A stretch of 64,000 nt of DNA from Calothrix anomala FACHB-343 (GTDB lineage: Bacteria; Cyanobacteriota; Cyanobacteriia; Cyanobacteriales; Nostocaceae), in the NCBI RefSeq assembly GCF_014696435.1, contig NZ_JACJQG010000015.1, forward strand, positions 1 through 64,000, given 5' to 3'. A program made the translations under genes and the position numbers. This document shows positions 1 through 64,000 of the stretch, one piece after another (position 1 is the stretch's first letter; each line of letters begins with the position of its first letter). The notes beneath the pieces were generated by a model, which was not told the DNA's origin, did no database searches, and saw nothing but the letters and a program-made list of their open reading frames with translations.

Positions 1-21
1 AAGGGTGGGGCTAGAAATACG

Positions 22-69
22 AAGCCTGCCTTCGCAGGCTATCAAACTTTTAGCCTGCGAAGGCAGGCT
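22..69. repeat. Pair of mutually inverted GC-rich palindromes
   Basis: AGCCTGCCTTCGCAGGCT (23-40) and its exact reverse complement (52-69) flank an 11-base spacer. Each 18-mer is itself nearly palindromic, so both local hairpins and one long hairpin are possible. This is typical of small intergenic repeats in cyanobacteria. No coding function is seen. Confidence 0.75.
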
Positions 70-80
70 TTGTTGGTATA

Positions 81-103
81 GCAATACCCTTCTAGGGTAT
101 TGC
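81..103. repeat. Short inverted repeat
   Basis: GCAATACCCT and its inverted copy close on a short loop (81-103). It lies beside the palindromes at 23-69, beyond the terminator of the minus-strand gene that ends at 200. It is either a further repeat element or a secondary terminator without a clear T-run. Confidence 0.5.
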
Positions 104-143
104 GTCAAAATTGGGATGCTCCCCATCGACAGTATTAGAAGAT

Positions 144-169
144 AAAAAAACCTCCCTTGAGGGAGGCTG
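144..169 (-). terminator. Rho-independent terminator of the 1039-aa membrane protein gene
   Basis: On the minus strand a 6-bp CCTCCC/GGGAGG stem with a TTGA loop (151-166) is followed by a run of seven T (144-150). It lies about 30 bases after the stop codon at 200. Confidence 0.8.
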
Positions 170-199
170 AATTAATTGAGCGGAGACAATTTTGATAAT

Positions 200-3100
200 T
201 TACAGACGCACAACAGCGATCGCTCCTCCCAATGCGGAGAAAATAGCGGAGACAACGGCTGTTGCAAATAACCACCAAGCTGCTGTGGCGGCGGCTTTGC
301 GGGTTTCTTCTGCTTGTCGCTGTGCTTGATGTTTGACTTGTTCTAAACGGCGTTGTGCTTCGTGGTGTAAGCGTTCGGCTCTTTGAAGAACGGTGTTGCG
401 CGCGCCTTCAATTTGGTCAATAATCCGGTTAGCATCGTCTTCGGAAATATCTTCCCGGGAACTGATAATGGCGACTAAGGTATCGCGGTTAAATGAAGAG
501 AGGCGATCGCGTAAGGCATCGAATCCGGCTTGGGGATCGTCAAATAATTGGCGAACATCACGCTTAATATTATCGTAGTTCAGTTCTGGACGCTCCAAAG
601 AATTGAGATAGTTACGGATGCGGGCAAAAACCCCATCAATGACATCTTGGATGCGGCGCTGAATTCCGCGTATTTGCTCGACAAATTGCTCGCGTACCGA
701 GACGATGTTATCTGCTATTCTGGCTGCTTCCTCATCGGTAATATCTTCGCGAATCTTCAGCAGAGCGATAATTGTCGAACGATCGAAATGCGCCAAGCGA
801 TCGCTAAAACTTTCAATCCCTACGCGCGGATCGTGCAGTAGTAATTGTAAGTCGCGCTTGATACCTTCAGGGTTGAGTTCTTCTTTACCTGTTTGCCGCA
901 AATACTCTTCTAAATAGGCTTGGAAGGTTTCTACTCGCTGCTGAGTTCTGGTAGCTAAACGCCGCGGCGCACGCACTATATTGCGAATCGAATGTTGTAC
1001 AGAATCAATGATTTCATTAACTTGCTGTTCGCTTAAATCTTGGCGTTGACTCAGTAATTTTACGAGTGTATCTCTGTCTACCTGAGATAAGCGACGACGC
1101 AGGGCTAAAGCGCCTTCTTGAGGGTTTTCAAACAAGCGATTTAAATCGCGCTGAATCCCTTCGGGGTTGAGTTCAGCTTGGCCTGTATTACGTAAGTAGT
1201 CAGCAATGGTAGTGCTAACCGAGTCGTATTGTTCCTTCGCTTTATCAACTACAGCTTGGGGCGCGTGGCGGATACTGTGCCATGAATGTTCTACTGTATC
1301 AATAATGCGATTTGCTTGGTCTTGGCTGATATCTTGGCGCTGACTCAACAATTGTACTAAGGTATCGCGATCGAAACGCGCTAATCTTGCTCTGAGAGCG
1401 ATCGCTCCTCCTTGGGGATCTTCCAATAAGCGTTTGAGATCGGCGCGAATTGCATCGGGGTTGAGTTCGCCTTTGCCCGTATTACGCAGATATGACTCTA
1501 AATTTAGCCAGAGAGTTTCAGCTTGATATTTTGCTTGATCTGCGAGATTTTTTGATTCGATTAAAGCGCGATCGCGTTGTTTTTCTAAATCATCGAGAAT
1601 CGCGTCGATTTCATAAGGCTGAATATCGTTGCGTTGAAACAGTATTTGCTGCATTTGGTGACGATCAATCGCCGCTAACCGCCGGGAAAGGGTTTCATAA
1701 TCTGCATCTGGATCTGACAACAAAGGTCTAAAATCCCGTTCAATACCTTCCGTAGTTAAATCAGCTTTACTGGTAACAAGTAGATAGCTAGAAACGCGAC
1801 GTTGCAAATCTTCTACTATTTCTCGTTCTTCAACCGCAGTTACCGTCACCAATACTGATTCGCGCACGGCTTCTAAGCGATCGGCTATGCGTTGAATTTG
1901 TCCTTGAGTCAATAGTCCCCGATTTTGCAAAATATTGACAAAATCATTGCGGGAAAGGCGCTCTAATTCCCGCCTAACTACTCCCGGATCGGCGGCTGGA
2001 TCGTAGATAACATCGCGGAATTCTTGAGCAATTCTTTCTGGACTGAGTTGCCAAGCGTAAGTATTATACAAGTAGTTTTCCACATCAGCCCGAATCGGAC
2101 TATAGGGTTGGGAAGCTGCGGGTAAACCTAGCTTATCGGCTTGTTCAGTAATTTTGTCTTTAGCAGTGGATAGAGATTGCCAAATTTTTTCTACATCTAA
2201 ATCTGACAAGTCGGTTCTCCCCAAAACCACCCCAGTCAAAGCCGAAAGTCCTTGCTGGATTGTACTCTGAATTGGGCCTGGGGCTGCTTTTTGGTCAGCT
2301 TCTTTAGAACCACGAGTTTCTGCAATTAACCTTTCCAGCTTGGCGTTGAGTTCATCAGTTTTAGTTTGTCCTGGTGGGAGAGATTTAAGATAGTCAACTA
2401 ACTCCCCTAAACGGTCTTGGGCTGGTGCTTGCTGGCTGACTACTTGTTGCCAGAGTTTATATAATGTATCAGCAATGCGCTTAACATCGCGTTTAGAAAG
2501 GTCAGTGCGACTGCTGACTAAATCGATAAACTTTTGGCGATCGATATTGCGTAAATCGGGGTTACTGGCGATCGCTTGAAATTGCGGATCTTTAAGTAAG
2601 TTTTCAAAATCACTGCGGATTTTTGATAGATCCAACTCTGGGGGACGCAACCTGTCGAGGTAATCTTCAACATTTTCCCTTATGCTACTTGGATCGATCC
2701 CGCTTCCGAGTTCCCGACGCACCGCAGCCGCAGCAGCCTCAGCTGTAGCTACAACTTGATTGCTCACAGTTTTAGCACCCAATGCAGCCGTCGCCGTCCC
2801 CATAATTGCTTGAAAGCCAGAGGTAGCAGTGTTCACCACTGAGCCAATTAAGGAACCGACTGTAGTTGAACTTACCCACATCAAGAGTAAAAAGTAAGCA
2901 CCCCAAATTACTAGCCCTAAAGTTGCACCCAATCCCGGATCTAATACCAACAGACTGAGTTTTACTGCTAAAAAACAAGCAATTAATAAAGCAACCGTAA
3001 CAGTAACTACCGTCCAAATGCCTACAGCTGTACCAATTTTGCGAATAGTACCGCCCAAACTTCCCGCTTCTTCGCGATCTGAGTCTGAGTCAGATGAATG

Positions 3101-3319
3101 TCCCAGGTAAGAAATACCCGCAGCCACCGAGAGATTTGTTAATACTATTTGAAAAGCAAAAGCGAGAATCACACCAGAGATTAAAGCCACAAAAAAGCGC
3201 GGCCCAGAAGTGAGAACCGATGCTTGTGCTGGCGATACACCTGTAGAGTCTACTGGAACCTGTGCCACCCACAACAGTGGTTTGTAGAGTCCCAGCATAA
3301 TTTCTGTACTTTGAATCAT
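200..3319 (-). CDS. Repeat-containing integral membrane protein
   Basis: A 1039-aa protein not matched to a named family. The N-terminal 170 residues carry several hydrophobic segments (about residues 40-70 and 95-150). A strongly hydrophobic segment near the C-terminus (about 1015-1036) suggests anchoring at both ends. Between them are about seven copies of a roughly 70-aa helical unit, spaced about 100-110 aa. The best copies read YL-R-TG--ELNPE-I-RDL--L, then FDRDTLV-LLSQR-DIS and A-RIID. The last four copies are the most alike, suggesting recent tandem duplication. The charged helical linkers (such as the C-terminal RAERLHHEAQRRLEQ) look like coiled coil. Similar cyanobacterial proteins are sometimes loosely annotated as transporters; nothing here supports transport. 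It is transcribed alone, with a terminator directly downstream. Confidence 0.8.
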   Translation of the reverse strand: MIQSTEIMLGLYKPLLWVAQVPVDSTGVSPAQASVLTSGPRFFVALISGVILAFAFQIVLTNLSVAAGISYLGHSSDSDSDREEAGSLGGTIRKIGTAVGIWTVVTVTVALLIACFLAVKLSLLVLDPGLGATLGLVIWGAYFLLLMWVSSTTVGSLIGSVVNTATSGFQAIMGTATAALGAKTVSNQVVATAEAAAAAVRRELGSGIDPSSIRENVEDYLDRLRPPELDLSKIRSDFENLLKDPQFQAIASNPDLRNIDRQKFIDLVSSRTDLSKRDVKRIADTLYKLWQQVVSQQAPAQDRLGELVDYLKSLPPGQTKTDELNAKLERLIAETRGSKEADQKAAPGPIQSTIQQGLSALTGVVLGRTDLSDLDVEKIWQSLSTAKDKITEQADKLGLPAASQPYSPIRADVENYLYNTYAWQLSPERIAQEFRDVIYDPAADPGVVRRELERLSRNDFVNILQNRGLLTQGQIQRIADRLEAVRESVLVTVTAVEEREIVEDLQRRVSSYLLVTSKADLTTEGIERDFRPLLSDPDADYETLSRRLAAIDRHQMQQILFQRNDIQPYEIDAILDDLEKQRDRALIESKNLADQAKYQAETLWLNLESYLRNTGKGELNPDAIRADLKRLLEDPQGGAIALRARLARFDRDTLVQLLSQRQDISQDQANRIIDTVEHSWHSIRHAPQAVVDKAKEQYDSVSTTIADYLRNTGQAELNPEGIQRDLNRLFENPQEGALALRRRLSQVDRDTLVKLLSQRQDLSEQQVNEIIDSVQHSIRNIVRAPRRLATRTQQRVETFQAYLEEYLRQTGKEELNPEGIKRDLQLLLHDPRVGIESFSDRLAHFDRSTIIALLKIREDITDEEAARIADNIVSVREQFVEQIRGIQRRIQDVIDGVFARIRNYLNSLERPELNYDNIKRDVRQLFDDPQAGFDALRDRLSSFNRDTLVAIISSREDISEDDANRIIDQIEGARNTVLQRAERLHHEAQRRLEQVKHQAQRQAEETRKAAATAAWWLFATAVVSAIFSALGGAIAVVRL

Positions 3320-3741
3320 TGTATTTCCTTTTTCTAAGCTTAAATTTGGGGAAATTAAGAATTACACGAGCAGAATTTTTCTATTTATTGGGAAAACAAT
3401 CACGTCTGTAGCTTTCAGAATCGTGGAATTCAGGCATTGTCAGCATCTCTCCACAGTTTGAATAGCATATCTAACGCAGGATAGAAATATTGATTACACT
3501 TCTAGCAAAAGTCTGAATTTCTCAGTTTGGGTAAGCTTTTCAGGTTACTAGGCAAAAACATCAAAATATTTAGCGAAGAAGTTTATTAAATAGTTGGTAA
3601 AACTTGATAATTTCTAATTTTGAATAGAGATAAATATTTGTATTTTGTTGTGATTTTTGACAAAAAATTCAATCTCAATAAATATGCGATCGCTCCCCCA
3701 TACTAAGAAGCGATCGCATAAATTAAGTAATTAATGACAGC
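3320..3741. other. Intergenic region, no gene seen
   Basis: AT-rich gap between two minus-strand genes. It should hold the promoter of the 1039-aa gene near 3320-3450, but no clear -35/-10 pair stands out. The only structured element is the hairpin at 3683-3720, next to the stop codon of the DUF11 gene. Confidence 0.6.
3683..3720 (-). terminator. Hairpin downstream of the giant DUF11 gene
   Basis: TATGCGATCGCT (3683-3694) and its inverted copy (3709-3720) form a 12-bp stem built on two HIP1 octamers, with a 14-base loop. It begins 22 bases after the stop of the 2206-aa gene. The T-run on the minus strand is poor, so transcription termination is inferred from position only. Confidence 0.5.
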
Positions 3742-6700
3742 TTACTTCACCTTGGCGCGGAAGCGGATAAAACCATAGGAATTAGTAGGCGTACCTGCTC
3801 CCGTCGCTTTGGGGATCGTATTTGCGCCGGAAACCACTTTCACAATCACAGCGCCATTAGTATTAGTCGCAGAACAGGTAGCACCGCCAGTTCCCGTATT
3901 TGCAGGGAAAAACTGACCGCGATCGCCATCTGTATTATCGCTACTCATGCGCTGAGTGGGAGCAGTAGGTAAACTCGTAGAACTCCAACCCAAAGCAATC
4001 CCTAAATCTGTACCCGTAGCTCCAGTGTCTATAGCAATACCCGTATCGCTATTAAAACCTTGGGTTTGGAAATTCGTATTTTCTGGAACTAAATCGCAAA
4101 TCGTCACATTTTTAGAATCACTACCGCCTTTAGACAGAAAATACACCGTATATTCCAACATATCCCCAGGTTTCACAAAGCCGCCATCAATTTTGCCCCG
4201 GAGATAGGTAGTATTCGGCGTCGGCCATTTACCATCATTATCATCAGCAGCAGTTGGATCGGCAGCATTAGTATTATCTACAAATCCAGTTAAATCCACA
4301 CCATTAATTGCTGTAATTCGTTTCACTAACAACAACTTAGGAGTATTCGAGAAAGTCACTGTATCACTACTGCTGTTGTTATTAGTATTCACATCTCCCC
4401 CACCGGAAACATTAGCAGTATTAATTACCGAAGGATTAGGATTAGTCGGCACAGAAACAGTTATAGCAATAACAGGATAACTAGCACCAGCAGCTAAACT
4501 ATCGCTGCGAGTACAACTAATAGCCGCGCCTGTACTGGGACTACAAGTCCAACCTGTACCGCTAGCAGCAGTCGCAGTAAAGCCTGAAGGTAAAGTATCC
4601 GTCACCGTCACCGTTCCGCTACTAGCAGCACCACCAGCGTTAGAAACGGTCAAATTATAAGTTCCCGATTGACCAGAATTAAAAGTCCCAGAGTGAGTTT
4701 TACTAATAGTAATATCAGCACCAAAATAAACAGTATCTCCCTCACTATTATTAGAGACATTTACTGTATCGCCACCACCCGAAACACTCGCCGTATTACT
4801 TAATGAATTGGGAGCAGTCGCAGAAATATTCACATTAATCAGAACCGGACTGTAACTTTGTCCCGATGCTAGGCTATCACTGCGAGTACAAGTTACCGTT
4901 TGACCGCTAATATTACAATTCCAACCTGAACCGCTAGCCGTAGTTGGCGTAAATCCTGTTACTAGGGTATCTGTCACCGTCACAGTTCCGCTAGTAGCGC
5001 TACCACCAACATTACTCACCAGCAAATTAAAAGTTCCTGTTCCCCCTTTGAGGAATGTCCCAGTATGGGTTTTGCTCATAGCTAAATCCGTACCAGTGGA
5101 GCTACCCACACCATTATCATTATTACTGGTATTGATATCGCCACCACCAGAAACACTAGCAGTATTGACAATGTAAGTCGGGGGATTAGCCGCAACATTC
5201 ACCGTCAAAGTAATATCTGGATAACTACCGCCATTAGCAGCTAATACAGAAGTGCGGGTACAAGTGACAGTTTGTCCGCTAATCCCACAAGTCCAACCCG
5301 TACCACTAGCAGCAACCGGAGTTAATCCTGTGGGTAAAGTATCGCTCACAGTTACAGTTGAACCATTTGTAGGTTTAGTACCAACGTTAACCACGCTCAG
5401 GGTATAAACTGCACTATTTTGTCCTGGACTTAAACTAGCTGGTGCTGTTTTAGTAATACTTAAATCTGTTTGATTGATATAGGTTGTGTCATTGACGTAA
5501 TTATTGCTGAGATTATTTTCTGTCGTTGGGATAGCTACATTGGCGCTATTCAATAATTCATTCCGGGGATTATTACTAACTGTTACCCCTAAAGTAATTA
5601 CCGGATAACTACTACCAGCTGTTAACCCATCATTGCGCGTACAAGTTACTGTATAGCCAGTTGTCGAGTTCCCTGTAGAAGAACAACTCCAACCCGTACC
5701 CGAAGCACTAGGCGCAGCAGCACTTAAATCTGGTGGTAGGGTATCTGTTACCGTAACAGTAGTCCCATTAGCTATTGATATACTACTGACATTGCTCACA
5801 GTCAAGCTGTAAGAACCCGTACCACCTTGATCGAAATTACCTGTGTGAGTTTTGGTAATTTTTAAATCTGGAGTACCAGCCGGCGCGACAATCGGCGTCG
5901 AATCGGTAGCTGTATTATTAGCATTATTAGTATCGCCACCACCGGAGACAGTAGCAGAGTTCACAGGTGTAGGTGATGTAGGTGCTGTACTGGAAACACT
6001 GACGCCAATCGTAATATCTGGGTAAGCATTATTACCACCATTTAAAACATCGCTAGTAGTACAATCTACCGTAAGTTGATTCGCGCTAATTGTGCAACTC
6101 CAACCTGTACCAGTAGCAGTGGTAGCAGTTAACCCAGAAGTTGAGGGTATGGTATCTTTTACTGTAACTGTACCAGATGTTGCTGCATTACCAATATTTA
6201 TCACACTCAAGGTATAACTTCCTGCTTGCCCTTGCGTAAAACTACTAGGTGTATGGGTTTTGAGAATAGTTAAGTCAGGAACGCTATTCACCGTTGTTGT
6301 TTTACTGGCGGTGTTATTGCTACTATTCGATTCGCTACCACCAGAAACAATTACATTATTAGTGACAGTACTTGCAGCAGTAGTACTAATACTTACTGGC
6401 AAACTAAAGCTAGAAGTACCAGCAGCATTAATAACTGTGCTATTAGTACAGGTTACAGTTTGTCCTGTGTAACTACAACTCCAACCGCTAAAGGTACTAG
6501 GACTGGTAAAATTAGGCGTAATTCCCGTTGGTAAACTATCTATAACTGTAATTTGACCGCTACTAGCTACAGAACCACTATTAGTGACAGTCAGAGTATA
6601 ACTACCAGTTCCGCCTTGAGTGAATGAACCAGAATCAGTTTTACTAATAGTTAAATCGGGTACGCCTGTAATAGTCAGGTTAACAGAACTAGTATTATTA

Positions 6701-9700
6701 GCTGTGTTCGTTTCCCCACCCGCAGCAGTGGGAGGAGCTGAGGGGAAAACATTAGTACCTGTCACTTGTGCAGTATTTGTTCTCGCACCTGTAGTTGCAT
6801 TACCCGCAACCTGTACCGCCACTGTAATATCAGGATAACTAGAACCAGCAGCTAAAGCATCGCTGCGATTACAACTTACAGTAGCACCGACTGTGGGACA
6901 AGTCCATCCAGTACCGCTAGCGGAAGTTGCTGTCATTCCTGTGGGTAAGGTATCTGTGACATAAACTGTACTTGCAGTAGTAGCAGTTTGTCCCAGGTTA
7001 CTAATTCGCAGGATATAATTTCCGCTTTGTCCTTGAGCTAAGGTAGTGGGGCCAATTTTACTAATAGTTAAATCTTGGGCTGTGGGTATAGTTGTTGTGA
7101 GGCTAAAACTATTATTGCTAGTGTTTTGTTCACTAGATTGATAACTAACGTTGCCAGTATTAGTAAAGCTGCCAGAAGTGGGTAAATTAGCAACGTTGAG
7201 AGTGATAGTTGGAAAATTACTACCAATACTAACTACATATTTAATTGTACAAGTAACTACTACAGGAGTACCAGCTTGATTACAAGTCCAGGTACTAACA
7301 GGAACGCTGATACTACTAACTGTAACTCCAGTAGGTAGAGTATCAGTCATAGTAACTGTTGAGTTAGATGCTGTATCTGCTGTCGCTCCACTACTATTAG
7401 CAACTGTAATCGTATAACTTCCCGTTGAACCTGTTTGAGTGAGGGTTTTAGAGGCGATTAAATCAGGAACCGCACTCCTACCAGTTGTGGTTGCGGAGGT
7501 ATTGTTAGTGGTGTTTGTGTCACCGCCATTACTGGTGGCGTTAATAGTAACTGAGTTGGGAACATCAGTCCCTACACCTGTAGCAACAGTAACAGGGATA
7601 ACAATACTTGCAGATGCGCCAGGTGCTAAGTTAGGGCTGGGGTTACTACAGGAAAAGTCTATGGGTGTTGTTCCTGCACTACAAGTCCAACCTGAAGGTG
7701 CTGTATAAGCACTAGGCCCGGGATAAGTAACTTTAGCATCAGTAATAGTATCATCAAACTGAATTGCTCCGGTTGTGGTTGAACCACCATTATTAGTCAC
7801 AGTAATTGTATATTTAGCTGTAGTACTATTAGCACTAAAATCACCAGAAGCAATTTTTAAAATAGTTACATCCGGGCCTGTACCAGTAGTTAAGGTTGTC
7901 GAGTTATTGTTAGTATTGCCATCTCCAGGAATAGATACTAAAGCTTGGTTGACAAAGCTATTACCAGAAGCAGCAGCACTAATAGTTACAGGTATTTGAA
8001 ATGTAGAAGTTCCTGTACCCGCAGCTAAGTTAACTGTGCTGGTACAAGTTACCGTTTGTCCGCTAGCATTACAAGTCCAACCGTTGTTAGTAAAACTTGC
8101 GGAAGTTGCAGTTATCCCTGTGGGTAAAATATCTGTAACTGTAATTGTTGCCCCGTTTGTCGCCTGATTACCAATATTATTAACCGTGAGGTTGTATGTT
8201 GCTGTCCCACCTTTAGTAAACGATGTGGGGGTGCTGGTTTTACTAATAGTTAAATCAGGTGAGGAACCAATCTGTACTGATAAATTAGCTGTGTTGTTAC
8301 TGCTGTTACCATCTCCGCCACCAGCGACAGTTGCAGTATTAGTGACTACGCCTGCTGTAGCGTTAGCTGGGACATCTGCAGTAATAATTATGTTGGGTAA
8401 ATTTGCATTTGTGGCAAAAATGTCGCTGCGCGTACAAGTTACTACTTGTCCAGAAGTATTACAAGTCCAACCATTAGCACTGTTATCTGTACTAATTTTT
8501 GTCGCATTTGGTGTTAAACCTGTGGGTAAGGTATCTGTAACTGTGATGGTACCAGAAGTGCTGACTGTACCAATATTTTGCACTGCTAGAGTATAACTGA
8601 CACCAGTTTGTCCTTGACCAACACTTACAGGCCCGGTTTTAGTAATTGTTAAATCTGGTGCGGGGTTAATATTAACATTAACTGTGGAGGAATTATTAGT
8701 TGTATCTTTATCATTTGGTGTGGAAACAGTCGCAGTATTGGCAATATTGTTACCGCTAATTGTGGGTTTCACAGTTAAGGTAATACTGCTGGTTCCATTC
8801 GCCGGAATTACACCAGAATTAGAGAAGTTTAATGTTCCTCGATCGCCTGCAGTACAGGTAGCACCTAAAGCATTTTTACAACTCCAACCGCTACCTGTGA
8901 AACTTTGAAATTGCATTCCACTGGGAAGATTTTCTTGGATAGTAGTTGTACCAGTAGTTCCGGCTGAGGTGCTAAGGTTGGAAATATTTAATGTGTAGTT
9001 AAAGTTTGTGCCAACAGTTAAAGTTCCAGATGGTGCAGTTTTGGTAATAGTTAAATCTGGAGCATCTACAACTGTAATATATGTAAGTCCTAACCCTGTA
9101 CCATTATCAGCGTTGTAGTGATAACTAGAACCGGAATAATCTAAAATTAAGTGGCTAACTGGTACAGGATTAGCAACACCCGCAGCAGATGGCATTGCTA
9201 AAACTTTAATAGTATATACAGTACTTACATTATCACCAACTTTGGCATCACTATCACTGCCATCACCATACTGTTTAGGATAGTTAATACCATTACAAGC
9301 GCTAGAACTTTCATGATAGCCAATAAAACTAGGGTCAGCAATCCAACCGCAAGCATCTGCATAAACAGTACTATTTACTGTACCTGTAGGAGTTTGATAA
9401 GTAGTTTTAACTCGTAATAACTGAAAAACTATATTCGGAAAGTCCGAAGTTAATGTTAACTGGGGATAACCTGTAGCTGTGGCACCTTTGAGTTCAAAAT
9501 CATAAGTTCCACCGACGTAAACTGTGTTAGAGCCAGTGGTTAAGTTAGTAAAAGAATAGATGCTATTACGTGCTTGAGAAATTAATCTTTCTACGTATAA
9601 TTGCCTACCAGCCGGAGTAGAAGCAGGGCTGGTATTATCGGCTGTAGCTGTAATTTGATATGGTAATGTGGCGTTATAAGAGCTAGAATTACGAGCTACT

Positions 9701-10362
9701 TTTATGTTGTAATAACCATCAAAGCAATTAGCAGGAGTAAAGTTAATATTATATTTTGCTCTTCTTGTTTGTCCTCCGCCTGAGTTGGGATAAGCAACTT
9801 CTGGATCTGGCCCGCTTGGCAAGGAAACTAATTGCGGAATACCGGGAACTGTGGTTTTACTGATAGTTTGAAATGCGGGAAATTGTAAACTAATAGCACT
9901 GCTACCGCTAGAATTAAATGTCAGCTTTAAGTTATTAGCTGGACTACTTCCAACGTTACAAACTCGCGCACCAACAACATAAGTATTCGGCCCCACGTTA
10001 ACGTTATTACTATCTAAACCCACAAAATCCCAGGTTAGCGGCTCAATAATTAAACTGGCTGCGGCTAAAGCTGGTGATGCAAAAAATAAGCCAATTCCTG
10101 TAAAGTTAATGGTAAATAGGAACGCTGTTAAGCTGGTGATGATAAATCTAGCAAGATTATTTCTATTAGCTAGTTGATATTTCTCATTTTTAGTAATTAT
10201 CCTGACAGATTTCTTGAATAAAGATTTGGTAAATTTAGTCAAAAATATCAATATAATCGCTAAAAATGAGAAAATATATTTGAGGATAAGTTTAAATATC
10301 AAAATCCAGCATAAATTAATAATTTTGGCAAAGTTTTTAACTGATTTATTGATTATTCTCAT
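3742..10362 (-). CDS. Giant exported DUF11 repeat protein
   Basis: This 2206-aa protein is a probable cell-surface or extracellular structural protein. A long basic and hydrophobic N-terminus (about residues 1-100, ending ASPALA) is a plausible atypical signal. A unique domain of about 320 aa follows. Then come about 12 DUF11-type beta-sandwich repeats of roughly 115-125 aa, each opening D-LTI-KT and containing the pattern TVTDTLP-G and a W-C...CTR segment. The paired Cys in most repeats could form disulfides outside the cytoplasm. The final 200 residues (from LLLVKRIT to the C-terminal RFRAKVK) are a separate domain shared with the neighbouring 936-aa protein. It is the last gene of a seven-gene minus-strand cluster. 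DUF11 proteins are usually surface-associated; the exact role is unknown. Confidence 0.85.
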   Translation of the reverse strand: MRIINKSVKNFAKIINLCWILIFKLILKYIFSFLAIILIFLTKFTKSLFKKSVRIITKNEKYQLANRNNLARFIITSLTAFLFTINFTGIGLFFASPALAAASLIIEPLTWDFVGLDSNNVNVGPNTYVVGARVCNVGSSPANNLKLTFNSSGSSAISLQFPAFQTISKTTVPGIPQLVSLPSGPDPEVAYPNSGGGQTRRAKYNINFTPANCFDGYYNIKVARNSSSYNATLPYQITATADNTSPASTPAGRQLYVERLISQARNSIYSFTNLTTGSNTVYVGGTYDFELKGATATGYPQLTLTSDFPNIVFQLLRVKTTYQTPTGTVNSTVYADACGWIADPSFIGYHESSSACNGINYPKQYGDGSDSDAKVGDNVSTVYTIKVLAMPSAAGVANPVPVSHLILDYSGSSYHYNADNGTGLGLTYITVVDAPDLTITKTAPSGTLTVGTNFNYTLNISNLSTSAGTTGTTTIQENLPSGMQFQSFTGSGWSCKNALGATCTAGDRGTLNFSNSGVIPANGTSSITLTVKPTISGNNIANTATVSTPNDKDTTNNSSTVNVNINPAPDLTITKTGPVSVGQGQTGVSYTLAVQNIGTVSTSGTITVTDTLPTGLTPNATKISTDNSANGWTCNTSGQVVTCTRSDIFATNANLPNIIITADVPANATAGVVTNTATVAGGGDGNSSNNTANLSVQIGSSPDLTISKTSTPTSFTKGGTATYNLTVNNIGNQATNGATITVTDILPTGITATSASFTNNGWTCNASGQTVTCTSTVNLAAGTGTSTFQIPVTISAAASGNSFVNQALVSIPGDGNTNNNSTTLTTGTGPDVTILKIASGDFSANSTTAKYTITVTNNGGSTTTGAIQFDDTITDAKVTYPGPSAYTAPSGWTCSAGTTPIDFSCSNPSPNLAPGASASIVIPVTVATGVGTDVPNSVTINATSNGGDTNTTNNTSATTTGRSAVPDLIASKTLTQTGSTGSYTITVANSSGATADTASNSTVTMTDTLPTGVTVSSISVPVSTWTCNQAGTPVVVTCTIKYVVSIGSNFPTITLNVANLPTSGSFTNTGNVSYQSSEQNTSNNSFSLTTTIPTAQDLTISKIGPTTLAQGQSGNYILRISNLGQTATTASTVYVTDTLPTGMTATSASGTGWTCPTVGATVSCNRSDALAAGSSYPDITVAVQVAGNATTGARTNTAQVTGTNVFPSAPPTAAGGETNTANNTSSVNLTITGVPDLTISKTDSGSFTQGGTGSYTLTVTNSGSVASSGQITVIDSLPTGITPNFTSPSTFSGWSCSYTGQTVTCTNSTVINAAGTSSFSLPVSISTTAASTVTNNVIVSGGSESNSSNNTASKTTTVNSVPDLTILKTHTPSSFTQGQAGSYTLSVINIGNAATSGTVTVKDTIPSTSGLTATTATGTGWSCTISANQLTVDCTTSDVLNGGNNAYPDITIGVSVSSTAPTSPTPVNSATVSGGGDTNNANNTATDSTPIVAPAGTPDLKITKTHTGNFDQGGTGSYSLTVSNVSSISIANGTTVTVTDTLPPDLSAAAPSASGTGWSCSSTGNSTTGYTVTCTRNDGLTAGSSYPVITLGVTVSNNPRNELLNSANVAIPTTENNLSNNYVNDTTYINQTDLSITKTAPASLSPGQNSAVYTLSVVNVGTKPTNGSTVTVSDTLPTGLTPVAASGTGWTCGISGQTVTCTRTSVLAANGGSYPDITLTVNVAANPPTYIVNTASVSGGGDINTSNNDNGVGSSTGTDLAMSKTHTGTFLKGGTGTFNLLVSNVGGSATSGTVTVTDTLVTGFTPTTASGSGWNCNISGQTVTCTRSDSLASGQSYSPVLINVNISATAPNSLSNTASVSGGGDTVNVSNNSEGDTVYFGADITISKTHSGTFNSGQSGTYNLTVSNAGGAASSGTVTVTDTLPSGFTATAASGTGWTCSPSTGAAISCTRSDSLAAGASYPVIAITVSVPTNPNPSVINTANVSGGGDVNTNNNSSSDTVTFSNTPKLLLVKRITAINGVDLTGFVDNTNAADPTAADDNDGKWPTPNTTYLRGKIDGGFVKPGDMLEYTVYFLSKGGSDSKNVTICDLVPENTNFQTQGFNSDTGIAIDTGATGTDLGIALGWSSTSLPTAPTQRMSSDNTDGDRGQFFPANTGTGGATCSATNTNGAVIVKVVSGANTIPKATGAGTPTNSYGFIRFRAKVK

Positions 10363-10364
10363 AT

Positions 10365-10508
10365 CTAATTAGCATTTATATGACGAATTAATGCCGGGTA
10401 GGCTGGCTCAGAGGTTCCATACTGGGGATGAATTGCGATCGCACTTAACCGTTCTCCGTCCTTTAGGTTTCCCAATTTCACAGAGAATCTATCAGTATCA
10501 TTGGTAAT
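10365..10508 (-). pseudogene. Duplicated C-terminal fragment of the beta-helix gene
   Basis: Reading the minus strand gives about 45 codons with RFSVKLGNLKDGERLSAIAI and then QYGTSEPA. These align with the last 45 residues of the 520-aa gene ending at 13532 (RFSVKLGNLKEGERVSAIAI, QYGTSEPA). There is no start codon in context and a stop lies just upstream, so this is a relic. The intact copy sits about 3 kb away, on the other side of the 936-aa gene, which implies a tandem duplication followed by loss. Confidence 0.75.
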
Positions 10509-10603
10509 TTATGATGCGATCGCATAAGTATTTCATCACAGGTGCTGAGTTGCTCTCAGGCTCTAGCCATTCACATCATGTTTGCGAAACATCAATTACG
10601 ATT

Positions 10604-10628
10604 AAGGGCACAAAATTATTGTGCCCTT
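10604..10628 (-). terminator. Hairpin downstream of the 936-aa gene
   Basis: AAGGGCACAA (10604-10613) pairs perfectly with TTGTGCCCTT (10619-10628), leaving a 5-base loop. It lies about 35 bases past the stop codon at 10662 and is the likely transcription end for the 936-aa gene. Confidence 0.6.
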
Positions 10629-10661
10629 GTCTGTATGTCGTATTTTTGATTTAAATTGGTA

Positions 10662-13472
10662 TTACTTCACCTTGGCACGGAAGCGCACAAAACCATAAGA
10701 ATTAGATGGAGTACCCGTTCCCGTTGCTTGTGGGAGGTTGGCTAAATCTGGACTACGAGTTACATTTACTACTACTGCTCCATTAATATTACTACCGCAG
10801 AACGATGGCGTAGATGAATCGTTAGCACTATAGTAACGTCCGCGATCGCTACTATCTTGGATATTACTCAGGTAAACTGTAGGATTTGTAGAACCAATTG
10901 CTAGAGCAATACCTTGATCGGCTCCTGCCAAACCACCATCATTAGGAGTTTGACCATTAAAAGCATTGGGAACAAATGTAGTATTTTGAGGAACTAGATC
11001 GCAGATCTTCACATTAGTACTGTTATTATCGCCATTAGAAAGAAAATAAATAGTGTATTCTAACTCATCTTGAGGAATCGCATTCGTTTTGATCGCACCA
11101 CGCAAATAGTTGCTAGGCCATTTTGGATCGTTATCATCAGCAGCATAAGCAGGTGCTACATAGTTAGAGGCTGTTACCGCTACATCACTGCGTCCATCGA
11201 TCAAATCATTAATGTCTTGGGTATTGATGCGAGTAATACGTTTAACTAGCAGTAATTTTGGCTTGCCAAGTACAGTGACATCTTCACTAGTGCTGGAAGT
11301 AGCACTATAGGTAGCATTCGTTGTTCCGGTGGTGGTGGTACGTTGAGGATCGAGATAAGTTGCTGTAGCAGTATTCTGATACTGACCAGCCGCTACAGTG
11401 TTTGGCACATTGGCGACAAAGGTAATTTGTACCGATCCACCACCAGGAATGGAAAATGTTCCCCAACTAGGACTCGTACTACTAGGACTAGGATTGCTAA
11501 CTGAAGTGCGAGTAGCACCTCCTGTCAGGACAGGTGCTGAATTGGAAGCATAAGTGAAGCCACTGGGAAGCGTATCAGAAATTGCCACCTGAGTCGCAGA
11601 CGCTTTATTAGCAGCGTTAGATACCGTGATTGTATATGTAGCTGTAGTACCTGCTGGGAGATTACTGATTGAGGGTGTAGAGGTAGTCTTAGTTACGGTT
11701 AATTGAGCCGAGCATTCTGCACCTGATGCTACCCCAGGAACTACACCTGCTACTATCGGCACTACTAACCCTGTACCTGCTTCTGAGTCAAAAGGTAGCG
11801 CCATAGTTGAGCCAGTACGACCAGAATCACCCCCATCTAATCCTCCAGCCGCTACAGTGGCTGAATTTGGAGAAGCATTAGTGACAATTACCCCACCACC
11901 ACCACCACCGCCGGGCCCGTGCGCCTCGCTAAACACGGCATTACCGCCCTTACCACCCTTAACACTGATAGTCAAACCAGCAAGAGTACCAGTTTTGCTG
12001 GTGATAAACACTGTGCCACCACCGCCGCCACCACCGCCACCGTCTCTAGTGACATCAAGAGCGGTAGCTCCATTGGCATTGATTGTGCCTGTACCGCTAA
12101 CTGTATTAGTCCGAATCATCACCATACCACCACCAGCAGTACCGCTACTATTCAAACCGCTATTAGTACCTGTGTCATTTGCAGGTGGGTAAGTTGAACT
12201 ATTATTGGTAGTTCCAGCACCACCACCGCCTCCTAATATCAAGCGAGTAGTAGAAGCAGGAAATTCCTTACCGCCAAAGCCACCTGTTGTGACTTGCGAA
12301 GACCAAGCTCTCCCACCACGACCACCACGACCACCATTACTACCACCACCGCCACCGGAGTTTTGATCATTACTACCAGGGTTACCATCGGTACTACCGC
12401 CGCCAGCATTACCAGGAGCACCACGGCCATTACTACCATTGGGGTAACCTTCAACTCCCGTATTTGATAATGTGGGAGATGTAGAACTACCTGATGTATT
12501 AAAGGTACTCAGCACATAGCGAGGAGTACCAGCAATTCCTTCACCTTTAGCGCCGTTATTATTAACTGTGGCATTTGTACGGAAGTCTGTATTATTACCG
12601 CCACCTCCGGTAAGTTGACGACCGCCACCACCCCGGAAACCTCTACCGCTAACATCGACAGTGCCAGTTAAATTGAGATTACCAGCAACATCGTAAGCAA
12701 GAATACCGCCTATAGAACCATTCCAAGGAAACGCAGTCGCATTACCTAAAGTTGCACTAGAATACTGCGGTACTCTAATTACTTGGTAGGTACTTTGACC
12801 CTTAGTACCACTAGCAGTAGCAGTAACATAACTATTCACTAGTCCGTTACTCGCACCAGCACCGGTAATTGCAACAGCACCACCACTAACTGCACTTGTA
12901 GCGACAACAAACTCATAAGTACCGGCTGTAGTTGCTGTCCAGCCACTGGCCCCCGTACTCGGTTGAGGATTAGTGATATTAGGAACATCGCCACTAGTAC
13001 CATCACCATAGGCATCACTATTACTAGAGTTAATAGTAGCGTCTTGCATTTGAATAACTAGTAATAAATCTCCAGCTGCGATCGCTGTATTGGTAGACGG
13101 AGTAGCAGCACCTACTGGTATAGATTTTGTCCCAGCACTGGCATTTGCAGTCCCAGGGTAATAAGTGTTGATAATACTAGTAAGAGTTCCCCCAGGCCCA
13201 TCTTTACCAGGAGTTGCACAGGGATAAGTTACCTGAGCCAAAACACGAGAGTCTTGCTCTCGTAAGGGAACTAAGTAAGAAACCAAGAAGCAAAATATTA
13301 ATAAAAGACAAGTTAACAGTCTTTTCCCAGACTTACGTTTTTTATTTCCCAGACGCAAAGTAATGAACTCAGATACCAACCAAGCGATCGCCATCAAAAT
13401 AGTACTAATTATCTGAGTAAAAATAGGAATCCAAGAAATGGAAGAGTGGTGATTGTCTGGGTGCTGTGTCAT
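10662..13472 (-). CDS. Exported glycine-rich DUF11 protein
   Basis: 936 aa. A hydrophobic segment near residues 50-70 (LLTCLLLIFCFLVSYLV) serves as signal anchor or uncleaved signal. Residues of roughly 270-560 are very rich in Gly and Asn, with runs such as GGGGGGGGG, resembling flexible surface or adhesin-like regions. One DUF11 unit follows (LTVTKTTSTPSI onward). The last 200 residues form the same C-terminal domain as in the 2206-aa protein, from LLLVKRIT through KICDLVP to FVRFRAKVK. The shared ending suggests a common anchoring or secretion determinant, which is an inference. It lies 59 bases downstream of the beta-helix gene and is probably co-transcribed with it. Confidence 0.8.
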   Translation of the reverse strand: MTQHPDNHHSSISWIPIFTQIISTILMAIAWLVSEFITLRLGNKKRKSGKRLLTCLLLIFCFLVSYLVPLREQDSRVLAQVTYPCATPGKDGPGGTLTSIINTYYPGTANASAGTKSIPVGAATPSTNTAIAAGDLLLVIQMQDATINSSNSDAYGDGTSGDVPNITNPQPSTGASGWTATTAGTYEFVVATSAVSGGAVAITGAGASNGLVNSYVTATASGTKGQSTYQVIRVPQYSSATLGNATAFPWNGSIGGILAYDVAGNLNLTGTVDVSGRGFRGGGGRQLTGGGGNNTDFRTNATVNNNGAKGEGIAGTPRYVLSTFNTSGSSTSPTLSNTGVEGYPNGSNGRGAPGNAGGGSTDGNPGSNDQNSGGGGGSNGGRGGRGGRAWSSQVTTGGFGGKEFPASTTRLILGGGGGAGTTNNSSTYPPANDTGTNSGLNSSGTAGGGMVMIRTNTVSGTGTINANGATALDVTRDGGGGGGGGGTVFITSKTGTLAGLTISVKGGKGGNAVFSEAHGPGGGGGGGVIVTNASPNSATVAAGGLDGGDSGRTGSTMALPFDSEAGTGLVVPIVAGVVPGVASGAECSAQLTVTKTTSTPSISNLPAGTTATYTITVSNAANKASATQVAISDTLPSGFTYASNSAPVLTGGATRTSVSNPSPSSTSPSWGTFSIPGGGSVQITFVANVPNTVAAGQYQNTATATYLDPQRTTTTGTTNATYSATSSTSEDVTVLGKPKLLLVKRITRINTQDINDLIDGRSDVAVTASNYVAPAYAADDNDPKWPSNYLRGAIKTNAIPQDELEYTIYFLSNGDNNSTNVKICDLVPQNTTFVPNAFNGQTPNDGGLAGADQGIALAIGSTNPTVYLSNIQDSSDRGRYYSANDSSTPSFCGSNINGAVVVNVTRSPDLANLPQATGTGTPSNSYGFVRFRAKVK

Positions 13473-13531
13473 GGAATGGCGATTGTCTATTTATCAATTA
13501 TGAATTCGTCAGAGAGCTAGTCTAGGGGTAA

Positions 13532-15094
13532 TCACTTGAGAGCGCGAATCAGGGCTAAATCTGCTGGTTCAGATGTTCCATATTGGGAATGAATTGCGAT
13601 CGCACTTACTCGTTCTCCCTCTTTTAGATTTCCCAATTTCACAGAGAATCTACCATCACTATCGGTATTTACTGTGGCGATCGCTTCGTTTAATGTGCCT
13701 ATATTGCCACTCGTTTCACTGACTTTATAAATTTCCACTACGGAATCAGGAGCCGCTAAACCATCCAGGGTTACTGACTCATCTTGTAAAATAAAAAACT
13801 CTCGACTGAGAAAGCTGGGTGCATCAATGCCAAAGTTACCCGCTTGACGGTGACGCTGGTAGCTGTCATGGACTGGATTTACCCCATCACCTTGTTGGTA
13901 GTCAATCACACCAACATTTTGCTGACTTACCAAGTCAATGCTTAGTCCCTGTAGTTTGGCAAATTGGTTATTTTGAATTTTGTTACCTTGGCTTTGGGGA
14001 TAAGCGGCGATTGTTACCCCTGTCCCTGGCTGATTGGTGATTTTGTTATTCACCACTTCATGTCCCTTACCCATCAGGTAAATTGCGGCTCGCTGCAACT
14101 GTTGACCGTTATTAGTGATGGTGTTATCGCGAATTTTTACTGAACCTTGCGGTTTAAATAAGTACAAACCACTGCCAGCGTTAAATTGAATGGAGTTAGC
14201 AGTAATTTCAGTATTATTAACTATACCTTCTAAACGAATCGCATCAGGCATTCCTGCCAAGCCATTGTGAGTAATAATGTTGTTCTTAACTTGTAAATTT
14301 TCTGCCCGAACCGAGGTAATAATACCGCTACCATCATGATGGGCAATGCGATTATTTTGGATAGTTGTTCCCACACTGTTAAACACAGATATGCCAAAAG
14401 CCGAGGTTTTAGTAGGGATACTTCCATCTGGTGCTATACCCAGCCAGTTATTTTCAATTACCACATCTTTCGGCGGTGTAGAGGAGAGATTTTGATGTTT
14501 TTTATTCTCGAAAACTTCCGAAAGTGGTGCAATAAAAATATCTGCGGGGGGGAGACTCGCAGTAGCGCCATGACGAGCATTAAATCCATAGATACTTAAG
14601 CCGCGAATAGTCACCTCATCAGCAACGACAGTAAAACCACGGATGACATCTGCGTTGTTAATAGGCGTAATAGCGACAACGGGTGATTTAGCCTCATCAT
14701 ATCCTGGTTGTGTAGTGCCATCGATTAGCAAACCAGGACTAGCTAGGGGTGGTAACAATTCTTGGATTGCGATCGCTCTTTCTTGAGGTGGTAAATTAAA
14801 CTCAATGCGAGAGGATAAATTATTACCAAGGCTTTGTACCTGAGTTTTTTCGCGATCGCTCAACTGCTCAATTGATAAGGTACCATTAACCAGTGCGATC
14901 GCTTCTCGTAAAGTCACTACATCATCAGCCTGTATCGCCCCATCTTGGTTACTATTTACCACTACTCTCATAGAAGGTGAAACAGACTGACTTACAGCGA
15001 CTTCAGCTAATGTCAATACTAAAACAGCCGTAATCAAAATTTCATTCCCGAATACAGACCGATAAAAATTGATTACTTTAAGAAAAACCTTCAT
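13532..15094 (-). CDS. Exported right-handed beta-helix protein
   Basis: 520 aa with an N-terminal hydrophobic segment (ILITAVLVLTLAEVAVSQS) acting as signal peptide. An early VVTLREAIALVN segment matches the CSLREA-type motif often found at the start of surface beta-helix proteins, without the Cys. Residues of about 140-400 show the Asn-rich ladder of parallel beta-helices (IENNWLGI, TIQNNRIAHH, VKNNIITHNG, IRDNTITNNG, VVNNKITNQ). The last 90 residues are a beta-sandwich-like domain (SVTLDGLAAPDSVVEIYK). Related folds include pectate-lyase-like and NosD-like proteins, but no catalytic residues can be assigned. It lies in the DUF11 cluster and is partly duplicated at 10365-10508. Confidence 0.75.
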   Translation of the reverse strand: MKVFLKVINFYRSVFGNEILITAVLVLTLAEVAVSQSVSPSMRVVVNSNQDGAIQADDVVTLREAIALVNGTLSIEQLSDREKTQVQSLGNNLSSRIEFNLPPQERAIAIQELLPPLASPGLLIDGTTQPGYDEAKSPVVAITPINNADVIRGFTVVADEVTIRGLSIYGFNARHGATASLPPADIFIAPLSEVFENKKHQNLSSTPPKDVVIENNWLGIAPDGSIPTKTSAFGISVFNSVGTTIQNNRIAHHDGSGIITSVRAENLQVKNNIITHNGLAGMPDAIRLEGIVNNTEITANSIQFNAGSGLYLFKPQGSVKIRDNTITNNGQQLQRAAIYLMGKGHEVVNNKITNQPGTGVTIAAYPQSQGNKIQNNQFAKLQGLSIDLVSQQNVGVIDYQQGDGVNPVHDSYQRHRQAGNFGIDAPSFLSREFFILQDESVTLDGLAAPDSVVEIYKVSETSGNIGTLNEAIATVNTDSDGRFSVKLGNLKEGERVSAIAIHSQYGTSEPADLALIRALK

Positions 15095-15216
15095 ATATTT
15101 AACTTTTCATCTAAAATCTGAAAAATAGACAATCTTATACCAATTTGAAAAAAGAATGCGACAGATACATAACCTCAACACCTTGTTCTGTCTGGATTCT
15201 TAATTTTGAATTTTGC

Positions 15217-15256
15217 GGAAAGTCTGAGCGGAGGTTTCCTCCGATCAGAACTTTCC
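15217..15256 (-). terminator. Stem-loop repeat downstream of the barrel gene
   Basis: An imperfect stem of about 18 bp (GGAAAGTCTGAGCGGAGG at 15217-15234 against 15238-15256) closes on a TTT loop. It lies 29 bases past the stop of the 1306-aa gene and is probably a transcription terminator. The hairpin type also looks like a dispersed cyanobacterial repeat. Confidence 0.55.
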
Positions 15257-15284
15257 AAGAGAGAATTTTGAATTTGAATTGGTA

Positions 15285-18200
15285 TTACAGCATTTTTGTC
15301 TTGATATTTCCTAATGTTGAATTTTTTTTCAATCGTTGTGTTACAGATTCTTGCTGCTGGGGTGGCGCAATTTTTTGCTGTCCAAAACCATCAAATAATT
15401 CGTTGAGTTTGAGTGTTAAACCCAAATAAGCACCACCAGCAGAACGAGTACCGGAAAAATCCCGGTCATCGACTCGACCAAACACATAGCCAGCAGCCAA
15501 ACGCAAATTAGGACTTAGATAATAACCCGCTTCAATGACAAAACCTGTTTCGGTGTAAGTAGATTGATTAATTACCCGCGCCTCACCTACCAAATCCATG
15601 CTGTATCCCAGGCGATAGGTAGCGCGAAATTGTGCCAGATTGACCGTATTTGTACCAACTAAATCGTTAGCTAGGTAAGAGGTACTGTGACGCAGAGCAT
15701 ATTTACCATAAAATTCCCATTGCCAGTTAGGTGCATAAATAGCTTCTACTGCAAAAGTATGGTCTTCTGAACCTGTACCGCTTCCTAAAAGGATGGTGTC
15801 AGGGGTAGTTGCGGGATTTTGGCGATATTCATAACGCAAGAGGGCGTTAAATTTATCGTTGTTGGGGTCGCGATAAGCTAAACCCACCTTCAGGTTGACT
15901 GTATCTCCTAATCCTGTCAGCCGTTGATTAGCAGAATTTGCTTGTTGATAACGTACCAAAGCTGTCAGAGATGGAGAAATTTTCCCCGTAGCTGCGGCGG
16001 AGATGACGGTATTAGAACCACCAGAGGAACTACGATGTTCGTAGCGGGCGCTGGCTTGAAAATCAGGGTTATCACTGTATTCTAGTCCAACACTGTAACT
16101 ATCGCCACCATCAAATCCAATGGAAGAAGCACTTTGACCGGGGGCGAAAGGTTGGGCAAATTGTTGACCTGCACCAGTGCGTTGGAAGAAACTACCAAAT
16201 ACATGTTCGTAAGCCAAATTTAACCGCAAACCAGGGGCAATAGTCCAGCGATTATTCAAACCAATTGCGCCTTGGGTAGTGATTTCGTTAGCACCGCCCA
16301 AAATTGAGTAACGACCAGTGATAGTGGTATCTCTACCGAGTTTGTGTTCTCCGTTGACGCTAAGGCTAGTAATAGAGTTACCAGAAAGTTGACCGCCACT
16401 GTAAAATTGTTGTGCTAGGCTAACATTAATCCCAGGAAGAACAGCCCAATTCAAACCAAAAATTGTCCGGTCTGGATAGACAGCATCTTTAGAGGCAGAT
16501 AAAGTTAGTTCATTTTGCGCTTGGAAAGTCAGGTTTTTGGCTATGGGGATAGTCAGACGCGATCGCAGTTGGTCAGAATTACTACGTAGATTATTTGTAG
16601 CCATTCTATCTTCCCGATTGCGATGAATCCATTCCACATCAGCAGTAACAGTACCGAACTTTTGTTGAATTCCGGCGGAAATTGTCGTTAAGGAGTTATC
16701 AACCTTACTTCCAGGAACCGCTTGCGCACGGGGTGAAAATAATTCTTCAAAGGTATCTAAAGGTTGGGGTGCAATGCCAAAATTATCTTCATGGTCATAT
16801 TGCAATCGCACATTTGTGGTTGAAGAAACTTTACCTGTAACTTGCGCGCCATAGCGAGTTTGACCGGGAACAAAGCTAATCGTGGCATTATTAGCAAAGC
16901 CAGTATCGGCAAACCGATAATAAGCACGACCTTGAATACCTGGTAAAATCTGCCCTTCAGCTTCTACACGATAAGCTGCACCATTAACTTTACCCATGAC
17001 ATCCGAGTTATTACTGGAATGGGCATATTCAGCGATTACCTTACCCTGAGAACCCAAACTAATAATGGCATCTGCACCGTAGAGTTCAAAACTACGCACT
17101 CCTTGATTTTCTTGAATGTAGGTTGCGCCTATCCAACTTTCACTGTTAAATTTACGAGAAAAGTTATATTGCAGACGCGCTGCATAGATATTGCTGTCCG
17201 AGTCCTTGCTATCGTATTGATAGGTAACAACAATCCGCCGTACTAAAACTTGACCATATTCATCAACATCTGTACGCAGAATCGGTTGACGGAATAATAA
17301 AGTTCCGCGATCGTAGTCGATTTCGTAGTCTGGGCCTCGGTTTAACTGCTGGCGTTGTAAAACAGTACCAGGACGATTCAATTCTTCTAATTCTAAAAAG
17401 ACATTTTCACTTCCTGCAAGCAAGATGCGGCGCGAGAGGAAATAATAACCGCTAGTACCATCAGGAGCAATGGTATCCCGTTGAAAACCCTCTAAGTTGT
17501 TGCCGTAGAATCCAGTAAATTGGAAATTCCCTAAGTTGTAATTGGCTTTAAAACCGTGGAGTTGACGAGTAATTGCTGTAAATTGCTGTGACGAACGGGC
17601 AAATTCCTCAGTATTGTAGTCACCCCACATAGCATAATCGGGGCTAGCACCAGGAATCTTTGGAGAACGCTCTAAACGCAGAAATACGCTATCAATAGAG
17701 GGTGTAACTACCTCTACTCTCGAACTATCGCCATATACAGGATAGTTTTGTTCGCTGAATTGATTATTGCGAAATAGGCGATTATCACAGTTACAATCTT
17801 CGTTGAGAGTGCGAGAACTATTGTATGCACCAGTAAACAACCATTCACCGATCGCACCTGTAGCAAATACTGCTGAGTGAAAGTCTAACTGAGTACTATT
17901 GTCTTTGTCTGGGGGGAGAAAATCACGGAAACTACCGTAATAATTCGTACCTCTAGCCCCGAAGCGCAAATCCACTACCCCAGTCAAAATACTCGGACGC
18001 AAAGCGGTTTCAAATTGTAAGCTGGTAAAAGCTTCTAACTGATTAGCATTAGCTTTAATAGTTACTGTTTGCGCATTTAAAGTAGATTTCAGCTTGGCTG
18101 TAAATTCTCCTTGTTTCACCTCAACCTGAAATCCTGGTTGATCGGGTTTAAAATCTGCACCGATAAACTCCCCAGCATTAGCGGCTAAAGTAACAACAGT

Positions 18201-19205
18201 ATCCCATTTAGAAGGGTTGTTATTGGCATCTAACAGCTTACCTTTGATTGTGGCTGTAGAACGCCCATCTGCGGGAATCCGCGCCTCTACAGTTTCTAAT
18301 TTTATTTGTGTGGGTGTTCCCCGCACCATCACTCGTCTACTGACAGCCGGTGCAGTTGAACCGACAATTTGAGCAGTGATGGTATTTTCCCCTTCCTTTA
18401 AAGAAACCCCATACCATGTCTGCGTAACTAATTTAGTTGCCGAATCAGTAGCTGTACGTCCAATTTGTGAAGGATCGGCTAACTGTCCATTGACTCGTAA
18501 TTCTACCTTAGCTCCTTGAGAAAATTCTAGAATTACCGTAGTAGCTGCCACATCAACTAATTCATCAGGTGTGGGAGCGAGGATTTTAACGCTGGTAGCA
18601 ACATCTGGTGTAGATGTTTGTGTCCCATTGGCGATTTTTTCTAAGCCTCTAGGTAACTTAATATCAGATGTTGCTGGGAAAGGTTGGATACCAGCCGTAG
18701 TAGATAGATTTTCGCTATCAGCTGCTATTTGCTGTAAACCTCTAGATAATTGAATATTAGCTGCTGGTTGAAATGGTTGTATTGTACCAGTAGGTAATTG
18801 TTGATCGGATGCTACTTGCTGTAAACCTCTAGATAATTGAATATCAGCTGCTGGTTGAAACGGTTGTATACCAACAGGTTCTGTTTCAGATGACGGACAG
18901 AGGGAAGAGGTTTTTTGCTCTGTAATTTCTGATGTAACCTTGGTGTTGCAACGGTTTAAGTCCTCAGACAAACTCGCAAAGTTAGCTGATAGTTGTTTAT
19001 CTTCGGACTTGGTGCTTTCTTCAACCTCTAACTTGTCCGTTACTAAAGAGGATATTTCCCCGTCGCTAAAGTTCTGTTGTTCTTGAATAACTGTAGTGTT
19101 TTCTGCTTTACCAATGACAGGATACAAAATTACACTTATAGATCCAGCTACAGCCGCGATTAATTGCAAATTGAAAATATGGGTATGGTGCAGTCTGGTT
19201 TTCAT
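15285..19205 (-). CDS. Large outer-membrane beta-barrel-like protein
   Basis: 1306 aa. An N-terminal hydrophobic signal (LQLIAAVAGSISVILYPVIG) is followed by a low-complexity region with three copies of an IQPFQPAADIQLSRGLQQ-type unit (about residues 112-185). Two Ig-like domains come next (about 205-400; the second contains the invasin/Big-like PADGRSTATIKGKL). The C-terminal 850 residues have alternating aromatic and polar strands (for example YYGSFRDFL, WLFTGAYNSS, YYRFADTGF) expected for a many-stranded outer-membrane barrel. The protein ends with strand-like repeats before the final LGLTLKLNELF. The start overlaps the stop of the 510-aa gene by four bases (ATGA), implying translational coupling. 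It may be the export or anchor partner for the DUF11 proteins, which is an inference. No plug domain or TonB box was seen. Confidence 0.75.
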   Translation of the reverse strand: MKTRLHHTHIFNLQLIAAVAGSISVILYPVIGKAENTTVIQEQQNFSDGEISSLVTDKLEVEESTKSEDKQLSANFASLSEDLNRCNTKVTSEITEQKTSSLCPSSETEPVGIQPFQPAADIQLSRGLQQVASDQQLPTGTIQPFQPAANIQLSRGLQQIAADSENLSTTAGIQPFPATSDIKLPRGLEKIANGTQTSTPDVATSVKILAPTPDELVDVAATTVILEFSQGAKVELRVNGQLADPSQIGRTATDSATKLVTQTWYGVSLKEGENTITAQIVGSTAPAVSRRVMVRGTPTQIKLETVEARIPADGRSTATIKGKLLDANNNPSKWDTVVTLAANAGEFIGADFKPDQPGFQVEVKQGEFTAKLKSTLNAQTVTIKANANQLEAFTSLQFETALRPSILTGVVDLRFGARGTNYYGSFRDFLPPDKDNSTQLDFHSAVFATGAIGEWLFTGAYNSSRTLNEDCNCDNRLFRNNQFSEQNYPVYGDSSRVEVVTPSIDSVFLRLERSPKIPGASPDYAMWGDYNTEEFARSSQQFTAITRQLHGFKANYNLGNFQFTGFYGNNLEGFQRDTIAPDGTSGYYFLSRRILLAGSENVFLELEELNRPGTVLQRQQLNRGPDYEIDYDRGTLLFRQPILRTDVDEYGQVLVRRIVVTYQYDSKDSDSNIYAARLQYNFSRKFNSESWIGATYIQENQGVRSFELYGADAIISLGSQGKVIAEYAHSSNNSDVMGKVNGAAYRVEAEGQILPGIQGRAYYRFADTGFANNATISFVPGQTRYGAQVTGKVSSTTNVRLQYDHEDNFGIAPQPLDTFEELFSPRAQAVPGSKVDNSLTTISAGIQQKFGTVTADVEWIHRNREDRMATNNLRSNSDQLRSRLTIPIAKNLTFQAQNELTLSASKDAVYPDRTIFGLNWAVLPGINVSLAQQFYSGGQLSGNSITSLSVNGEHKLGRDTTITGRYSILGGANEITTQGAIGLNNRWTIAPGLRLNLAYEHVFGSFFQRTGAGQQFAQPFAPGQSASSIGFDGGDSYSVGLEYSDNPDFQASARYEHRSSSGGSNTVISAAATGKISPSLTALVRYQQANSANQRLTGLGDTVNLKVGLAYRDPNNDKFNALLRYEYRQNPATTPDTILLGSGTGSEDHTFAVEAIYAPNWQWEFYGKYALRHSTSYLANDLVGTNTVNLAQFRATYRLGYSMDLVGEARVINQSTYTETGFVIEAGYYLSPNLRLAAGYVFGRVDDRDFSGTRSAGGAYLGLTLKLNELFDGFGQQKIAPPQQQESVTQRLKKNSTLGNIKTKML

Positions 19206-20734
19206 TTCTTCACCTCTGAGTTAAAGGTGGGAGTGACTGCAAAGTTCATGCGTACCATACCACCAGGTTCTAAACGCACTAACCGAGATTGGCTATTGCG
19301 TTCGCGGAAGCGGACATTAGGTGCAAGGGTATAGCCAGGAAGACTACTCAAGTCGAGAACGCCTGTATGGTTTCCTGGTAAAACGTTGGCGAGGGAAAAC
19401 AAACCATTGGGATCTGTGGTGATGCGGTTCCCATCTTCTAGGAAAATCACCGCATTCGGTACGCCGGGTTCGCCTGGTTGTTGTTCGCCGTCAAAATTTT
19501 TGTCTACGAAAACCCGACCGATAATAGTACCGCAGTCAGAGACAATTCCCGGCCGAATTTTTAAAGAGTGAGTAGCTGGCCCGTCTTTGACAGTAAAATC
19601 GTTATCTATGCGTTGGGCGTTGACAATTGCGGAATTGCGCCCTGAACCGCGCACCGCATCAGGTGTCAGTTGGGTGGCGTAGGCAATATTAATAACGCTA
19701 CCAGGTGCGATCGCTTCTGTAGTCCGCAGAATAATTTCCGATCCACTAGTTTCGGCAGTAAAGGTGATTGCTTGACCATTAGCCTCACCCCGCACCGATT
19801 GCGGCAGAAATTTGAAGCCTAAAGGCAAAGTATCATTAACTACTATATTATCTAATGTACTGTCAGCAACATTTTTCAGGGATAGGCGATAAATTACCGT
19901 ATCTCCAGGTTCAGCAGCAGCGCGATCGGCTGTTTTAATAATTTGCAACTGTTGTGTTTGACACATACCTAAATCCAGTTGCATCGGTAATAAATCTAGT
20001 CCAATGCGTTCAGCATCGGAAATTAAAACCGTATCACTGACCTGGGTTGTACCTTGTACGCTGATTGGTAAACCATCTATAGAAGTAGCAGTATACTGAA
20101 CTAACTTGTTACTACCATCACCAGTGTTACTAACAATTGTTAATTTAATGCGTCTTTGCGTATAAATAGAGTTGGCAGGCGGATTGACTACCAAAATATA
20201 AGTTTTACCTTGATCGGCTTGTCCCTTGTCTTGATCGAATAAGAAATTATAGTATCCCTCCGTCGCATCTGTTAGCGAAAAGGGGTTAACATTGTCGGCA
20301 TTTGGGTTAATGCCTTTAGAAATATTATTATTAGGAATATCCGGTACTTCTGTTCTGGTTAATGATACTAATTGCCCTAGTTCTGTACCTAGTGTATCGC
20401 TAGCTAATGGTTCATATAAAGCTACAGAAAATCCTTGATAACTAGGTAATTTTTGCCCACCACAACCAAGGATTCTTCCTAATGGGTCAATTAATTGTCT
20501 AGAGTTAGAAATATTTTCAACGAGACTAGAACTACCTTGAAATGTATATTGACTATCTTGATCTGTATAAGTATATGTAGCTTGGTTATTGATTGCTAGA
20601 GGCGTAGCCTCATTATTAATTTGTGCAAAAACAGGTACTGGGGTTTGTAAGAAACTTCCTGCTAAGATGGTTATCGCTAACCGCTTAAACCAGCCACCAT
20701 CAGAAATCTGATGCTGCAAACTTTGACGGCGCAC
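19202..20734 (-). CDS. Exported DUF11 / SdrD B-like protein
   Basis: 510 aa. The signal peptide is near the N-terminus (LAITILAGSFLQTPVPVFAQ). A DUF11 unit spans about residues 265-390 (LQIIKTADRAAAEPGDTVIY through VVNDTLPLGF). It is followed by a Cna B / SdrD B-like domain (GRVFVDKNFDGEQQPGEPGV and then DPNGLFSLANVLPG). Such domains form rod-like stalks in surface proteins. The gene overlaps the barrel-protein gene by four bases and lies 231 bases downstream of the small DUF11 gene, so the two overlapping genes form a tight unit. Confidence 0.8.
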   Translation of the reverse strand: MRRQSLQHQISDGGWFKRLAITILAGSFLQTPVPVFAQINNEATPLAINNQATYTYTDQDSQYTFQGSSSLVENISNSRQLIDPLGRILGCGGQKLPSYQGFSVALYEPLASDTLGTELGQLVSLTRTEVPDIPNNNISKGINPNADNVNPFSLTDATEGYYNFLFDQDKGQADQGKTYILVVNPPANSIYTQRRIKLTIVSNTGDGSNKLVQYTATSIDGLPISVQGTTQVSDTVLISDAERIGLDLLPMQLDLGMCQTQQLQIIKTADRAAAEPGDTVIYRLSLKNVADSTLDNIVVNDTLPLGFKFLPQSVRGEANGQAITFTAETSGSEIILRTTEAIAPGSVINIAYATQLTPDAVRGSGRNSAIVNAQRIDNDFTVKDGPATHSLKIRPGIVSDCGTIIGRVFVDKNFDGEQQPGEPGVPNAVIFLEDGNRITTDPNGLFSLANVLPGNHTGVLDLSSLPGYTLAPNVRFRERNSQSRLVRLEPGGMVRMNFAVTPTFNSEVKK

Positions 20735-20965
20735 TGAATTTTTCTCCTGTTGAATTGAAGTAAGTAATTAGTAATTGGTTATTTGCCATTGATTATTTGT
20801 TATGAATAATTACAAGCAATACAGTCAGCACAAGTATGAAAAATTGAATTGCAACTATGACTTATTTGGATATTGATCGCGATAATAATCGGCGTTGCTA
20901 AATAAAATAATTCAAAGTTTATGCATAGGAGCAATTGATGCAACGCCTAAAAATTTCCCATCTAG

Positions 20966-21535
20966 TTAGCGTACTTGAACTTGATAAGTACCTTTAACTG
21001 TTTCTTTAGCTGCTACAGATGAGCCAAATTTCCAACGGATATGAGTGTAAGCGGTTGCTGGTGCTGGACGAGTTTCTTGTTTACCATTAGCAAGGGTGAC
21101 TTTGATTGTTGGTTCTTCAACAAAGCTACGTCCGCCATCAATGCTGTAGGTGATTTTTGCACCTTGTTTATCGTTGACGGTAGCAGATTTTAGTACATAC
21201 ACCATTCCTTGGGGAATTGGTTGATTGATGGTGAGGTTCTTGACGGCTTTATCGCCATTATTACCACCTGTGACTGTATAACGCAGTACATCGCCTGGTT
21301 GGACAACAACTTTACCTTGCAAAGCTTGCCATGTAACTGTTTGTTTACCTTGGCTATCTTGTTGCACTAGTTTTTTTTCTGCTTCTAAGCGCAACTGAAT
21401 TTGTGATTTTGTGGCATTTTGCGCGATCGCACTACTGGGCTGCCACAATGGTGTTAATACTAGTGAATGTGTAACAAAGGGTGCTACTGCAACGAGAGCA
21501 ACTGCGCCAATAGTAGCCAGAGAAAAACCTTTCAT
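20966..21535 (-). CDS. Small exported DUF11-like protein
   Basis: 189 aa when started at the ATG at 21535 (MKGFSLATIGAVALVAVAPF), which gives a clean signal peptide; an open frame runs upstream to 21610, but the longer N-terminus would bury the signal. One DUF11-like beta-sandwich follows (VVQPGDVLRYTVTGGNNGDK and NLTINQPIPQGM). It probably functions with the surrounding surface proteins. It begins about 90 bases after the 882-codon gene and is likely in the same transcript. Confidence 0.75.
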   Translation of the reverse strand: MKGFSLATIGAVALVAVAPFVTHSLVLTPLWQPSSAIAQNATKSQIQLRLEAEKKLVQQDSQGKQTVTWQALQGKVVVQPGDVLRYTVTGGNNGDKAVKNLTINQPIPQGMVYVLKSATVNDKQGAKITYSIDGGRSFVEEPTIKVTLANGKQETRPAPATAYTHIRWKFGSSVAAKETVKGTYQVQVR

Positions 21536-21624
21536 AGATAATACCTGCTTTAATTTCAAAAATTCTGATTTCAACTGATATATAGGTTGGGTTGATGTAA
21601 ATAAACCCAACCTACAGTTTCTTG

Positions 21625-24252
21625 TTAGTTCACCTTCCGTTGGAAAGTAAAGGTTCTTTGCACGCCAGGAGCAATTTGAACATTGATACTATTCACATAC
21701 TTGGTAACGTCAGTATCCTGTGTAGTACCTGTTTGATCTCCAGTAGAAGCAGTACCAGCCGCACCTTTGAAATAAGTAATTGTGGCGCTGGCGGGAACAG
21801 AATCAACAGCAGAACCAACAATGTTACTGGTATCAATGATTCCGTTGATATCATTATCTAAAGCCCAATTACTGTTAGTGCCTAAAATGCCACTTTCAGT
21901 AATTACCAAACTGTTGACATTGAGAACAACGTTATTACTAGATGTACCGCTCACATTATCTTCACTAGCAATATTCTTGTAACGAATTTGATACTCGATA
22001 ATGTTACCAGGCGCTGGAGTTCTGGGTACATCAGTAACACTAGTATTAGGATCGTAACCATTTGCAGCAGGTGTACTTTCAAAATCACCTTGACTAGCAC
22101 CCACCGCAGGGCCTGTTCCTTGTAAAATTCGCGAGAATTTCACCAATTTCAGGAAGCCAGTATATACACGGTCAATGGTGATATTAGTCATTTCACCAGC
22201 GTCTAAAGTTTTGTCACTATCAGCATCAACAAAGGCTGTAATGGGTACTGAGTAACCTTTTTCTGTATCTGTAGATAGTGGAGTTGTTGTTGGTAAGTCA
22301 ACAGATACAGTGTAATTAGTTATACTATTAGCAGCAACAGTCAATGTCACAGATGTACCGCTAGTTAGAGTAAAACTACCAGTACCAGAACTGTCATAAG
22401 TATATGTTGCTGTATTCGATGCATTATTAGGATCGGTAATCGTTACTGTTGTACCTGTACGTAAATCTGTGGCTGTTGCTGGTGGTGTGGGTACTAAGAC
22501 AATGGAAGCGGAAGAACTACCGCCATTCTGAACAGTGTTAGTAAAACTAACTACTGATGGATCGATAGTATTACCGGGTTTTGTATTGGCAGGAACAGCA
22601 GAAGACTTGTTGGTAAAGTCTGTATTATTATCGTTGGTAGGGCCTAAAGCTCCTGGTTGACCGTTAGGGCCATTGAGCAAGCTAGATGTATTAATTGTCA
22701 AAACATTGGCTTCACCAAGAGGCCCGCTACCATCGTTACCATTGTTAGTAGGTTCTGAGCCTGTGTTGGTTAAATCTGTAGAATCGTCGATATAACCGTC
22801 TTCTACATCACCAGCCGCTATAGTATCGGGAACACCGTCACCATTGCTATCAGTTCCCGGAAAGGTTGATGTACCAGGATTATAGTTACTGGGGTTATTG
22901 TCGCCTGATTCATCATATACTGGTAAATTATTACCATCCGTGCTACCAAACAATTGGGCGATGTTCGCAACAGTTAGAGGTGCTGTAGCCGTTGATTTAA
23001 CTTTGACTTTGATGGAGAAGCCTGTAATATCTGTTCCATTAGCTGGAAGAGAAGTAATAGCATTTGTGTTGATGAAACCTACACGGGTGACATCTGCTAC
23101 TGTATCACTAGCTTGTAACGCTCCACTATTAAAGCGTTTCCATTGGGCTGCGTTAGCATCTGTAGTTACAAGACTGGTAGTATAAACAGGTTCCCAATTT
23201 GCATTAGGTGCTGTAGGTACTGTACTTAAGTCTAATTCTGTTCCTGCAGGAATAGCATCAGAAATCAAAATTCGACTTTCCGATGGCACACTGTCTACAC
23301 TAATTGGACTTCCCTTTAATGCAGAAGGTGTAATATTCTTGCCTGTAGGATCGCTATTTTCAACTTTTAAACTCAATCCGTAGGTAATAGTGTCATCGGT
23401 GATAACACTTGGGGTACTATTGTTGCTATAGTTGGTCTGAGTTTTCTTTAAGGTTGCTAAAGCATAATTTTTAGTACCAATAGTCTCCGTTTGTTTTGCG
23501 GATGCTTCTTTTTCTCCGCCTACGGGTACGCCATCTACATCATTCGTATCGCTATCATCTAAATCTTTGGTGCTAAGTTCTTCAGCAGGTGTGCTAACAC
23601 TGGAAGGTTGGTTTTGAGTGTTAGGATCGGGTGTATTACCTAATTTTACTTCAATCGTTGTACCTGGTGTGGCAGCAGGATTAATAGTTACGGGTACACG
23701 AACTAATACAGTACCTACATCAACTGTAGTTGAGCCTATCTTTACACCTGGAGTATGAACTGGAACTGGATCATTTGTAACTGGGACACTGGTAGCGGAA
23801 ATCCAGGTTTGACCACCATCTATACTATATTCTATAGTTCCGACTGTACCTGCACCTGCTGTAGATTGTGTCAGCGTGACTGCAGTAGGAATATTAAATT
23901 TGGTAGGATCGTTACCAACGTTGATAACTGCAAATTTGTAAGTTAACACGTCACCTACTTGGGGTGACGTACCAGCGGTGCTATCTTCTATACCAGCAGG
24001 TGTCACGCTAATACCTGTAACTTCTGCTACGGTGACGGTAACAGTGTTGGATGTAGAATTTATCGGTACATTTGGATTATTAGGATCTTCGTAAGTAGCA
24101 GTCGCGGTGTTGCTGATTGACTGTCCTGCTGCGGTTCCTTCTGCTAAGACTGGCGCAACAAACTGGAAAACTCCATTGCTTAATAATGCTGTTGCAACAA
24201 GCGCGCGAGAGAAATGGGAAGAATGTTTGATAAATCTCTGTTTTTTTGGCAT
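21625..24252 (-). CDS. Exported DUF11-type surface protein, first gene of the cluster
   Basis: 875 aa from the ATG at 24252; a TTG at 24273 is also open but less likely. The signal peptide ends near FQFVAPVLAEG. The rest is a series of beta-sandwich units rich in Thr, Ser, Asn and Asp. Asp-rich stretches such as DSNGDGVPDTIAAGD and DLDDSDTNDVDG resemble calcium-binding loops of thrombospondin type 3-like repeats. The C-terminal domain (FLKLVKFSRILQGTG to FTFQRKVN) resembles the C-terminal domains of the 936-aa and 2206-aa proteins. It is the promoter-proximal gene of the cluster, after a 750-base non-coding stretch. Confidence 0.8.
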   Translation of the reverse strand: MPKKQRFIKHSSHFSRALVATALLSNGVFQFVAPVLAEGTAAGQSISNTATATYEDPNNPNVPINSTSNTVTVTVAEVTGISVTPAGIEDSTAGTSPQVGDVLTYKFAVINVGNDPTKFNIPTAVTLTQSTAGAGTVGTIEYSIDGGQTWISATSVPVTNDPVPVHTPGVKIGSTTVDVGTVLVRVPVTINPAATPGTTIEVKLGNTPDPNTQNQPSSVSTPAEELSTKDLDDSDTNDVDGVPVGGEKEASAKQTETIGTKNYALATLKKTQTNYSNNSTPSVITDDTITYGLSLKVENSDPTGKNITPSALKGSPISVDSVPSESRILISDAIPAGTELDLSTVPTAPNANWEPVYTTSLVTTDANAAQWKRFNSGALQASDTVADVTRVGFINTNAITSLPANGTDITGFSIKVKVKSTATAPLTVANIAQLFGSTDGNNLPVYDESGDNNPSNYNPGTSTFPGTDSNGDGVPDTIAAGDVEDGYIDDSTDLTNTGSEPTNNGNDGSGPLGEANVLTINTSSLLNGPNGQPGALGPTNDNNTDFTNKSSAVPANTKPGNTIDPSVVSFTNTVQNGGSSSASIVLVPTPPATATDLRTGTTVTITDPNNASNTATYTYDSSGTGSFTLTSGTSVTLTVAANSITNYTVSVDLPTTTPLSTDTEKGYSVPITAFVDADSDKTLDAGEMTNITIDRVYTGFLKLVKFSRILQGTGPAVGASQGDFESTPAANGYDPNTSVTDVPRTPAPGNIIEYQIRYKNIASEDNVSGTSSNNVVLNVNSLVITESGILGTNSNWALDNDINGIIDTSNIVGSAVDSVPASATITYFKGAAGTASTGDQTGTTQDTDVTKYVNSINVQIAPGVQRTFTFQRKVN

Positions 24253-25003
24253 GATGGAAGTGTATATATTCAATCAAAACTAGTCCTGCGATCGCACGCA
24301 GGATTTCTTTTTTGCAATGCAGTGAGAAATTGCGCAGTAAAAATAACCTAAAGCTGTTGGCTTTAGGAATGCATAATTGAGGGATTAATTATTGATTAAC
24401 CTCAAATTTTATGACAGCAGATATACACAAATATTTTGCCCATAGTCATGAGTGCTGTGTTTGGGTATATCAACAATTGCACTCATACATCACCGGAAAA
24501 TATTTGTATATTTTGTTTATGGTAACTAAAAATATACATTGTATAACTTGAATAATCTTCAGTAGAAACAATGATATTTTTTTTTGGAATAATAGAAATA
24601 CGCCAAAAGATGCTATTTCTATTGATTGAAGGCAAATTTATCTTTTATGGAGATAATTACCTTATTGATGTCATATTAAGCCGGAAAAATGAAGAAAATC
24701 TGAGTATGTTTAGTTAACAATAGCTGTAGATATTTAGTTGGAAAATTTAATAAATATAAATAAAAAATAAATATTAAATCATGAAAATGAGGAAAATCTG
24801 AAGATAGGCAAAAGTTGCGCTAAATTCGGTTATGTAACAGGTTATTGACTGCACATTATTGTGATGAGGTTTGCAGGATTACGGAAATTACGGTGAAAGA
24901 CCACAAATATGGAGGTAGAAAGGGGGATATTCTTGGTGATAATTCCTAGTCCCCCATGAAGATGCAAGTAATTCTAGATGCGATCGCTCGCTGTAACTCA
25001 AGA
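24253..25003. promoter_or_regulatory. Long AT-rich non-coding region upstream of the DUF11 cluster
   Basis: No gene is seen in 750 bases. The region must hold the promoter of the minus-strand DUF11 cluster. A hairpin CCTAAAGC...GCTTTAGG sits at 24347-24367, within the expected 5' leader. Two similar A-rich motifs (AATGAAGAAAATCTGAG near 24687 and AATGAGGAAAATCTGAAG near 24786) lie about 100 bases apart. The left boundary is the chosen start codon; no known riboswitch was recognised. Confidence 0.45.
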
Positions 25004-25699
25004 TTAAATAGGTAAGCGATTAATATCTTTATTATGGCCAATTACTACCATCGCTGTACCCCTTTCTAAGCGCTTATTCGGTTCGGGATTAATGAGAAAT
25101 TTACCATCATGACTCACAGCTAATAAATTCAACCCATAGCGATTACGCAGTTGCAATTCGGTGATAGTTTTACCATGAAATTCATCAGGAACAATCACTT
25201 CTACAATACTATTATCGGGGTCGAGGTCAAACCGCTCTAATATTGATGGTTTGGTGAGGGTGCGTGCTAAAGCACAACCTGCTTCGTATTCTGGAAATAC
25301 TACATGATCTGCTCCCACTCGTTTTAATAATTTGCGATGAACTTCACTAGAAGCTTTAGCTACGACATGGGGAACGCCGCCTTCTTTGACATTTAATGTG
25401 GTAATGATACTTTCTTGAATATAGTTACCAATAGCGACAATAACAGTATCAAATTCAAAAATTCCGGCTTCTTTGAGCGCTGCAGATTCTGTAGAATCTA
25501 GTTGTAAAGCATGACCAACTATCTGCTCTGTTAATGCTTCGGAGACGCGCTTTTCATCGACATCTGTAGCTAGGACATCGTAACCTAATCTATGCAGTGT
25601 AGAACAGACAGAGCGACCAAAACGACCTAAACCAATCACTGCAAATTGATGGTTATCTTTACGTAAACTGCGAAAAAAGCTTAATGCTGACAGGTTCAC
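25004..25699 (-). CDS. ktrA: Potassium channel regulatory subunit, KtrA/TrkA family
   Basis: 231 aa. This is the cytoplasmic RCK subunit that gates a Ktr-type potassium uptake channel. The RCK_N Rossmann domain begins FAVIGLGRFG, the GxGxxG nucleotide-binding loop, and continues through ATDVDEKRVSEAL. The RCK_C domain follows (EVIVPDEFHGKTITELQLRN). A GTG start at 25699 (VNLSALSFFRSL) is preferred because it matches the usual family N-terminus; an in-frame ATG at 25759 would add 20 residues. The membrane subunit gene lies 96-155 bases upstream in the same orientation, so the pair probably forms an operon. Confidence 0.85.
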   Translation of the reverse strand: MNLSALSFFRSLRKDNHQFAVIGLGRFGRSVCSTLHRLGYDVLATDVDEKRVSEALTEQIVGHALQLDSTESAALKEAGIFEFDTVIVAIGNYIQESIITTLNVKEGGVPHVVAKASSEVHRKLLKRVGADHVVFPEYEAGCALARTLTKPSILERFDLDPDNSIVEVIVPDEFHGKTITELQLRNRYGLNLLAVSHDGKFLINPEPNKRLERGTAMVVIGHNKDINRLPI

Positions 25700-25854
25700 A
25701 AGTTTTATCCTTAAATAGCGCTCCCTGGGTTTAGGGCAAAAAATTACACTGATAGCCAAAAATATCTGAAAAATATTTTGGTCTATCAGTGTAAATTTTA
25801 TCAGGTTATTTCTGAGGTGTTATGGGGATTTATCAATGGCGAGATTGATTTTAA

Positions 25855-27189
25855 TTATCCCACTAACAAGTTTTCTTCGGGGTAGTGAATGCGGGTAGGG
25901 CGCGGATCGCCAAGGATAGCAGACATCAACAGGAGAACGCCAACCCGGCCGACGTACATAGTAAGAATTAATATCAGTTTAGCTGCTGTGGAGACTGTTC
26001 CTGTAATTCCGGTTGACAGACCAACTGTAGCAAAGGCTGATACTACTTCAAAGAGAATTTGGATAAAATCCAATTTGGGATCGGTGAGGGAAATTAAAAC
26101 TGTAGATAAAATCACCATGCCTACAGAACCAACTAACACGCCAACAGCTTTTAAAATGAGGTTGATTGCTATTTTGCGTTCATATAACAATACCTCTTCT
26201 TTACCTTGGAGAATTGATTGAGTACAACTGGTAAGGATTCTCAATGTTGTAGTTTTTATCCCGCCACCTGTACCGCCAGGACTAGCACCAATAAACATCA
26301 ATGCAATGGTGATAAATAAACCAGCAGTGGTCATTTTACCAATATCAATTGTGTTAAATCCTGCGGTTCTTGGTGTCACAGATTGAAACCAAGCTAATAA
26401 AAACTGATCGCGTAAACTCATTCCGCCAAAGGTTTGAGGATTTCTAAACTCGATAGATAGAAAGGCGATCGTCCCAATAAACAGAAGTAATAATGTGGTG
26501 CTAGTTGCCACTTTAAAATCTAGGGATAAGATTTGACAGGCTGTTTTTTTTAAGAAGCGATCGCGTAACCACAGGTACATTTCTAAAATTACCTGATAAC
26601 CAATTCCCCCAAAGATAATTAATATGGTGACTGTGAAGACTACCAGGGCAGATGATTGATAACCAATTAAATTATCTTTGAACAGGCTAAATCCAGCATT
26701 ATTCCAAGAATTAACACTATGAAAAATTGCTAGCCACAATCCTTTATCCCAACCATAATTGGGGACAAATGCTGGTAGTAATAAAAACACTCCAGTAATT
26801 TCAAAAATTAGAGTAGTAGCAATAATTGAGCGAATTACTTGAGTGCTACCACTAATTCCCGTTCGGTCTAAGGCTTGTTGAATAGCGATTTTGTCTCGCA
26901 AGTCAAATTTGCGTCCAATCAGCAAAATCAAAAAGGTGGTGGTAGTCATGTAGCCTAAACCGCCAATCTGAACTAACATCGCTATAAAAACCTGACCCCA
27001 AAAAGAAAAATGGGTACCAGGATCGACTACCGATAAACCAGTTACACAAACTGCGGATGTTGAGGTAAATAGGGCGACAATTGGGTCATTCCACTGACCG
27101 CTAGCAGTTGAAAAAGGCAGCATCAGTAGGAGAGTTCCTACAGCGATGACAGCTAAAAAGCCTAAACAAATTGTACGGGCAACAGTCAT
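25855..27189 (-). CDS. ktrB: Potassium uptake membrane subunit, KtrB/TrkH family
   Basis: 444 aa with about ten hydrophobic segments. The four M1-P-M2 repeats of the SKT superfamily are visible, with filter-like segments TSTSAVCVTGLSV, NSWNNAGFSLF, SVTPRTAGFNT and SAFATVGLSTG; each has the conserved filter glycine. It conducts potassium, coupled to sodium in cyanobacterial Ktr systems, across the plasma membrane and is gated by the adjacent KtrA-type protein. The length is normal for KtrB. It is divergent from the tocopherol genes with 153 bases between. Confidence 0.9.
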   Translation of the reverse strand: MTVARTICLGFLAVIAVGTLLLMLPFSTASGQWNDPIVALFTSTSAVCVTGLSVVDPGTHFSFWGQVFIAMLVQIGGLGYMTTTTFLILLIGRKFDLRDKIAIQQALDRTGISGSTQVIRSIIATTLIFEITGVFLLLPAFVPNYGWDKGLWLAIFHSVNSWNNAGFSLFKDNLIGYQSSALVVFTVTILIIFGGIGYQVILEMYLWLRDRFLKKTACQILSLDFKVATSTTLLLLFIGTIAFLSIEFRNPQTFGGMSLRDQFLLAWFQSVTPRTAGFNTIDIGKMTTAGLFITIALMFIGASPGGTGGGIKTTTLRILTSCTQSILQGKEEVLLYERKIAINLILKAVGVLVGSVGMVILSTVLISLTDPKLDFIQILFEVVSAFATVGLSTGITGTVSTAAKLILILTMYVGRVGVLLLMSAILGDPRPTRIHYPEENLLVG

Positions 27190-27342
27190 ACCGGGGTAAG
27201 ATTCATAAATTTTAGTAAGGGGGTATATGCAAGGGGTTTAACCTAGCAAAAATCAAAAACACCCTTATTCAATTAAAAACACACATGGTAGCCTACGAAT
27301 ATGTTGATTTAAATTCTGTTTCGTCTTAACACTGCTTACTTC
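27190..27342. promoter_or_regulatory. Divergent intergenic region between ktrB and the tocopherol genes
   Basis: 153 bases separate the two divergent starts and must contain both promoters. No convincing -35/-10 pair or operator could be fixed by eye. Confidence 0.4.
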
Positions 27343-28185
27343 ATGAGTGCAACAATTTACCAACAAATTCAGCAGTTTTACGATTCCTCCTCCGGTCTTT
27401 GGGAAGACATTTGGGGCGAACACATGCACCACGGCTACTACGGGCCGAATGGTACGCATAAAAAAGACCGTCGTCAGGCGCAAATTGATTTAATTGAAGA
27501 ATTGCTAAATTGGGCAGAGGTAGAAACGGCGACAAACATTTTAGATGTAGGTTGTGGGATTGGTGGTAGTTCTCTATACCTGGCTGAGAAGTTTCAAGCT
27601 AGGGCTACAGGAATTACTCTCAGCCCCGTACAAGCCGCTAGAGCCACTGAACGGGCACAAGAGTTAAATTTGAGCGATCGCAGTCAGTTTCTCGTGGCTA
27701 ATGCCCTAGAAATGCCCTTTGCAGACAATAGTTTTGACTTGGTGTGGTCGTTGGAAAGTGGCGAACACATGCCGGATAAAACCAAGTTTCTGCAAGAGTG
27801 CTACCGAGTACTCAAACCGGGCGGTAAGTTAATTATGGTGACTTGGTGTCATCGCCCGATTGACAATTCGCCGTTGACTGCTGATGAACAAAAACATTTG
27901 CAGGAAATTTACCGGGTGTATTGTTTACCTTATGTAATTTCCTTACCAGAGTATAAAGCGATCGCGGATCAACTCCCCCTACAAAATATCCGCACGGCTG
28001 ATTGGTCAATGGCTGTTGCGCCATTTTGGGATTTTGTCATTGATTCGGCGTTTACTCCTCAGGCGATTTGGGGTTTATTAACTGCTGGTTGGACAACGAT
28101 TGTCGGGGCGCTGTCACTAGGTTTAATGCGTAGCGGTTATCAACGCGGGTTGATTCGGTTTGGGTTGTTGTGTGGGAATAAATAA
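27343..28185 (+). CDS. Gamma-tocopherol methyltransferase-like SAM methyltransferase
   Basis: 280 aa. A class I SAM-dependent methyltransferase with motif I ILDVGCGIGGSSLYLAEK (about residues 66-83), LEMPFADNSFDLVWSLESGEHM and CYRVLKPGGKLIMVTW. The N-terminal IQQFYDSSSGLWEDIWGEHM and HHGYYGP segments are typical of tocopherol O-methyltransferases, which methylate the ring of gamma- (and delta-) tocopherol in the last step of vitamin E synthesis. The stop codon overlaps the next start (TAATG), and the next gene is homogentisate phytyltransferase, which supports the pathway assignment. A methyltransferase acting on the phytylbenzoquinol intermediate is a less likely alternative. Confidence 0.8.
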   Translation: MSATIYQQIQQFYDSSSGLWEDIWGEHMHHGYYGPNGTHKKDRRQAQIDLIEELLNWAEVETATNILDVGCGIGGSSLYLAEKFQARATGITLSPVQAARATERAQELNLSDRSQFLVANALEMPFADNSFDLVWSLESGEHMPDKTKFLQECYRVLKPGGKLIMVTWCHRPIDNSPLTADEQKHLQEIYRVYCLPYVISLPEYKAIADQLPLQNIRTADWSMAVAPFWDFVIDSAFTPQAIWGLLTAGWTTIVGALSLGLMRSGYQRGLIRFGLLCGNK

Positions 28186-29120
28186 TGAATCTGTTTTCTG
28201 GACAAAAGGCTTTTGGGGTGTGGGGTCGCTGGCTTTATGCTTTTTGGCAGTTTTCCCGCCCACACACAATTATTGGTACCAGTTTAAGTGTCTTTGCTTT
28301 GTATTTAATTGCGATCGCTGCTGGTAATAATGGTAATTTTTCCTTCACACATATTTTCGGAGCTTGGCTGGCTTGTTTCTGTGGCAATGTTTATATTGTG
28401 GGGCTGAATCAACTGGAAGATATTGAGATTGACAAGATTAATAAGCCACATCTTCCTTTAGCTTCCGGGGCTTTTTCGATTACCCAAGGCAAATTAATTG
28501 TCGCGATTACTGGCATTTTCGCATTAGTAATTGCTTTGTTTAACGGCCCTTTTTTATTCGGAATGGTAGCGATTAGTTTAGCTATTGGTACGGCTTATTC
28601 TTTACCACCAATGCGCTTAAAACGCTTTCCTTTTTGGGCAGCTGTTTGTATTTTTTCTGTACGGGGAACGATTGTTAATTTAGGCTTGTTTTTGCATTTT
28701 AGCTGGTTGTTACAGCAAAACCAATCGATTCCCGGCACAGTCTGGGTGCTGACGGTGTTTATTTTGGTGTTTACATTTGCGATCGCTATTTTTAAAGATA
28801 TCCCCGATATGGAGGGCGATCGCTTATACAATATCACTACCTTGACTATTCAACTAGGGCCGAAAGCAGTCTTTAATTTGGCGCTTTGGGTATTGACTAC
28901 TTGCTATTTAGGGATGATTTTAGTCGGTGTGTTACGTTTAGCTGAAGTTAACCCGGTTTTCTTAGTCATTACCCATTTAGTAGTGCTGTGCTTGATGTGG
29001 GTACGCAGTTTAGCTGTAGAGGTACAAGAAAAACGAGCAATTACCCAATTCTACCAATTCATCTGGAAACTGTTTTTCATTGAGTATTTGATTTTCCCTA
29101 TCGCCTGTCTTTTGGCTTAG
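28185..29120 (+). CDS. Homogentisate phytyltransferase (UbiA family)
   Basis: 311 aa, with about eight or nine transmembrane segments. The two Asp-rich prenyl-diphosphate-binding motifs of UbiA enzymes are present: NQLEDIEIDKINKPHLPLAS (N-x3-D-x3-D, about residues 73-92) and KDIPDMEGD (about residues 205-213). It joins phytyl diphosphate to homogentisate, the committed step of tocopherol synthesis. It is translationally coupled to the upstream methyltransferase through a one-base overlap. A homogentisate solanesyl- or geranylgeranyl-transferase is a less likely alternative given the neighbour. Confidence 0.85.
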   Translation: MNLFSGQKAFGVWGRWLYAFWQFSRPHTIIGTSLSVFALYLIAIAAGNNGNFSFTHIFGAWLACFCGNVYIVGLNQLEDIEIDKINKPHLPLASGAFSITQGKLIVAITGIFALVIALFNGPFLFGMVAISLAIGTAYSLPPMRLKRFPFWAAVCIFSVRGTIVNLGLFLHFSWLLQQNQSIPGTVWVLTVFILVFTFAIAIFKDIPDMEGDRLYNITTLTIQLGPKAVFNLALWVLTTCYLGMILVGVLRLAEVNPVFLVITHLVVLCLMWVRSLAVEVQEKRAITQFYQFIWKLFFIEYLIFPIACLLA

Positions 29121-29124
29121 AAAA

Positions 29125-29592
29125 ATGCAAGAAACCTTTCACGTAACTGATGTTTTGGCAATTGTTGCAGTAGTTTCTAGTATCGCTTTCCTGATTTATT
29201 TTGCTGTCAAAACTTTGCTGACTTCTAATTTATTTCAAAAGGGTGTCAATCTTTATCAACAGCAAGATTATCAAGGTGCAGAAGCGGCTTTTCGCCAAGT
29301 TATGGCCCAGAATTCTACTAATGATATGGTACGCTTGCTGTTAGGAGATGTTTTAAGAGAGCAAGGTAACATTGCAGAAGCGAAAGCATGTTATGAAGAT
29401 GCAATTAGTCACAGTCCGAAAAATCCTCAAGGTTACTTGCGGTTAGCTAATGTGCTAATGCAACAAGAACAGCGCCAAGCAGCGATAGATAATCTGCAAC
29501 AAGCGAAAGAGTTATTACAGAAGCAGCGTCAACCAGAAAAGGCTGAAAAAATTACTCAGCTTTTAGCCAAGATGAACGCGAAATTAAAGTAA
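29125..29592 (+). CDS. Membrane-anchored TPR protein
   Basis: 155 aa. An N-terminal transmembrane helix (VLAIVAVVSSIAFLIYFAVK) is followed by about three TPR units (QQQDYQGAEAAFRQVMAQ, LREQGNIAEAKACYEDAI, MQQEQRQAAIDNLQQAK). The start lies only 4 bases after the phytyltransferase stop, so it is probably co-transcribed. TPRs mediate protein contacts; no partner can be named. Confidence 0.8.
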   Translation: MQETFHVTDVLAIVAVVSSIAFLIYFAVKTLLTSNLFQKGVNLYQQQDYQGAEAAFRQVMAQNSTNDMVRLLLGDVLREQGNIAEAKACYEDAISHSPKNPQGYLRLANVLMQQEQRQAAIDNLQQAKELLQKQRQPEKAEKITQLLAKMNAKLK

Positions 29593-29621
29593 TAATATTC
29601 GCTGATAAAAACCCGCAACTC

Positions 29622-29648
29622 GTAGGGGCGGGGTTACCCCGCCCCTAC
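29622..29648. terminator. REP-like GC hairpin
   Basis: GTAGGGGCGGGG and its inverted copy close on a very short loop. The arms match those of the REP-like palindromes at 32.9-34.5 kb. It lies 30 bases after a stop codon and may end transcription of the tocopherol-TPR unit. Confidence 0.55.
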
Positions 29649-29846
29649 AATTTGGCATAATTTATTTTTTGGAGTTCCCTTAGTATTTGTGCTAATTAAC
29701 GAATTATTGAGAATTGCTATAAAAATTAATATTTAATTAAATAAATCAAAATATCTTCTATTGATATTGTAGAAAAAATTAAATTATGAAATGATTTGCA
29801 GATTACTCAGGTCAGCTTAACTAAAGATATAGGTATATTAGCAACT

Positions 29847-31280
29847 ATGCTCAAAATTCAAACTCTGCTACCTGCGGCGATTATTAGTTTATGTTTGACT
29901 CAGGCTAATGTTGCTTGGGCGACAAATGCTAGCCTAGATTCTCCAAAATTAGTGAATTTATCTCAAGTAGGAAGGGCGGAAAATAAAAAAGCGATCGCTA
30001 GTTTTGAACAGGGGATTAATCTCTATACACAAGGCGATTTAAAAGGCGCTGAAGCGGCTTTTCGGAAAGCGATTGAAATTGAACCTAACTATGCACAGGC
30101 TTATATTGGTTTAGGGAATACCCTTGACGATCAAGGTAAACCCCAAGAAGCGATCGCGAGTTATCGTCAAGCAATTAGTATTAATCCTAAAGATCCTGAT
30201 GCATACTTGCATTTGGGGTTGACTTTTACAAGGCTTAATCGCCTAGATGATGCGATTGCAGAATATCAAAAGGCGATCGCTATTTCGCCCACAAATGCCG
30301 AAGCTCATTATAAATTAGGTAATGCTTTATACTATCAAGATAAATTAGCCGCAGCGATAGTTGAGTTTGAGACGGTGATTCGCCTAGAACCCAAAAGTCC
30401 GCTAGGGTATACGGCTTTAGGTAATGCTTTGTACGATCAAGGTAAAATTCCAGAAGCGATCGCTCATTATCAAACGGCGATTAAACTTGAACCTAAGTAT
30501 CCTGAAGCTCACTATCGCTTAGGAATTGCTTATTACGAACAAGGTAAATTAGACGCGGCTATTAGTGAATATACGGAAACTATTCGCCTAGAACCGAACT
30601 ATGCGCCAACTTACGCAAGATTGGGTAATGCTTTATACGCTCAAGGGAAAGCAGAAGAAGCGATCGCACAATACAAAAAAGCCATTAGCCTCAATCCTAA
30701 ATATACACCTGCTCGCTATTATTTAGGTAGTGCGTACCAAGATTTAGGTAAGCTGGAAGCAGCGATAGAAGAGTATCAAGCAGCGATTCGCCTAGAACCG
30801 CAACAGCCTTTAGGATATAACTTATTAGGAAATGTGCTGTACGCTCAAGGTAAAACTGAAGCTGCGATCGCGCAATACAAAAAAGCTATCAGTCTCGATC
30901 CTAAGTATGCAGAAGCTCACTATGATTTAGCTAGAGCTTTATATGAGGGGGGTAAATTACCAGAAGCTGCTGCGGAATATACAGAAACCATTCGCCTAGA
31001 ACCCAATCATAGCCGAGCTTATACAGGTTTGGGCAATACTTTGGATGATTTAGGTAAACCCCAAGAAGCGATCGCGCAATATAAAAAAGCTATTAGTTTA
31101 GATCCTAACTCTGCGTTCGCTTATTATAATTTGGGCGTCACTCTCAGCAGACAACAGCAACGAGATGAAGCCGTTGTTCATCTCAATAAAGCTAAAGCAT
31201 TGTTTCAAGCGCAGGAAAACAAAGAAATGGTTGAGCGCGTTGAACAGTTACTTCAAAAAATCAATTCGCAAATAAATTAA
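29847..31280 (+). CDS. Exported TPR-repeat protein
   Basis: 477 aa from the ATG at 29847, which places a signal peptide (ending NVAWATNA) at the N-terminus; an in-frame TTG at 29796 is less likely. About 12 consecutive canonical 34-aa TPR units follow (for example YAQAYIGLGNTLDDQGKPQE), many near-identical at the DNA level, so the array has probably expanded by tandem duplication. It is likely periplasmic. No enzymatic domain is present. It is separate from the smaller TPR gene by about 250 bases with a hairpin between. Confidence 0.85.
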   Translation: MLKIQTLLPAAIISLCLTQANVAWATNASLDSPKLVNLSQVGRAENKKAIASFEQGINLYTQGDLKGAEAAFRKAIEIEPNYAQAYIGLGNTLDDQGKPQEAIASYRQAISINPKDPDAYLHLGLTFTRLNRLDDAIAEYQKAIAISPTNAEAHYKLGNALYYQDKLAAAIVEFETVIRLEPKSPLGYTALGNALYDQGKIPEAIAHYQTAIKLEPKYPEAHYRLGIAYYEQGKLDAAISEYTETIRLEPNYAPTYARLGNALYAQGKAEEAIAQYKKAISLNPKYTPARYYLGSAYQDLGKLEAAIEEYQAAIRLEPQQPLGYNLLGNVLYAQGKTEAAIAQYKKAISLDPKYAEAHYDLARALYEGGKLPEAAAEYTETIRLEPNHSRAYTGLGNTLDDLGKPQEAIAQYKKAISLDPNSAFAYYNLGVTLSRQQQRDEAVVHLNKAKALFQAQENKEMVERVEQLLQKINSQIN

Positions 31281-31336
31281 GCAACGATTAACAAGTAAAA
31301 AGTAATACCAATTTAATATGAAGTTGCATATATCTA

Positions 31337-31455
31337 GATCCCCCTAAATCCACGCCACTTGCTTCAAGTCGGGAAACCCGCCCAACGCAGTGGCTCCCCT
31401 TAAAAAGGGGGACTTTGATTCTTTTCCCCCCTTTTTAAGGGGGGTAGGGGGGATC
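31337..31455. repeat. MITE-like element with GATCCCCCTA ends
   Basis: The left end GATCCCCCTAA is inverted at the right end (TAGGGGGGATC). A strong internal inverted repeat (CCCCTTAAAAAGGGGG and CCCCCCTTTTTAAGGGGG) is present. No coding capacity. Typical of small non-autonomous repeats in cyanobacteria. Confidence 0.6.
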
Positions 31456-31569
31456 AATAAGTATGAAGATACAGCCAAAAACTTTTCAAACATCCTCTTA
31501 TACCAATTCAAAATTCAAAATTCAAAATTACAGCAGTTTTCACCTAATTGAACCACATCTGTCGTAGTC

Positions 31570-31633
31570 GTAGGGGCACGGCACCAGTAAAATTATTGTA
31601 TGTACCAAAAGATTATCGATGCCGTGCCCCTAC
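31570..31633. repeat. Short palindromic repeat with GTAGGGGCACGGCA ends
   Basis: GTAGGGGCACGGCA (31570-31583) and its exact reverse complement (31620-31633) flank 36 bases. The architecture is like the REP-like elements further right, but the arm sequence differs. Confidence 0.65.
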
Positions 31634-31697
31634 TTTCTTTTGCCTTTTAACTTTTTACTTTTGCCTTGTTTGGTATCAACCCAGCAGTTTACCCACT

Positions 31698-31847
31698 ATG
31701 ATCGCAACCAGAGACAACCTCACCCCAGACGATTACTTTGCTTGGGAAGCTACCCAACTGGAAAAACACGAATACATCGATGGTAAAGTTTACGCCATGA
31801 GCGGCGGTAGCGTCAATCACGGTCGTATTGCCAAATCTTTGAATTAG
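31698..31847 (+). pseudogene. Truncated Uma2-family (DUF820) gene
   Basis: 49 codons beginning MIATRDNLTPDDYFAWEA and ending NHGRIAKSLN before a stop. These correspond to the N-terminal quarter of the Uma2-family PD-(D/E)XK-like proteins, which are about 190 aa and very common in cyanobacteria. The nuclease core is absent, so this is a remnant. An in-frame upstream extension to 31548 runs through the palindromic repeat and is not believed. Confidence 0.75.
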
Positions 31848-31971
31848 AGAATGGGGAATGAAACAAAAGCATGACAAGTTGGGAAAGTACGATCGCACTT
31901 TTCAACGATTTAAGTTAACAGCATTTGGCGATCGCATTCAATCAGCTTGAAGGCGAAACCCAAGGAAGTTA

Positions 31972-32804
31972 TCAGGCTGTTAATACCTGCTTTGCTGCGA
32001 CTTCCATCAGTTTCTCGCTGCTATCTCGTCCTTGTTTTAGTTTTGCTTCTAGGGTATCGCAGAGTGACATCAGGCGATCGCATTTCTCTACAATGCGTTT
32101 TTGTTCTGCGAGGGGGGAAGGGGAACCGGGATGCTTTCACATCTACTTTTATTGAGGTAAGAAATGGTAGTAGATGTGGCAGTAGATTCTAAAAAATTTG
32201 TTTGGCTTTTGATGACGTAGGCAATATATTCAGGACATAGCCCCTTCGGAATGACGAAACCATGAATTTGCTGGTTAGTAACTACATCTTGTTCAATAAC
32301 TGCAACCAACCCAAAACGCCCGACACAACTCATTAGTACACTACCTTGCGGAATAATACGAGCGTTATATTCGATAATTTCTTCTTTTGATAAACCTAAA
32401 CCTGAGTGATTATTAAGTAGCTTTATACCCTTATCATCAAAGTTAGATAAAGTAATCCAAGGAAATTCGCCAGAAAAGGATCTTGGTTTATCTCGATTAG
32501 GAACAACTGAGCCGCAAATAACACCAATCCTAGTTAAAACCCATTGGTTTGGAATTTTATAAGGAATATCATTTAAATTAATAGGTGTCAGCTTATCTGA
32601 TTTTAAGAAGACTTTATTTTGAATCATCTGCTGTTTTTCAGCTTGAATTTTCTCCAACAAAATTGTTGCAGGCTCATCATTTGGATTTTGCCGCACAAGT
32701 TTACCACGCACAGCCAATTGCAAAATTATTTCACGCAGCTTTATAACTGCATTTGGCGCATCAGTCAACAATTCAAAATTTTGAAAAAATGTATCTACTT
32801 TCAT
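31972..32804 (-). pseudogene. hsdS: Type I restriction specificity subunit, frameshifted half gene
   Basis: The open frame from 32804 to 32088 (238 codons) encodes an HsdS N-terminal region and one target-recognition domain (IPNQWVLTRIGVI, ARIIPQGSVLMSCVGRFG, SIPVPLPP). It is thrown out of frame in a C-rich run on the coding strand (near 32110-32125). A one-base shift restores LAEQKRIVEKCDRLMSLCDT and the conserved coil ending in a stop at 31972-31974. Even when repaired, it holds only one recognition domain instead of two. The partner hsdM is also broken, so the system is probably inactive. Confidence 0.8.
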
Positions 32805-32841
32805 TTAAACGGATTCACAATTTGTAATTGACTATCTACCA

Positions 32842-33015
32842 CTAACCCATCCTCGCGCATTTCTCACAAGCAGTAGGGGCGGGTTCACAGATATGCTCAA
32901 TCATTGACGATAATATCGCTAAACCCGCCCCTACAGACTCTTGCACATCTACCGCGATATCTAAATGTAGCATCCCATCTTTATCTACATAAGAGTTGAT
33001 TTTGATACTTTGCAT
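32842..33015 (-). CDS. Small ORF with an in-frame REP palindrome
   Basis: 57 codons from ATG at 33015. The N-terminal 24 residues (MQSIKINSYVDKDGMLHLDI) look like the small cyanobacterial hypothetical proteins that begin with a short beta-sheet and often precede toxin-like genes; that comparison is from memory. The second half is encoded by the REP palindrome at 32873-32934 (GAG...EPAPT). It may be a gene whose 3' end was replaced by a REP insertion, so it could be a pseudogene. Confidence 0.45.
   Translation of the reverse strand: MQSIKINSYVDKDGMLHLDIAVDVQESVGAGLAILSSMIEHICEPAPTACEKCARMG
32873..32934. repeat. REP-like palindrome 1
   Basis: Inverted GTAGGGGCGGGTT arms enclose an AT-rich centre. 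It lies inside the small minus-strand ORF 32842-33015 and is read through without a stop. Confidence 0.75.
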
Positions 33016-33041
33016 AGTTTAATTACCTTCATTGCCATAAT

Positions 33042-33100
33042 GTAGGGGCGGGTTCACAAATATGCCCAATGATTGACGATGATATCGCTAAACCCGCCCC
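33042..33100. repeat. REP-like palindrome 2
   Basis: Same arms and centre as palindrome 1, with a slightly eroded right end (ACCCGCCCC then GATATT). Located between the small ORF and the RAYT gene. Confidence 0.7.
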
Positions 33101-33189
33101 GATATTCATGCATGATACATGATTATTAACAATTAAAATTAATTTGGTTAACCTGCCCATATATATGTGAACAACACCTTAATACATCA

Positions 33190-33741
33190 TTACCATTTAG
33201 ATGGATTATTTGGATGTAATTCATCCTGTTCCCAGTACAAAGGATTATTAATTATATATTCACGAATATTTTGTAATGCTTCTTCATTGCGAATAATACG
33301 TTCATAATAGTTACGCTGCCAAACGGGTATACCTTTTGAATCTCTTAACTGATTAATACGACGAGCCGAAGAAGTTTTAAAACTTTGTACAATTTCTGAT
33401 AATGGTTTACTGCCTGATTCTTTTAATTCAATTATTCCATGTATGTGGTTAGGCATAATTACAAATTCATCTAACTGTACATTACTAAATTTATTAGCCA
33501 TAAAATTCCAGTTATATTGAACCACTTGGCCATAACGACTTAATTCAATATACGTAGGGGCAGGTTCATTGATATCATCGTTAATATTGGATAATCTTTG
33601 CGAACCTGCCCCTAACACTTCTCCTAATAAACATTCACGTTGCCAAATACAAAGGGTTATAAAATACATCCCTGTCTGTGTATAATCATAACCTGGCAAC
33701 CTGATTGATCTACGATGATGTTTATCGGGATTATATTTCAT
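33190..33741 (-). CDS. REP-associated tyrosine transposase (RAYT, IS200-like)
   Basis: 183 aa. A Y1/HUH single-strand transposase of the type that recognises REP palindromes. The HUH motif is in FVIMPNHIHGIIEL (about residues 94-107), and the probable catalytic Tyr lies in WQRNYYERIIRNEEAL (about residues 141-156). The N-terminal HHRRSIRLPGYDYTQTGMYF is characteristic. A REP-like palindrome (33554-33616) is inserted in frame and encodes GAGSQRLSNINDDINEPAPT, adding about 20 residues between the first strands. REP palindromes flank it on both sides, as expected for a RAYT and its substrates. It may still be functional. Confidence 0.85.
   Translation of the reverse strand: MKYNPDKHHRRSIRLPGYDYTQTGMYFITLCIWQRECLLGEVLGAGSQRLSNINDDINEPAPTYIELSRYGQVVQYNWNFMANKFSNVQLDEFVIMPNHIHGIIELKESGSKPLSEIVQSFKTSSARRINQLRDSKGIPVWQRNYYERIIRNEEALQNIREYIINNPLYWEQDELHPNNPSKW
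33554..33616. repeat. REP-like palindrome 3, inside the RAYT gene
   Basis: Arms GTAGGGGCAGGTTC and GAACCTGCCCCTAAC. It sits entirely inside the RAYT coding sequence without breaking the frame, and in the same reading frame as palindrome 1 uses in its ORF. Confidence 0.7.
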
Positions 33742-33780
33742 AATTTATCTTATTGATTTATTTTTATAAATTGTGGTTTT

Positions 33781-33840
33781 CGGGGCGGGTTTACCCGAAT
33801 CATCGTGAATAATTGAGGATATCCGTGAACCCGCCCCTAC
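33781..33840. repeat. REP-like palindrome 4
   Basis: CGGGGCGGGTTTACCCG... to GTGAACCCGCCCCTAC. A partial second copy follows (33841-33893), so this stretch has been locally duplicated. Confidence 0.7.
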
Positions 33841-33893
33841 CCGAATTGTCGTGAATAATTGAGGATATCATCATCGTTGTAAATCGTGGTTTT

Positions 33894-33953
33894 CGGGGCG
33901 GGTTTACCCGAATCATCGTTGATAATTGAGGATATTGGTGAACCCGCCCCTAC
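33894..33953. repeat. REP-like palindrome 5
   Basis: Near-identical to palindrome 4. It lies immediately downstream of the truncated hsdM reading frame and marks the breakpoint of that gene. Confidence 0.7.
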
Positions 33954-33980
33954 CCGAATCATCGTTGATAATCAATGATA

Positions 33981-34322
33981 TCAGTAGGCATCCTCAAACA
34001 CCTTACCAATCATCCGCCCACGCGCATCAGTTGCGGTAGTTCTCAATTCTTTGAGAGTTTTAAATAAAGCATTATCGACAAAATCTAATAAAGCATCTCC
34101 GGTGATACCTTCCGCATCTGCTGCCCAGTTACGCCAACGCAAACCTTCAGGAATCGGAGATTTATAATTATCCTCTAGCAGTTCATATTCTTCTTCACGA
34201 GCATCAAAAACTTTGAGGAATATCATCCAAACTAACTGGCTGATGCGTTGCGCGTCACCATCAACGCCCGCATCCTTCCGCATGATATCTTGAATAGTCT
34301 TAATTGTAGTGCTGATTGACAT
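33981..34322 (-). pseudogene. hsdM: Type I DNA methyltransferase, N-terminal fragment
   Basis: 113 codons (MSISTTIKTIQDIMRKDAGV to GRMIGKVFEDAY) match the N-terminal helical domain of HsdM proteins, which are normally about 480-500 aa. The SAM-binding and NPPY motifs are missing. The frame runs into a stop and then REP palindromes; the rest of hsdM is not found before the hsdS remnant at 32804. The likely cause is an insertion/deletion mediated by REP repeats. Confidence 0.85.
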
Positions 34323-34358
34323 AATAAATGATGATTAGCAATGAATAATATGAATTTT

Positions 34359-34420
34359 GTAGGGGCGGGTTAACAAATATTATTCACTATTAGCGATGAT
34401 CTTGGTGAACCCGCCCCTAC
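34359..34420. repeat. REP-like palindrome 6
   Basis: GTAGGGGCGGGTTAACAAAT to GTGAACCCGCCCCTAC, followed by ATGGCGATAACG. Together with palindrome 7 it forms a 74-base tandem duplication between hsdR and the hsdM fragment. Confidence 0.75.
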
Positions 34421-34432
34421 ATGGCGATAACG

Positions 34433-34494
34433 GTAAGGGCGGGTTAACAAATATTATTCACTATTAGCGATGATCTTGGTGAACCCGCCCCTAC
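34433..34494. repeat. REP-like palindrome 7, touching the hsdR stop
   Basis: Second copy of the tandem pair (one arm reads GTAAGGGCGGG). Its right edge CTAC contributes the TAG stop codon of the upstream hsdR gene, so insertion probably altered the C-terminus of HsdR. Confidence 0.75.
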
Positions 34495-36827
34495 ATGGCG
34501 ACATCATAAATTTCGTGTTTTAATTCTTGCAAAATTTTTAAATAATTCTGCTTACCACCAAAAATCTTAATTATCTCTAACGGCGTGCCTAAATCGCTGA
34601 TGGGTTTCACCTTCAACACATCTAAACTTTCAATATCTTCAATTCCCTCATCAGCATACTTATCCAACAAAGCATTTAAAACCGTTCTGGCTTGTTCGCC
34701 ATACTTGCTAAAGTAATTACGCTTGCGGACATTATTCGCTCTTTCTTTGCGTGTTAGTGGCGGTTGATCAAAAACAACGTGACAAATTAAATCTAAGGGG
34801 TCAAAATCCTTACCAATCTCTTTCTCTAACCCTTCCCAAGGTACACCCAGTTCTTGTAATTCTTGAATAATAGCCTGCTTCTGCTCGCTAGAGTGCCATT
34901 TCTTCAAGAACGCATCTAACGAAGCGTACTCCTGACTAACTGTTTTGCGAGTATAGTCCTTAATCGATTCCGTAATCAGCTTACCGTCTTTGCCGTGGTA
35001 TTGCTCGCGAATAAATGCAACCGCCACCTCTTCATCTGCAATTACATACTTTTCTCGCTTTTGCTTGCGGGTAAGCTCACCATCATCTATGATTTCCCCA
35101 TCATCCCCATTATCAGGCGGATTAATTGGGTCGTTGGGTCTAGGCTGATAAATTTGTACAGGTTCATCATCAAAATCAGGATCAGCAAATAACTGAGTCG
35201 CTTTTTTAAAATCGATAATAGTGAAGAACATTTTGCCATAGTCTTCATCAATGCGAGTTCCACGACCAACAATTTGCTTAAATTTAGTCATAGACAGGAT
35301 GCGCTGATCTAAAACAATCAACTTGCAAGTCTTAGCATCAACACCAGTCGTCAGTAACTCAGAGGTAGTCACAATTGTGGGATATTTACTTTCCGGGTCG
35401 ATGAAATTATCTAATTCTGCCTTACCTTGAGCATCATCCCCAGTAATGCGCATAATGTAGCGGTTATTCTCTGCTACCAAATCAGTATTTTCATTCACCA
35501 ATGCTACCCGCATCCGTTCCGCGTGTTCCGTCGTCTCACAAAAAATGATAGTCTTGGCAAAGCGATCGCTTGATTTGAGATAATCTGAAATAATCTGCGC
35601 CACTAACTCTGTACGCTTCTCTAAAACCAAAGTTCTATCAAAATCTCGCTGATTAAATACTTGGTCGGGAATTTCTTTACCATATTTATCCCGTTGTCCT
35701 GGTTTTGGTTTCCATCCACTCAAATCTTTATCTAAGTCAATGCGAATCACTTTGTAGGGAGCTAAAAACCCATCTTCAATCCCTTGTTTGAGCGAATAAA
35801 TAAAAAGTGACTCACCAAAATAAAAGCTGTTAGAAACTTCTTCTGTTTCCCTGGGAGTAGCCGTTAAGCCAATCTGCGTAGCACTGCTAAAATATTCCAA
35901 AATCTCTCGCCATGCCGAATCCTCAGCCGCGCTTCCTCTATGGCATTCATCTATAATAATTAAGTCAAAAAAATCTGGCGAAAACTGGCGATAAATATTT
36001 TTCGCTGCTTCATTTCCCGTTACCGCTTGATACAGCGAGAGATAAATTTCATAAGATTTATCTACCTGTCGCTGCTTAATTTTGGTCATTCTTGCACCAA
36101 AGGGTTTAAAGTCATTAACTCTAGTTTGATCAACCAAAATATTCCGATCTGCCAAAAACAGAATACGCTTTTTCGCTCCCGATTTCCACAACCGCCAAAT
36201 AATTTGAAAAGCTGTAAAAGTCTTACCCGTACCCGTCGCCATGACTAACAAAATGCGATTTTGTCCTTTAGCGATCGCTTCAATTGTCCGGTTAATGGCA
36301 ATCTGTTGATAATAGCGTGGCTGTTTTTTATCAGGACTGGGGTAATAATCTTGAGCCACAATCGGCTGAATTTCCGAGTCAATCCCCTTCCAATCGCAAT
36401 ATTTCTGCCAAAGTTCCCCCGGTGTCGGGAATTGATTGAGGGGAATTTCCCGTTCTCGCTGTCCTTTGGTGATAGTGCGATCGCACATCATAAAAGCGTC
36501 GCCATTGGAACTAAAGATAAATGGTACATCAATTAGTTCGCCAGTTGCGATCGCTTGTTGCATTCCCGCGCTAACACCATGATTATTATCTTTCGCCTCA
36601 ATCACAGCCAGAGGTACACCTGGTTTATGATACAGCACATAATCAGCGCGTTTTTGCTCACCGCGACTCGCAAGTTTACCCCTCACAATCACCCTACCCT
36701 TTGTCAGCGTCACCTCTTCCCGAATCTGAGTATTGATATCCCATCCCCGACTAGTTAGAGCAGGTGTAATAAACTTTGTACAGATATCACGTTCACTCAA
36801 AGATTTCTTGTCAATTGCTTCTGACAT
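34491..36827 (-). CDS. hsdR: Type I restriction enzyme R subunit (resident, orphaned)
   Basis: 778 aa. The motor/nuclease subunit of a type I restriction system. The N-terminal nuclease motif is [17 protein letters not shown] (D62, E77, K79). The SF2 motor has ATGTGKT (197-203), IIDECH (box at 293-296) and GLTATP (320-325). The C-terminal helical domain is present up to YDVAM, where a REP palindrome supplies the stop. The length is close to normal for this subfamily. With hsdM and hsdS broken it cannot be loaded on DNA by its own partners. Whether it can pair with the HsdM/HsdS of the second system (45-50 kb) is unknown; the two HsdR proteins have the same architecture but diverge clearly. 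Confidence 0.9.
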
Positions 36828-36949
36828 AAAAGGGTAGGCTTTCAGTTACGAGGATGCTAAGTATAATTCTACGCCTCGACTCGCCTATTTTTCAGGATTC
36901 AGCTATGTAATCACCACATAGCCTCTATATTCAAAGTCAAATTAGCTAC

Positions 36950-37007
36950 TAAAAATTGTCACGACGACAGCTAATTTGGCTCAAATATAAAAATTTGTCA
37001 CTGTACA
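36950..37007 (-). mobile_element. Type V-K CAST-like transposon end, pointing left
   Basis: Read on the minus strand from 37007 the terminus begins TGTACAGTGACAAAT. About 24 bases further it contains CTGTCGTCGTGACAATTT. Both the terminal motif and the GTCGTCG/TGACAAAT-type repeats match, from memory, the published ends of ShCAST-like type V-K transposons. The element body would lie to the left (below 36950). No cas12k, tnsB, tnsC or tniQ of that type is present in the window and no matching second end was found, so this may be a solo or relic end. Confidence 0.6.
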
Positions 37008-37024
37008 TCTATATATAAAGTGAC

Positions 37025-37179
37025 TGTGACTTTAACCATAAGCTTGCCGCAACTGGAACCATAACTTTGCCGTCAACAAAGCTATAACCCTCATTCTTAC
37101 CTCAGCTAATTTTGGATGAAATTGACAGTTTGGAACCATAACTTTGCCGCTAGTCCAAATTGGAAGGATAAGCTTGCCG
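37025..37179 (+). mobile_element. End of the Tn7-like type I-B CAST with four TnsB-site-like repeats
   Basis: The proposed terminus is TGTGACTTTAACCATAA at 37025. Four direct repeats follow: AACCATAAGCTTGCCG (37034-37049), GGAACCATAACTTTGCCG (37055-37072 and 37132-37149) and GGAAGGATAAGCTTGCCG (37162-37179). Tn7-like ends start with TGT and carry several roughly 20-bp TnsB sites. The AACCATAA core also occurs in the ends of type I-F CASTs as I recall them. The exact terminal base is inferred; the 5 bases before it (GTGAC) are the predicted target duplication. Confidence 0.65.
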
Positions 37180-37316
37180 TGAGTCCAATTAAGCATAGAA
37201 GTAGGAAAGCCAGCCTCCAGAGGAGAAGCTTCGCTAACGCACTTCCACATTGATTTATACTGCCACTCAATTCGATGCCAGGGACTTTCTCCATAACAAC
37301 CACATAGCCAAATACA

Positions 37317-38453
37317 TTATTGGCTCATAAGTTCAATCAATTCGCTCACTACAGTCTCTGGATCATTTTCACAAAGGTCGGCATCAAATCTATGAATTCT
37401 TACCCCACTGTGTTCAAATAGTCTTTCTCTTTCATGTTCCTTTGCCCGTTTTTGAGGCAAGTGCCAATAACCATCGATCTCCAAAATTGCCCACTTGAAT
37501 CCTTTTGCTGTGGGGCAACAAACTAAGAAATCAGGCTCAAAGCTTTTATGATATCGTCCCAAACGCATCAAGCTGTTTGGTAAGTACATTAATCCTCGAT
37601 TCTCAAGTACCTGTGCTACTTTTATTTCAGTACGAGAACGGAAACGCATTGTTTTCCATTTATATATTTTCTGGTTAGGGAACAGTAAACAAGAGTGATT
37701 TATGCCTAAATTTTCATATATCGTTCCCTGAAAGTTTGTGCTAGTAAGATTAGCACCGTCAATCAGACATTGATTTAAATTAGCATTTTGCAGATTAGCA
37801 TTACTCAAGTCTGTTGCTTGAATATCAGCGTAGGCTAAATTTGCTTCAATTAAAGAAGCTCCTCTTAATTGAGAGCTAGTTAACTTTGCTTTGAATAAAT
37901 TAGCTCTATCCAATTGAGCTAGAGTTAAATCAGCCGCAACTAATTTAGTGTCGGTAAGTATAGATTCAGTAAGATTTGCATAACTAAAATCAGTTTTAGA
38001 AAGAAAAGCGTGATTGAAGTCAGCAAGAGTCAGGTTGGCATACCTCAATACGGCTTCCTCAAGAAAAGCACTTTCACCAATCACACCCTTCAAATTCGCA
38101 GCAGTAAATCTTGCACCCCGCAAGTAAGCTACTGCCAAGTTAGCTTGTTCTAAATCGGCATCATTTAGCAAAGCCTTAAACATAAAAGCGCATTTAAAGT
38201 CGGCTTGTTGCAAGTTTGCGCCTACTAAGTTAGTACCCATTAGATGGGCTTCCCTGAGTTTGGCTCCAACCAGTCGTGAGCCTTGCATATTCGCACCTGA
38301 AAGATTGGCTCTTCTTAAGTCAGCACCAGAAAAATCTACTTCGACTAAATTAGCTCCACGCAAGTCAGCTGCTACTAAGGAAGCACCAACAAAATTTTTC
38401 TCTCCAGCAGCTAGCCGTTGCAGATTCAATGCAACTTCTTGTTCCTGTTCCAT
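37317..38453 (-). CDS. Pentapeptide-repeat protein with C-terminal DUF559-type nuclease-like domain
   Basis: 378 aa. Residues of about 20-240 are pentapeptide repeats of the A(D/N)Lxx type (ANLVEVDFSGADLRRANLSG), forming a right-handed quadrilateral helix. The C-terminal 105 residues contain EPDFLVC, then WAILEIDGYWH, HERERLFEHSGV and RIHRFDADL, which is the pattern of DUF559/VSR-like PD-(D/E)XK nucleases. The second acidic position reads EID rather than ExK, as is usual in DUF559. It is the first gene inside the transposon end, reading toward that end. Function is unknown; a DNA-targeting defence or anti-competitor protein is one possibility. Confidence 0.8.
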   Translation of the reverse strand: MEQEQEVALNLQRLAAGEKNFVGASLVAADLRGANLVEVDFSGADLRRANLSGANMQGSRLVGAKLREAHLMGTNLVGANLQQADFKCAFMFKALLNDADLEQANLAVAYLRGARFTAANLKGVIGESAFLEEAVLRYANLTLADFNHAFLSKTDFSYANLTESILTDTKLVAADLTLAQLDRANLFKAKLTSSQLRGASLIEANLAYADIQATDLSNANLQNANLNQCLIDGANLTSTNFQGTIYENLGINHSCLLFPNQKIYKWKTMRFRSRTEIKVAQVLENRGLMYLPNSLMRLGRYHKSFEPDFLVCCPTAKGFKWAILEIDGYWHLPQKRAKEHERERLFEHSGVRIHRFDADLCENDPETVVSELIELMSQ

Positions 38454-38561
38454 GCAAACTAATTTTTCGGTTTTGGAATGCTCACAGCAAAGCCACCCTA
38501 AGACAACTAGAGTGGCTCAAAACATATCACTGTGCTATTGACATTTGGTTTAACTTCTGAG

Positions 38562-38870
38562 TTAACGCTTCTTTTTCTCAAGTGAACACAGTGCATTTCT
38601 CAGTTCATTAGGAATATCCTCAAAATGCTCTAGCAAGAAGTCCATTAAAGCGAGATGGCGCAAGTCTACAATGAGAGGCGACCGATAATTATGGCCTCTT
38701 CTAAACCAACGTTGCACGGTAGAGACTGAGCGAGAACAGATTAAAGCCAGCATTTCATAATTGACTTGCCACTTCGAGTAAAACTGTTGGGGAGTCATTC
38801 CTAAGCGACAGTTAGCGTAAAGCTGAATCAACTTTTGCTCTCGTTCAGTTATGGGACGAGTTTTGTTCAT
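38562..38870 (-). CDS. Small helix-turn-helix protein
   Basis: 102 aa from the ATG at 38870 (MNKTRPITEREQKLIQLYAN), which overlaps the stop of the upstream gene by four bases. An upstream in-frame start at 38912 is open but would overlap the neighbour by 46 bases. Residues YEMLALICSRSVSTVQRWF form a plausible helix-turn-helix. It is probably translationally coupled to the 193-aa gene and may regulate it or nearby cargo. Confidence 0.7.
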   Translation of the reverse strand: MNKTRPITEREQKLIQLYANCRLGMTPQQFYSKWQVNYEMLALICSRSVSTVQRWFRRGHNYRSPLIVDLRHLALMDFLLEHFEDIPNELRNALCSLEKKKR

Positions 38871-39448
38871 GATGCTTCTGCTGGCGCGAAAGGTTCGAGG
38901 TCTTCTTCCCAAGCCGTATCAGCAATTGTCCAGGCGGCGCTAGGACTATCTTTAGCCAGCCAAATCAGGTAGCGCCACATCCAACAACAGCGATGGGGTG
39001 CAAAGCTGTAAAATCTGCCGATCGCAATTCCCCAATCTGTGACATCATCAGACGAAACCCAGCGTAGTTTGTCACCGTACAAAAAGCGAGGTATTTCGAC
39101 GTTTGGGAAATGATTTGGTAGCTCAATCGACGGCGGCGGGATTTCTACATTAATTTGACTTAGCACCAAATCTGATTTGCCTTGCTCAATAGCGCTTAAA
39201 TAACTGGCGATTAAATTACTTTCAAGGCTATTAGTTAACCTTTGGATGAGTATTACTGCTAGGTTTTCTAGTTCTTGTCTCTCCACCAAGTATGCTGCAT
39301 CAAAATTTGGATGGGAAAAATTGCTTAACCGCGATAGTAGTTCTGTAATGCCAAAGTCATCTAAAGCCTGTTGATAAATATCCGAGCGATCGCGTTGAAC
39401 ACTCACAGGGTTTACCATAGATAAAATCTCCTTGAATGGGGAAACCAA
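38867..39448 (-). CDS. Hypothetical protein paired with the HTH protein
   Basis: 193 aa, no family recognised. The N-terminal two-thirds is helical. The C-terminus is rich in Trp and Cys (IGRFYSFAPHRCCWMWRYLI) and acidic at the end. There is no signal peptide or obvious membrane segment. It overlaps the downstream HTH gene (ATGA), so the two act together in some way. It is divergent from the ribbon-helix-helix gene at 39657. Confidence 0.65.
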   Translation of the reverse strand: MVSPFKEILSMVNPVSVQRDRSDIYQQALDDFGITELLSRLSNFSHPNFDAAYLVERQELENLAVILIQRLTNSLESNLIASYLSAIEQGKSDLVLSQINVEIPPPSIELPNHFPNVEIPRFLYGDKLRWVSSDDVTDWGIAIGRFYSFAPHRCCWMWRYLIWLAKDSPSAAWTIADTAWEEDLEPFAPAEAS

Positions 39449-39656
39449 AAGCCAGCGTCAGCCGTGGAAAGTTGGGCGCTGGCTTTTGCACAGGCGATTG
39501 CATGGTTTGGCAACTAAGCGATCGCCTTTGTTTTGTTACTCTATTGTAGTTATTTGTTATTACTAAATCAAGAGCGTCACTACAAAATTTTCCAAACCCT
39601 GCAAAATTGAGGTAAATAGAGTTATTACAGATTTAGGGCTTGAAGCAATAACTAAT

Positions 39657-39914
39657 ATGGCAAAGCGTCAGACAACAAAGCTGAACAATCAAATTATCGT
39701 CAGGATGGACGATGAGACCAAGGAAGCTTTTATGAATAAAGTTCAGTCTGAAGGGAAAACAGCTTCGGAATTAATCATGGGATGGATTCGTTCTTACCTT
39801 GCAGAAGAACGTCACGAAGTACCTGATTTAAGCGCAATTCATCAAGACTTAGAGAATTTAAAGCAGCAAGTTGCAGTAATTCAAAACGAACTCTTGGGAA
39901 AAATCGCAGCCTGA
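39657..39914 (+). CDS. Ribbon-helix-helix protein with a possible -1 frameshift extension
   Basis: 85 aa in the zero frame. The N-terminal 45 residues (LNNQIIVRMDDETKEAFMNK, then EGKTASELIMGWIRSYL) match the CopG/Arc ribbon-helix-helix DNA-binding fold. A coiled coil follows (LSAIHQDLENLKQQVAVIQN). The zero frame stops at 39912-39914. A slip of -1 at GGGAAAA (39896-39902) would continue the coil (SLRDENDSLRRWIDEIIN) to a stop at 39998-40000, giving about 114 aa. It lies upstream of the cas operon and may be a transcriptional regulator. Confidence 0.75.
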   Translation: MAKRQTTKLNNQIIVRMDDETKEAFMNKVQSEGKTASELIMGWIRSYLAEERHEVPDLSAIHQDLENLKQQVAVIQNELLGKIAA

Positions 39915-40000
39915 GAGATGAAAATGATTCTCTCAGGCGATGGATAGACGAAATCATTAATTCTGCACCCAGGATTCCAAAAGACCCATCAGACACATGA
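39896..40000 (+). other. Candidate -1 frameshift site and extension
   Basis: The heptamer G GGA AAA (39896-39902) is in the correct phase for a -1 slip. Six bases later a perfect 10-bp stem begins (GCCTGAGAGA 39909-39918 with TCTCTCAGGC 39929-39938, 10-base loop). The -1 frame then stays open to TGA at 39998-40000 and encodes a helical, charged continuation of the coiled coil. The hairpin lacks a following T-run, so it is not an ordinary terminator. A simple inactivating or sequencing indel is the alternative. Confidence 0.45.
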
Positions 40001-40159
40001 CGAGTTTGGTTTTCTTAAAGGAAAACTTGTTATTACAGGTATATATACATAGTAACTAATAATAGTGTTTGCGATGACAATGAGGACAATTTTGCACAAG
40101 AAAATGTTGATGTATTAACAAACTCTGACATCTTTAAATTTTTCTCAAAATTTCCATCT

Positions 40160-40825
40160 ATGGCAGCCATATTAATTCAAAGTGAGGAATATGTAGACTT
40201 AACGTTTAAGCTAAGAGGCGCACCGATTCCTCTTGATAATGGTTATGTTATCTATAGCGCATTGTCCAGGATTTGTCCTATCCTTCACGAACTAGAGTCT
40301 ATTGGGATTCATCCGATCGCCGGAATCCCGACCAGGAACAAGTTGCTTGAACTTACTGCTCAATCTCGTCTAAAAATTCGGATTCATCATCAACAAATTC
40401 CTTTAATTTATCCTTATTTAGCGGGGCAGGCTTTTCATATAGGACAAAATTCTTATCAACTAGATATTCCCGACTACAAACCGTTAATTTCTTCAGAAAG
40501 TGTCTATTCCAGATTAGTCGTAATTACAGGGTTTCAAGATTCTACTAACTTTATTGAAGCTGTTCAACGGCAACTAGATAATTTAGGAATACAAGGAAAA
40601 ATTGAACTTCTTACCAGACAAGATGGAATACCTCAAAAAAGACAATTAACCATCAATAAACAAGGTAAACAGTTTAAAGTTAGAGGACTTGGCGTAAAAA
40701 TAAGCGAACTCAACCCAGAAGATTCCTTAACTTTGCAAGAACAGGGAATTGGTGGGAAACGAAAGATGATGTGTGGAATATTTGTTCCAGCGACTCGCAG
40801 CCAGGAAGAAGAAGAAACCTCATGA
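40160..40825 (+). CDS. cas6: CRISPR endoribonuclease Cas6 (Cmx6-like)
   Basis: 221 aa. Cuts the pre-crRNA within each repeat and stays bound to the hairpin. Two RAMP-type ferredoxin folds are expected. The C-terminal glycine-rich loop typical of Cas6 is visible (GIGGKRKMMCGIFVP, about residues 195-209). It resembles the MYXAN-subtype Cas6. It is first in the cas6-cas8-cas7-cas5 operon; the stop overlaps the cas8 start (ATGA at 40822-40825). In a CAST it supplies guides to the Cascade-like targeting complex. Confidence 0.85.
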   Translation: MAAILIQSEEYVDLTFKLRGAPIPLDNGYVIYSALSRICPILHELESIGIHPIAGIPTRNKLLELTAQSRLKIRIHHQQIPLIYPYLAGQAFHIGQNSYQLDIPDYKPLISSESVYSRLVVITGFQDSTNFIEAVQRQLDNLGIQGKIELLTRQDGIPQKRQLTINKQGKQFKVRGLGVKISELNPEDSLTLQEQGIGGKRKMMCGIFVPATRSQEEEETS

Positions 40826-42402
40826 TAGTCCCTACCCAACCCAAAATTTCCCTATCTCTCGATGCTGCGGATACGACAATAATGCACCGCGTCGGAATGA
40901 CCGGGCTTTACATGACTTTAAAGCGATTAGAAAAGCAATATCCCTCATCTCGTCAACGCGGAGGACATATATCATGGTCTTTGACTGCTGATACTATTGA
41001 ATTATTCTGGCAAGGAAGTGATTTAGTTGCCCTATCTTGGTTAATTAAGGAGTCTTTTCAATTAGATGATACAGGTTTAATTCATTTAGCAGGATTAGAC
41101 AATGATGCAATATATTTAAGTCAGAAAATCCACATTCATGAGGGAATATGTGCTATTTTCCTACGACTTAATAAGTTTTATCAAGCAGGAGAGATAGTTA
41201 ACACTGAACTAACGGTTGAAGAAAAAAAAGTCGAGTATCAATATAAATCCCTAAGTTGGTATGCACATCAAACCTTTGCAGAGAAGTTATGCGAGGTAGA
41301 TACCCAACAACTCAGACATGATTATGTTCAAATAACCAGTTGGTTGTATTTAGGAGGGATTGTTCGCCATGCGAGGACGCAGAATACTACAAAACTGGAA
41401 GAGAAACCTGAATACGCCTTAGCATTATTATTTGTACCAGTAGTTTGTCATTATTGCGTACTTCATATTCCATCAGAAGACTTGAAGGAAAAGAAACCCC
41501 ATCGCTACCTGGTGGTGATTCCAGAAATCAAGGATTTTGAAGATGCTTCTCAAAGAAGATGGCGATTACAGCAATTAGAAACTAAACAGCTTCATGTTAG
41601 TAGCGTTGGTGAAGCAGGATTACTTTATTACAGCTTAGACGATATTCAGCCTGAAGGCGATTACTATCAAGCTTGTCAAGTTTGGTTATATGAAAAAATC
41701 AATCAAGCTTCTCGTCAAAGGACATTGATGAGTATAGAAGAAATTAAAATTGATAAGAATAATTTAATCACCTACCAACAAGTTCAAAAATACTTTCAAA
41801 CCAATTATCAGAAGCTTAAATCTAAGCAAATTTTTATTAAAGTGAATCCGATTCGCTCCATAATTGCTGATAATTTAGTACAAGGAATTCATTGGTGGTC
41901 TAATTTTTGGGAAAAATTTGTAATAGAGGATTCAAAAGGATATTTATTTAACCAAATATTTCCTAATCGAGAAGGATTCATAATAATGACAGAAAATAGT
42001 GAAGAAGACAGGCAGTATCTTATTTTTATTAAGGTATTTCAGCAAGCTATGAAGGGCAACTTTGCTAAAATGTATGCCAAAGCAGAGTCAGGGAAAGACC
42101 CTCCAATTAAAAAGAAAGTTGAACGATTAAGAGCAGAGCTAAACTGTTGTTATGATGAATTGTCGTTTAAGGAATATTTGTCCGAGTTTTTAGTAAGAGG
42201 AGGATTAAATAAGTATTTCAATGAACACCAAGAAGAGATTTTACTATTAATTAAAAAATCATCTTGGCAAGAATTAAGAATTTGGTCATTGTTAGCGATC
42301 GCCAGTTATAAACCCAGAGATAATTCCACAAATGGTGGTGATAATTTATTCCCAAGTAATCAAAAACTTGAAGGAGTGAATGATGAGTCAGAAGAAGAAT
42401 GA
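40822..42402 (+). CDS. cas8: Cas8-type large subunit (Cmx8-like)
   Basis: 526 aa from the ATG at 40822. The longer open frame from 40771 overlaps cas6 more and is not needed. The N-terminal region (TIMHRVGMTGLYMTLKRLEK, then GGHISWSLTADTIELFW) matches Cmx8 of the myxococcal-type I-B effector, from memory. Cas8 recognises the PAM and starts R-loop formation. No nuclease domain is seen, in keeping with guided transposition rather than interference. It overlaps cas7 by 20 bases. Confidence 0.8.
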   Translation: MIVPTQPKISLSLDAADTTIMHRVGMTGLYMTLKRLEKQYPSSRQRGGHISWSLTADTIELFWQGSDLVALSWLIKESFQLDDTGLIHLAGLDNDAIYLSQKIHIHEGICAIFLRLNKFYQAGEIVNTELTVEEKKVEYQYKSLSWYAHQTFAEKLCEVDTQQLRHDYVQITSWLYLGGIVRHARTQNTTKLEEKPEYALALLFVPVVCHYCVLHIPSEDLKEKKPHRYLVVIPEIKDFEDASQRRWRLQQLETKQLHVSSVGEAGLLYYSLDDIQPEGDYYQACQVWLYEKINQASRQRTLMSIEEIKIDKNNLITYQQVQKYFQTNYQKLKSKQIFIKVNPIRSIIADNLVQGIHWWSNFWEKFVIEDSKGYLFNQIFPNREGFIIMTENSEEDRQYLIFIKVFQQAMKGNFAKMYAKAESGKDPPIKKKVERLRAELNCCYDELSFKEYLSEFLVRGGLNKYFNEHQEEILLLIKKSSWQELRIWSLLAIASYKPRDNSTNGGDNLFPSNQKLEGVNDESEEE

Positions 42403-43348
42403 TAATAATATTCCCAATTATTATCTTTATGGAACAGTCCTCACTCGTTACGGTTTAGCTTCCTTAAATCATGACATGAGACGAGGAAATAAGACTACTC
42501 TGCAAAAAGGCTATTGGAATGGTAAGATTCATTCTTTTGTAGGTTCAAGTGCAATTCGTTGGGCGTTACGTTTTTATCTTCAAAAGCAAGGTTATTTAGT
42601 AAATCGAGTTTGGGATGAAGACGAACATATTAATAGGTTAATAAGTGAAGATTTCGACCCAGAACAATTTTATGATGATGATATTTTTGGGTTTGCTTTA
42701 TTAGAGTCTGCGGAAACAGAGTCGGAGACTTCGCCAACAAAAAGAAAAAAGAAACAAACAAAAACCAGTACTCCGAATCAGCGAATGGGTGCTTTAGCGA
42801 TGAATATGGCTGTTTCGCTAACGCCTTATGATGGTGCAATTAAGTTAGGGGTAAAAAGTGGCAGAGAAAAGGATAGCACATCGCTTCATTTTACAGAATA
42901 TCATGCAACTCGATATCAATATTATTTTGGAATTAATGCCAATCACCTCAAAGATTTTTCGCGAATTTTACCTCTGATAGATGGGATTATAAATCTGCCC
43001 AAGGTAGGAGGAAGTAGTAATATTTTTAATTATCCTTTCTGTCCCGATAGTTTGGTATTTCAATGGACAAATCATTTTGCTTCATATATTTCCTATTGCT
43101 TTGAATATTGCGCTCCTAAGAGTAAGGAAGCAAAATTTACAAAAGAATTTATAGATGAAGTGGAATGCGGACAAATTGACCCTACTCAGTTGTGGATTGG
43201 TGGAACAATTGTGAAGCAGTTACAGCAATTAGATAATTTTGAGAGTTCTCCTTTTAAGAAGGCGCATATTTATCGGAATCGAAATGAACTGCTTGAAGAT
43301 TTGAAAACAGTCATTAAAAAAGATTTGGGGTTAGAAGAATCAAAATGA
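42383..43348 (+). CDS. cas7: Cas7-type backbone subunit (DevR family)
   Basis: 321 aa. Forms the helical backbone that coats the crRNA spacer. The N-terminus (YYLYGTVLTRYGLASLNHDM, then SFVGSSAIRWALRFYL) is typical of the Cas7/Cst2/DevR family. The ATG at 42383 is preferred because GGAG lies 6 bases upstream; the ATG at 42380 is also possible. A charged insertion (SPTKRKKKQTKTSTP) lies near residue 115. Its start overlaps cas8 and its stop overlaps cas5 (ATGA). Confidence 0.8.
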   Translation: MSQKKNDNNIPNYYLYGTVLTRYGLASLNHDMRRGNKTTLQKGYWNGKIHSFVGSSAIRWALRFYLQKQGYLVNRVWDEDEHINRLISEDFDPEQFYDDDIFGFALLESAETESETSPTKRKKKQTKTSTPNQRMGALAMNMAVSLTPYDGAIKLGVKSGREKDSTSLHFTEYHATRYQYYFGINANHLKDFSRILPLIDGIINLPKVGGSSNIFNYPFCPDSLVFQWTNHFASYISYCFEYCAPKSKEAKFTKEFIDEVECGQIDPTQLWIGGTIVKQLQQLDNFESSPFKKAHIYRNRNELLEDLKTVIKKDLGLEESK

Positions 43349-43983
43349 CTGCGCCATTAATTCTCTATTTGGATGTTCCCTTTGTGACTTTTCGGGAGTC
43401 CCATGCAAGGGAAATGGGAAAAACCTACCCTGTCCCGCCTCCAGCAACAGTGTATGGGATGTTGTTGTCTTTGGTAGGAGAAAAGGATGTCTATCGCCAC
43501 TGTGGGGTAGAATTGGCGATCGCAATGTTATCTATCCCCAAAAAGTCGCGAATTTTGCGTCAAATGAGACGGTTTAAGAATGCAGATTTTAGCCATCCAG
43601 AGAATAGTATTCCCTGTTATCAAGAAATTTTGTCTAATCTCAAGTGTTGGATTTGGGTTCGTTCTGATGGGGAGAAGATACAACCAAGTTTAAGGGAGAG
43701 AATACAGTTAGCGTTTGACCATCCTGAGCTAGTAAGACGGTTTGGTTGTTTATTTTTGGGAGAAAGTGACCAGTTGATTAAAACGATCAAACTTGTCTCA
43801 GAAGATTATCTACAGGGGGTGAGACAGTGGGTGATTAGGGATAATCGAGGAAGGTTAACCTTACCTTATTGGGTTGACCATGTGGGGTCAAGAAATACTC
43901 GATTTTTGAGGTATCGGATTAAGGAAATGCCAAGCTCACCACCTCCTGATTTGGCGTGGACGATGATTCAATCTCCAATTTGA
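43345..43983 (+). CDS. cas5: Cas5-type subunit (DevS/Cmx5-like)
   Basis: 212 aa. Caps the 5' handle of the crRNA in the Cascade-like complex. The N-terminal LYLDVPFVTFRESHAREMGK and PVPPPATVYGMLLSLVGE are typical of Cas5 (the PxPxTxxGxL-like segment). It is the last gene of the cas operon; no cas3, cas4, cas1 or cas2 follows. The CRISPR array starts 248 bases downstream. Confidence 0.85.
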   Translation: MTAPLILYLDVPFVTFRESHAREMGKTYPVPPPATVYGMLLSLVGEKDVYRHCGVELAIAMLSIPKKSRILRQMRRFKNADFSHPENSIPCYQEILSNLKCWIWVRSDGEKIQPSLRERIQLAFDHPELVRRFGCLFLGESDQLIKTIKLVSEDYLQGVRQWVIRDNRGRLTLPYWVDHVGSRNTRFLRYRIKEMPSSPPPDLAWTMIQSPI

Positions 43984-44231
43984 CAAGTATCTCTGATGGG
44001 AAAGGGAATTTAGGGTAAAAGAATAGTGGAAAGGTTTACGCGGTAAGGGATATGGTAATTGAGGCAAGGAACAAGGTGCTTGCCATTTTTGGGAAAGTTT
44101 ATCGGCACTTGGTTTGAGGGGCTGAAAGTAAGGGAAACTTTAGTAAGTTTTGTGTTTTTGGTTTCTCGATCTGAAAGGTACTTGTAAGATAGTAAATGAG
44201 CCTTGCTCAGTTAAGGGTTTTCACCTTTGCT
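43984..44231 (+). promoter_or_regulatory. CRISPR leader region
   Basis: 248 bases between cas5 and the first repeat. They are AT-rich in the proximal part and contain purine-rich tracts (GGGAAAGGGAATTTAGGG). The array could be read through from the cas operon or from its own promoter here; no clear -35/-10 was fixed. The last repeat is the most degenerate, so the leader lies on this (left) side. Confidence 0.5.
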
Positions 44232-44627
44232 GTGATTCGTGGCTTGATGCCGTTAGGCGTTGCTCAAACATAACAACGGGCTACACCAGCAAACCAATCT
44301 GATAGAGTGATTCGTGGCTTGATGCCGTTAGGCGTTGCTCAAGTTGAACCCCAGGTTTGCGCGATAGCTGTTAGTCCGTGATTCGTGGCTTGATGCCGTT
44401 AGGCGTTGCTCAATTTCTTATCCTTGGTTCCCTGTGTGCAAGGCTTAAGTGATTCGTGGCTTGATGCCGTTAGGCGTTGCTCAAATTTCTTTTTCCATCC
44501 TTGAGGGAGGCTTGGGATATGTGATTCGTCGCTTGATGCCGTTAGGCGTTGCTCAAGTAAGGTTCCCTACCTCGCCCAAGGTTGCTATCCAGTGATTCGT
44601 GGCTTGATGCCGTTAGGTGTTGAGCAA
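44232..44627 (+). CRISPR. CRISPR array, 6 repeats and 5 spacers
   Basis: The 36-bp repeat begins GTGATTCGTGGCTTGATGCC and ends TTAGGCGTTGCTCAA. Repeats start at 44232, 44307, 44378, 44449, 44521 and 44592; spacers are 39, 35, 35, 36 and 35 bp. An internal stem ATGCC-GTTA-GGCGT fits a Cas6 hairpin and predicts the 8-nt handle TTGCTCAA. Repeat 5 has one change (G10C). Repeat 6 has three (C27T, C32A, T33G), altering the predicted handle to TTGAGCAA. There are no adaptation genes, so new spacers would have to come from enzymes in trans. Confidence 0.95.
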
Positions 44628-45334
44628 TGAGATACAGGTGAATTAAGGTTGTGTTTACCACAAATTCCTCTTCAACAACTACTTTGACTAGAAATTTTTC
44701 CCATTGCTCAATTTGATGAAGCAGTTCTAACCTGCGATAGCTACTTAGTGCAAATGAAGCAGAGAGAATTTCTATGCATACAAGAAAGAGAGGTAAATTG
44801 AATCACCTCTCCAAGCGATGGGATAGGTTCTTGTGTTTTATGCTACGTCGGCTACAAGTAAGCCATTAACAGCGATGATGATTATTTGTGCTGCCAAAGG
44901 AGTGTCACAGCATTGCCTGTCATCCCTATTACAGGGTTGTGCTACCCATTTCCCCTAGAGATTTTGTTAGAAAGTGCCAAGTAGTTGAGAACCATTCCAG
45001 ACTTGATACAGTTCACCCAAGTTATCTGGTACTGAGTAAATTTCAATTTCTGGTAATACTGGGTCGGCAAGTTGGTCAATTATTCCTCAAACTCTGATTC
45101 AGCTAAGGTTGAGTGTTACAAAAATTTATAGATATTAAGCAGCTACCAGCCATTGATAGAAATTTTCGTCATTCGCATCAGATGGCTGGTAATTATCTAT
45201 GTAGTTATGTATAAATGAATTAGAGTTTTGTTTTAAATTCTCATTCTTCGGTAGGGTGATCCCAACAACAGAATATGGTAAAGGCAGACTAACGAAGGCA
45301 AAACTCAGTCACTTTTAGGCAGAAAAAGCAAAAG
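44628..45334. other. Region without an intact gene between array and cargo operon
   Basis: Holds a decayed gene at 44838-45089. Further right, a minus-strand open stretch ending NYQPSDANDENFYQWLVAA (stop near 45137-45139) looks protein-like but has no start, and may be another relic. An inverted repeat TACCAGCCAT (45144-45153) / ATGGCTGGTA (45182-45191) lies within it. The promoter of the six-gene plus-strand operon should lie just before 45335. Confidence 0.5.
44838..45089 (-). pseudogene. Decayed small cyanobacterial hypothetical gene
   Basis: One minus-strand frame reads IIDQLADPVLPEIEIYSVPD, continues to NGSQLLGTF, then a TAA and a TAG, then GKWVAQPCNRDD and IIIIAVNGLLVADVA before its natural stop. 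The pattern LYQVWNGSQLLGTF...GKWVAQP is characteristic of a common family of short cyanobacterial proteins of unknown function, from memory. The two in-frame stops and missing N-terminus show it is a relic. Confidence 0.7.
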
Positions 45335-47644
45335 ATGCCGCGAAACGAGCAACAAACGTGTCGAGAGATTATTGAACCTGCCTTAAACCAGGCAGGCTGG
45401 GAGTTTGACAGGGAGGTGGAGATTGGCCCTGGTAAGGTAAATTTGAGTGGGGAGCAGATGTATGACCCGACACAAAAGATTGTTGCTGACTACGTGCTGC
45501 GTCTGTCACGGATGCCTTTGGCAATTTTAGAGGCAAAGGCTGAACATAAGCCTGCTGCTGATGGAATGCAGCAAGGATCGCGTTATGCCCAACGGCTAGG
45601 GCTGCGGTTCTCAATTGCTTCTAATGGACAAGAATACATACTCACTGATAATCATACAGGTGCTTATCAGCGGTTAACTCAGGTTCCTACGCCTTGGGAA
45701 ATTTTAGATCGACTGGGACGCTCCAACATTGATTGGGATGCATGGCAACCTGTATTTGAGTACCCCTGGTATGAAGATCAGATTACTCGCCGCAGAGTGC
45801 GCCCATACCAGGAGATGGCTATCTTTGAGACGCTCGACCGCTTTAGCCAAGGAATGACCCGTGTTCTGCTGTTAATGGCGACAGGTACAGGCAAAACCTT
45901 CACTATTTTTCAATTAGCCTGGAAGCTGTTGCACGGTAATGTGTTGCAGAACAACAGAATTTTATTTGTCACCGATCGCAATAGTCTTAAAGATCAGGCT
46001 TACCGGGCGTTTGCAGGATTTGCTTCTGATGAACGGGTGGTGATTGATAAGAATACGGTACGTCGGAACCAGCACCAGGTTGGCAAGCTTTTCTTCGCCA
46101 ATTATCAGAACTTGGATGAAGAATTCAATGGTAAGAAAATTTACGAGTATTTTGAGCCAGATTTCTTCGATCTGGTAGTAGTGGATGAATGCCATCGTTC
46201 TGGATTTGGCGACTGGTTTGGGGTATTAGAGTATTTCGGCTCTGCTTACCAATTAGGCTTGACCGCAACTCCACGGGAAATTGACGATAGTGGTCGTCCG
46301 TTAACGGAGGAGGAGCAGCGACGGGATACCTACAATTACTTTGGGGAACCTGCCTATACCTATTCATTAAAGCAGGCGATTGAGGATGGCTACCTAGTTC
46401 CCTATCTGCTGGAAGAGCGGATCAGTAACGTAGATGCAAATGGATACACGGGGCCTGATGGCAAACGCTATACAACGAATAACTTTGAGCGAGAGATCCG
46501 TTTGCCAGACCGGACTCGGTTTATTGCTGAGGATTTGTGGCAAATTTTGGGTCGATATGGGCTACGCCAGGAGAAGACTATCGTTTTCTGCGTGGATGAT
46601 ACCCATGCGGCATTCATGGCGCAGGAACTCCGCCGAATTTCGGGTGATAATAATTATGCTGCCAGGATTACGCGATCAGAGCGTAATTCTCACCAGCTTG
46701 AACGGAATTTTGCGGAAATTGGCTCAGGTAATCCTCGTGTTGCAGTAACGGTTGATTTACTCACGACTGGCTTTGATGCGCCGGATGTGAAAAACATTGT
46801 CTTTGCACGTCCGCTTAAGAGTTCCATCCTTTATAAACAGATGAAGGGGCGGGGAACCCGACTTTGTGAGGACATTGACAAACGGTACTTTACTCTATTT
46901 GACTACGCTGGAGCAAGCCAGCTTGAGGATTCAGAATTTGATGGACATCCAGCAAATACTCAGAAGCCAAAATCGAAGTCCAAGTCTTCATCTGGCTCTG
47001 GATCTACTCACAGGGCGGAAGATACAACTCCTAAGCCCGTGGCTGAGGGTGTATCAGTCATTCTCTCGAATACGGAACGCTATGTCTGTTTAGCTGATGG
47101 GCGCAAGATTCCTTTTGATGATTATTGTGAGCAATCGAAGGAAATTATTCGCAGCATTTCTAGTGCAACATTAGATGAACTATTACAAATCTGGATTGAC
47201 CAAAGCAGCCGAAAAGAACTTTATGAGGAATTGAAGGATCGGGATATTTACATCTCTGCTTTCCAGCACTATCTTGATTTAGATCACACAGACGGGGTAG
47301 ATATTCTGGCCAAAGTAGGCTTTGACCTAGTAAAAGTTCCAACTCGGCACGATCGCGTAGTGCGTTTTTGGGATCAGGAAGAATATTGGCTCCTGAATCA
47401 GGTAGATGAACAAGGCATTCCAGAGGAGGAGCAGCTAAAGTCTCGGTTCTGGCAAGCAAGCTTAGATCACTATGCCTTATTTGGCATTGACGACTTGGAG
47501 CGGGGAGCTACCTACAGTGCGCCTCAGTTTGTTGCCTTATTTGGTAATTTCAGTAGTATGCTGAAACGCTATGGCGGTGCATCTGCTCTGAGGAATGACC
47601 TAGAAGCAGTGAAGCATCATTTATATGTGCCAATGGTAGCATGA
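45335..47644 (+). CDS. hsdR: Type I restriction enzyme R subunit (cargo system)
   Basis: 769 aa. Translocase and nuclease subunit. The nuclease motif is YVLRLSRMPLAILEAK (D52, E66, K68). The SF2 motor has ATGTGKT (182-188), VVDECH (box 284-287) and GLTATP (308-313). A Ser/Lys-rich linker (KPKSKSKSSSGSGS) near residue 550 is followed by the helical C-terminal domain. It opens a six-gene plus-strand operon with hsdM starting 10 bases after its stop. All motifs are intact, in contrast to the broken system at 32-37 kb. Confidence 0.92.
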   Translation: MPRNEQQTCREIIEPALNQAGWEFDREVEIGPGKVNLSGEQMYDPTQKIVADYVLRLSRMPLAILEAKAEHKPAADGMQQGSRYAQRLGLRFSIASNGQEYILTDNHTGAYQRLTQVPTPWEILDRLGRSNIDWDAWQPVFEYPWYEDQITRRRVRPYQEMAIFETLDRFSQGMTRVLLLMATGTGKTFTIFQLAWKLLHGNVLQNNRILFVTDRNSLKDQAYRAFAGFASDERVVIDKNTVRRNQHQVGKLFFANYQNLDEEFNGKKIYEYFEPDFFDLVVVDECHRSGFGDWFGVLEYFGSAYQLGLTATPREIDDSGRPLTEEEQRRDTYNYFGEPAYTYSLKQAIEDGYLVPYLLEERISNVDANGYTGPDGKRYTTNNFEREIRLPDRTRFIAEDLWQILGRYGLRQEKTIVFCVDDTHAAFMAQELRRISGDNNYAARITRSERNSHQLERNFAEIGSGNPRVAVTVDLLTTGFDAPDVKNIVFARPLKSSILYKQMKGRGTRLCEDIDKRYFTLFDYAGASQLEDSEFDGHPANTQKPKSKSKSSSGSGSTHRAEDTTPKPVAEGVSVILSNTERYVCLADGRKIPFDDYCEQSKEIIRSISSATLDELLQIWIDQSSRKELYEELKDRDIYISAFQHYLDLDHTDGVDILAKVGFDLVKVPTRHDRVVRFWDQEEYWLLNQVDEQGIPEEEQLKSRFWQASLDHYALFGIDDLERGATYSAPQFVALFGNFSSMLKRYGGASALRNDLEAVKHHLYVPMVA

Positions 47645-47653
47645 GGATAGCGA

Positions 47654-49135
47654 ATGATAGGGACGACTACAGGAAACGGGACAGTTGATCATCGCCGCCA
47701 AGAAGTGCAGCAGGCGGTGAAGAATGCTTGCGATCAACTAAATAGTGATGGGGTAACTCCTCGTGACTATGTTGAGCAATTGGCATGGCTGTTTTTCTTA
47801 AAGGCATTTGACGAGATTGAGCAACGGCGTGAAGATGAGGCAGCATTTGAGGAGAAACCCTACACTCGCCTTCTGAACGGCGAATTTCAGTGGTCTGAGT
47901 GGTCAAAGAAGACTGACAGACCTGACGAAATGTTGGAATTCGTCAACGGGCGTTTGTGGGGGCATCTACAAAACCTAGAAGGAGATGGAGCAGCCGAGCG
48001 GATTAAGCGCATTTTTTCTTCTGTTAAAAATCATTCTCGCCGGGGAGCCAGTTTCGCCCGTGTAGTACAGCAGATTAACCGTTTGCACTTCAGTGATGAT
48101 ACTGATGTAATCGTGCTGTCAGAAATTTATGAGGACTTGCTGAAACGGGTAGCAGGTGATTCTGCTGGGTATGCTGGGGAGTTTTATACCCAGAGACATC
48201 TGATTCGGGCTATGGTTCAGGTAGTACGTCCAAAGATGGGCGATCGCATCTATGACCCGTGTTTTGGTACAGCAGGCTTTTTGGCGGAATCTGCGGAATA
48301 TATTCGCCAGCATCATGGCGTATTGAGCGGTGGTGATTTGGAGTGGTTGAACGATGAAACCTTCTTTGGAGTTGAGAATAAGCCTCTCACCTACCTGCTT
48401 GGTACTATGAATATGCTGTTACACTTAATTGAAGGAGCGCGGCTAGAACAAGCAAACACTTTAGAAATTCACGCTTCTAATGTGCCAGAGAAACACCGTT
48501 ACAGCGTCATTCTGGCAAATCCGCCCTATGGTGGCAAGATGGCAAAGGAACTGCAAACCAATTTCACGATCAAATCAGGTTCGACTGAAATTCTATTTTT
48601 ACAGCACATTATGGCGAACCTTGCAAAAGGCGGACGGGCAGGGGTAATAGTGCCGGAAGGTGTACTGTTTCGAGGTGGCCCCGATGCCAAAGTGCGAGAG
48701 CGTTTACTCACTGAATTTGATGTTCACACTGTTCTATCATTGCCTGCGGGTTGTTTTCTGCCTTATACTGCGGTTAAAACCAGTATAGTTTTCTTTGATC
48801 GTCGAATGGATGGAAAGACAACTGAAAGCGTCTGGTATTACGATTTAAAAAATGATGGCTTTGAACTTCAAAGTACTCGTCGTCCTATTCCAGGCGAGCA
48901 AATCTCTGATTTTTTAAGTAAATGGGAAACGCGAATTCAGGGTAATAATTCTTGGCTAGTAACTGTTAAGGAGCTTCAAGAAAGGAACTGGGATCTTTTA
49001 CCTAAGAATCCGAATACCACAGATGACTATGAGCATCGCCCAGCACTTGAACTAATTCAGGGTATCAAAATCAGAGAAGAGAGAATTGTTGTGTTACTGG
49101 GTGAGCTTGAAGAAAGCTTTGGCGGAAAACTATGA
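47654..49135 (+). CDS. hsdM: Type I DNA N6-adenine methyltransferase subunit
   Basis: 493 aa. Transfers a methyl group from SAM to adenine N6 at the recognition site. It has the N-terminal helical bundle, the SAM motif YDPCFGTAGFLAES (D201), and an intact catalytic NPPY at 289-292 (VILANPPYGG). The stop overlaps the hsdS start (ATGA at 49132), so M and S are translationally coupled, as is usual. Confidence 0.93.
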   Translation: MIGTTTGNGTVDHRRQEVQQAVKNACDQLNSDGVTPRDYVEQLAWLFFLKAFDEIEQRREDEAAFEEKPYTRLLNGEFQWSEWSKKTDRPDEMLEFVNGRLWGHLQNLEGDGAAERIKRIFSSVKNHSRRGASFARVVQQINRLHFSDDTDVIVLSEIYEDLLKRVAGDSAGYAGEFYTQRHLIRAMVQVVRPKMGDRIYDPCFGTAGFLAESAEYIRQHHGVLSGGDLEWLNDETFFGVENKPLTYLLGTMNMLLHLIEGARLEQANTLEIHASNVPEKHRYSVILANPPYGGKMAKELQTNFTIKSGSTEILFLQHIMANLAKGGRAGVIVPEGVLFRGGPDAKVRERLLTEFDVHTVLSLPAGCFLPYTAVKTSIVFFDRRMDGKTTESVWYYDLKNDGFELQSTRRPIPGEQISDFLSKWETRIQGNNSWLVTVKELQERNWDLLPKNPNTTDDYEHRPALELIQGIKIREERIVVLLGELEESFGGKL

Positions 49136-50238
49136 ATTTAAATCTGGAGGCTTGGGAAGAGAAAAAACTAAGCGAATTAATTTACCTTTCAAATGGAAAA
49201 GGGTTAACAAAAAAAAATTTTTCAGATGACGGAGTATTTTCTGTATATGGAGCGAATGGAGTTATTGGAAGGAGTGATGAAGCTTATATAAAACATAAGA
49301 CTATCTCAATTGGTCGAGTAGGCTCTTGTGGCGCAGTAAATATCATTCTTCCTCCAGCTTGGATTACAGACAATGCTATGTATGTTTCTAACATTCATGA
49401 AAGCTTGAATTTTGATTTTTTGTATTTTCTATTGCAAAACATCAACCTTTCAGAAAAAAGAAAGCAAGGAGTAATGCCTTCTTTATCTCAGAAAGAAATC
49501 TTAGATTGTAAAGTAAAAGTTCCACCATTGGAAGAACAGGAATATATAGTTACTCGCATCCAGGATTGTCTTGGCAGATTGGAGGAAATTGGCATTCTTA
49601 ACAAAGATAATATTGATGCGATCTACTCTGTAAAACGCAGCCTAGTTCTTGGAGAACGACGCTCTGATCGAGATTGGGTGGAAGTTGGTGAACTAGTAGA
49701 TTGGATAAAAGACACTGAGTCAGTCAGCGAAACAGAAACATACCATTTTGTTGGCACTAAATCCTTTGGTAAAGGTCTATTCCACAGTGCAACCCGTACA
49801 GCCCAAGACTTCAAATATCCAAGCTTGCGCCGCTTGCGACATCGAGACTTCATTTATGCCAAACTCATGGCTTGGGAAGGTGCATTTGGCATGGTTCCTA
49901 AAGAATTCGATGGTTTCGTGGTTTCCCCTGAATTTGTCGTCTTTCGCACCAAAGATGGCATCATTTGCCCCGAAGTCCTCGATACTTATTTCCGTTCCCC
50001 CATTTGCTTAGAGGATGTCAGAAATGCCAGCACTGGATCAAACAAACGCCGCAGACGAATAAATCCGCAGGCATTTCTAAAACTAAAAATGCCTGTTCCA
50101 CCCCATGACGTGCAGGAGCAACTCAAAAAGGTTTATGAGTTTGAAGCAAAAGCGGCAGAAAGTTGGAAGGATTTGCCTGAGACACTGGAGAAAATCCGCC
50201 AGGGTATCTTGAGGAAAGCATTTGCCGGAGAACTCTAG
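49132..50238 (+). CDS. hsdS: Type I specificity subunit, two recognition domains
   Basis: 368 aa. It has two target-recognition domains separated by helical spacers. The first covers about residues 5-130 (LSELIYLSNGKGLTKKNFSD), and the first spacer is PPLEEQEYIVTRIQDCLGRL. The second domain covers about 180-320 (FIYAKLMAWEGAFGMVP, a common TRD pattern), with a C-terminal coil to RKAFAGEL. It sets the sequence bound by HsdM and HsdR. The gene is AT-richer in its first 400 bases than its neighbours, which fits domain swapping. Confidence 0.9.
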   Translation: MNLNLEAWEEKKLSELIYLSNGKGLTKKNFSDDGVFSVYGANGVIGRSDEAYIKHKTISIGRVGSCGAVNIILPPAWITDNAMYVSNIHESLNFDFLYFLLQNINLSEKRKQGVMPSLSQKEILDCKVKVPPLEEQEYIVTRIQDCLGRLEEIGILNKDNIDAIYSVKRSLVLGERRSDRDWVEVGELVDWIKDTESVSETETYHFVGTKSFGKGLFHSATRTAQDFKYPSLRRLRHRDFIYAKLMAWEGAFGMVPKEFDGFVVSPEFVVFRTKDGIICPEVLDTYFRSPICLEDVRNASTGSNKRRRRINPQAFLKLKMPVPPHDVQEQLKKVYEFEAKAAESWKDLPETLEKIRQGILRKAFAGEL

Positions 50239-50303
50239 TAGGCATTTAGGCAAGATAGGTTATTTTATGTTTCTTTTGAGCTTCTAGCCAGTAGTAAGAG
50301 CAG

Positions 50304-53300
50304 ATGAATTCTTCAAAACAGCGAGATATCAAAGAAGAGCTATGGAAAGTGTTGGACACCTACCGAGCTAGTGGCAAAGTCGGAGTGAATATTGTCATTC
50401 ATGCTACTGTCTTCCTGTTTTTAAGGTGGGCAGATTTTTACGAGGCAGAGCAGGAGGCGATCGCTGCTTTTGATGGGTTTGAGTATAATCCCTCACTGCC
50501 TCATCATTTACGCTGGCCAGCTTTGAAGAGCCTGTCAAAATATGACCTAGAAAAACTCTGGCGTAACGAATTGCCTGCTAGTCTAAAAGCATTAATTCAT
50601 GTACCTCTGGGGCAACTACTGCGTCACATTGCCTACGTGATCGAGTTTAATCCTCCCTATTTAGCTGAACCCTTATTCCAGCTTTTCTGTTGGGTTGACT
50701 CCCTTCCTTTTGAAACGCCTGAAGACCGTTCAGCTTGTGGTATGGCACTCGAAAGCCTTATCTCTCAGGCTAGTTTTGCAAAAGATGGTGGACAGTTCAC
50801 CACACCCCAGTCTATTGTAAGTCTCATGGTTGCGCTGGCAGACCCCAAGCCAGGAGAGCGAATTTATGACCCTTGCTTTGGCATGGGTGGTTTACTTGTT
50901 GCCAGCGTCCGTTACATGATGAAACGCGCATATTTACTACCCCCAAAAACTTGGTTAGATATGCGAGATAACAGCATCTTTGGGGTAGAGATAGATTCTG
51001 TTCCTTATGTAATAGGATTCACTCGTCTCTTACTTGAAGGTATTGATCGCCCTTGTATAGAACTCGGCAACACACTTGACCGCCCCCTAACTCAAGCTTT
51101 TACTGGTTCTCCCCAACTCAGAAACCCCCCCAGCCGAGAAGCTGTGTTTGAGCGGCCAAGGCGATCGCCATCAATGCAGGGAAATTTAGAAAGCTCGCGA
51201 ACAGATGAGGGATTTGACTGTATCCTTGCCGTTCCACCTTGGGGTAGTAAGCAAAACACTTATGGCTATCCGAACCACTTCCCTATTCCAGTGGGAAGTA
51301 TGGAAGGATTATTTCTTGAACATGTCATGTATTCTCTACGTCCTGGTGGTAGAGCAGTTATTGCATTGCCAGATGGCGTACTGTTTCGTCATGGGCAAGA
51401 ACGCAAACTCCGGGAACGCTTGCTAACCGACTTCTGCGTAGAAGGTGTTTTGGCTCTGCCTGCGGGCGCATTTGCCCCCTACACGGGAATTTCTTGTAAC
51501 CTCATTGTTATTCATCGTAATACCCCTGCGCCTTCTGTACGTTTCTTCCAGCTTGATGAATTTCTACCTAATCGCCAAAAAGCGACAAATTTTACCCCCA
51601 TTGAACTAGAATTAAGAGCAAAAGAAGTTGTTAGCATATTCCGCGCCAACGAAACAACTGAAAATCTATGGAATACTTCTATTGATTCACTGGCTCAACG
51701 GGATTGGGAATTAGTAGTTAAGCGTTCAGGAGATACTGCTCTCTTAAAACGACTAGAAGATTTACAGAATGCTGATCCTAAGCTTAAAGTGCAATCACTG
51801 CGAGATGTTGCAGAGGTCTTTTTTAGCATTGCTAATCACCAGTATCGAAATTACACAACTAAAAATCCACGCGATTCTGAAGTAGCCGCAAACATCCTCC
51901 GTGCCTCGGATATGCGAGATTTTGGTATCCGTGAACCTGAGTTATTCCTCACTCGCTTCGGGGAAGCAAGGCTAGAAGGTAAGTTAAAACCTGAATCGTG
52001 GCTACGCCCTGGTGATATTGTTCTGTCTACTTCAGGAAAAATTGGTAAAGTCGCCTTTTTTACTGATTCAGCAGGTTTTCGTAAAACATTAGCTGCTGAT
52101 GGCATTGTGGTTATTCGCTCAAAAGATGAAATCGTCACACCCCAGTTTTTATTCACCTTATTTCGTTCCCCTGTCTATCAACAGTGGCTGACAGGACATG
52201 CCCACGGTATGTCAGTTCAACATCTATCTGTTCAAACGTTGAAAGACCTTGCCGTCCCCGTTCCGGCAATAGCCCTGCAAGATTGGTTATGGAAGCAAAC
52301 AGAAGGAAGAAATATTGATGCTTTAAATATTCTTCTGCAAGGAATTACTGGCACAGCCGAAGATCCGATTTTGAAATGGCTGGAGCGGTCGAAAGCTGTT
52401 GCTGCCATTGGTATTCACACAGAAGATAGTGAATACAGATTACGGTGGCTTAATCAATTTATTAAAGAATTACTAGATTTCAGGAATCAGTGGGCACATT
52501 CCCAACTTAGGCAGATTTCTCCAGAAATTACCCCTTGGTTGGCCAGGATGGCTGATGCGGCGATTGCCCTGCGAAACATCCAAGATATACCCAGTGGAAC
52601 GGGTCGCATTGCGGTACTTGAAAATGCCCAAATCACTGTTCAGGAAGCACTCATCAATCTCAACACAGCCTCTATCTCTGCTGATCCAATCCGAAAAGTT
52701 AGCTCCAATGTTTCCAGACTGATATCGCAAGAAATAAATTTGTTGCTTGAAAACTTTGAAGTTGAAATCAACCTAACTCCTACCAGTGTTGTTCTTGGCA
52801 TTCCCAATGAAGTAGCACTTAAAATTAAAAACATTGCAACTGTAGCCTTGAGAAATCTTCATATCCGCACGTCTCCTAAAATAGGTACGGGTGCAACGGC
52901 TTATTTAAAAGAAGACGAAGAATTTTCAATTCCATTGCTCATAGAACCCCAACAGGTGTCAGGAACATTTGACTTTTTAGTATTGTGGACAGCACAACGG
53001 CTAGATGGCACCTCAGTTCATGGCGAAATCTCCCTTGCTCTTGCCATTCGATCACTACGAGAATCATTTACTCCTGCCAATTTAGGAGCTAGTCCCTACA
53101 TAGTAGGTAAGCCGATTGAACGAAAGGAGATGTTTTACGGGCGGGATGATGTCATCGAACAAATTAAAGACCTTCTCAATGATGAGACTCAATCTAATGT
53201 AATTTTGCTTGAGGGGAATCGCCGTGCTGGAAAAACTTCAATCTTAAAACAGCTTCAGCAACGTGACAATTTACCCAACTGGCTGATGGTCGAATGCTCT

Positions 53301-54308
53301 TTGCAAGGGGCAGATAGCATGGCGACTCGTGACGTTTTTCGTCTCTTTGCTAGAAAAATTTGGGAGGCTTGTAGCGAAGTCGGGATTTCAACTTGGCTGC
53401 CTAGCCAGCTACCGCCCACTTTAGACAAGCCCATTCAATTACAACTTGTGAAAGCTTTAAGTGCCACATTTTCTGGAGACAATCCATTTGAGGAATTTGA
53501 ACTTTACTTGCAAAGTGTCTTAAAAACGATTCAACCCCGGAAACTGCTCCTAATGCTGGATGAGTTTGACAAGCTTCAGGAAGGCATTGATAAGGGAATT
53601 ACTAATCCTCAAGTTCCAGAAAACATCCGTTATCTACTTCATACCTACTCAGATATGTCGGCGATCATTACAGGTTCGCGACGCTTGAAGCGGTTGCGAG
53701 AAGAATACTGGTCAGTGCTGTTCGGTTTTGGATACCAGATTGGCATTAGTTCCTTGCCGCTAAATGCTGCGAGAAATCTAGTAACTGAACCAGTTAAGGG
53801 TCGATTGCAATTTCTACCTGAAGCCCGCGATCGCATTGTCAGCCTGTGCGCCTGTCAACCTTTTTTAATCCAATCATTGTGTACTCGTGTTTTTGAGCAG
53901 GCAAAGCGTCAAGCTGAAAGAACTGTTACGCCTACCCTGGTTGAATCGGCAGCAACAGCAATGGTGGAAGACAATGAACATTTCCGCACACTCTGGAATT
54001 ATGCAGGAACTGAACGCAGGCGCATGATTTTAGCAATTTGTCAACGTTTTGTAGGGGGTGATGATCCAACAAACCTCGATTTTTTAGAAACGAAATTTGA
54101 GGAATTTGGGGTTCGTGTGCCTCAAAAACGAGGGCTGGGGGAAGATTTGGACTTTTTAAGAGAATTGGAATTAATTGAGTTTGACTCAACAAAGGGTCGA
54201 GAGGCTTATGCTCTCTCTATTCCACTAATGGAGAAATGGATTCAACGTCATGTTGATGTTGAAGACCTTAAACGGGAAGCAATCAGAGAAAGTGAGGAGA
54301 TTTTGTAA
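50304..54308 (+). CDS. Fusion of methylase-like, specificity-like and AAA ATPase domains
   Basis: 1334 aa, an unusual fusion. Residues 1-470 resemble HsdM: an N-terminal helical domain, GGQFTTPQSIV, a SAM-motif-like YDPCFGMGGLL (D189) and FDCILAVPPWG. The catalytic (N/D)PP(Y/F/W) motif reads VPPW with Val at about 310, so methyl transfer is doubtful. About 490-660 is an HsdS-like recognition domain (SWLRPGDIVLSTSGKIGKVA). About 660-930 is helical plus a beta-rich segment. About 940-1334 is a P-loop ATPase: MFYGRDDV, Walker A GNRRAGKTS (971-979), Walker B LLLMLDEFD (D1086-E1087), then a winged-helix-like end. It starts 66 bases after hsdS and overlaps the next gene by one base (TAATG). It is a likely sensor or regulator of a defence module. 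Confidence 0.8.
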   Translation: MNSSKQRDIKEELWKVLDTYRASGKVGVNIVIHATVFLFLRWADFYEAEQEAIAAFDGFEYNPSLPHHLRWPALKSLSKYDLEKLWRNELPASLKALIHVPLGQLLRHIAYVIEFNPPYLAEPLFQLFCWVDSLPFETPEDRSACGMALESLISQASFAKDGGQFTTPQSIVSLMVALADPKPGERIYDPCFGMGGLLVASVRYMMKRAYLLPPKTWLDMRDNSIFGVEIDSVPYVIGFTRLLLEGIDRPCIELGNTLDRPLTQAFTGSPQLRNPPSREAVFERPRRSPSMQGNLESSRTDEGFDCILAVPPWGSKQNTYGYPNHFPIPVGSMEGLFLEHVMYSLRPGGRAVIALPDGVLFRHGQERKLRERLLTDFCVEGVLALPAGAFAPYTGISCNLIVIHRNTPAPSVRFFQLDEFLPNRQKATNFTPIELELRAKEVVSIFRANETTENLWNTSIDSLAQRDWELVVKRSGDTALLKRLEDLQNADPKLKVQSLRDVAEVFFSIANHQYRNYTTKNPRDSEVAANILRASDMRDFGIREPELFLTRFGEARLEGKLKPESWLRPGDIVLSTSGKIGKVAFFTDSAGFRKTLAADGIVVIRSKDEIVTPQFLFTLFRSPVYQQWLTGHAHGMSVQHLSVQTLKDLAVPVPAIALQDWLWKQTEGRNIDALNILLQGITGTAEDPILKWLERSKAVAAIGIHTEDSEYRLRWLNQFIKELLDFRNQWAHSQLRQISPEITPWLARMADAAIALRNIQDIPSGTGRIAVLENAQITVQEALINLNTASISADPIRKVSSNVSRLISQEINLLLENFEVEINLTPTSVVLGIPNEVALKIKNIATVALRNLHIRTSPKIGTGATAYLKEDEEFSIPLLIEPQQVSGTFDFLVLWTAQRLDGTSVHGEISLALAIRSLRESFTPANLGASPYIVGKPIERKEMFYGRDDVIEQIKDLLNDETQSNVILLEGNRRAGKTSILKQLQQRDNLPNWLMVECSLQGADSMATRDVFRLFARKIWEACSEVGISTWLPSQLPPTLDKPIQLQLVKALSATFSGDNPFEEFELYLQSVLKTIQPRKLLLMLDEFDKLQEGIDKGITNPQVPENIRYLLHTYSDMSAIITGSRRLKRLREEYWSVLFGFGYQIGISSLPLNAARNLVTEPVKGRLQFLPEARDRIVSLCACQPFLIQSLCTRVFEQAKRQAERTVTPTLVESAATAMVEDNEHFRTLWNYAGTERRRMILAICQRFVGGDDPTNLDFLETKFEEFGVRVPQKRGLGEDLDFLRELELIEFDSTKGREAYALSIPLMEKWIQRHVDVEDLKREAIRESEEIL

Positions 54309-55900
54309 TGACTGAGTTTTATCAAGTGTTGGGGGGGAGTGTTCCAAAACTGCTTGGACGAGAAAAAGTGCTGGCGAGCTTAGAAAGCCATTTGCTGAAG
54401 CCAACACCTGATCATGTATCAGTTATTGGGTTTGCTCGTTATGGAAAAAGTGTATTACTTAATCATTTAGCAGATAATTACCGTGCTGGAAATGAATATT
54501 TTACAACTTCTTTATACATTGACTTCCGTCACGCAACACCCACAACTGATGAGGAGTTTAGGTGCTGTTTTGCTAAAAGTGTTAAATCAACTATTGAAAA
54601 ATTCCGGCCAGAAGTTGCAGAGTATATTGAACTGACTGACGGCAGTAGCATTCATGAACTACTCGATTTTGCATTTGGGGAGTTAAACAATACAGGCGAT
54701 CGCTTGCTTGCTGTTCTAGATGGATTCGATCACGTTCTGGACACTTCAAATATTACCAGAACCCTGTGGGACAATATGCGAACGCTGGCACTTCACTCCA
54801 GTTTGACTTTAGTTACAGGCAGTCGTCGTCCCCTCCGAGAACTGTGTGCTTCTGAAGAATCGAAATCCTCTGACTTCTGGGAAATTTTTTATGACACACC
54901 ATTAGAAATTAACAAGCTTGAAGATGCTGACTGGGAAGGGTTTCTCAAACCCATGCTAGACAAACAAATTACAATTGAACCTGCGGCAAAACGAGAAATA
55001 GTTGTCTGGACTGGAGGAGTTCCCCTTCTTGCAGCTGCCCTAATGCGTGAGCTTTGTAAAGAAACTGCTGAAAGAGCTAGTTTATTACAGAGTGATGTTG
55101 AACGCATTGCCGAAAAAATGGTCGCTAGTCAGTCCCAACTCATATCAGCTTTGTGGGATGACTGTAGCGATGAAATGAAAAGTGATTTAGCTTCTGCTGC
55201 GGCAAAAGGAATTCCTCAAAATCTTTTGCCGCATAGTAGAAAATCTGAATTAGAAAGACGAGGTTTTCTCCAACTCACGGGAGACACCCTAAAACCAGCC
55301 TGCAAAATAATGGAGAAGTATGCTCGTGTGAGAACGCCAGGAGTTAACAATCTTCGTGGCTTGTTTGGGAATACAAATGTCTTTGAAGAAAATATTCAAG
55401 GTACACTGGAACTGCGATTTGCTCAAATTCCCCAGGTAGATCAAACTATCAGCAACTATGTACGCAAAGCAATTCGAGATATCTCCCCATCACCTCGAGA
55501 CTCTCTCGTTTGGATGCGAAACATTGCAGAACGTTCACTGGACTTGATTTGGGAAAAGGAATTGCCTCGCGATCGCTCAATTCCTCCGAACTGGATAAAC
55601 GAATGGAAAAAATCCGGCGAGTGGAAAGAAGAATTGTTAGATTCAGGCAAACGGCTTCCTAGAAGTCGTGGAGAGCAATGTAACATTTTGCGCCTTGCAA
55701 CTGGTACACAAAATTCCCATTTTGTTACTAAATATGTTACCAAATCTACCTACTTATTAGTAAATCATGTTAAGTCAGTCGGCGACTTTGGACAACATCG
55801 AGAAAGCCGAGATTTTATAAATATAGGAACTGCTGCCTCTTTCTGCATGAGTGCGATCGCTCTTTGCGAAAGCCTGTACAATGACCTGAATCGCTCATAA
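54308..55900 (+). CDS. P-loop ATPase of the defence module
   Basis: 530 aa. A STAND/AAA-like ATPase with Walker A GFARYGKSVLL (41-51) preceded by PKLLGREKVLASLESH, and a Walker B-like LLAVLDGFD near 133-141. The acidic residue after the Asp is replaced by Gly, so hydrolysis may be weak. TLVTGSRRPL follows as a sensor. A winged-helix-like region spans about 260-350. The last 160 residues (from about 370) are a separate helical domain rich in Arg and Trp with no recognised family. It is coupled to the upstream fusion gene; the two P-loop proteins probably work together. Confidence 0.7.
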   Translation: MTEFYQVLGGSVPKLLGREKVLASLESHLLKPTPDHVSVIGFARYGKSVLLNHLADNYRAGNEYFTTSLYIDFRHATPTTDEEFRCCFAKSVKSTIEKFRPEVAEYIELTDGSSIHELLDFAFGELNNTGDRLLAVLDGFDHVLDTSNITRTLWDNMRTLALHSSLTLVTGSRRPLRELCASEESKSSDFWEIFYDTPLEINKLEDADWEGFLKPMLDKQITIEPAAKREIVVWTGGVPLLAAALMRELCKETAERASLLQSDVERIAEKMVASQSQLISALWDDCSDEMKSDLASAAAKGIPQNLLPHSRKSELERRGFLQLTGDTLKPACKIMEKYARVRTPGVNNLRGLFGNTNVFEENIQGTLELRFAQIPQVDQTISNYVRKAIRDISPSPRDSLVWMRNIAERSLDLIWEKELPRDRSIPPNWINEWKKSGEWKEELLDSGKRLPRSRGEQCNILRLATGTQNSHFVTKYVTKSTYLLVNHVKSVGDFGQHRESRDFINIGTAASFCMSAIALCESLYNDLNRS

Positions 55901-55942
55901 ATACGAAATTTGGAATTCTGTGGTTGCGGGAGATTTGTCCTC

Positions 55943-57997
55943 ATGCCTGCTCCTCTTATCTGTCATTATTTAATTGGCCCACCAGGCAGTGGTAAATCTA
56001 CCCTAGCTGGCCAGATGAGCCAGCTTATTCCCAATAGCCGAATTATTTCGAGTGATCAAATTCGGGGAAAACTTTATGGAGATGAACAAATCCAGGGAGA
56101 TTGGGCAGAAATTGAACAAATTATTTTAGAAGAAATTCAAGCGGCGATCGCGCAGCAGCAACCTGTTATTTATGACGCGACGAATGCCAAGCGTGTTTGG
56201 CGGATGGGTTTGCTTCAGAAAATAGCTGATTTTGAAGCTCAGTGGGTTGCCTGGCATCTTAAAACTCCACGTCAGTTTTGCCAGAACTGGAATATGCAAC
56301 GGGGACGGCAAGTCTCTCCAACAGTCCTGGATGATTTATTCCAGAGCTTAAAACACTTTCCACCTTTAGCCGCGGAGGGATTTTTTGCAATTTACGAGTT
56401 AAATCCAGCCCAGTTTCAAGATTTAATCAGTGAAGTCAAAAGCAAAATTAACCTCCTTCCTCGTAGCGTCACTAATCGCACAAACCGCACTCAGCATAGC
56501 CAGACTGTCTTACATCCCTACTCTAAATTGCTGGATTTTGATCGCCTTTTGCATTTGATTAGTTTGCTGATTCGCTACCCCGGTATTGGTAACTTACAGA
56601 GTACAAATCCAGATATCCTCCAGCAGCTCATTGGGGAAGAAATCCAGTTCCAAACAGAAATATCGGAAATATGTGCTATTTTGCAGCGTTTGTACGGCTC
56701 TATTTATGCAGATCCTAATGCTATCACCGCAGATATGGAATGGCTGGAAGCAAATAATTTTCTCAGCCCCATTGCTGTTAACCAAGAATTGGTAATTGCT
56801 GAAGTCGCAACTATTAATACTGCAACCCATCCATATTCTGACCGAGAAGCATTCAAAAGATTATTAACAACAATACGTTTCATTCTTCAAAATCCCTTTC
56901 AATGGAATTCTGATCAGGGCAGCTTGAGAAGCCTGGTTTCTGCTATGCAAAAGCAAGGATTAATTGATGGGAACCAGACGGATGCAATCCGCAAAGATAT
57001 TGAACGTATACTCAAGCCGTTTCAGCTTCTACCAGAATTTGCCTTAAAACGTGGCTACTTTATTGGAACAGGCATTTTATCAGCATCCCAACTAACTAAG
57101 GTTTTTCATGTTCTGCAAGCCCAGGCTAAAAATTTACAAGACCCGATTGCCTTGGGAATTTTGGAAATATTTGACGAACGGATGAGGCAAAGCCAATTGA
57201 GTACTCAAGCTATCTACCCTATCCGTGCAATCTGCAATCGGACAATTGTTGACCCGCAGCTACTGCCTCAATCTGCCCTTGCTAGAGAAATCGAGAAACT
57301 GGAAGATGAAATTGAACAGGGGCAACTCTTAGAATTAAAACGTTTTTCCGGAGTTGGTCGTTACGCAGAAAAGCAAGAAGAATTCTTTCGCATCTGGCCC
57401 CTGCAAATTGTGTTTCATAACATTGGTTGGTATCTCGGTTTTGAAATCGCTGAAGGACAAAACCAAGGGCTATTACAATTTGAACGCCTAGATCGCTTAT
57501 TTCGAGGCTATCCTCAATCAAATAAACGCGATCGCAGTCAGCAGGAAAAGTCTCTTAAAAAGCTCCAGTGTCTTTACCAAGCTTGTGGGGGACTTTACCT
57601 CGGTAAAAGCGTAGCCGATCAGCGTCAATTTTTGAGCAAATCCCTAAGCAATAGGGATGCAGTCTGTATAACTGTAGAACTTTGGTTCAATGACTACGCA
57701 TTTCGATTCATCAGCGAAGGAACCCAACGATTTCCTATCACACAAATGAAGATGTCTCCACGGCTGTCTGACAGTCAAATTCCCCAGGGACTGGCTTCAC
57801 TTTTTAGCCTATCTAAAAGCTCAGATCCTACTCATCCAAACCGATTTCGAGTAAAGTTACCCCGCTGGTCACTAGACGATATCGATCTCCGTCGCTGGAT
57901 TTTAGGCTTTGGGGATCAGGTGAAAGTTGTTGAACCGCAAGAGTTAACCCAACAAATTCAGGGGATTGGAGTGGCGATCGCAAATCTCTACAGCTAA
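55943..57997 (+). CDS. P-loop kinase fused to a WYL domain
   Basis: 684 aa from the ATG at 55943, preceded by GGGAG; a longer frame from 55910 starts at TTG. The N-terminal 160 residues are a polynucleotide-kinase-like P-loop domain: GPPGSGKS (12-19), then SSDQIRGKLYGD and VIYDATNAKR. The middle is helical. The C-terminal third matches a WYL domain plus its C-terminal extension (IVFHNIGWYLGFEIAEGQ, LLQFERLDRLF; then VELWFNDYAFRFIS near the end). WYL domains bind nucleic acid or nucleotide ligands and regulate many defence systems. A kinase-WYL fusion as the last gene of this operon suggests sensing of modified or damaged nucleic acid; this is an inference. Confidence 0.75.
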   Translation: MPAPLICHYLIGPPGSGKSTLAGQMSQLIPNSRIISSDQIRGKLYGDEQIQGDWAEIEQIILEEIQAAIAQQQPVIYDATNAKRVWRMGLLQKIADFEAQWVAWHLKTPRQFCQNWNMQRGRQVSPTVLDDLFQSLKHFPPLAAEGFFAIYELNPAQFQDLISEVKSKINLLPRSVTNRTNRTQHSQTVLHPYSKLLDFDRLLHLISLLIRYPGIGNLQSTNPDILQQLIGEEIQFQTEISEICAILQRLYGSIYADPNAITADMEWLEANNFLSPIAVNQELVIAEVATINTATHPYSDREAFKRLLTTIRFILQNPFQWNSDQGSLRSLVSAMQKQGLIDGNQTDAIRKDIERILKPFQLLPEFALKRGYFIGTGILSASQLTKVFHVLQAQAKNLQDPIALGILEIFDERMRQSQLSTQAIYPIRAICNRTIVDPQLLPQSALAREIEKLEDEIEQGQLLELKRFSGVGRYAEKQEEFFRIWPLQIVFHNIGWYLGFEIAEGQNQGLLQFERLDRLFRGYPQSNKRDRSQQEKSLKKLQCLYQACGGLYLGKSVADQRQFLSKSLSNRDAVCITVELWFNDYAFRFISEGTQRFPITQMKMSPRLSDSQIPQGLASLFSLSKSSDPTHPNRFRVKLPRWSLDDIDLRRWILGFGDQVKVVEPQELTQQIQGIGVAIANLYS

Positions 57998-58222
57998 CCG
58001 AAGTTTGGGTTTTGTCGTTAGGACATTACCAATTGCCAATAAGGATTGGATTTACAGCCAAGATTCAATAGGCAATGTACAAAGATTAGAATTTGTAATC
58101 AAGAATTTATCAGCTTAGTTAAATAATCCGTCACTCTATTGGGTAGAGAGCGTGCTACCAAAACTGAGCAAGATCCACCGTTTTGTCGCAGTTGGATTGG
58201 GGTTTAGGGCGTTGCATCACTT

Positions 58223-59212
58223 CTACAACTTTAATTCCAGACTAAAATTCCCGAACAATATCTTGCTCAATTCCTGAAAATCTAACCCAAACAACTGGGC
58301 TATACTAATCTTCGCCTTTTCGCACACAGGAATAATCAACTTCACCAAATGATAAGGTTGACTTTGATTTGTTGTTGAGGCAATCCTCAACGATTCCATG
58401 ATTCCCCCTAAATCTCCCAATAGCTGCAAATCCTTGCCAATTGCTTGTTCAAACACTAACAAAATTAATTGTAATTTTCGGGTTAACTCAATAGGGATAG
58501 GTTTATATCCTAATTGGGGAGTAAGTGCAATTAAGTCGCTAATTCCTTGAATATTAACTCTATATTTCTCTATATCCTCTTCACCTTTAATTTCCTGTCC
58601 TAACCACCCGTCACAACGAGAACAAAATCCTGCAGGCGAAAACTTAGCCATTACAGGTAAACGTGAACCACAATGAGAACATTCTTCTATTAATCGCTGT
58701 TTGTGAATCAAACAAAATTCTAAATCCTTAAATGACCATAATAAGGGTTCATAGATAGTTTTGTTCTCCTGCATCCACTCTTGCCAACAACAAGGACACC
58801 AAGCACGATAGTTCCGAAATAACCCTTTGTCATAAATCATTCCTTTCCAGCTTAAAAGGGTCAAGAAACGTAAATCCTGACGCATTGTTAACTCTTCTAA
58901 GACCGTGACTAACTTCCCTGTCATTTCTCGCATTCCGTTGATAGCAGGTTTCGCATCGCTATTTCCCAATAGGTGACTCAGATTTTTTGCCAATAGCTCA
59001 GATTTATCCTCATCTTTGAGGATAAGTGGCGCAATTTCTCCCATAACGAGCTTTTGAGAGGTTAAACAATGCGCCTGCGCCAAACGATGGAGATAGCTAC
59101 TAAGACTTTCTGCGTAGGGAGTTCCCACCGCCACAGGTTCAAGAGAGAATAACCGACTCCGTTGCGGTATTTCTAAAGGTTTTAGGTTCCAATTTTCTAA
59201 GTAAATAGTCAT
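58223..59212 (-). CDS. tniQ: TniQ, link between Cascade and the transposase
   Basis: 329 aa from the ATG at 59212 (MTIYLENWNLKPLEIPQRSR); an in-frame start at 59230 adds 6 residues. Zinc-ribbon-like clusters are visible: WCPCCWQEW, CLIHKQ...CSHCG and GFCSRCDGW. The N-terminal pattern SRLFSLEPVAVGTPYAESLS is the TniQ family signature. In type I CASTs the short TniQ docks on the Cas complex and recruits TnsC. It closely resembles the N-terminus of the TnsD at 63537, so the two are paralogues. It is downstream of xre on the same strand, about 50 bases away. Confidence 0.88.
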   Translation of the reverse strand: MTIYLENWNLKPLEIPQRSRLFSLEPVAVGTPYAESLSSYLHRLAQAHCLTSQKLVMGEIAPLILKDEDKSELLAKNLSHLLGNSDAKPAINGMREMTGKLVTVLEELTMRQDLRFLTLLSWKGMIYDKGLFRNYRAWCPCCWQEWMQENKTIYEPLLWSFKDLEFCLIHKQRLIEECSHCGSRLPVMAKFSPAGFCSRCDGWLGQEIKGEEDIEKYRVNIQGISDLIALTPQLGYKPIPIELTRKLQLILLVFEQAIGKDLQLLGDLGGIMESLRIASTTNQSQPYHLVKLIIPVCEKAKISIAQLFGLDFQELSKILFGNFSLELKL

Positions 59213-59262
59213 CCCTTTTGGATTAACCATTACGCTGGTACTTTAGTTTTAACAGCCGAATT

Positions 59263-59523
59263 TCAGGAATTAGTCTCCGATTCACTCTTAACCTCGATGC
59301 CGTAATTAACAAACAGATCGGAGACAGATATCTCCAAAGCTGCCGCTAACTTAACAATATTTTTTAACGAAGGGTTACGTTCCCCGTTTTCGATACCTGA
59401 GATGTAATTGCGATGAAGCCCTGACTTTTCAGCCAGTGCTTCTTGGGATAAATCTAGCTCTCGCCTTCGCCGCCTAATCGCTTTGCCAAAGCGGTACTCA
59501 ATACTGGGGTATTTCTGCGTCAC
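59263..59523 (-). CDS. Xre-family regulator of the transposition genes
   Basis: About 86 aa from a GTG at 59523; an earlier GTG at 59559 is also open but would overlap the candidate operator. A clear HTH_3 domain is present: FGKAIRRRRRELDLSQEALA, then KSGLHRNYISGIENGERNP. It lies between tniQ and the divergent tnsAB. Small Xre or MerR-type repressors in other CASTs control tns and guide expression; the same role is inferred here. Confidence 0.8.
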   Translation of the reverse strand: MTQKYPSIEYRFGKAIRRRRRELDLSQEALAEKSGLHRNYISGIENGERNPSLKNIVKLAAALEISVSDLFVNYGIEVKSESETNS

Positions 59524-59529
59524 AAAACA

Positions 59530-59591
59530 ATACTGAACCAGTATCGCGGTTAAATCCACACACTATTAGTAGATTTTTGCACACTATAAGT
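59530..59591. promoter_or_regulatory. Candidate Xre operators in the xre/tnsAB divergent region
   Basis: Two direct repeats, CACACTATTAGT (59559-59570) and CACACTATAAGT (59580-59591), are 21 bp apart, which is two helical turns. Each contains a CACT-N3-AGT(G) dyad. A further perfect dyad ATACTG-AAC-CAGTAT lies at 59530-59544. They sit between the divergent starts, as expected for an autoregulating repressor. Binding is inferred only. Confidence 0.5.
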
Positions 59592-59696
59592 GTTACAAAG
59601 TTAAGTAGTATGGCATCTGCTAAACAAGTTCCTAACTTTATGGTCTGATTTTGATAGGTTCATAAAATCAAGTGCAAAGCGCTTAGTAAGGACTAT

Positions 59697-62393
59697 ATGA
59701 AAGAGCAATTTGAACAATGGGTTGCTCGCCTGCAGATATCCGAGGCAGGGCAAAAAATTATTGAGAAAGTTCGCTCATCTGAACCATCCCGTCGCGTTGG
59801 TGGCGGTAGTAAGAATGTTTCTGGACGCTACCCTAGTCGCAAGATGGGAGTCACGATTCAATTTGAGTCTCATCGGGTTGAACTGCCAGTTATCTATCTG
59901 TTAGAACATGATGAAGATGTTCTAGAATTCTACGATCAACCACCGCAAATTAAACTGGACTATCAAGCAAGTAACGGACGTAGATTAGGCGTTTTACACA
60001 CCCCAGATTTCTTTGTCATCCGAACCAATTCGGCTGGTTGGGAAGAGTGTAAAACTGAGCAGGATTTGAAAAAACTAGCAGAGAAAAGCCCCAATCGTTA
60101 CTTTTACTCTCAAGAAGATAATCAATGGCATTGTCCGCCAGGAGAAGCCTATGCTGACCAGTTTGGGCTTTATTACCAAATTCGTTCTGATAGAGAAATA
60201 AACTGGGTTCTGCAACGTAATCTGCAATTTTTAGAAGACTATTATCGCTCAGAATCCCTAGCAGTGGAAGACACAATTGCTCAATCATTACTTGCAATTG
60301 TGTCGTCTCAACCAGGAATCACTTTAGCAGAACTACTCAATCAGTCAACAGGAGCTAAATCTGACAATATCTACACCTTAATTGCTCTTGGGCAAATCTA
60401 TTTTGATTTAAATGCTGCACCACTTGCTGAACCAGAAAGATGTCTCGTCTTCCGTGACGAACAGACTGCTAGTGCTTATAGATTAATGGTGGAGCAGCCA
60501 AGTGTAAATCTTCCGGCTATCTCTCCTGTAATCAATCTTGCTACTGGAACCCCTGTTAGTTGGGACGGCAAAGGTTTAAATATCATCCATGTTGGCGAAA
60601 CAGAAGTTATACTTGGCGCAGAAAATAATCAGTTAATTGAACTCAAAAAATTTGTATTTGAGAATCTGGTTCGTCAAGGAAAAATCACCAGTCTCCAAAC
60701 ACCAGAAAAAACAGCTATTAGCACAGAATCTTGGCAGCGATTTTATCAAGCTAGTCCAGAAGACCAAGCAGAAGCTCTTGAACGCTACAAAACTATCGAG
60801 CCTTACTTAAACGGTCATCCCCCAGAAAACGAAACAATACCTGCTCGTACCATTCGTGACTGGAAAGCTAAATATCTAACTGCACTTCAAAAATACGGTT
60901 GCGGCTACATTGGGCTTTTGTCCCATCGCAGTGTCAAAGGTAATTGTCAGCGCAAGCTGCCCGAAGACACCTTAGCAATCATGAAGAAATTTATTTTAGA
61001 AGACTACGAAACTCTGAAACAAAAAAAAATGTGGGAGGTTTACGGGGCTTTAGTTCTAGCTTGCGAAAAATCTGCTGTAATTGCTCCGAGCTATAAAACA
61101 TTTACTAAAGAAATAAAACGCCGTACTGGTTACCAACAGACTAAAAAACGCCAAGGTCGCCGTGCTGCTTATCAGTATGAATCTTTCTATTGGGAGCTTA
61201 CCCAAACTACCCCAAGACACGGCGATCGCCCCTTAGAAATTGGACATATCGACCATACCCCGTTAGATGTAGAGCTAGCTTGCTCACGTACAGGTCGCAA
61301 TCTTAACAAACCTTGGGCAACATTTCTCGTAGATGCTTATTCGCGGCGATTGCTGGCAGTTTACCTAACGTTTGACTCACCCTCATATCGTTCTTGCTTA
61401 ATGGTGCTAAGAATTTGTGTCCAACGTCACGGTAGACTCCCGCAAATTGTAGTCGTAGATAACGGTACAGAGTTTCACAGCGTTTACTTCGAGACACTAC
61501 TAGCTACTTTTGAATGTACAAAAAAGCAAAGACCCCCAGCCAAAGCTCGTTTTGGTTCGGTTTGCGAACGCCTATTTGGGACTGCCAATACTGAATTTGT
61601 TTATAACTTACGCGCTAATACACAAATAACTCGTAACGTCCGCCAAGTCACCAAGTCAGTTAACCCTAAAAATAAAGCTGTATGGACACTTGGTTTACTT
61701 TATGAATATCTTTGTGCTTGGGCTTACGAAGTTTACGATACAGACGAACATCCAGCACTTTTCCAAAGTCCGAGGGATGCGTTTGCAGCAGGTATGGCGA
61801 TTGGTGGCAGTCGGCTTCACCGCATGATTCCTTACGATGAAAACTTTCAGATTCTTACCCTACCTACCACCTCAGAGGGGAAAGCAAAAGTTCAAGTTGG
61901 ACGCGGTGTAAAAATTAACTACATCTACTACTGGTCTAATAGTTTCCGCGACCCGCAAATTGAAAATACCTCTGTTCCAATCAGATATGACCCGTTTAAT
62001 ATTGGCATCGCTTACGCCTTTGTTCGCGGACAGTGGGTACAGTGTATTTCTCAATATTATGCAGAATTCCAAGGTCGTTCAGAAAAAGAACTGAAGTTAG
62101 CTAGTATCGAGTTACGCAAACGCTCCTCAAATCATGCACAACAATCTAAAGTTTCGGCTAAGAATCTAGCAAAATTTTTAGCATCTGTAGAAGCACAAGA
62201 AGCTCTACTAGAACAGCGTTCCTATGACGCAGAAGCCAGGGAAGTCTTTAGGGTAATTGAGGGTGGAAAAGCGACAGCAAGCCGCAACGAACAACCAAAG
62301 GTTATTCAAGTTCCTTTTGAAAATACTGATACTCAAGTGGCTGAAGATGAAGCGCTCGTCCCAGAAACACTTGTAGTGTATGAGGAGTTTTAA
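59697..62393 (+). CDS. tnsAB: TnsA-TnsB fusion transposase
   Basis: 898 aa. The N-terminal 220 residues are TnsA-like: a PD-(D/E)XK endonuclease with HTPDFFVI (D104) and WEECK (E117, K119), which cuts the 5' ends. A winged-helix linker region follows. The DDE integrase core has IGHIDHTPLD (D519), VVDNGTEF (D588) and FGSVCERLFG (E624), a D-35-E spacing. The C-terminal beta-barrel and tail (to about 898) should contact TnsC. A fused TnsAB permits simple cut-and-paste insertion rather than cointegrates. It is co-transcribed with tnsC, whose GTG start lies 2 bases after its stop. Confidence 0.93.
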   Translation: MKEQFEQWVARLQISEAGQKIIEKVRSSEPSRRVGGGSKNVSGRYPSRKMGVTIQFESHRVELPVIYLLEHDEDVLEFYDQPPQIKLDYQASNGRRLGVLHTPDFFVIRTNSAGWEECKTEQDLKKLAEKSPNRYFYSQEDNQWHCPPGEAYADQFGLYYQIRSDREINWVLQRNLQFLEDYYRSESLAVEDTIAQSLLAIVSSQPGITLAELLNQSTGAKSDNIYTLIALGQIYFDLNAAPLAEPERCLVFRDEQTASAYRLMVEQPSVNLPAISPVINLATGTPVSWDGKGLNIIHVGETEVILGAENNQLIELKKFVFENLVRQGKITSLQTPEKTAISTESWQRFYQASPEDQAEALERYKTIEPYLNGHPPENETIPARTIRDWKAKYLTALQKYGCGYIGLLSHRSVKGNCQRKLPEDTLAIMKKFILEDYETLKQKKMWEVYGALVLACEKSAVIAPSYKTFTKEIKRRTGYQQTKKRQGRRAAYQYESFYWELTQTTPRHGDRPLEIGHIDHTPLDVELACSRTGRNLNKPWATFLVDAYSRRLLAVYLTFDSPSYRSCLMVLRICVQRHGRLPQIVVVDNGTEFHSVYFETLLATFECTKKQRPPAKARFGSVCERLFGTANTEFVYNLRANTQITRNVRQVTKSVNPKNKAVWTLGLLYEYLCAWAYEVYDTDEHPALFQSPRDAFAAGMAIGGSRLHRMIPYDENFQILTLPTTSEGKAKVQVGRGVKINYIYYWSNSFRDPQIENTSVPIRYDPFNIGIAYAFVRGQWVQCISQYYAEFQGRSEKELKLASIELRKRSSNHAQQSKVSAKNLAKFLASVEAQEALLEQRSYDAEAREVFRVIEGGKATASRNEQPKVIQVPFENTDTQVAEDEALVPETLVVYEEF

Positions 62394-62395
62394 TT

Positions 62396-63547
62396 GTGAC
62401 AAAATCTACTGGATTTCCGCTTGAACTCCTCACACGACCTGCTACAGAAAGGCTGGCTTACTTTGAGAATTACACCGTAGCGCATCCTCGGCTTAAAGAA
62501 GTCTATGAAATTCTCATACGAACAATTGCCGAACCCGCAGGGGCATCATTTATTTTTGTTTATGGGCCTAGCGGTGTTGGTAAAACAACTTTACGATTGC
62601 GTGTTGAGCAGAAATTAACAGAACTAGTATTACCATTACTGGAAAGCGACCGCGGTCGTGTTCCTGTTGTTGGTGTTGAAGCTATAGCCCCAGAATCAAG
62701 AAACTTCAACTGGAAAGATTACTACACACGCGCTTTAATCGCCTTAGAAGAACCTTTAATCGATCACAAGTTTGATTACGGTGTGCGTGGTATCTCTCGC
62801 GATAATTTTGGCAAAATCAATGTTGAGCCAAAAGTAGTTGCACCTGCTTTACGCAGAGCTTTAGAAAATGCTCTCATCCATCGTCATCCCGACGTATTTT
62901 TTGTAGATGAAGCCCAACATTTTGGCAAGATGGCAAGCGGGTACAAGCTGCAAGATCAATTAGACTGCCTCAAATCTCTAGCAAATATGACAGGGATTTT
63001 ACACTGTCTATTAGGAACTTACGAATTACTGACATTCCGTAATTTAAGCGGTCAACTCTCACGCCGTAGCGTCGATATTCATTTCCGCCGTTATTGTGCT
63101 GAAAATCCAGAGGATGTACAAGCTTTCAAAAGTGTATTATTAACCTTCCAGCAGCAGATGCCGCTTGCAGAAGCTCCAGATTTAGTTAGTCATTGGGAAT
63201 ATTTTTACGAACGTACTTTAGGATGTGTTGGCATACTGAAAAATTGGTTAACACGCGCTCTTAAAGATGCTTTGGATCGAGAAGCAACAACAGTCACGCT
63301 CAAAGACTTACAAAAACGTGCTTGGTCGGTTGCTCAGTGTCAGAGAATGTTCAAGGAAATTCAAGAGGGTGAACGACAATTATCTGAAACAGAAACAGAT
63401 ATACAAAACTTACGCTCTGCATTAGGACTTGGAACAAAATCAATTGTGCTACCCGAAGAAACGCCAAAAACTACTCGTCCTCCAGGAAAGGTTGGTAAAC
63501 GCAAACCAAAAAGAGATCCCATCGGAGTGCAACAAGATGTTAGCTAG
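62396..63547 (+). CDS. tnsC: TnsC, AAA+ transposition regulator
   Basis: 383 aa, GTG start. The AAA+ motor has Walker A GPSGVGKT (57-64) and Walker B VFFVDEAQH (D171-E172). It assembles on DNA at sites marked by TniQ or TnsD and activates the TnsAB transposase. The C-terminal 50 residues are Lys/Arg-rich (TTRPPGKVGKRKPKRD) and may bind TnsAB. The stop overlaps the tnsD start by 11 bases. Confidence 0.92.
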   Translation: MTKSTGFPLELLTRPATERLAYFENYTVAHPRLKEVYEILIRTIAEPAGASFIFVYGPSGVGKTTLRLRVEQKLTELVLPLLESDRGRVPVVGVEAIAPESRNFNWKDYYTRALIALEEPLIDHKFDYGVRGISRDNFGKINVEPKVVAPALRRALENALIHRHPDVFFVDEAQHFGKMASGYKLQDQLDCLKSLANMTGILHCLLGTYELLTFRNLSGQLSRRSVDIHFRRYCAENPEDVQAFKSVLLTFQQQMPLAEAPDLVSHWEYFYERTLGCVGILKNWLTRALKDALDREATTVTLKDLQKRAWSVAQCQRMFKEIQEGERQLSETETDIQNLRSALGLGTKSIVLPEETPKTTRPPGKVGKRKPKRDPIGVQQDVS

Positions 63548-64000
63548 TGCATTAGAAACATACGAATCTTGGGATTTAAAAAAGCTTTCTATTCCATCTC
63601 GTAGTCGCTTGTATCAATTACAGCCTGTTGGTATTGGTACTCCGTTGGTAGAAAGCTTAACTGGTTATATATCTCGGCTAGCAGAAGCCCATTGTGTAAC
63701 CCCAAAAGCTTTAATATCCAGAGAACTTGTGTCCTTTATACCCAAGACTTACAAAACTACAAATCTTTTTGAAATGCGAAGTTTAACTGGGGCACTCAAT
63801 GGAATAGGTACGATGGCTCTTGATTTAGTTACAGTGCTAGAGTCATTAACTCTACGTAGTGATTTGCGTTTTCTCTCTCTATTAACATGGGCTGGTATCT
63901 TTCCCCAAAGGAGATTACTTCGTGCTAGACGAGCTTGGTGTCCCTACTGTTATGAGGAGTGGTATTCCTCGAAAGACAAAGTAATTTACGAACCCTTAAT
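63537..64000 (+). CDS. tnsD: TnsD (TniQ-domain) target selector, cut off by the window end
   Basis: The first 154 residues are visible, starting at ATG 63537 with GGAG about 10 bases upstream. SRLYQLQPVGIGTPLVESLT matches the TniQ/TnsD family, and WCPYCYEEW begins the zinc ribbon. It sits directly after tnsC, overlapping it, as is usual for TnsD. TnsD binds a fixed attachment site (such as near glmS or a tRNA in known systems) and directs homing insertion. Whether it is full length (usually over 450 aa) cannot be seen here. The alternative is a second short TniQ. Confidence 0.85.
   Translation, partial: MLASALETYESWDLKKLSIPSRSRLYQLQPVGIGTPLVESLTGYISRLAEAHCVTPKALISRELVSFIPKTYKTTNLFEMRSLTGALNGIGTMALDLVTVLESLTLRSDLRFLSLLTWAGIFPQRRLLRARRAWCPYCYEEWYSSKDKVIYEPL

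Follow-up and report, generated by a model that had tools for sequence, protein, structure and literature searches.

Type I-B2 CRISPR-associated transposons (CASTs) are represented by PmcCAST (Tn7744), whose host record we take to be locus L018 of our comparison. In type I-B1 (AvCAST-like) elements TnsD homes to glmS, as described in the portion of PMC11406308 available to us. The type I-D element CyCAST, according to the accessible part of PMC10293859, uses TnsAB together with TniQ and TnsD and homes to tRNA-Leu, inserting 30–33 nt downstream. The element described here is like CyCAST in these respects, but has a Cascade of type I-B and no adaptation genes, whereas CyCAST has a type I-D Cascade with adaptation genes, as far as that part of the source goes (PMC10293859).

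We analyzed a window of 64,000 nucleotides from Calothrix anomala FACHB-343 (the whole stretch of contig NZ_JACJQG010000015.1 under study). The locus is very probably a complete type I-B2 CAST that arrived via TnsD homing. Its anatomy, both ends, the flanking duplication, the spacing to a tRNA gene, the association of TnsD with the tRNA and an adjoining type V-K end were observed directly.

Boundaries and gene content of the Calothrix element

The element extends from position 37025 to contig position 65261 (28,237 bp) and reaches 1.26 kb beyond the window edge. A target-site duplication GTGAC flanks it (left copy at 37020–37024, no strand assigned; right copy at contig 65262–65266). The left end (37025–37210, plus strand) consists of TGTGACTTTAACC plus four AACCATAA-type repeats, and eight relatives match the greater part of it at 84–93%. 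The right terminus lies at contig 65261, past position 64,000, where the first-pass annotation had suggested looking for it. This end is broken by a 274-bp insert (contig 64937–65210), and its tip reads GGTTCCAGTCACA in contrast to GGTAAAG(T/C)CACA in the right ends of 14 relatives; because of the insert and the deviant tip, present mobility of the element is doubtful. Matching duplications, judged by eye, flank three of the 13 elements for which both flanks were read (the Calothrix element, L014 and L026); the duplication of L012 is shifted, and those of the other nine are mismatched, some of these elements having their ends on different contigs.

The cas6 (40160–40825; Pfam, PADLOC, NCBIfam), cas8 (40771–42402; PADLOC, NCBIfam), cas7 (42380–43348; PADLOC, under the NCBIfam cut-off) and cas5 genes (43345–43983; PADLOC, NCBIfam) all lie on the plus strand, and Pfam by itself names only cas6 among the four. 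The Cas11 chain of PDB 8fcj matches Cas8 residues 406–543, and an internal start, the ATG at 41986, would yield Cas11, which is a predicted product encoded inside cas8. The CRISPR array follows at 44232–44627 (plus strand), with six repeats of 36 nt, the last one degenerate, and five spacers of 35–39 nt. None of cas1, cas2 and cas4 was detected among 17 element ORFs searched with Pfam (ten of them also with PADLOC), and a Cas3 model was touched only weakly, by hsdR (E 0.003, PADLOC). Thus, as in type I-B2, the Cascade genes of type I-B occur without cas1, cas2, cas3 and cas4 within the scanned ORFs.

On the other side of the element, tniQ (58223–59230, minus strand, 335 aa), the partner of Cascade, is followed on the plus strand by a tnsAB fusion (59697–62393, 898 aa; TnsA N, TnsA C, rve and Mu C domains), tnsC (62396–63547, 383 aa) and tnsD of the tRNA-Leu type (63537–64000 in the window, ending at contig 64919; 460 aa). 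Two further features of type I-B2 are thereby present, namely the fusion of TnsA and TnsB, which aligns with PDB 9bw1 over residues 1–898, and TnsC accompanied by two members of the TniQ family, of which TniQ is short and TnsD long. Proteins of the element match the structures PDB 9bw1, 8fcj and 8fcu, and TnsAB shares 90% identity with its counterpart in Nostoc 'Peltigera membranacea cyanobiont' 210A. The first-pass annotation had listed this set of cas genes, array and transposition genes and had reported cas1, cas2, cas3 and cas4 as missing; the genes and the array that it named are present, and the scanned ORFs agree with it on the absence. Its proposal of a type I-B CAST with a TnsAB fusion, no nuclease and defence cargo is likewise supported; the second end, the right copy of the duplication and the tRNA attachment site lie just past the window edge.

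The genes from the array to tniQ are cargo. As the first-pass annotation had noted, a type I restriction operon and an ATPase module separate the cas from the tns genes: hsdR-hsdM-hsdS (45335–50238; Pfam, PADLOC), a 1334-aa fusion of an N6 methylase, a specificity domain and a STAND-like ATPase (50304–54308), a 530-aa AAA/STAND-like ATPase (54308–55900; Pfam) and a protein combining a kinase-like AAA_33 domain with WYL (55910–57997; Pfam, PADLOC), all on the plus strand. Further cargo lies near the left end on the minus strand, a pentapeptide-repeat protein (37317–38453; Pfam) and a 193-aa protein of no assigned function (38867–39448) with 58–59% homologues in two relatives. The kinase-WYL protein is common in the class (82 of 388 genomes), and Acinetobacter plasmids also carry the methylase-STAND fusion and the ATPase. 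For the 530-aa ATPase no related solved structure was found (best E 0.4), and a literature search on the methylase-STAND system yielded no pertinent report. Two ideas about this module were dropped. One was that the methylase of the 1334-aa fusion is dead: its motif is VPPW here and HPPV in Acinetobacter, whereas N. desertorum has NPPW. The other was a general linkage of the kinase-WYL gene to the STAND pair, as the short flanks of 29 loci contained no further gene of the window.

In four relatives read whole, the layout is the same, with cas genes on the left, tns genes on the right and variable cargo between, and the gene order of the Calothrix element is kept. The 15-kb distance between cas and tns genes, which the first-pass annotation had by implication treated as odd, is therefore the usual plan. 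PmcCAST, as represented by L018, shares the gene order, the TnsAB fusion, TnsC, TniQ, Cas6-8-7-5, the array and the ends, and its Cas6, Cas8, Cas7, Cas5, TniQ, TnsAB and TnsC are 88–92% identical to those of the Calothrix element. In contrast, its full TnsD is only 45% identical, it sits at tRNA-Val(UAC) instead of tRNA-Leu(UAA) and it carries a different cargo; the 274-bp right-end insert is that of the Calothrix element.

The tRNA-Leu site and the adjoining type V-K end

The right end of the element faces a tRNA-Leu(UAA) gene with a group I intron (contig ~65293–65674, minus strand; intron 65386–65649), which lies past the window. The gap to the tRNA 3' end is 31 nt, and gaps of 29–32 nt were found at all 15 loci measured. 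By analogy with CyCAST, this distance fits the spacing of TnsD homing. Of AvCAST and PmcCAST, with which the first-pass annotation had proposed a comparison, the latter is the counterpart: the Calothrix element is of type I-B2 (PmcCAST-like) and not of type I-B1 (AvCAST-like), its site being tRNA-Leu and not glmS. Other marks of type I-B2 are present as well, namely a TnsD homing site next to a tRNA gene, a pair of repeat-bearing ends with a 5-bp duplication (the right end being interrupted) and a predicted Cas11 encoded within cas8.

In the mechanism that we propose, TnsD would recognize tRNA-Leu(UAA) by its 3' part and direct insertion 31 nt beyond, with the right end toward the tRNA. TnsAB would cut and join, and TnsC would connect the transposase to the target selector. 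Together with TniQ and the array, the nuclease-less Cascade (Cas6, Cas8 with internal Cas11, Cas7, Cas5) could provide a second, RNA-guided route, presumably aimed at mobile elements. The activity of each protein, and the role of TnsD as agent of the insertion in Calothrix, are read from sequence likeness and position.

Directly outside the left end, 17 bp away, lies the terminal sequence of a type V-K CAST (36957–37007, minus strand), with a TGTCGTCGTGACA repeat inward. Neither Cas12k nor an anchor repeat-spacer was found near it, and the neighbour, which shares its terminal 15 nt with the type V-K CAST ShCAST, is an end remnant only. The Nostoc sp. S4 element (L014, L094, L131, L132) resembles the Calothrix element in its Leu-type TnsD (88%), tRNA-Leu site, 31-nt gap, clean duplication and V-K end directly outside the left end. 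In its cargo, compared over two pieces on two contigs, only the 58% homologue of the 193-aa protein exceeds 40% identity. V-K ends recur at these tRNAs across the genus, and some I-B2 elements lie inside one. A literature search returned no clear case of such V-K/I-B2 stacking, with none in the parts of PMC8649781 and PMC11656645 available to us.

These observations bear on three other readings of the locus. The 15-kb separation and two isolated near-matches to the terminal decamer (43383 and 54802) could suggest that cas and tns genes belong to two adjoining, separate elements. However, neither near-match has adjoining repeats, and end repeats (up to three mismatches) cluster within the element only at 37034–37164 and 64912–65237; there is thus no complete transposon end between cas5 and tniQ, the finding that the first-pass annotation had named as fatal to a single element. 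With one GTGAC duplication around the whole gene set and the same plan in the four relatives, two elements are extremely improbable. Steering of the insertion by a spacer rather than by TnsD, with the guiding spacer perhaps since lost, is very unlikely, even though Cascade, TniQ and array all reside in the element. Between the five spacers and 123 kb of the contig, the sole common 14-mer is found at position 155, a long way from the insertion site; the whole genome gave only the own array and a related array on contig C18, and the tRNA gap shows the same constancy as among the relatives. Elsewhere, the array had one weak match among plasmids (query bases 13–41, E 0.1) and none among phages, and the 22-base cores of spacers 1–5 had zero exact matches in IMG/VR. 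That the V-K end is a chance match might be argued from the lack of V-K genes beside it (no Cas12k match on contig C52, the genome's sole match being a shortened gene on contig C6) and of any 12-mer common to tRNA-Leu and the flank 31001–37019. We regard this as highly improbable, given the inward repeat and the rarity of the 13-nt form (up to one mismatch): with the fetched loci cut into 21,699 pieces of 60 nt, 25 pieces contain it, true sites counted in. In addition, 15 of 15 nt of the V-K end equal the ShCAST left-end primer as given in the part of PMC9527255 available to us.

TnsD types and the choice of tRNA

Among nine I-B2 CASTs whose TnsAB and TnsC are ~92% identical, TnsD identity is at least 83.9% for elements that share a tRNA and does not exceed 57.7% for elements at different tRNAs. 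TnsD sequence thus tracks the tRNA used, whereas TnsAB and TnsC do not. The TnsD tables cover loci with a usable tnsD and tRNA, so that L013, L023 and L027–L030 (L030 with distant fragments) are excluded; the 12 TnsD counted as full exclude the broken or partial ones of L025, L026 and L031 and include that of L024, which is 386 aa long with an inner gap. A full TnsAB is lacking in L021.

This pattern fits an exchange of tnsD cassettes that switches the homing tRNA. The exchangeable cassette would be the body of TnsD, starting at about codon 45 (~63,650), and its swap would accompany the change of tRNA; recombination may have been the route, and the order of events would be a reconstruction likewise. 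Alternatively, the TnsD types could have diverged fast in place. They are all related, identity between full-length proteins of different types reaching the 57.7% given above, and DNA-binding parts may evolve quickly. This reading is nevertheless unlikely, since the Leu-type TnsD of the Calothrix element is 83–86% identical to that of L020 and L022, two elements that lack CRISPR, though their TnsAB is only 76–77% identical, and ~50% identical to that of L012, despite 93% identity of TnsAB. Moreover, tnsD identity falls abruptly between 63,600 and 63,700 (break near 63,650).

With confidence only slightly better than even, we extend cassette exchange to the family: I-B2 CASTs would swap the tnsD body, also with CRISPR-less Tn7-like elements, thereby changing home, and I-B2 and V-K CASTs would compete for the address. 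TnsAB, TnsC, TniQ and Cascade would then stay constant while the tnsD body changes. As these tRNA genes also serve V-K CASTs, the fixed 29–32 nt reach of TnsD would place I-B2 elements inside V-K ends at tRNA-Val(GAC), and the V-K element would thereby be stranded.

The kind of CAST is already known, and the Calothrix locus adds a complete, bounded I-B2 element with a homing variant. Transposases that are almost the same, paired with TnsD of four types (Leu, Val-GAC, Val-UAC and Ala) at as many tRNA genes, form a natural series, which makes target choice testable by single-gene exchange in the PmcCAST machinery. Two CAST families share, and stack at, the same tRNA genes.

Extent, gene content and attachment site of the element

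The contig (C52) is 155,536 bp long, belongs to a 9.24-Mb genome and contributes its bases 1-64000 to the window. The left terminus of the type I-B2 CRISPR-associated transposon (CAST) lies at 37025 and reads TGTGACTTTAACC. The second end, which the first-pass annotation had proposed to look for past 64000, was found at contig position 65261, outside the window (...GGTTCCAGTCACA), giving an element of 28,237 bp with GTGAC outside both termini. The end repeats form two clusters, 37034-37164 and 64912-65237, and none was found between them within the element (37025-65261). Two isolated near-matches to the terminal decamer, at 43383 and 54802, lack adjoining repeats. Thus, no separating end was found between cas5 and tniQ, and the proposed placement of cas and tns genes in one element holds. 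The right end carries a 274-bp insert and an odd tip. The insert (C52:64937-65210; 1937-2210 of locus L004) has inverted ends TGTGACTTAA and a TTATT duplication; no second copy was seen among the loci compared.

A combination of Pfam, NCBIfam and PADLOC searches named Cas6, Cas8, Cas7, Cas5, HsdR, HsdM, HsdS, TniQ and TnsAB, and identified an AAA ATPase at the TnsC position. The NCBIfam label for Cas6, Cas8 and Cas5 is I-MYXAN, with Cas7 under the NCBIfam cut-off. Cas8 matches Cas8 of PDB 8fcj, and the separate Cas11 chain of that structure matches the final 138 residues of the window's protein, where an ATG occurs at 41986. TniQ matches PDB 8fcu, and TnsD (460 aa) is encoded from 63537 to 64919. 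A TnsAB search of genome contigs returned 20 loci, including L018 from Nostoc 'Peltigera membranacea cyanobiont' 210A, which we take to be the source of PmcCAST. Cas6, Cas8, Cas7, Cas5, TniQ, TnsAB and TnsC are 88-92% identical between the window and this presumed PmcCAST source. Together with a match of TnsAB to PDB 9bw1 across all 898 residues, this bears out the initial proposal of an I-B CAST with a TnsAB fusion. According to the review PMC11406308, type I-B2 is distinguished by fused TnsAB together with a TnsD that targets tRNA genes. The four relatives read whole (the L018 genome, N. desertorum, N. carneum and Mojavia) share one layout: the left end is followed by the cas operon, array, cargo, tniQ, tnsAB, tnsC, tnsD and the right end.

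A minus-strand tRNA-Leu(UAA) adjoins the right end. Rfam detected its group I intron; since ARAGORN called no tRNA at this site, the split gene was delimited by eye. The terminus lies 31 nt from the tRNA 3' end, and the gap is 29-32 nt in 15/15 measured loci; these and all counts of TnsD and V-K ends are drawn from related genomes. A related I-D CAST homes 30-33 nt past a tRNA-Leu, according to PMC10293859. Clean duplications, judged by eye, are rare: three of 13 elements carry one (window, L014, L026), one is shifted (L012) and nine have no match, some with ends on different contigs.

A candidate defence system in the cargo

The N. desertorum CAST shares with the window hsdR (97%), hsdM (88%), hsdS (72%, 295 residues), a gene for a 1334-aa fusion (61%), one for a 530-aa ATPase (80%) and a kinase-WYL gene (93%). 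Per block of 100 residues, the two fusions are 37-64% identical over residues 1-900 and 80-97% over residues 901-1300. An Acinetobacter ursingii plasmid (L182:6498-14263) carries adjacent hsdR (36%), fusion (30%) and ATPase (31%) genes. For the fusion, the 25 PADLOC 2.0.0 matches listed, out of 99, comprised generic methylase/specificity names and partial matches to MADS parts; PADLOC 2.0.0 gave no match for the ATPase. Judged from sequence, hsdR, the methylase-specificity-STAND fusion and the STAND-like ATPase (window 45335-55900, and the A. ursingii plasmid) are a candidate defence system, in which, as a guess, the fusion might sense DNA and then set off a STAND response.

A V-K end outside the left terminus

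An end of another CAST type, V-K (36957-37007, minus strand), stops 17 bp outside the I-B2 left terminus; in the inward direction it reads TGTACAGTGACAAATT, with TGTCGTCGTGACA deeper inside. Over its first 15 nt it is identical to the end of the ShCAST left-end primer given in PMC9527255. Once the I-B2 element is removed from the sequence, this end lies 43 nt past the tRNA-Leu. L014, a Nostoc sp. S4 locus, likewise has a V-K end directly outside its left end. At tRNA-Val(GAC), the V-K end sits between the tRNA and the I-B2-type right end; its sequence is exact in L015, L019, L024 and L054 and degenerate in L025 and L151. The remaining right ends compared did not show a V-K end. Among nine genomes of the genus, own included, V-K ends (≤1 mismatch) start ≤60 nt from tRNA-Val(GAC) in six and from tRNA-Leu(UAA) in three, the window's tRNA-Leu being left out because the I-B2 element intervenes. 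The background is 25 of 21,699 pieces, true sites among them. At the V-K end of L144, an anchor matches tRNA-Val(GAC) over 18 nt, and in L137 (tRNA-Leu) an R* sequence was seen by eye beside a partial anchor. In seven V-K elements whose Cas12k genes are long, the terminal sequences differ and are only partly similar, which counts against the motif as a general V-K mark.

In N. desertorum, a Cas12k remnant stops at 17290, about 136 bp short of the left end of the I-B2 element at 17427, a position expected if the I-B2 element had landed in a V-K end, although the duplications of this I-B2 element do not match. Next to the V-K end of the window, no gene of a V-K element was found; the next gene outward there is an hsdR. 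This flank (33190-36827) holds a second type I hsdR, an hsdM piece only and an IS200-like ORF. The sole Cas12k match in the genome is a shortened gene (320 aa) on contig C6 (L032:4378-5340). The 3' flanks of tRNA-Val(GAC) (L143-L151) and tRNA-Leu(UAA) (L134-L142) show layered V-K and TnsAB-type ends, and short stretches with two facing ends in L135, L140, L147 and L148 resemble miniature elements.

TnsD type and the tRNA used

Pieces of a second I-B2 CAST occur in the same genome. On contig C141 (L133, 28789 on), a right end adjoins tRNA-Val(UAC); its TnsD is of the Val(UAC) type (85-94%) but lies in two frames and so is broken. C18 (L115, C18:2621-6946) has a second I-B2 cas operon plus array; we infer that the two belong to one element. 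Contig C129 (L007, C129:1114-1291) bears an I-B2 left end alongside phage-like terminase and portal genes. The C18 array (L115:6944 on) and the N. carneum CAST array (L128) have identical 36 nt after the last repeat.

Elements lie at tRNA-Ala(GGC) in L012, L021 and L026, at tRNA-Val(GAC) in L015, L019, L024 and L025, at tRNA-Val(UAC) in L016, L017 and L018, and at tRNA-Leu in the window, L014, L020, L022 and L031. Among 12 TnsD proteins counted as full, 13 same-tRNA pairs are at least 82.6% identical and the 53 other pairs at most 57.7%. For the nine that belong to CASTs, the seven same-tRNA pairs reach at least 83.9% and the 29 others at most 57.7% (permutation p 0.0002); the same labels gave p 0.28 for TnsAB and 0.88 for TnsC. 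From tnsC into tnsD, identity of the window to L018, L012, L019 and L016, taken per 100 bases, is 79-98% until about 63,600-63,700 and beyond this falls to about 40-67%; versus L014, the other tRNA-Leu CAST, it stays at 86-98% through the end of tnsD. The Leu-type TnsD is also common to the window and the CRISPR-less L020 and L022 (83-86%), though TnsAB there is 76-77% identical. Because TnsD follows the tRNA, identity drops sharply and CRISPR-less elements carry the Leu-type TnsD, exchange of a tnsD cassette would best explain the pattern. The right end on C141, with its matching TnsD type, is a further instance from the window's own genome. PMC10293859 reports only few dual loci suggesting tniQ/tnsD exchange between transposons; swaps among related TnsD proteins, as in the window's relatives, might escape the test as described there.
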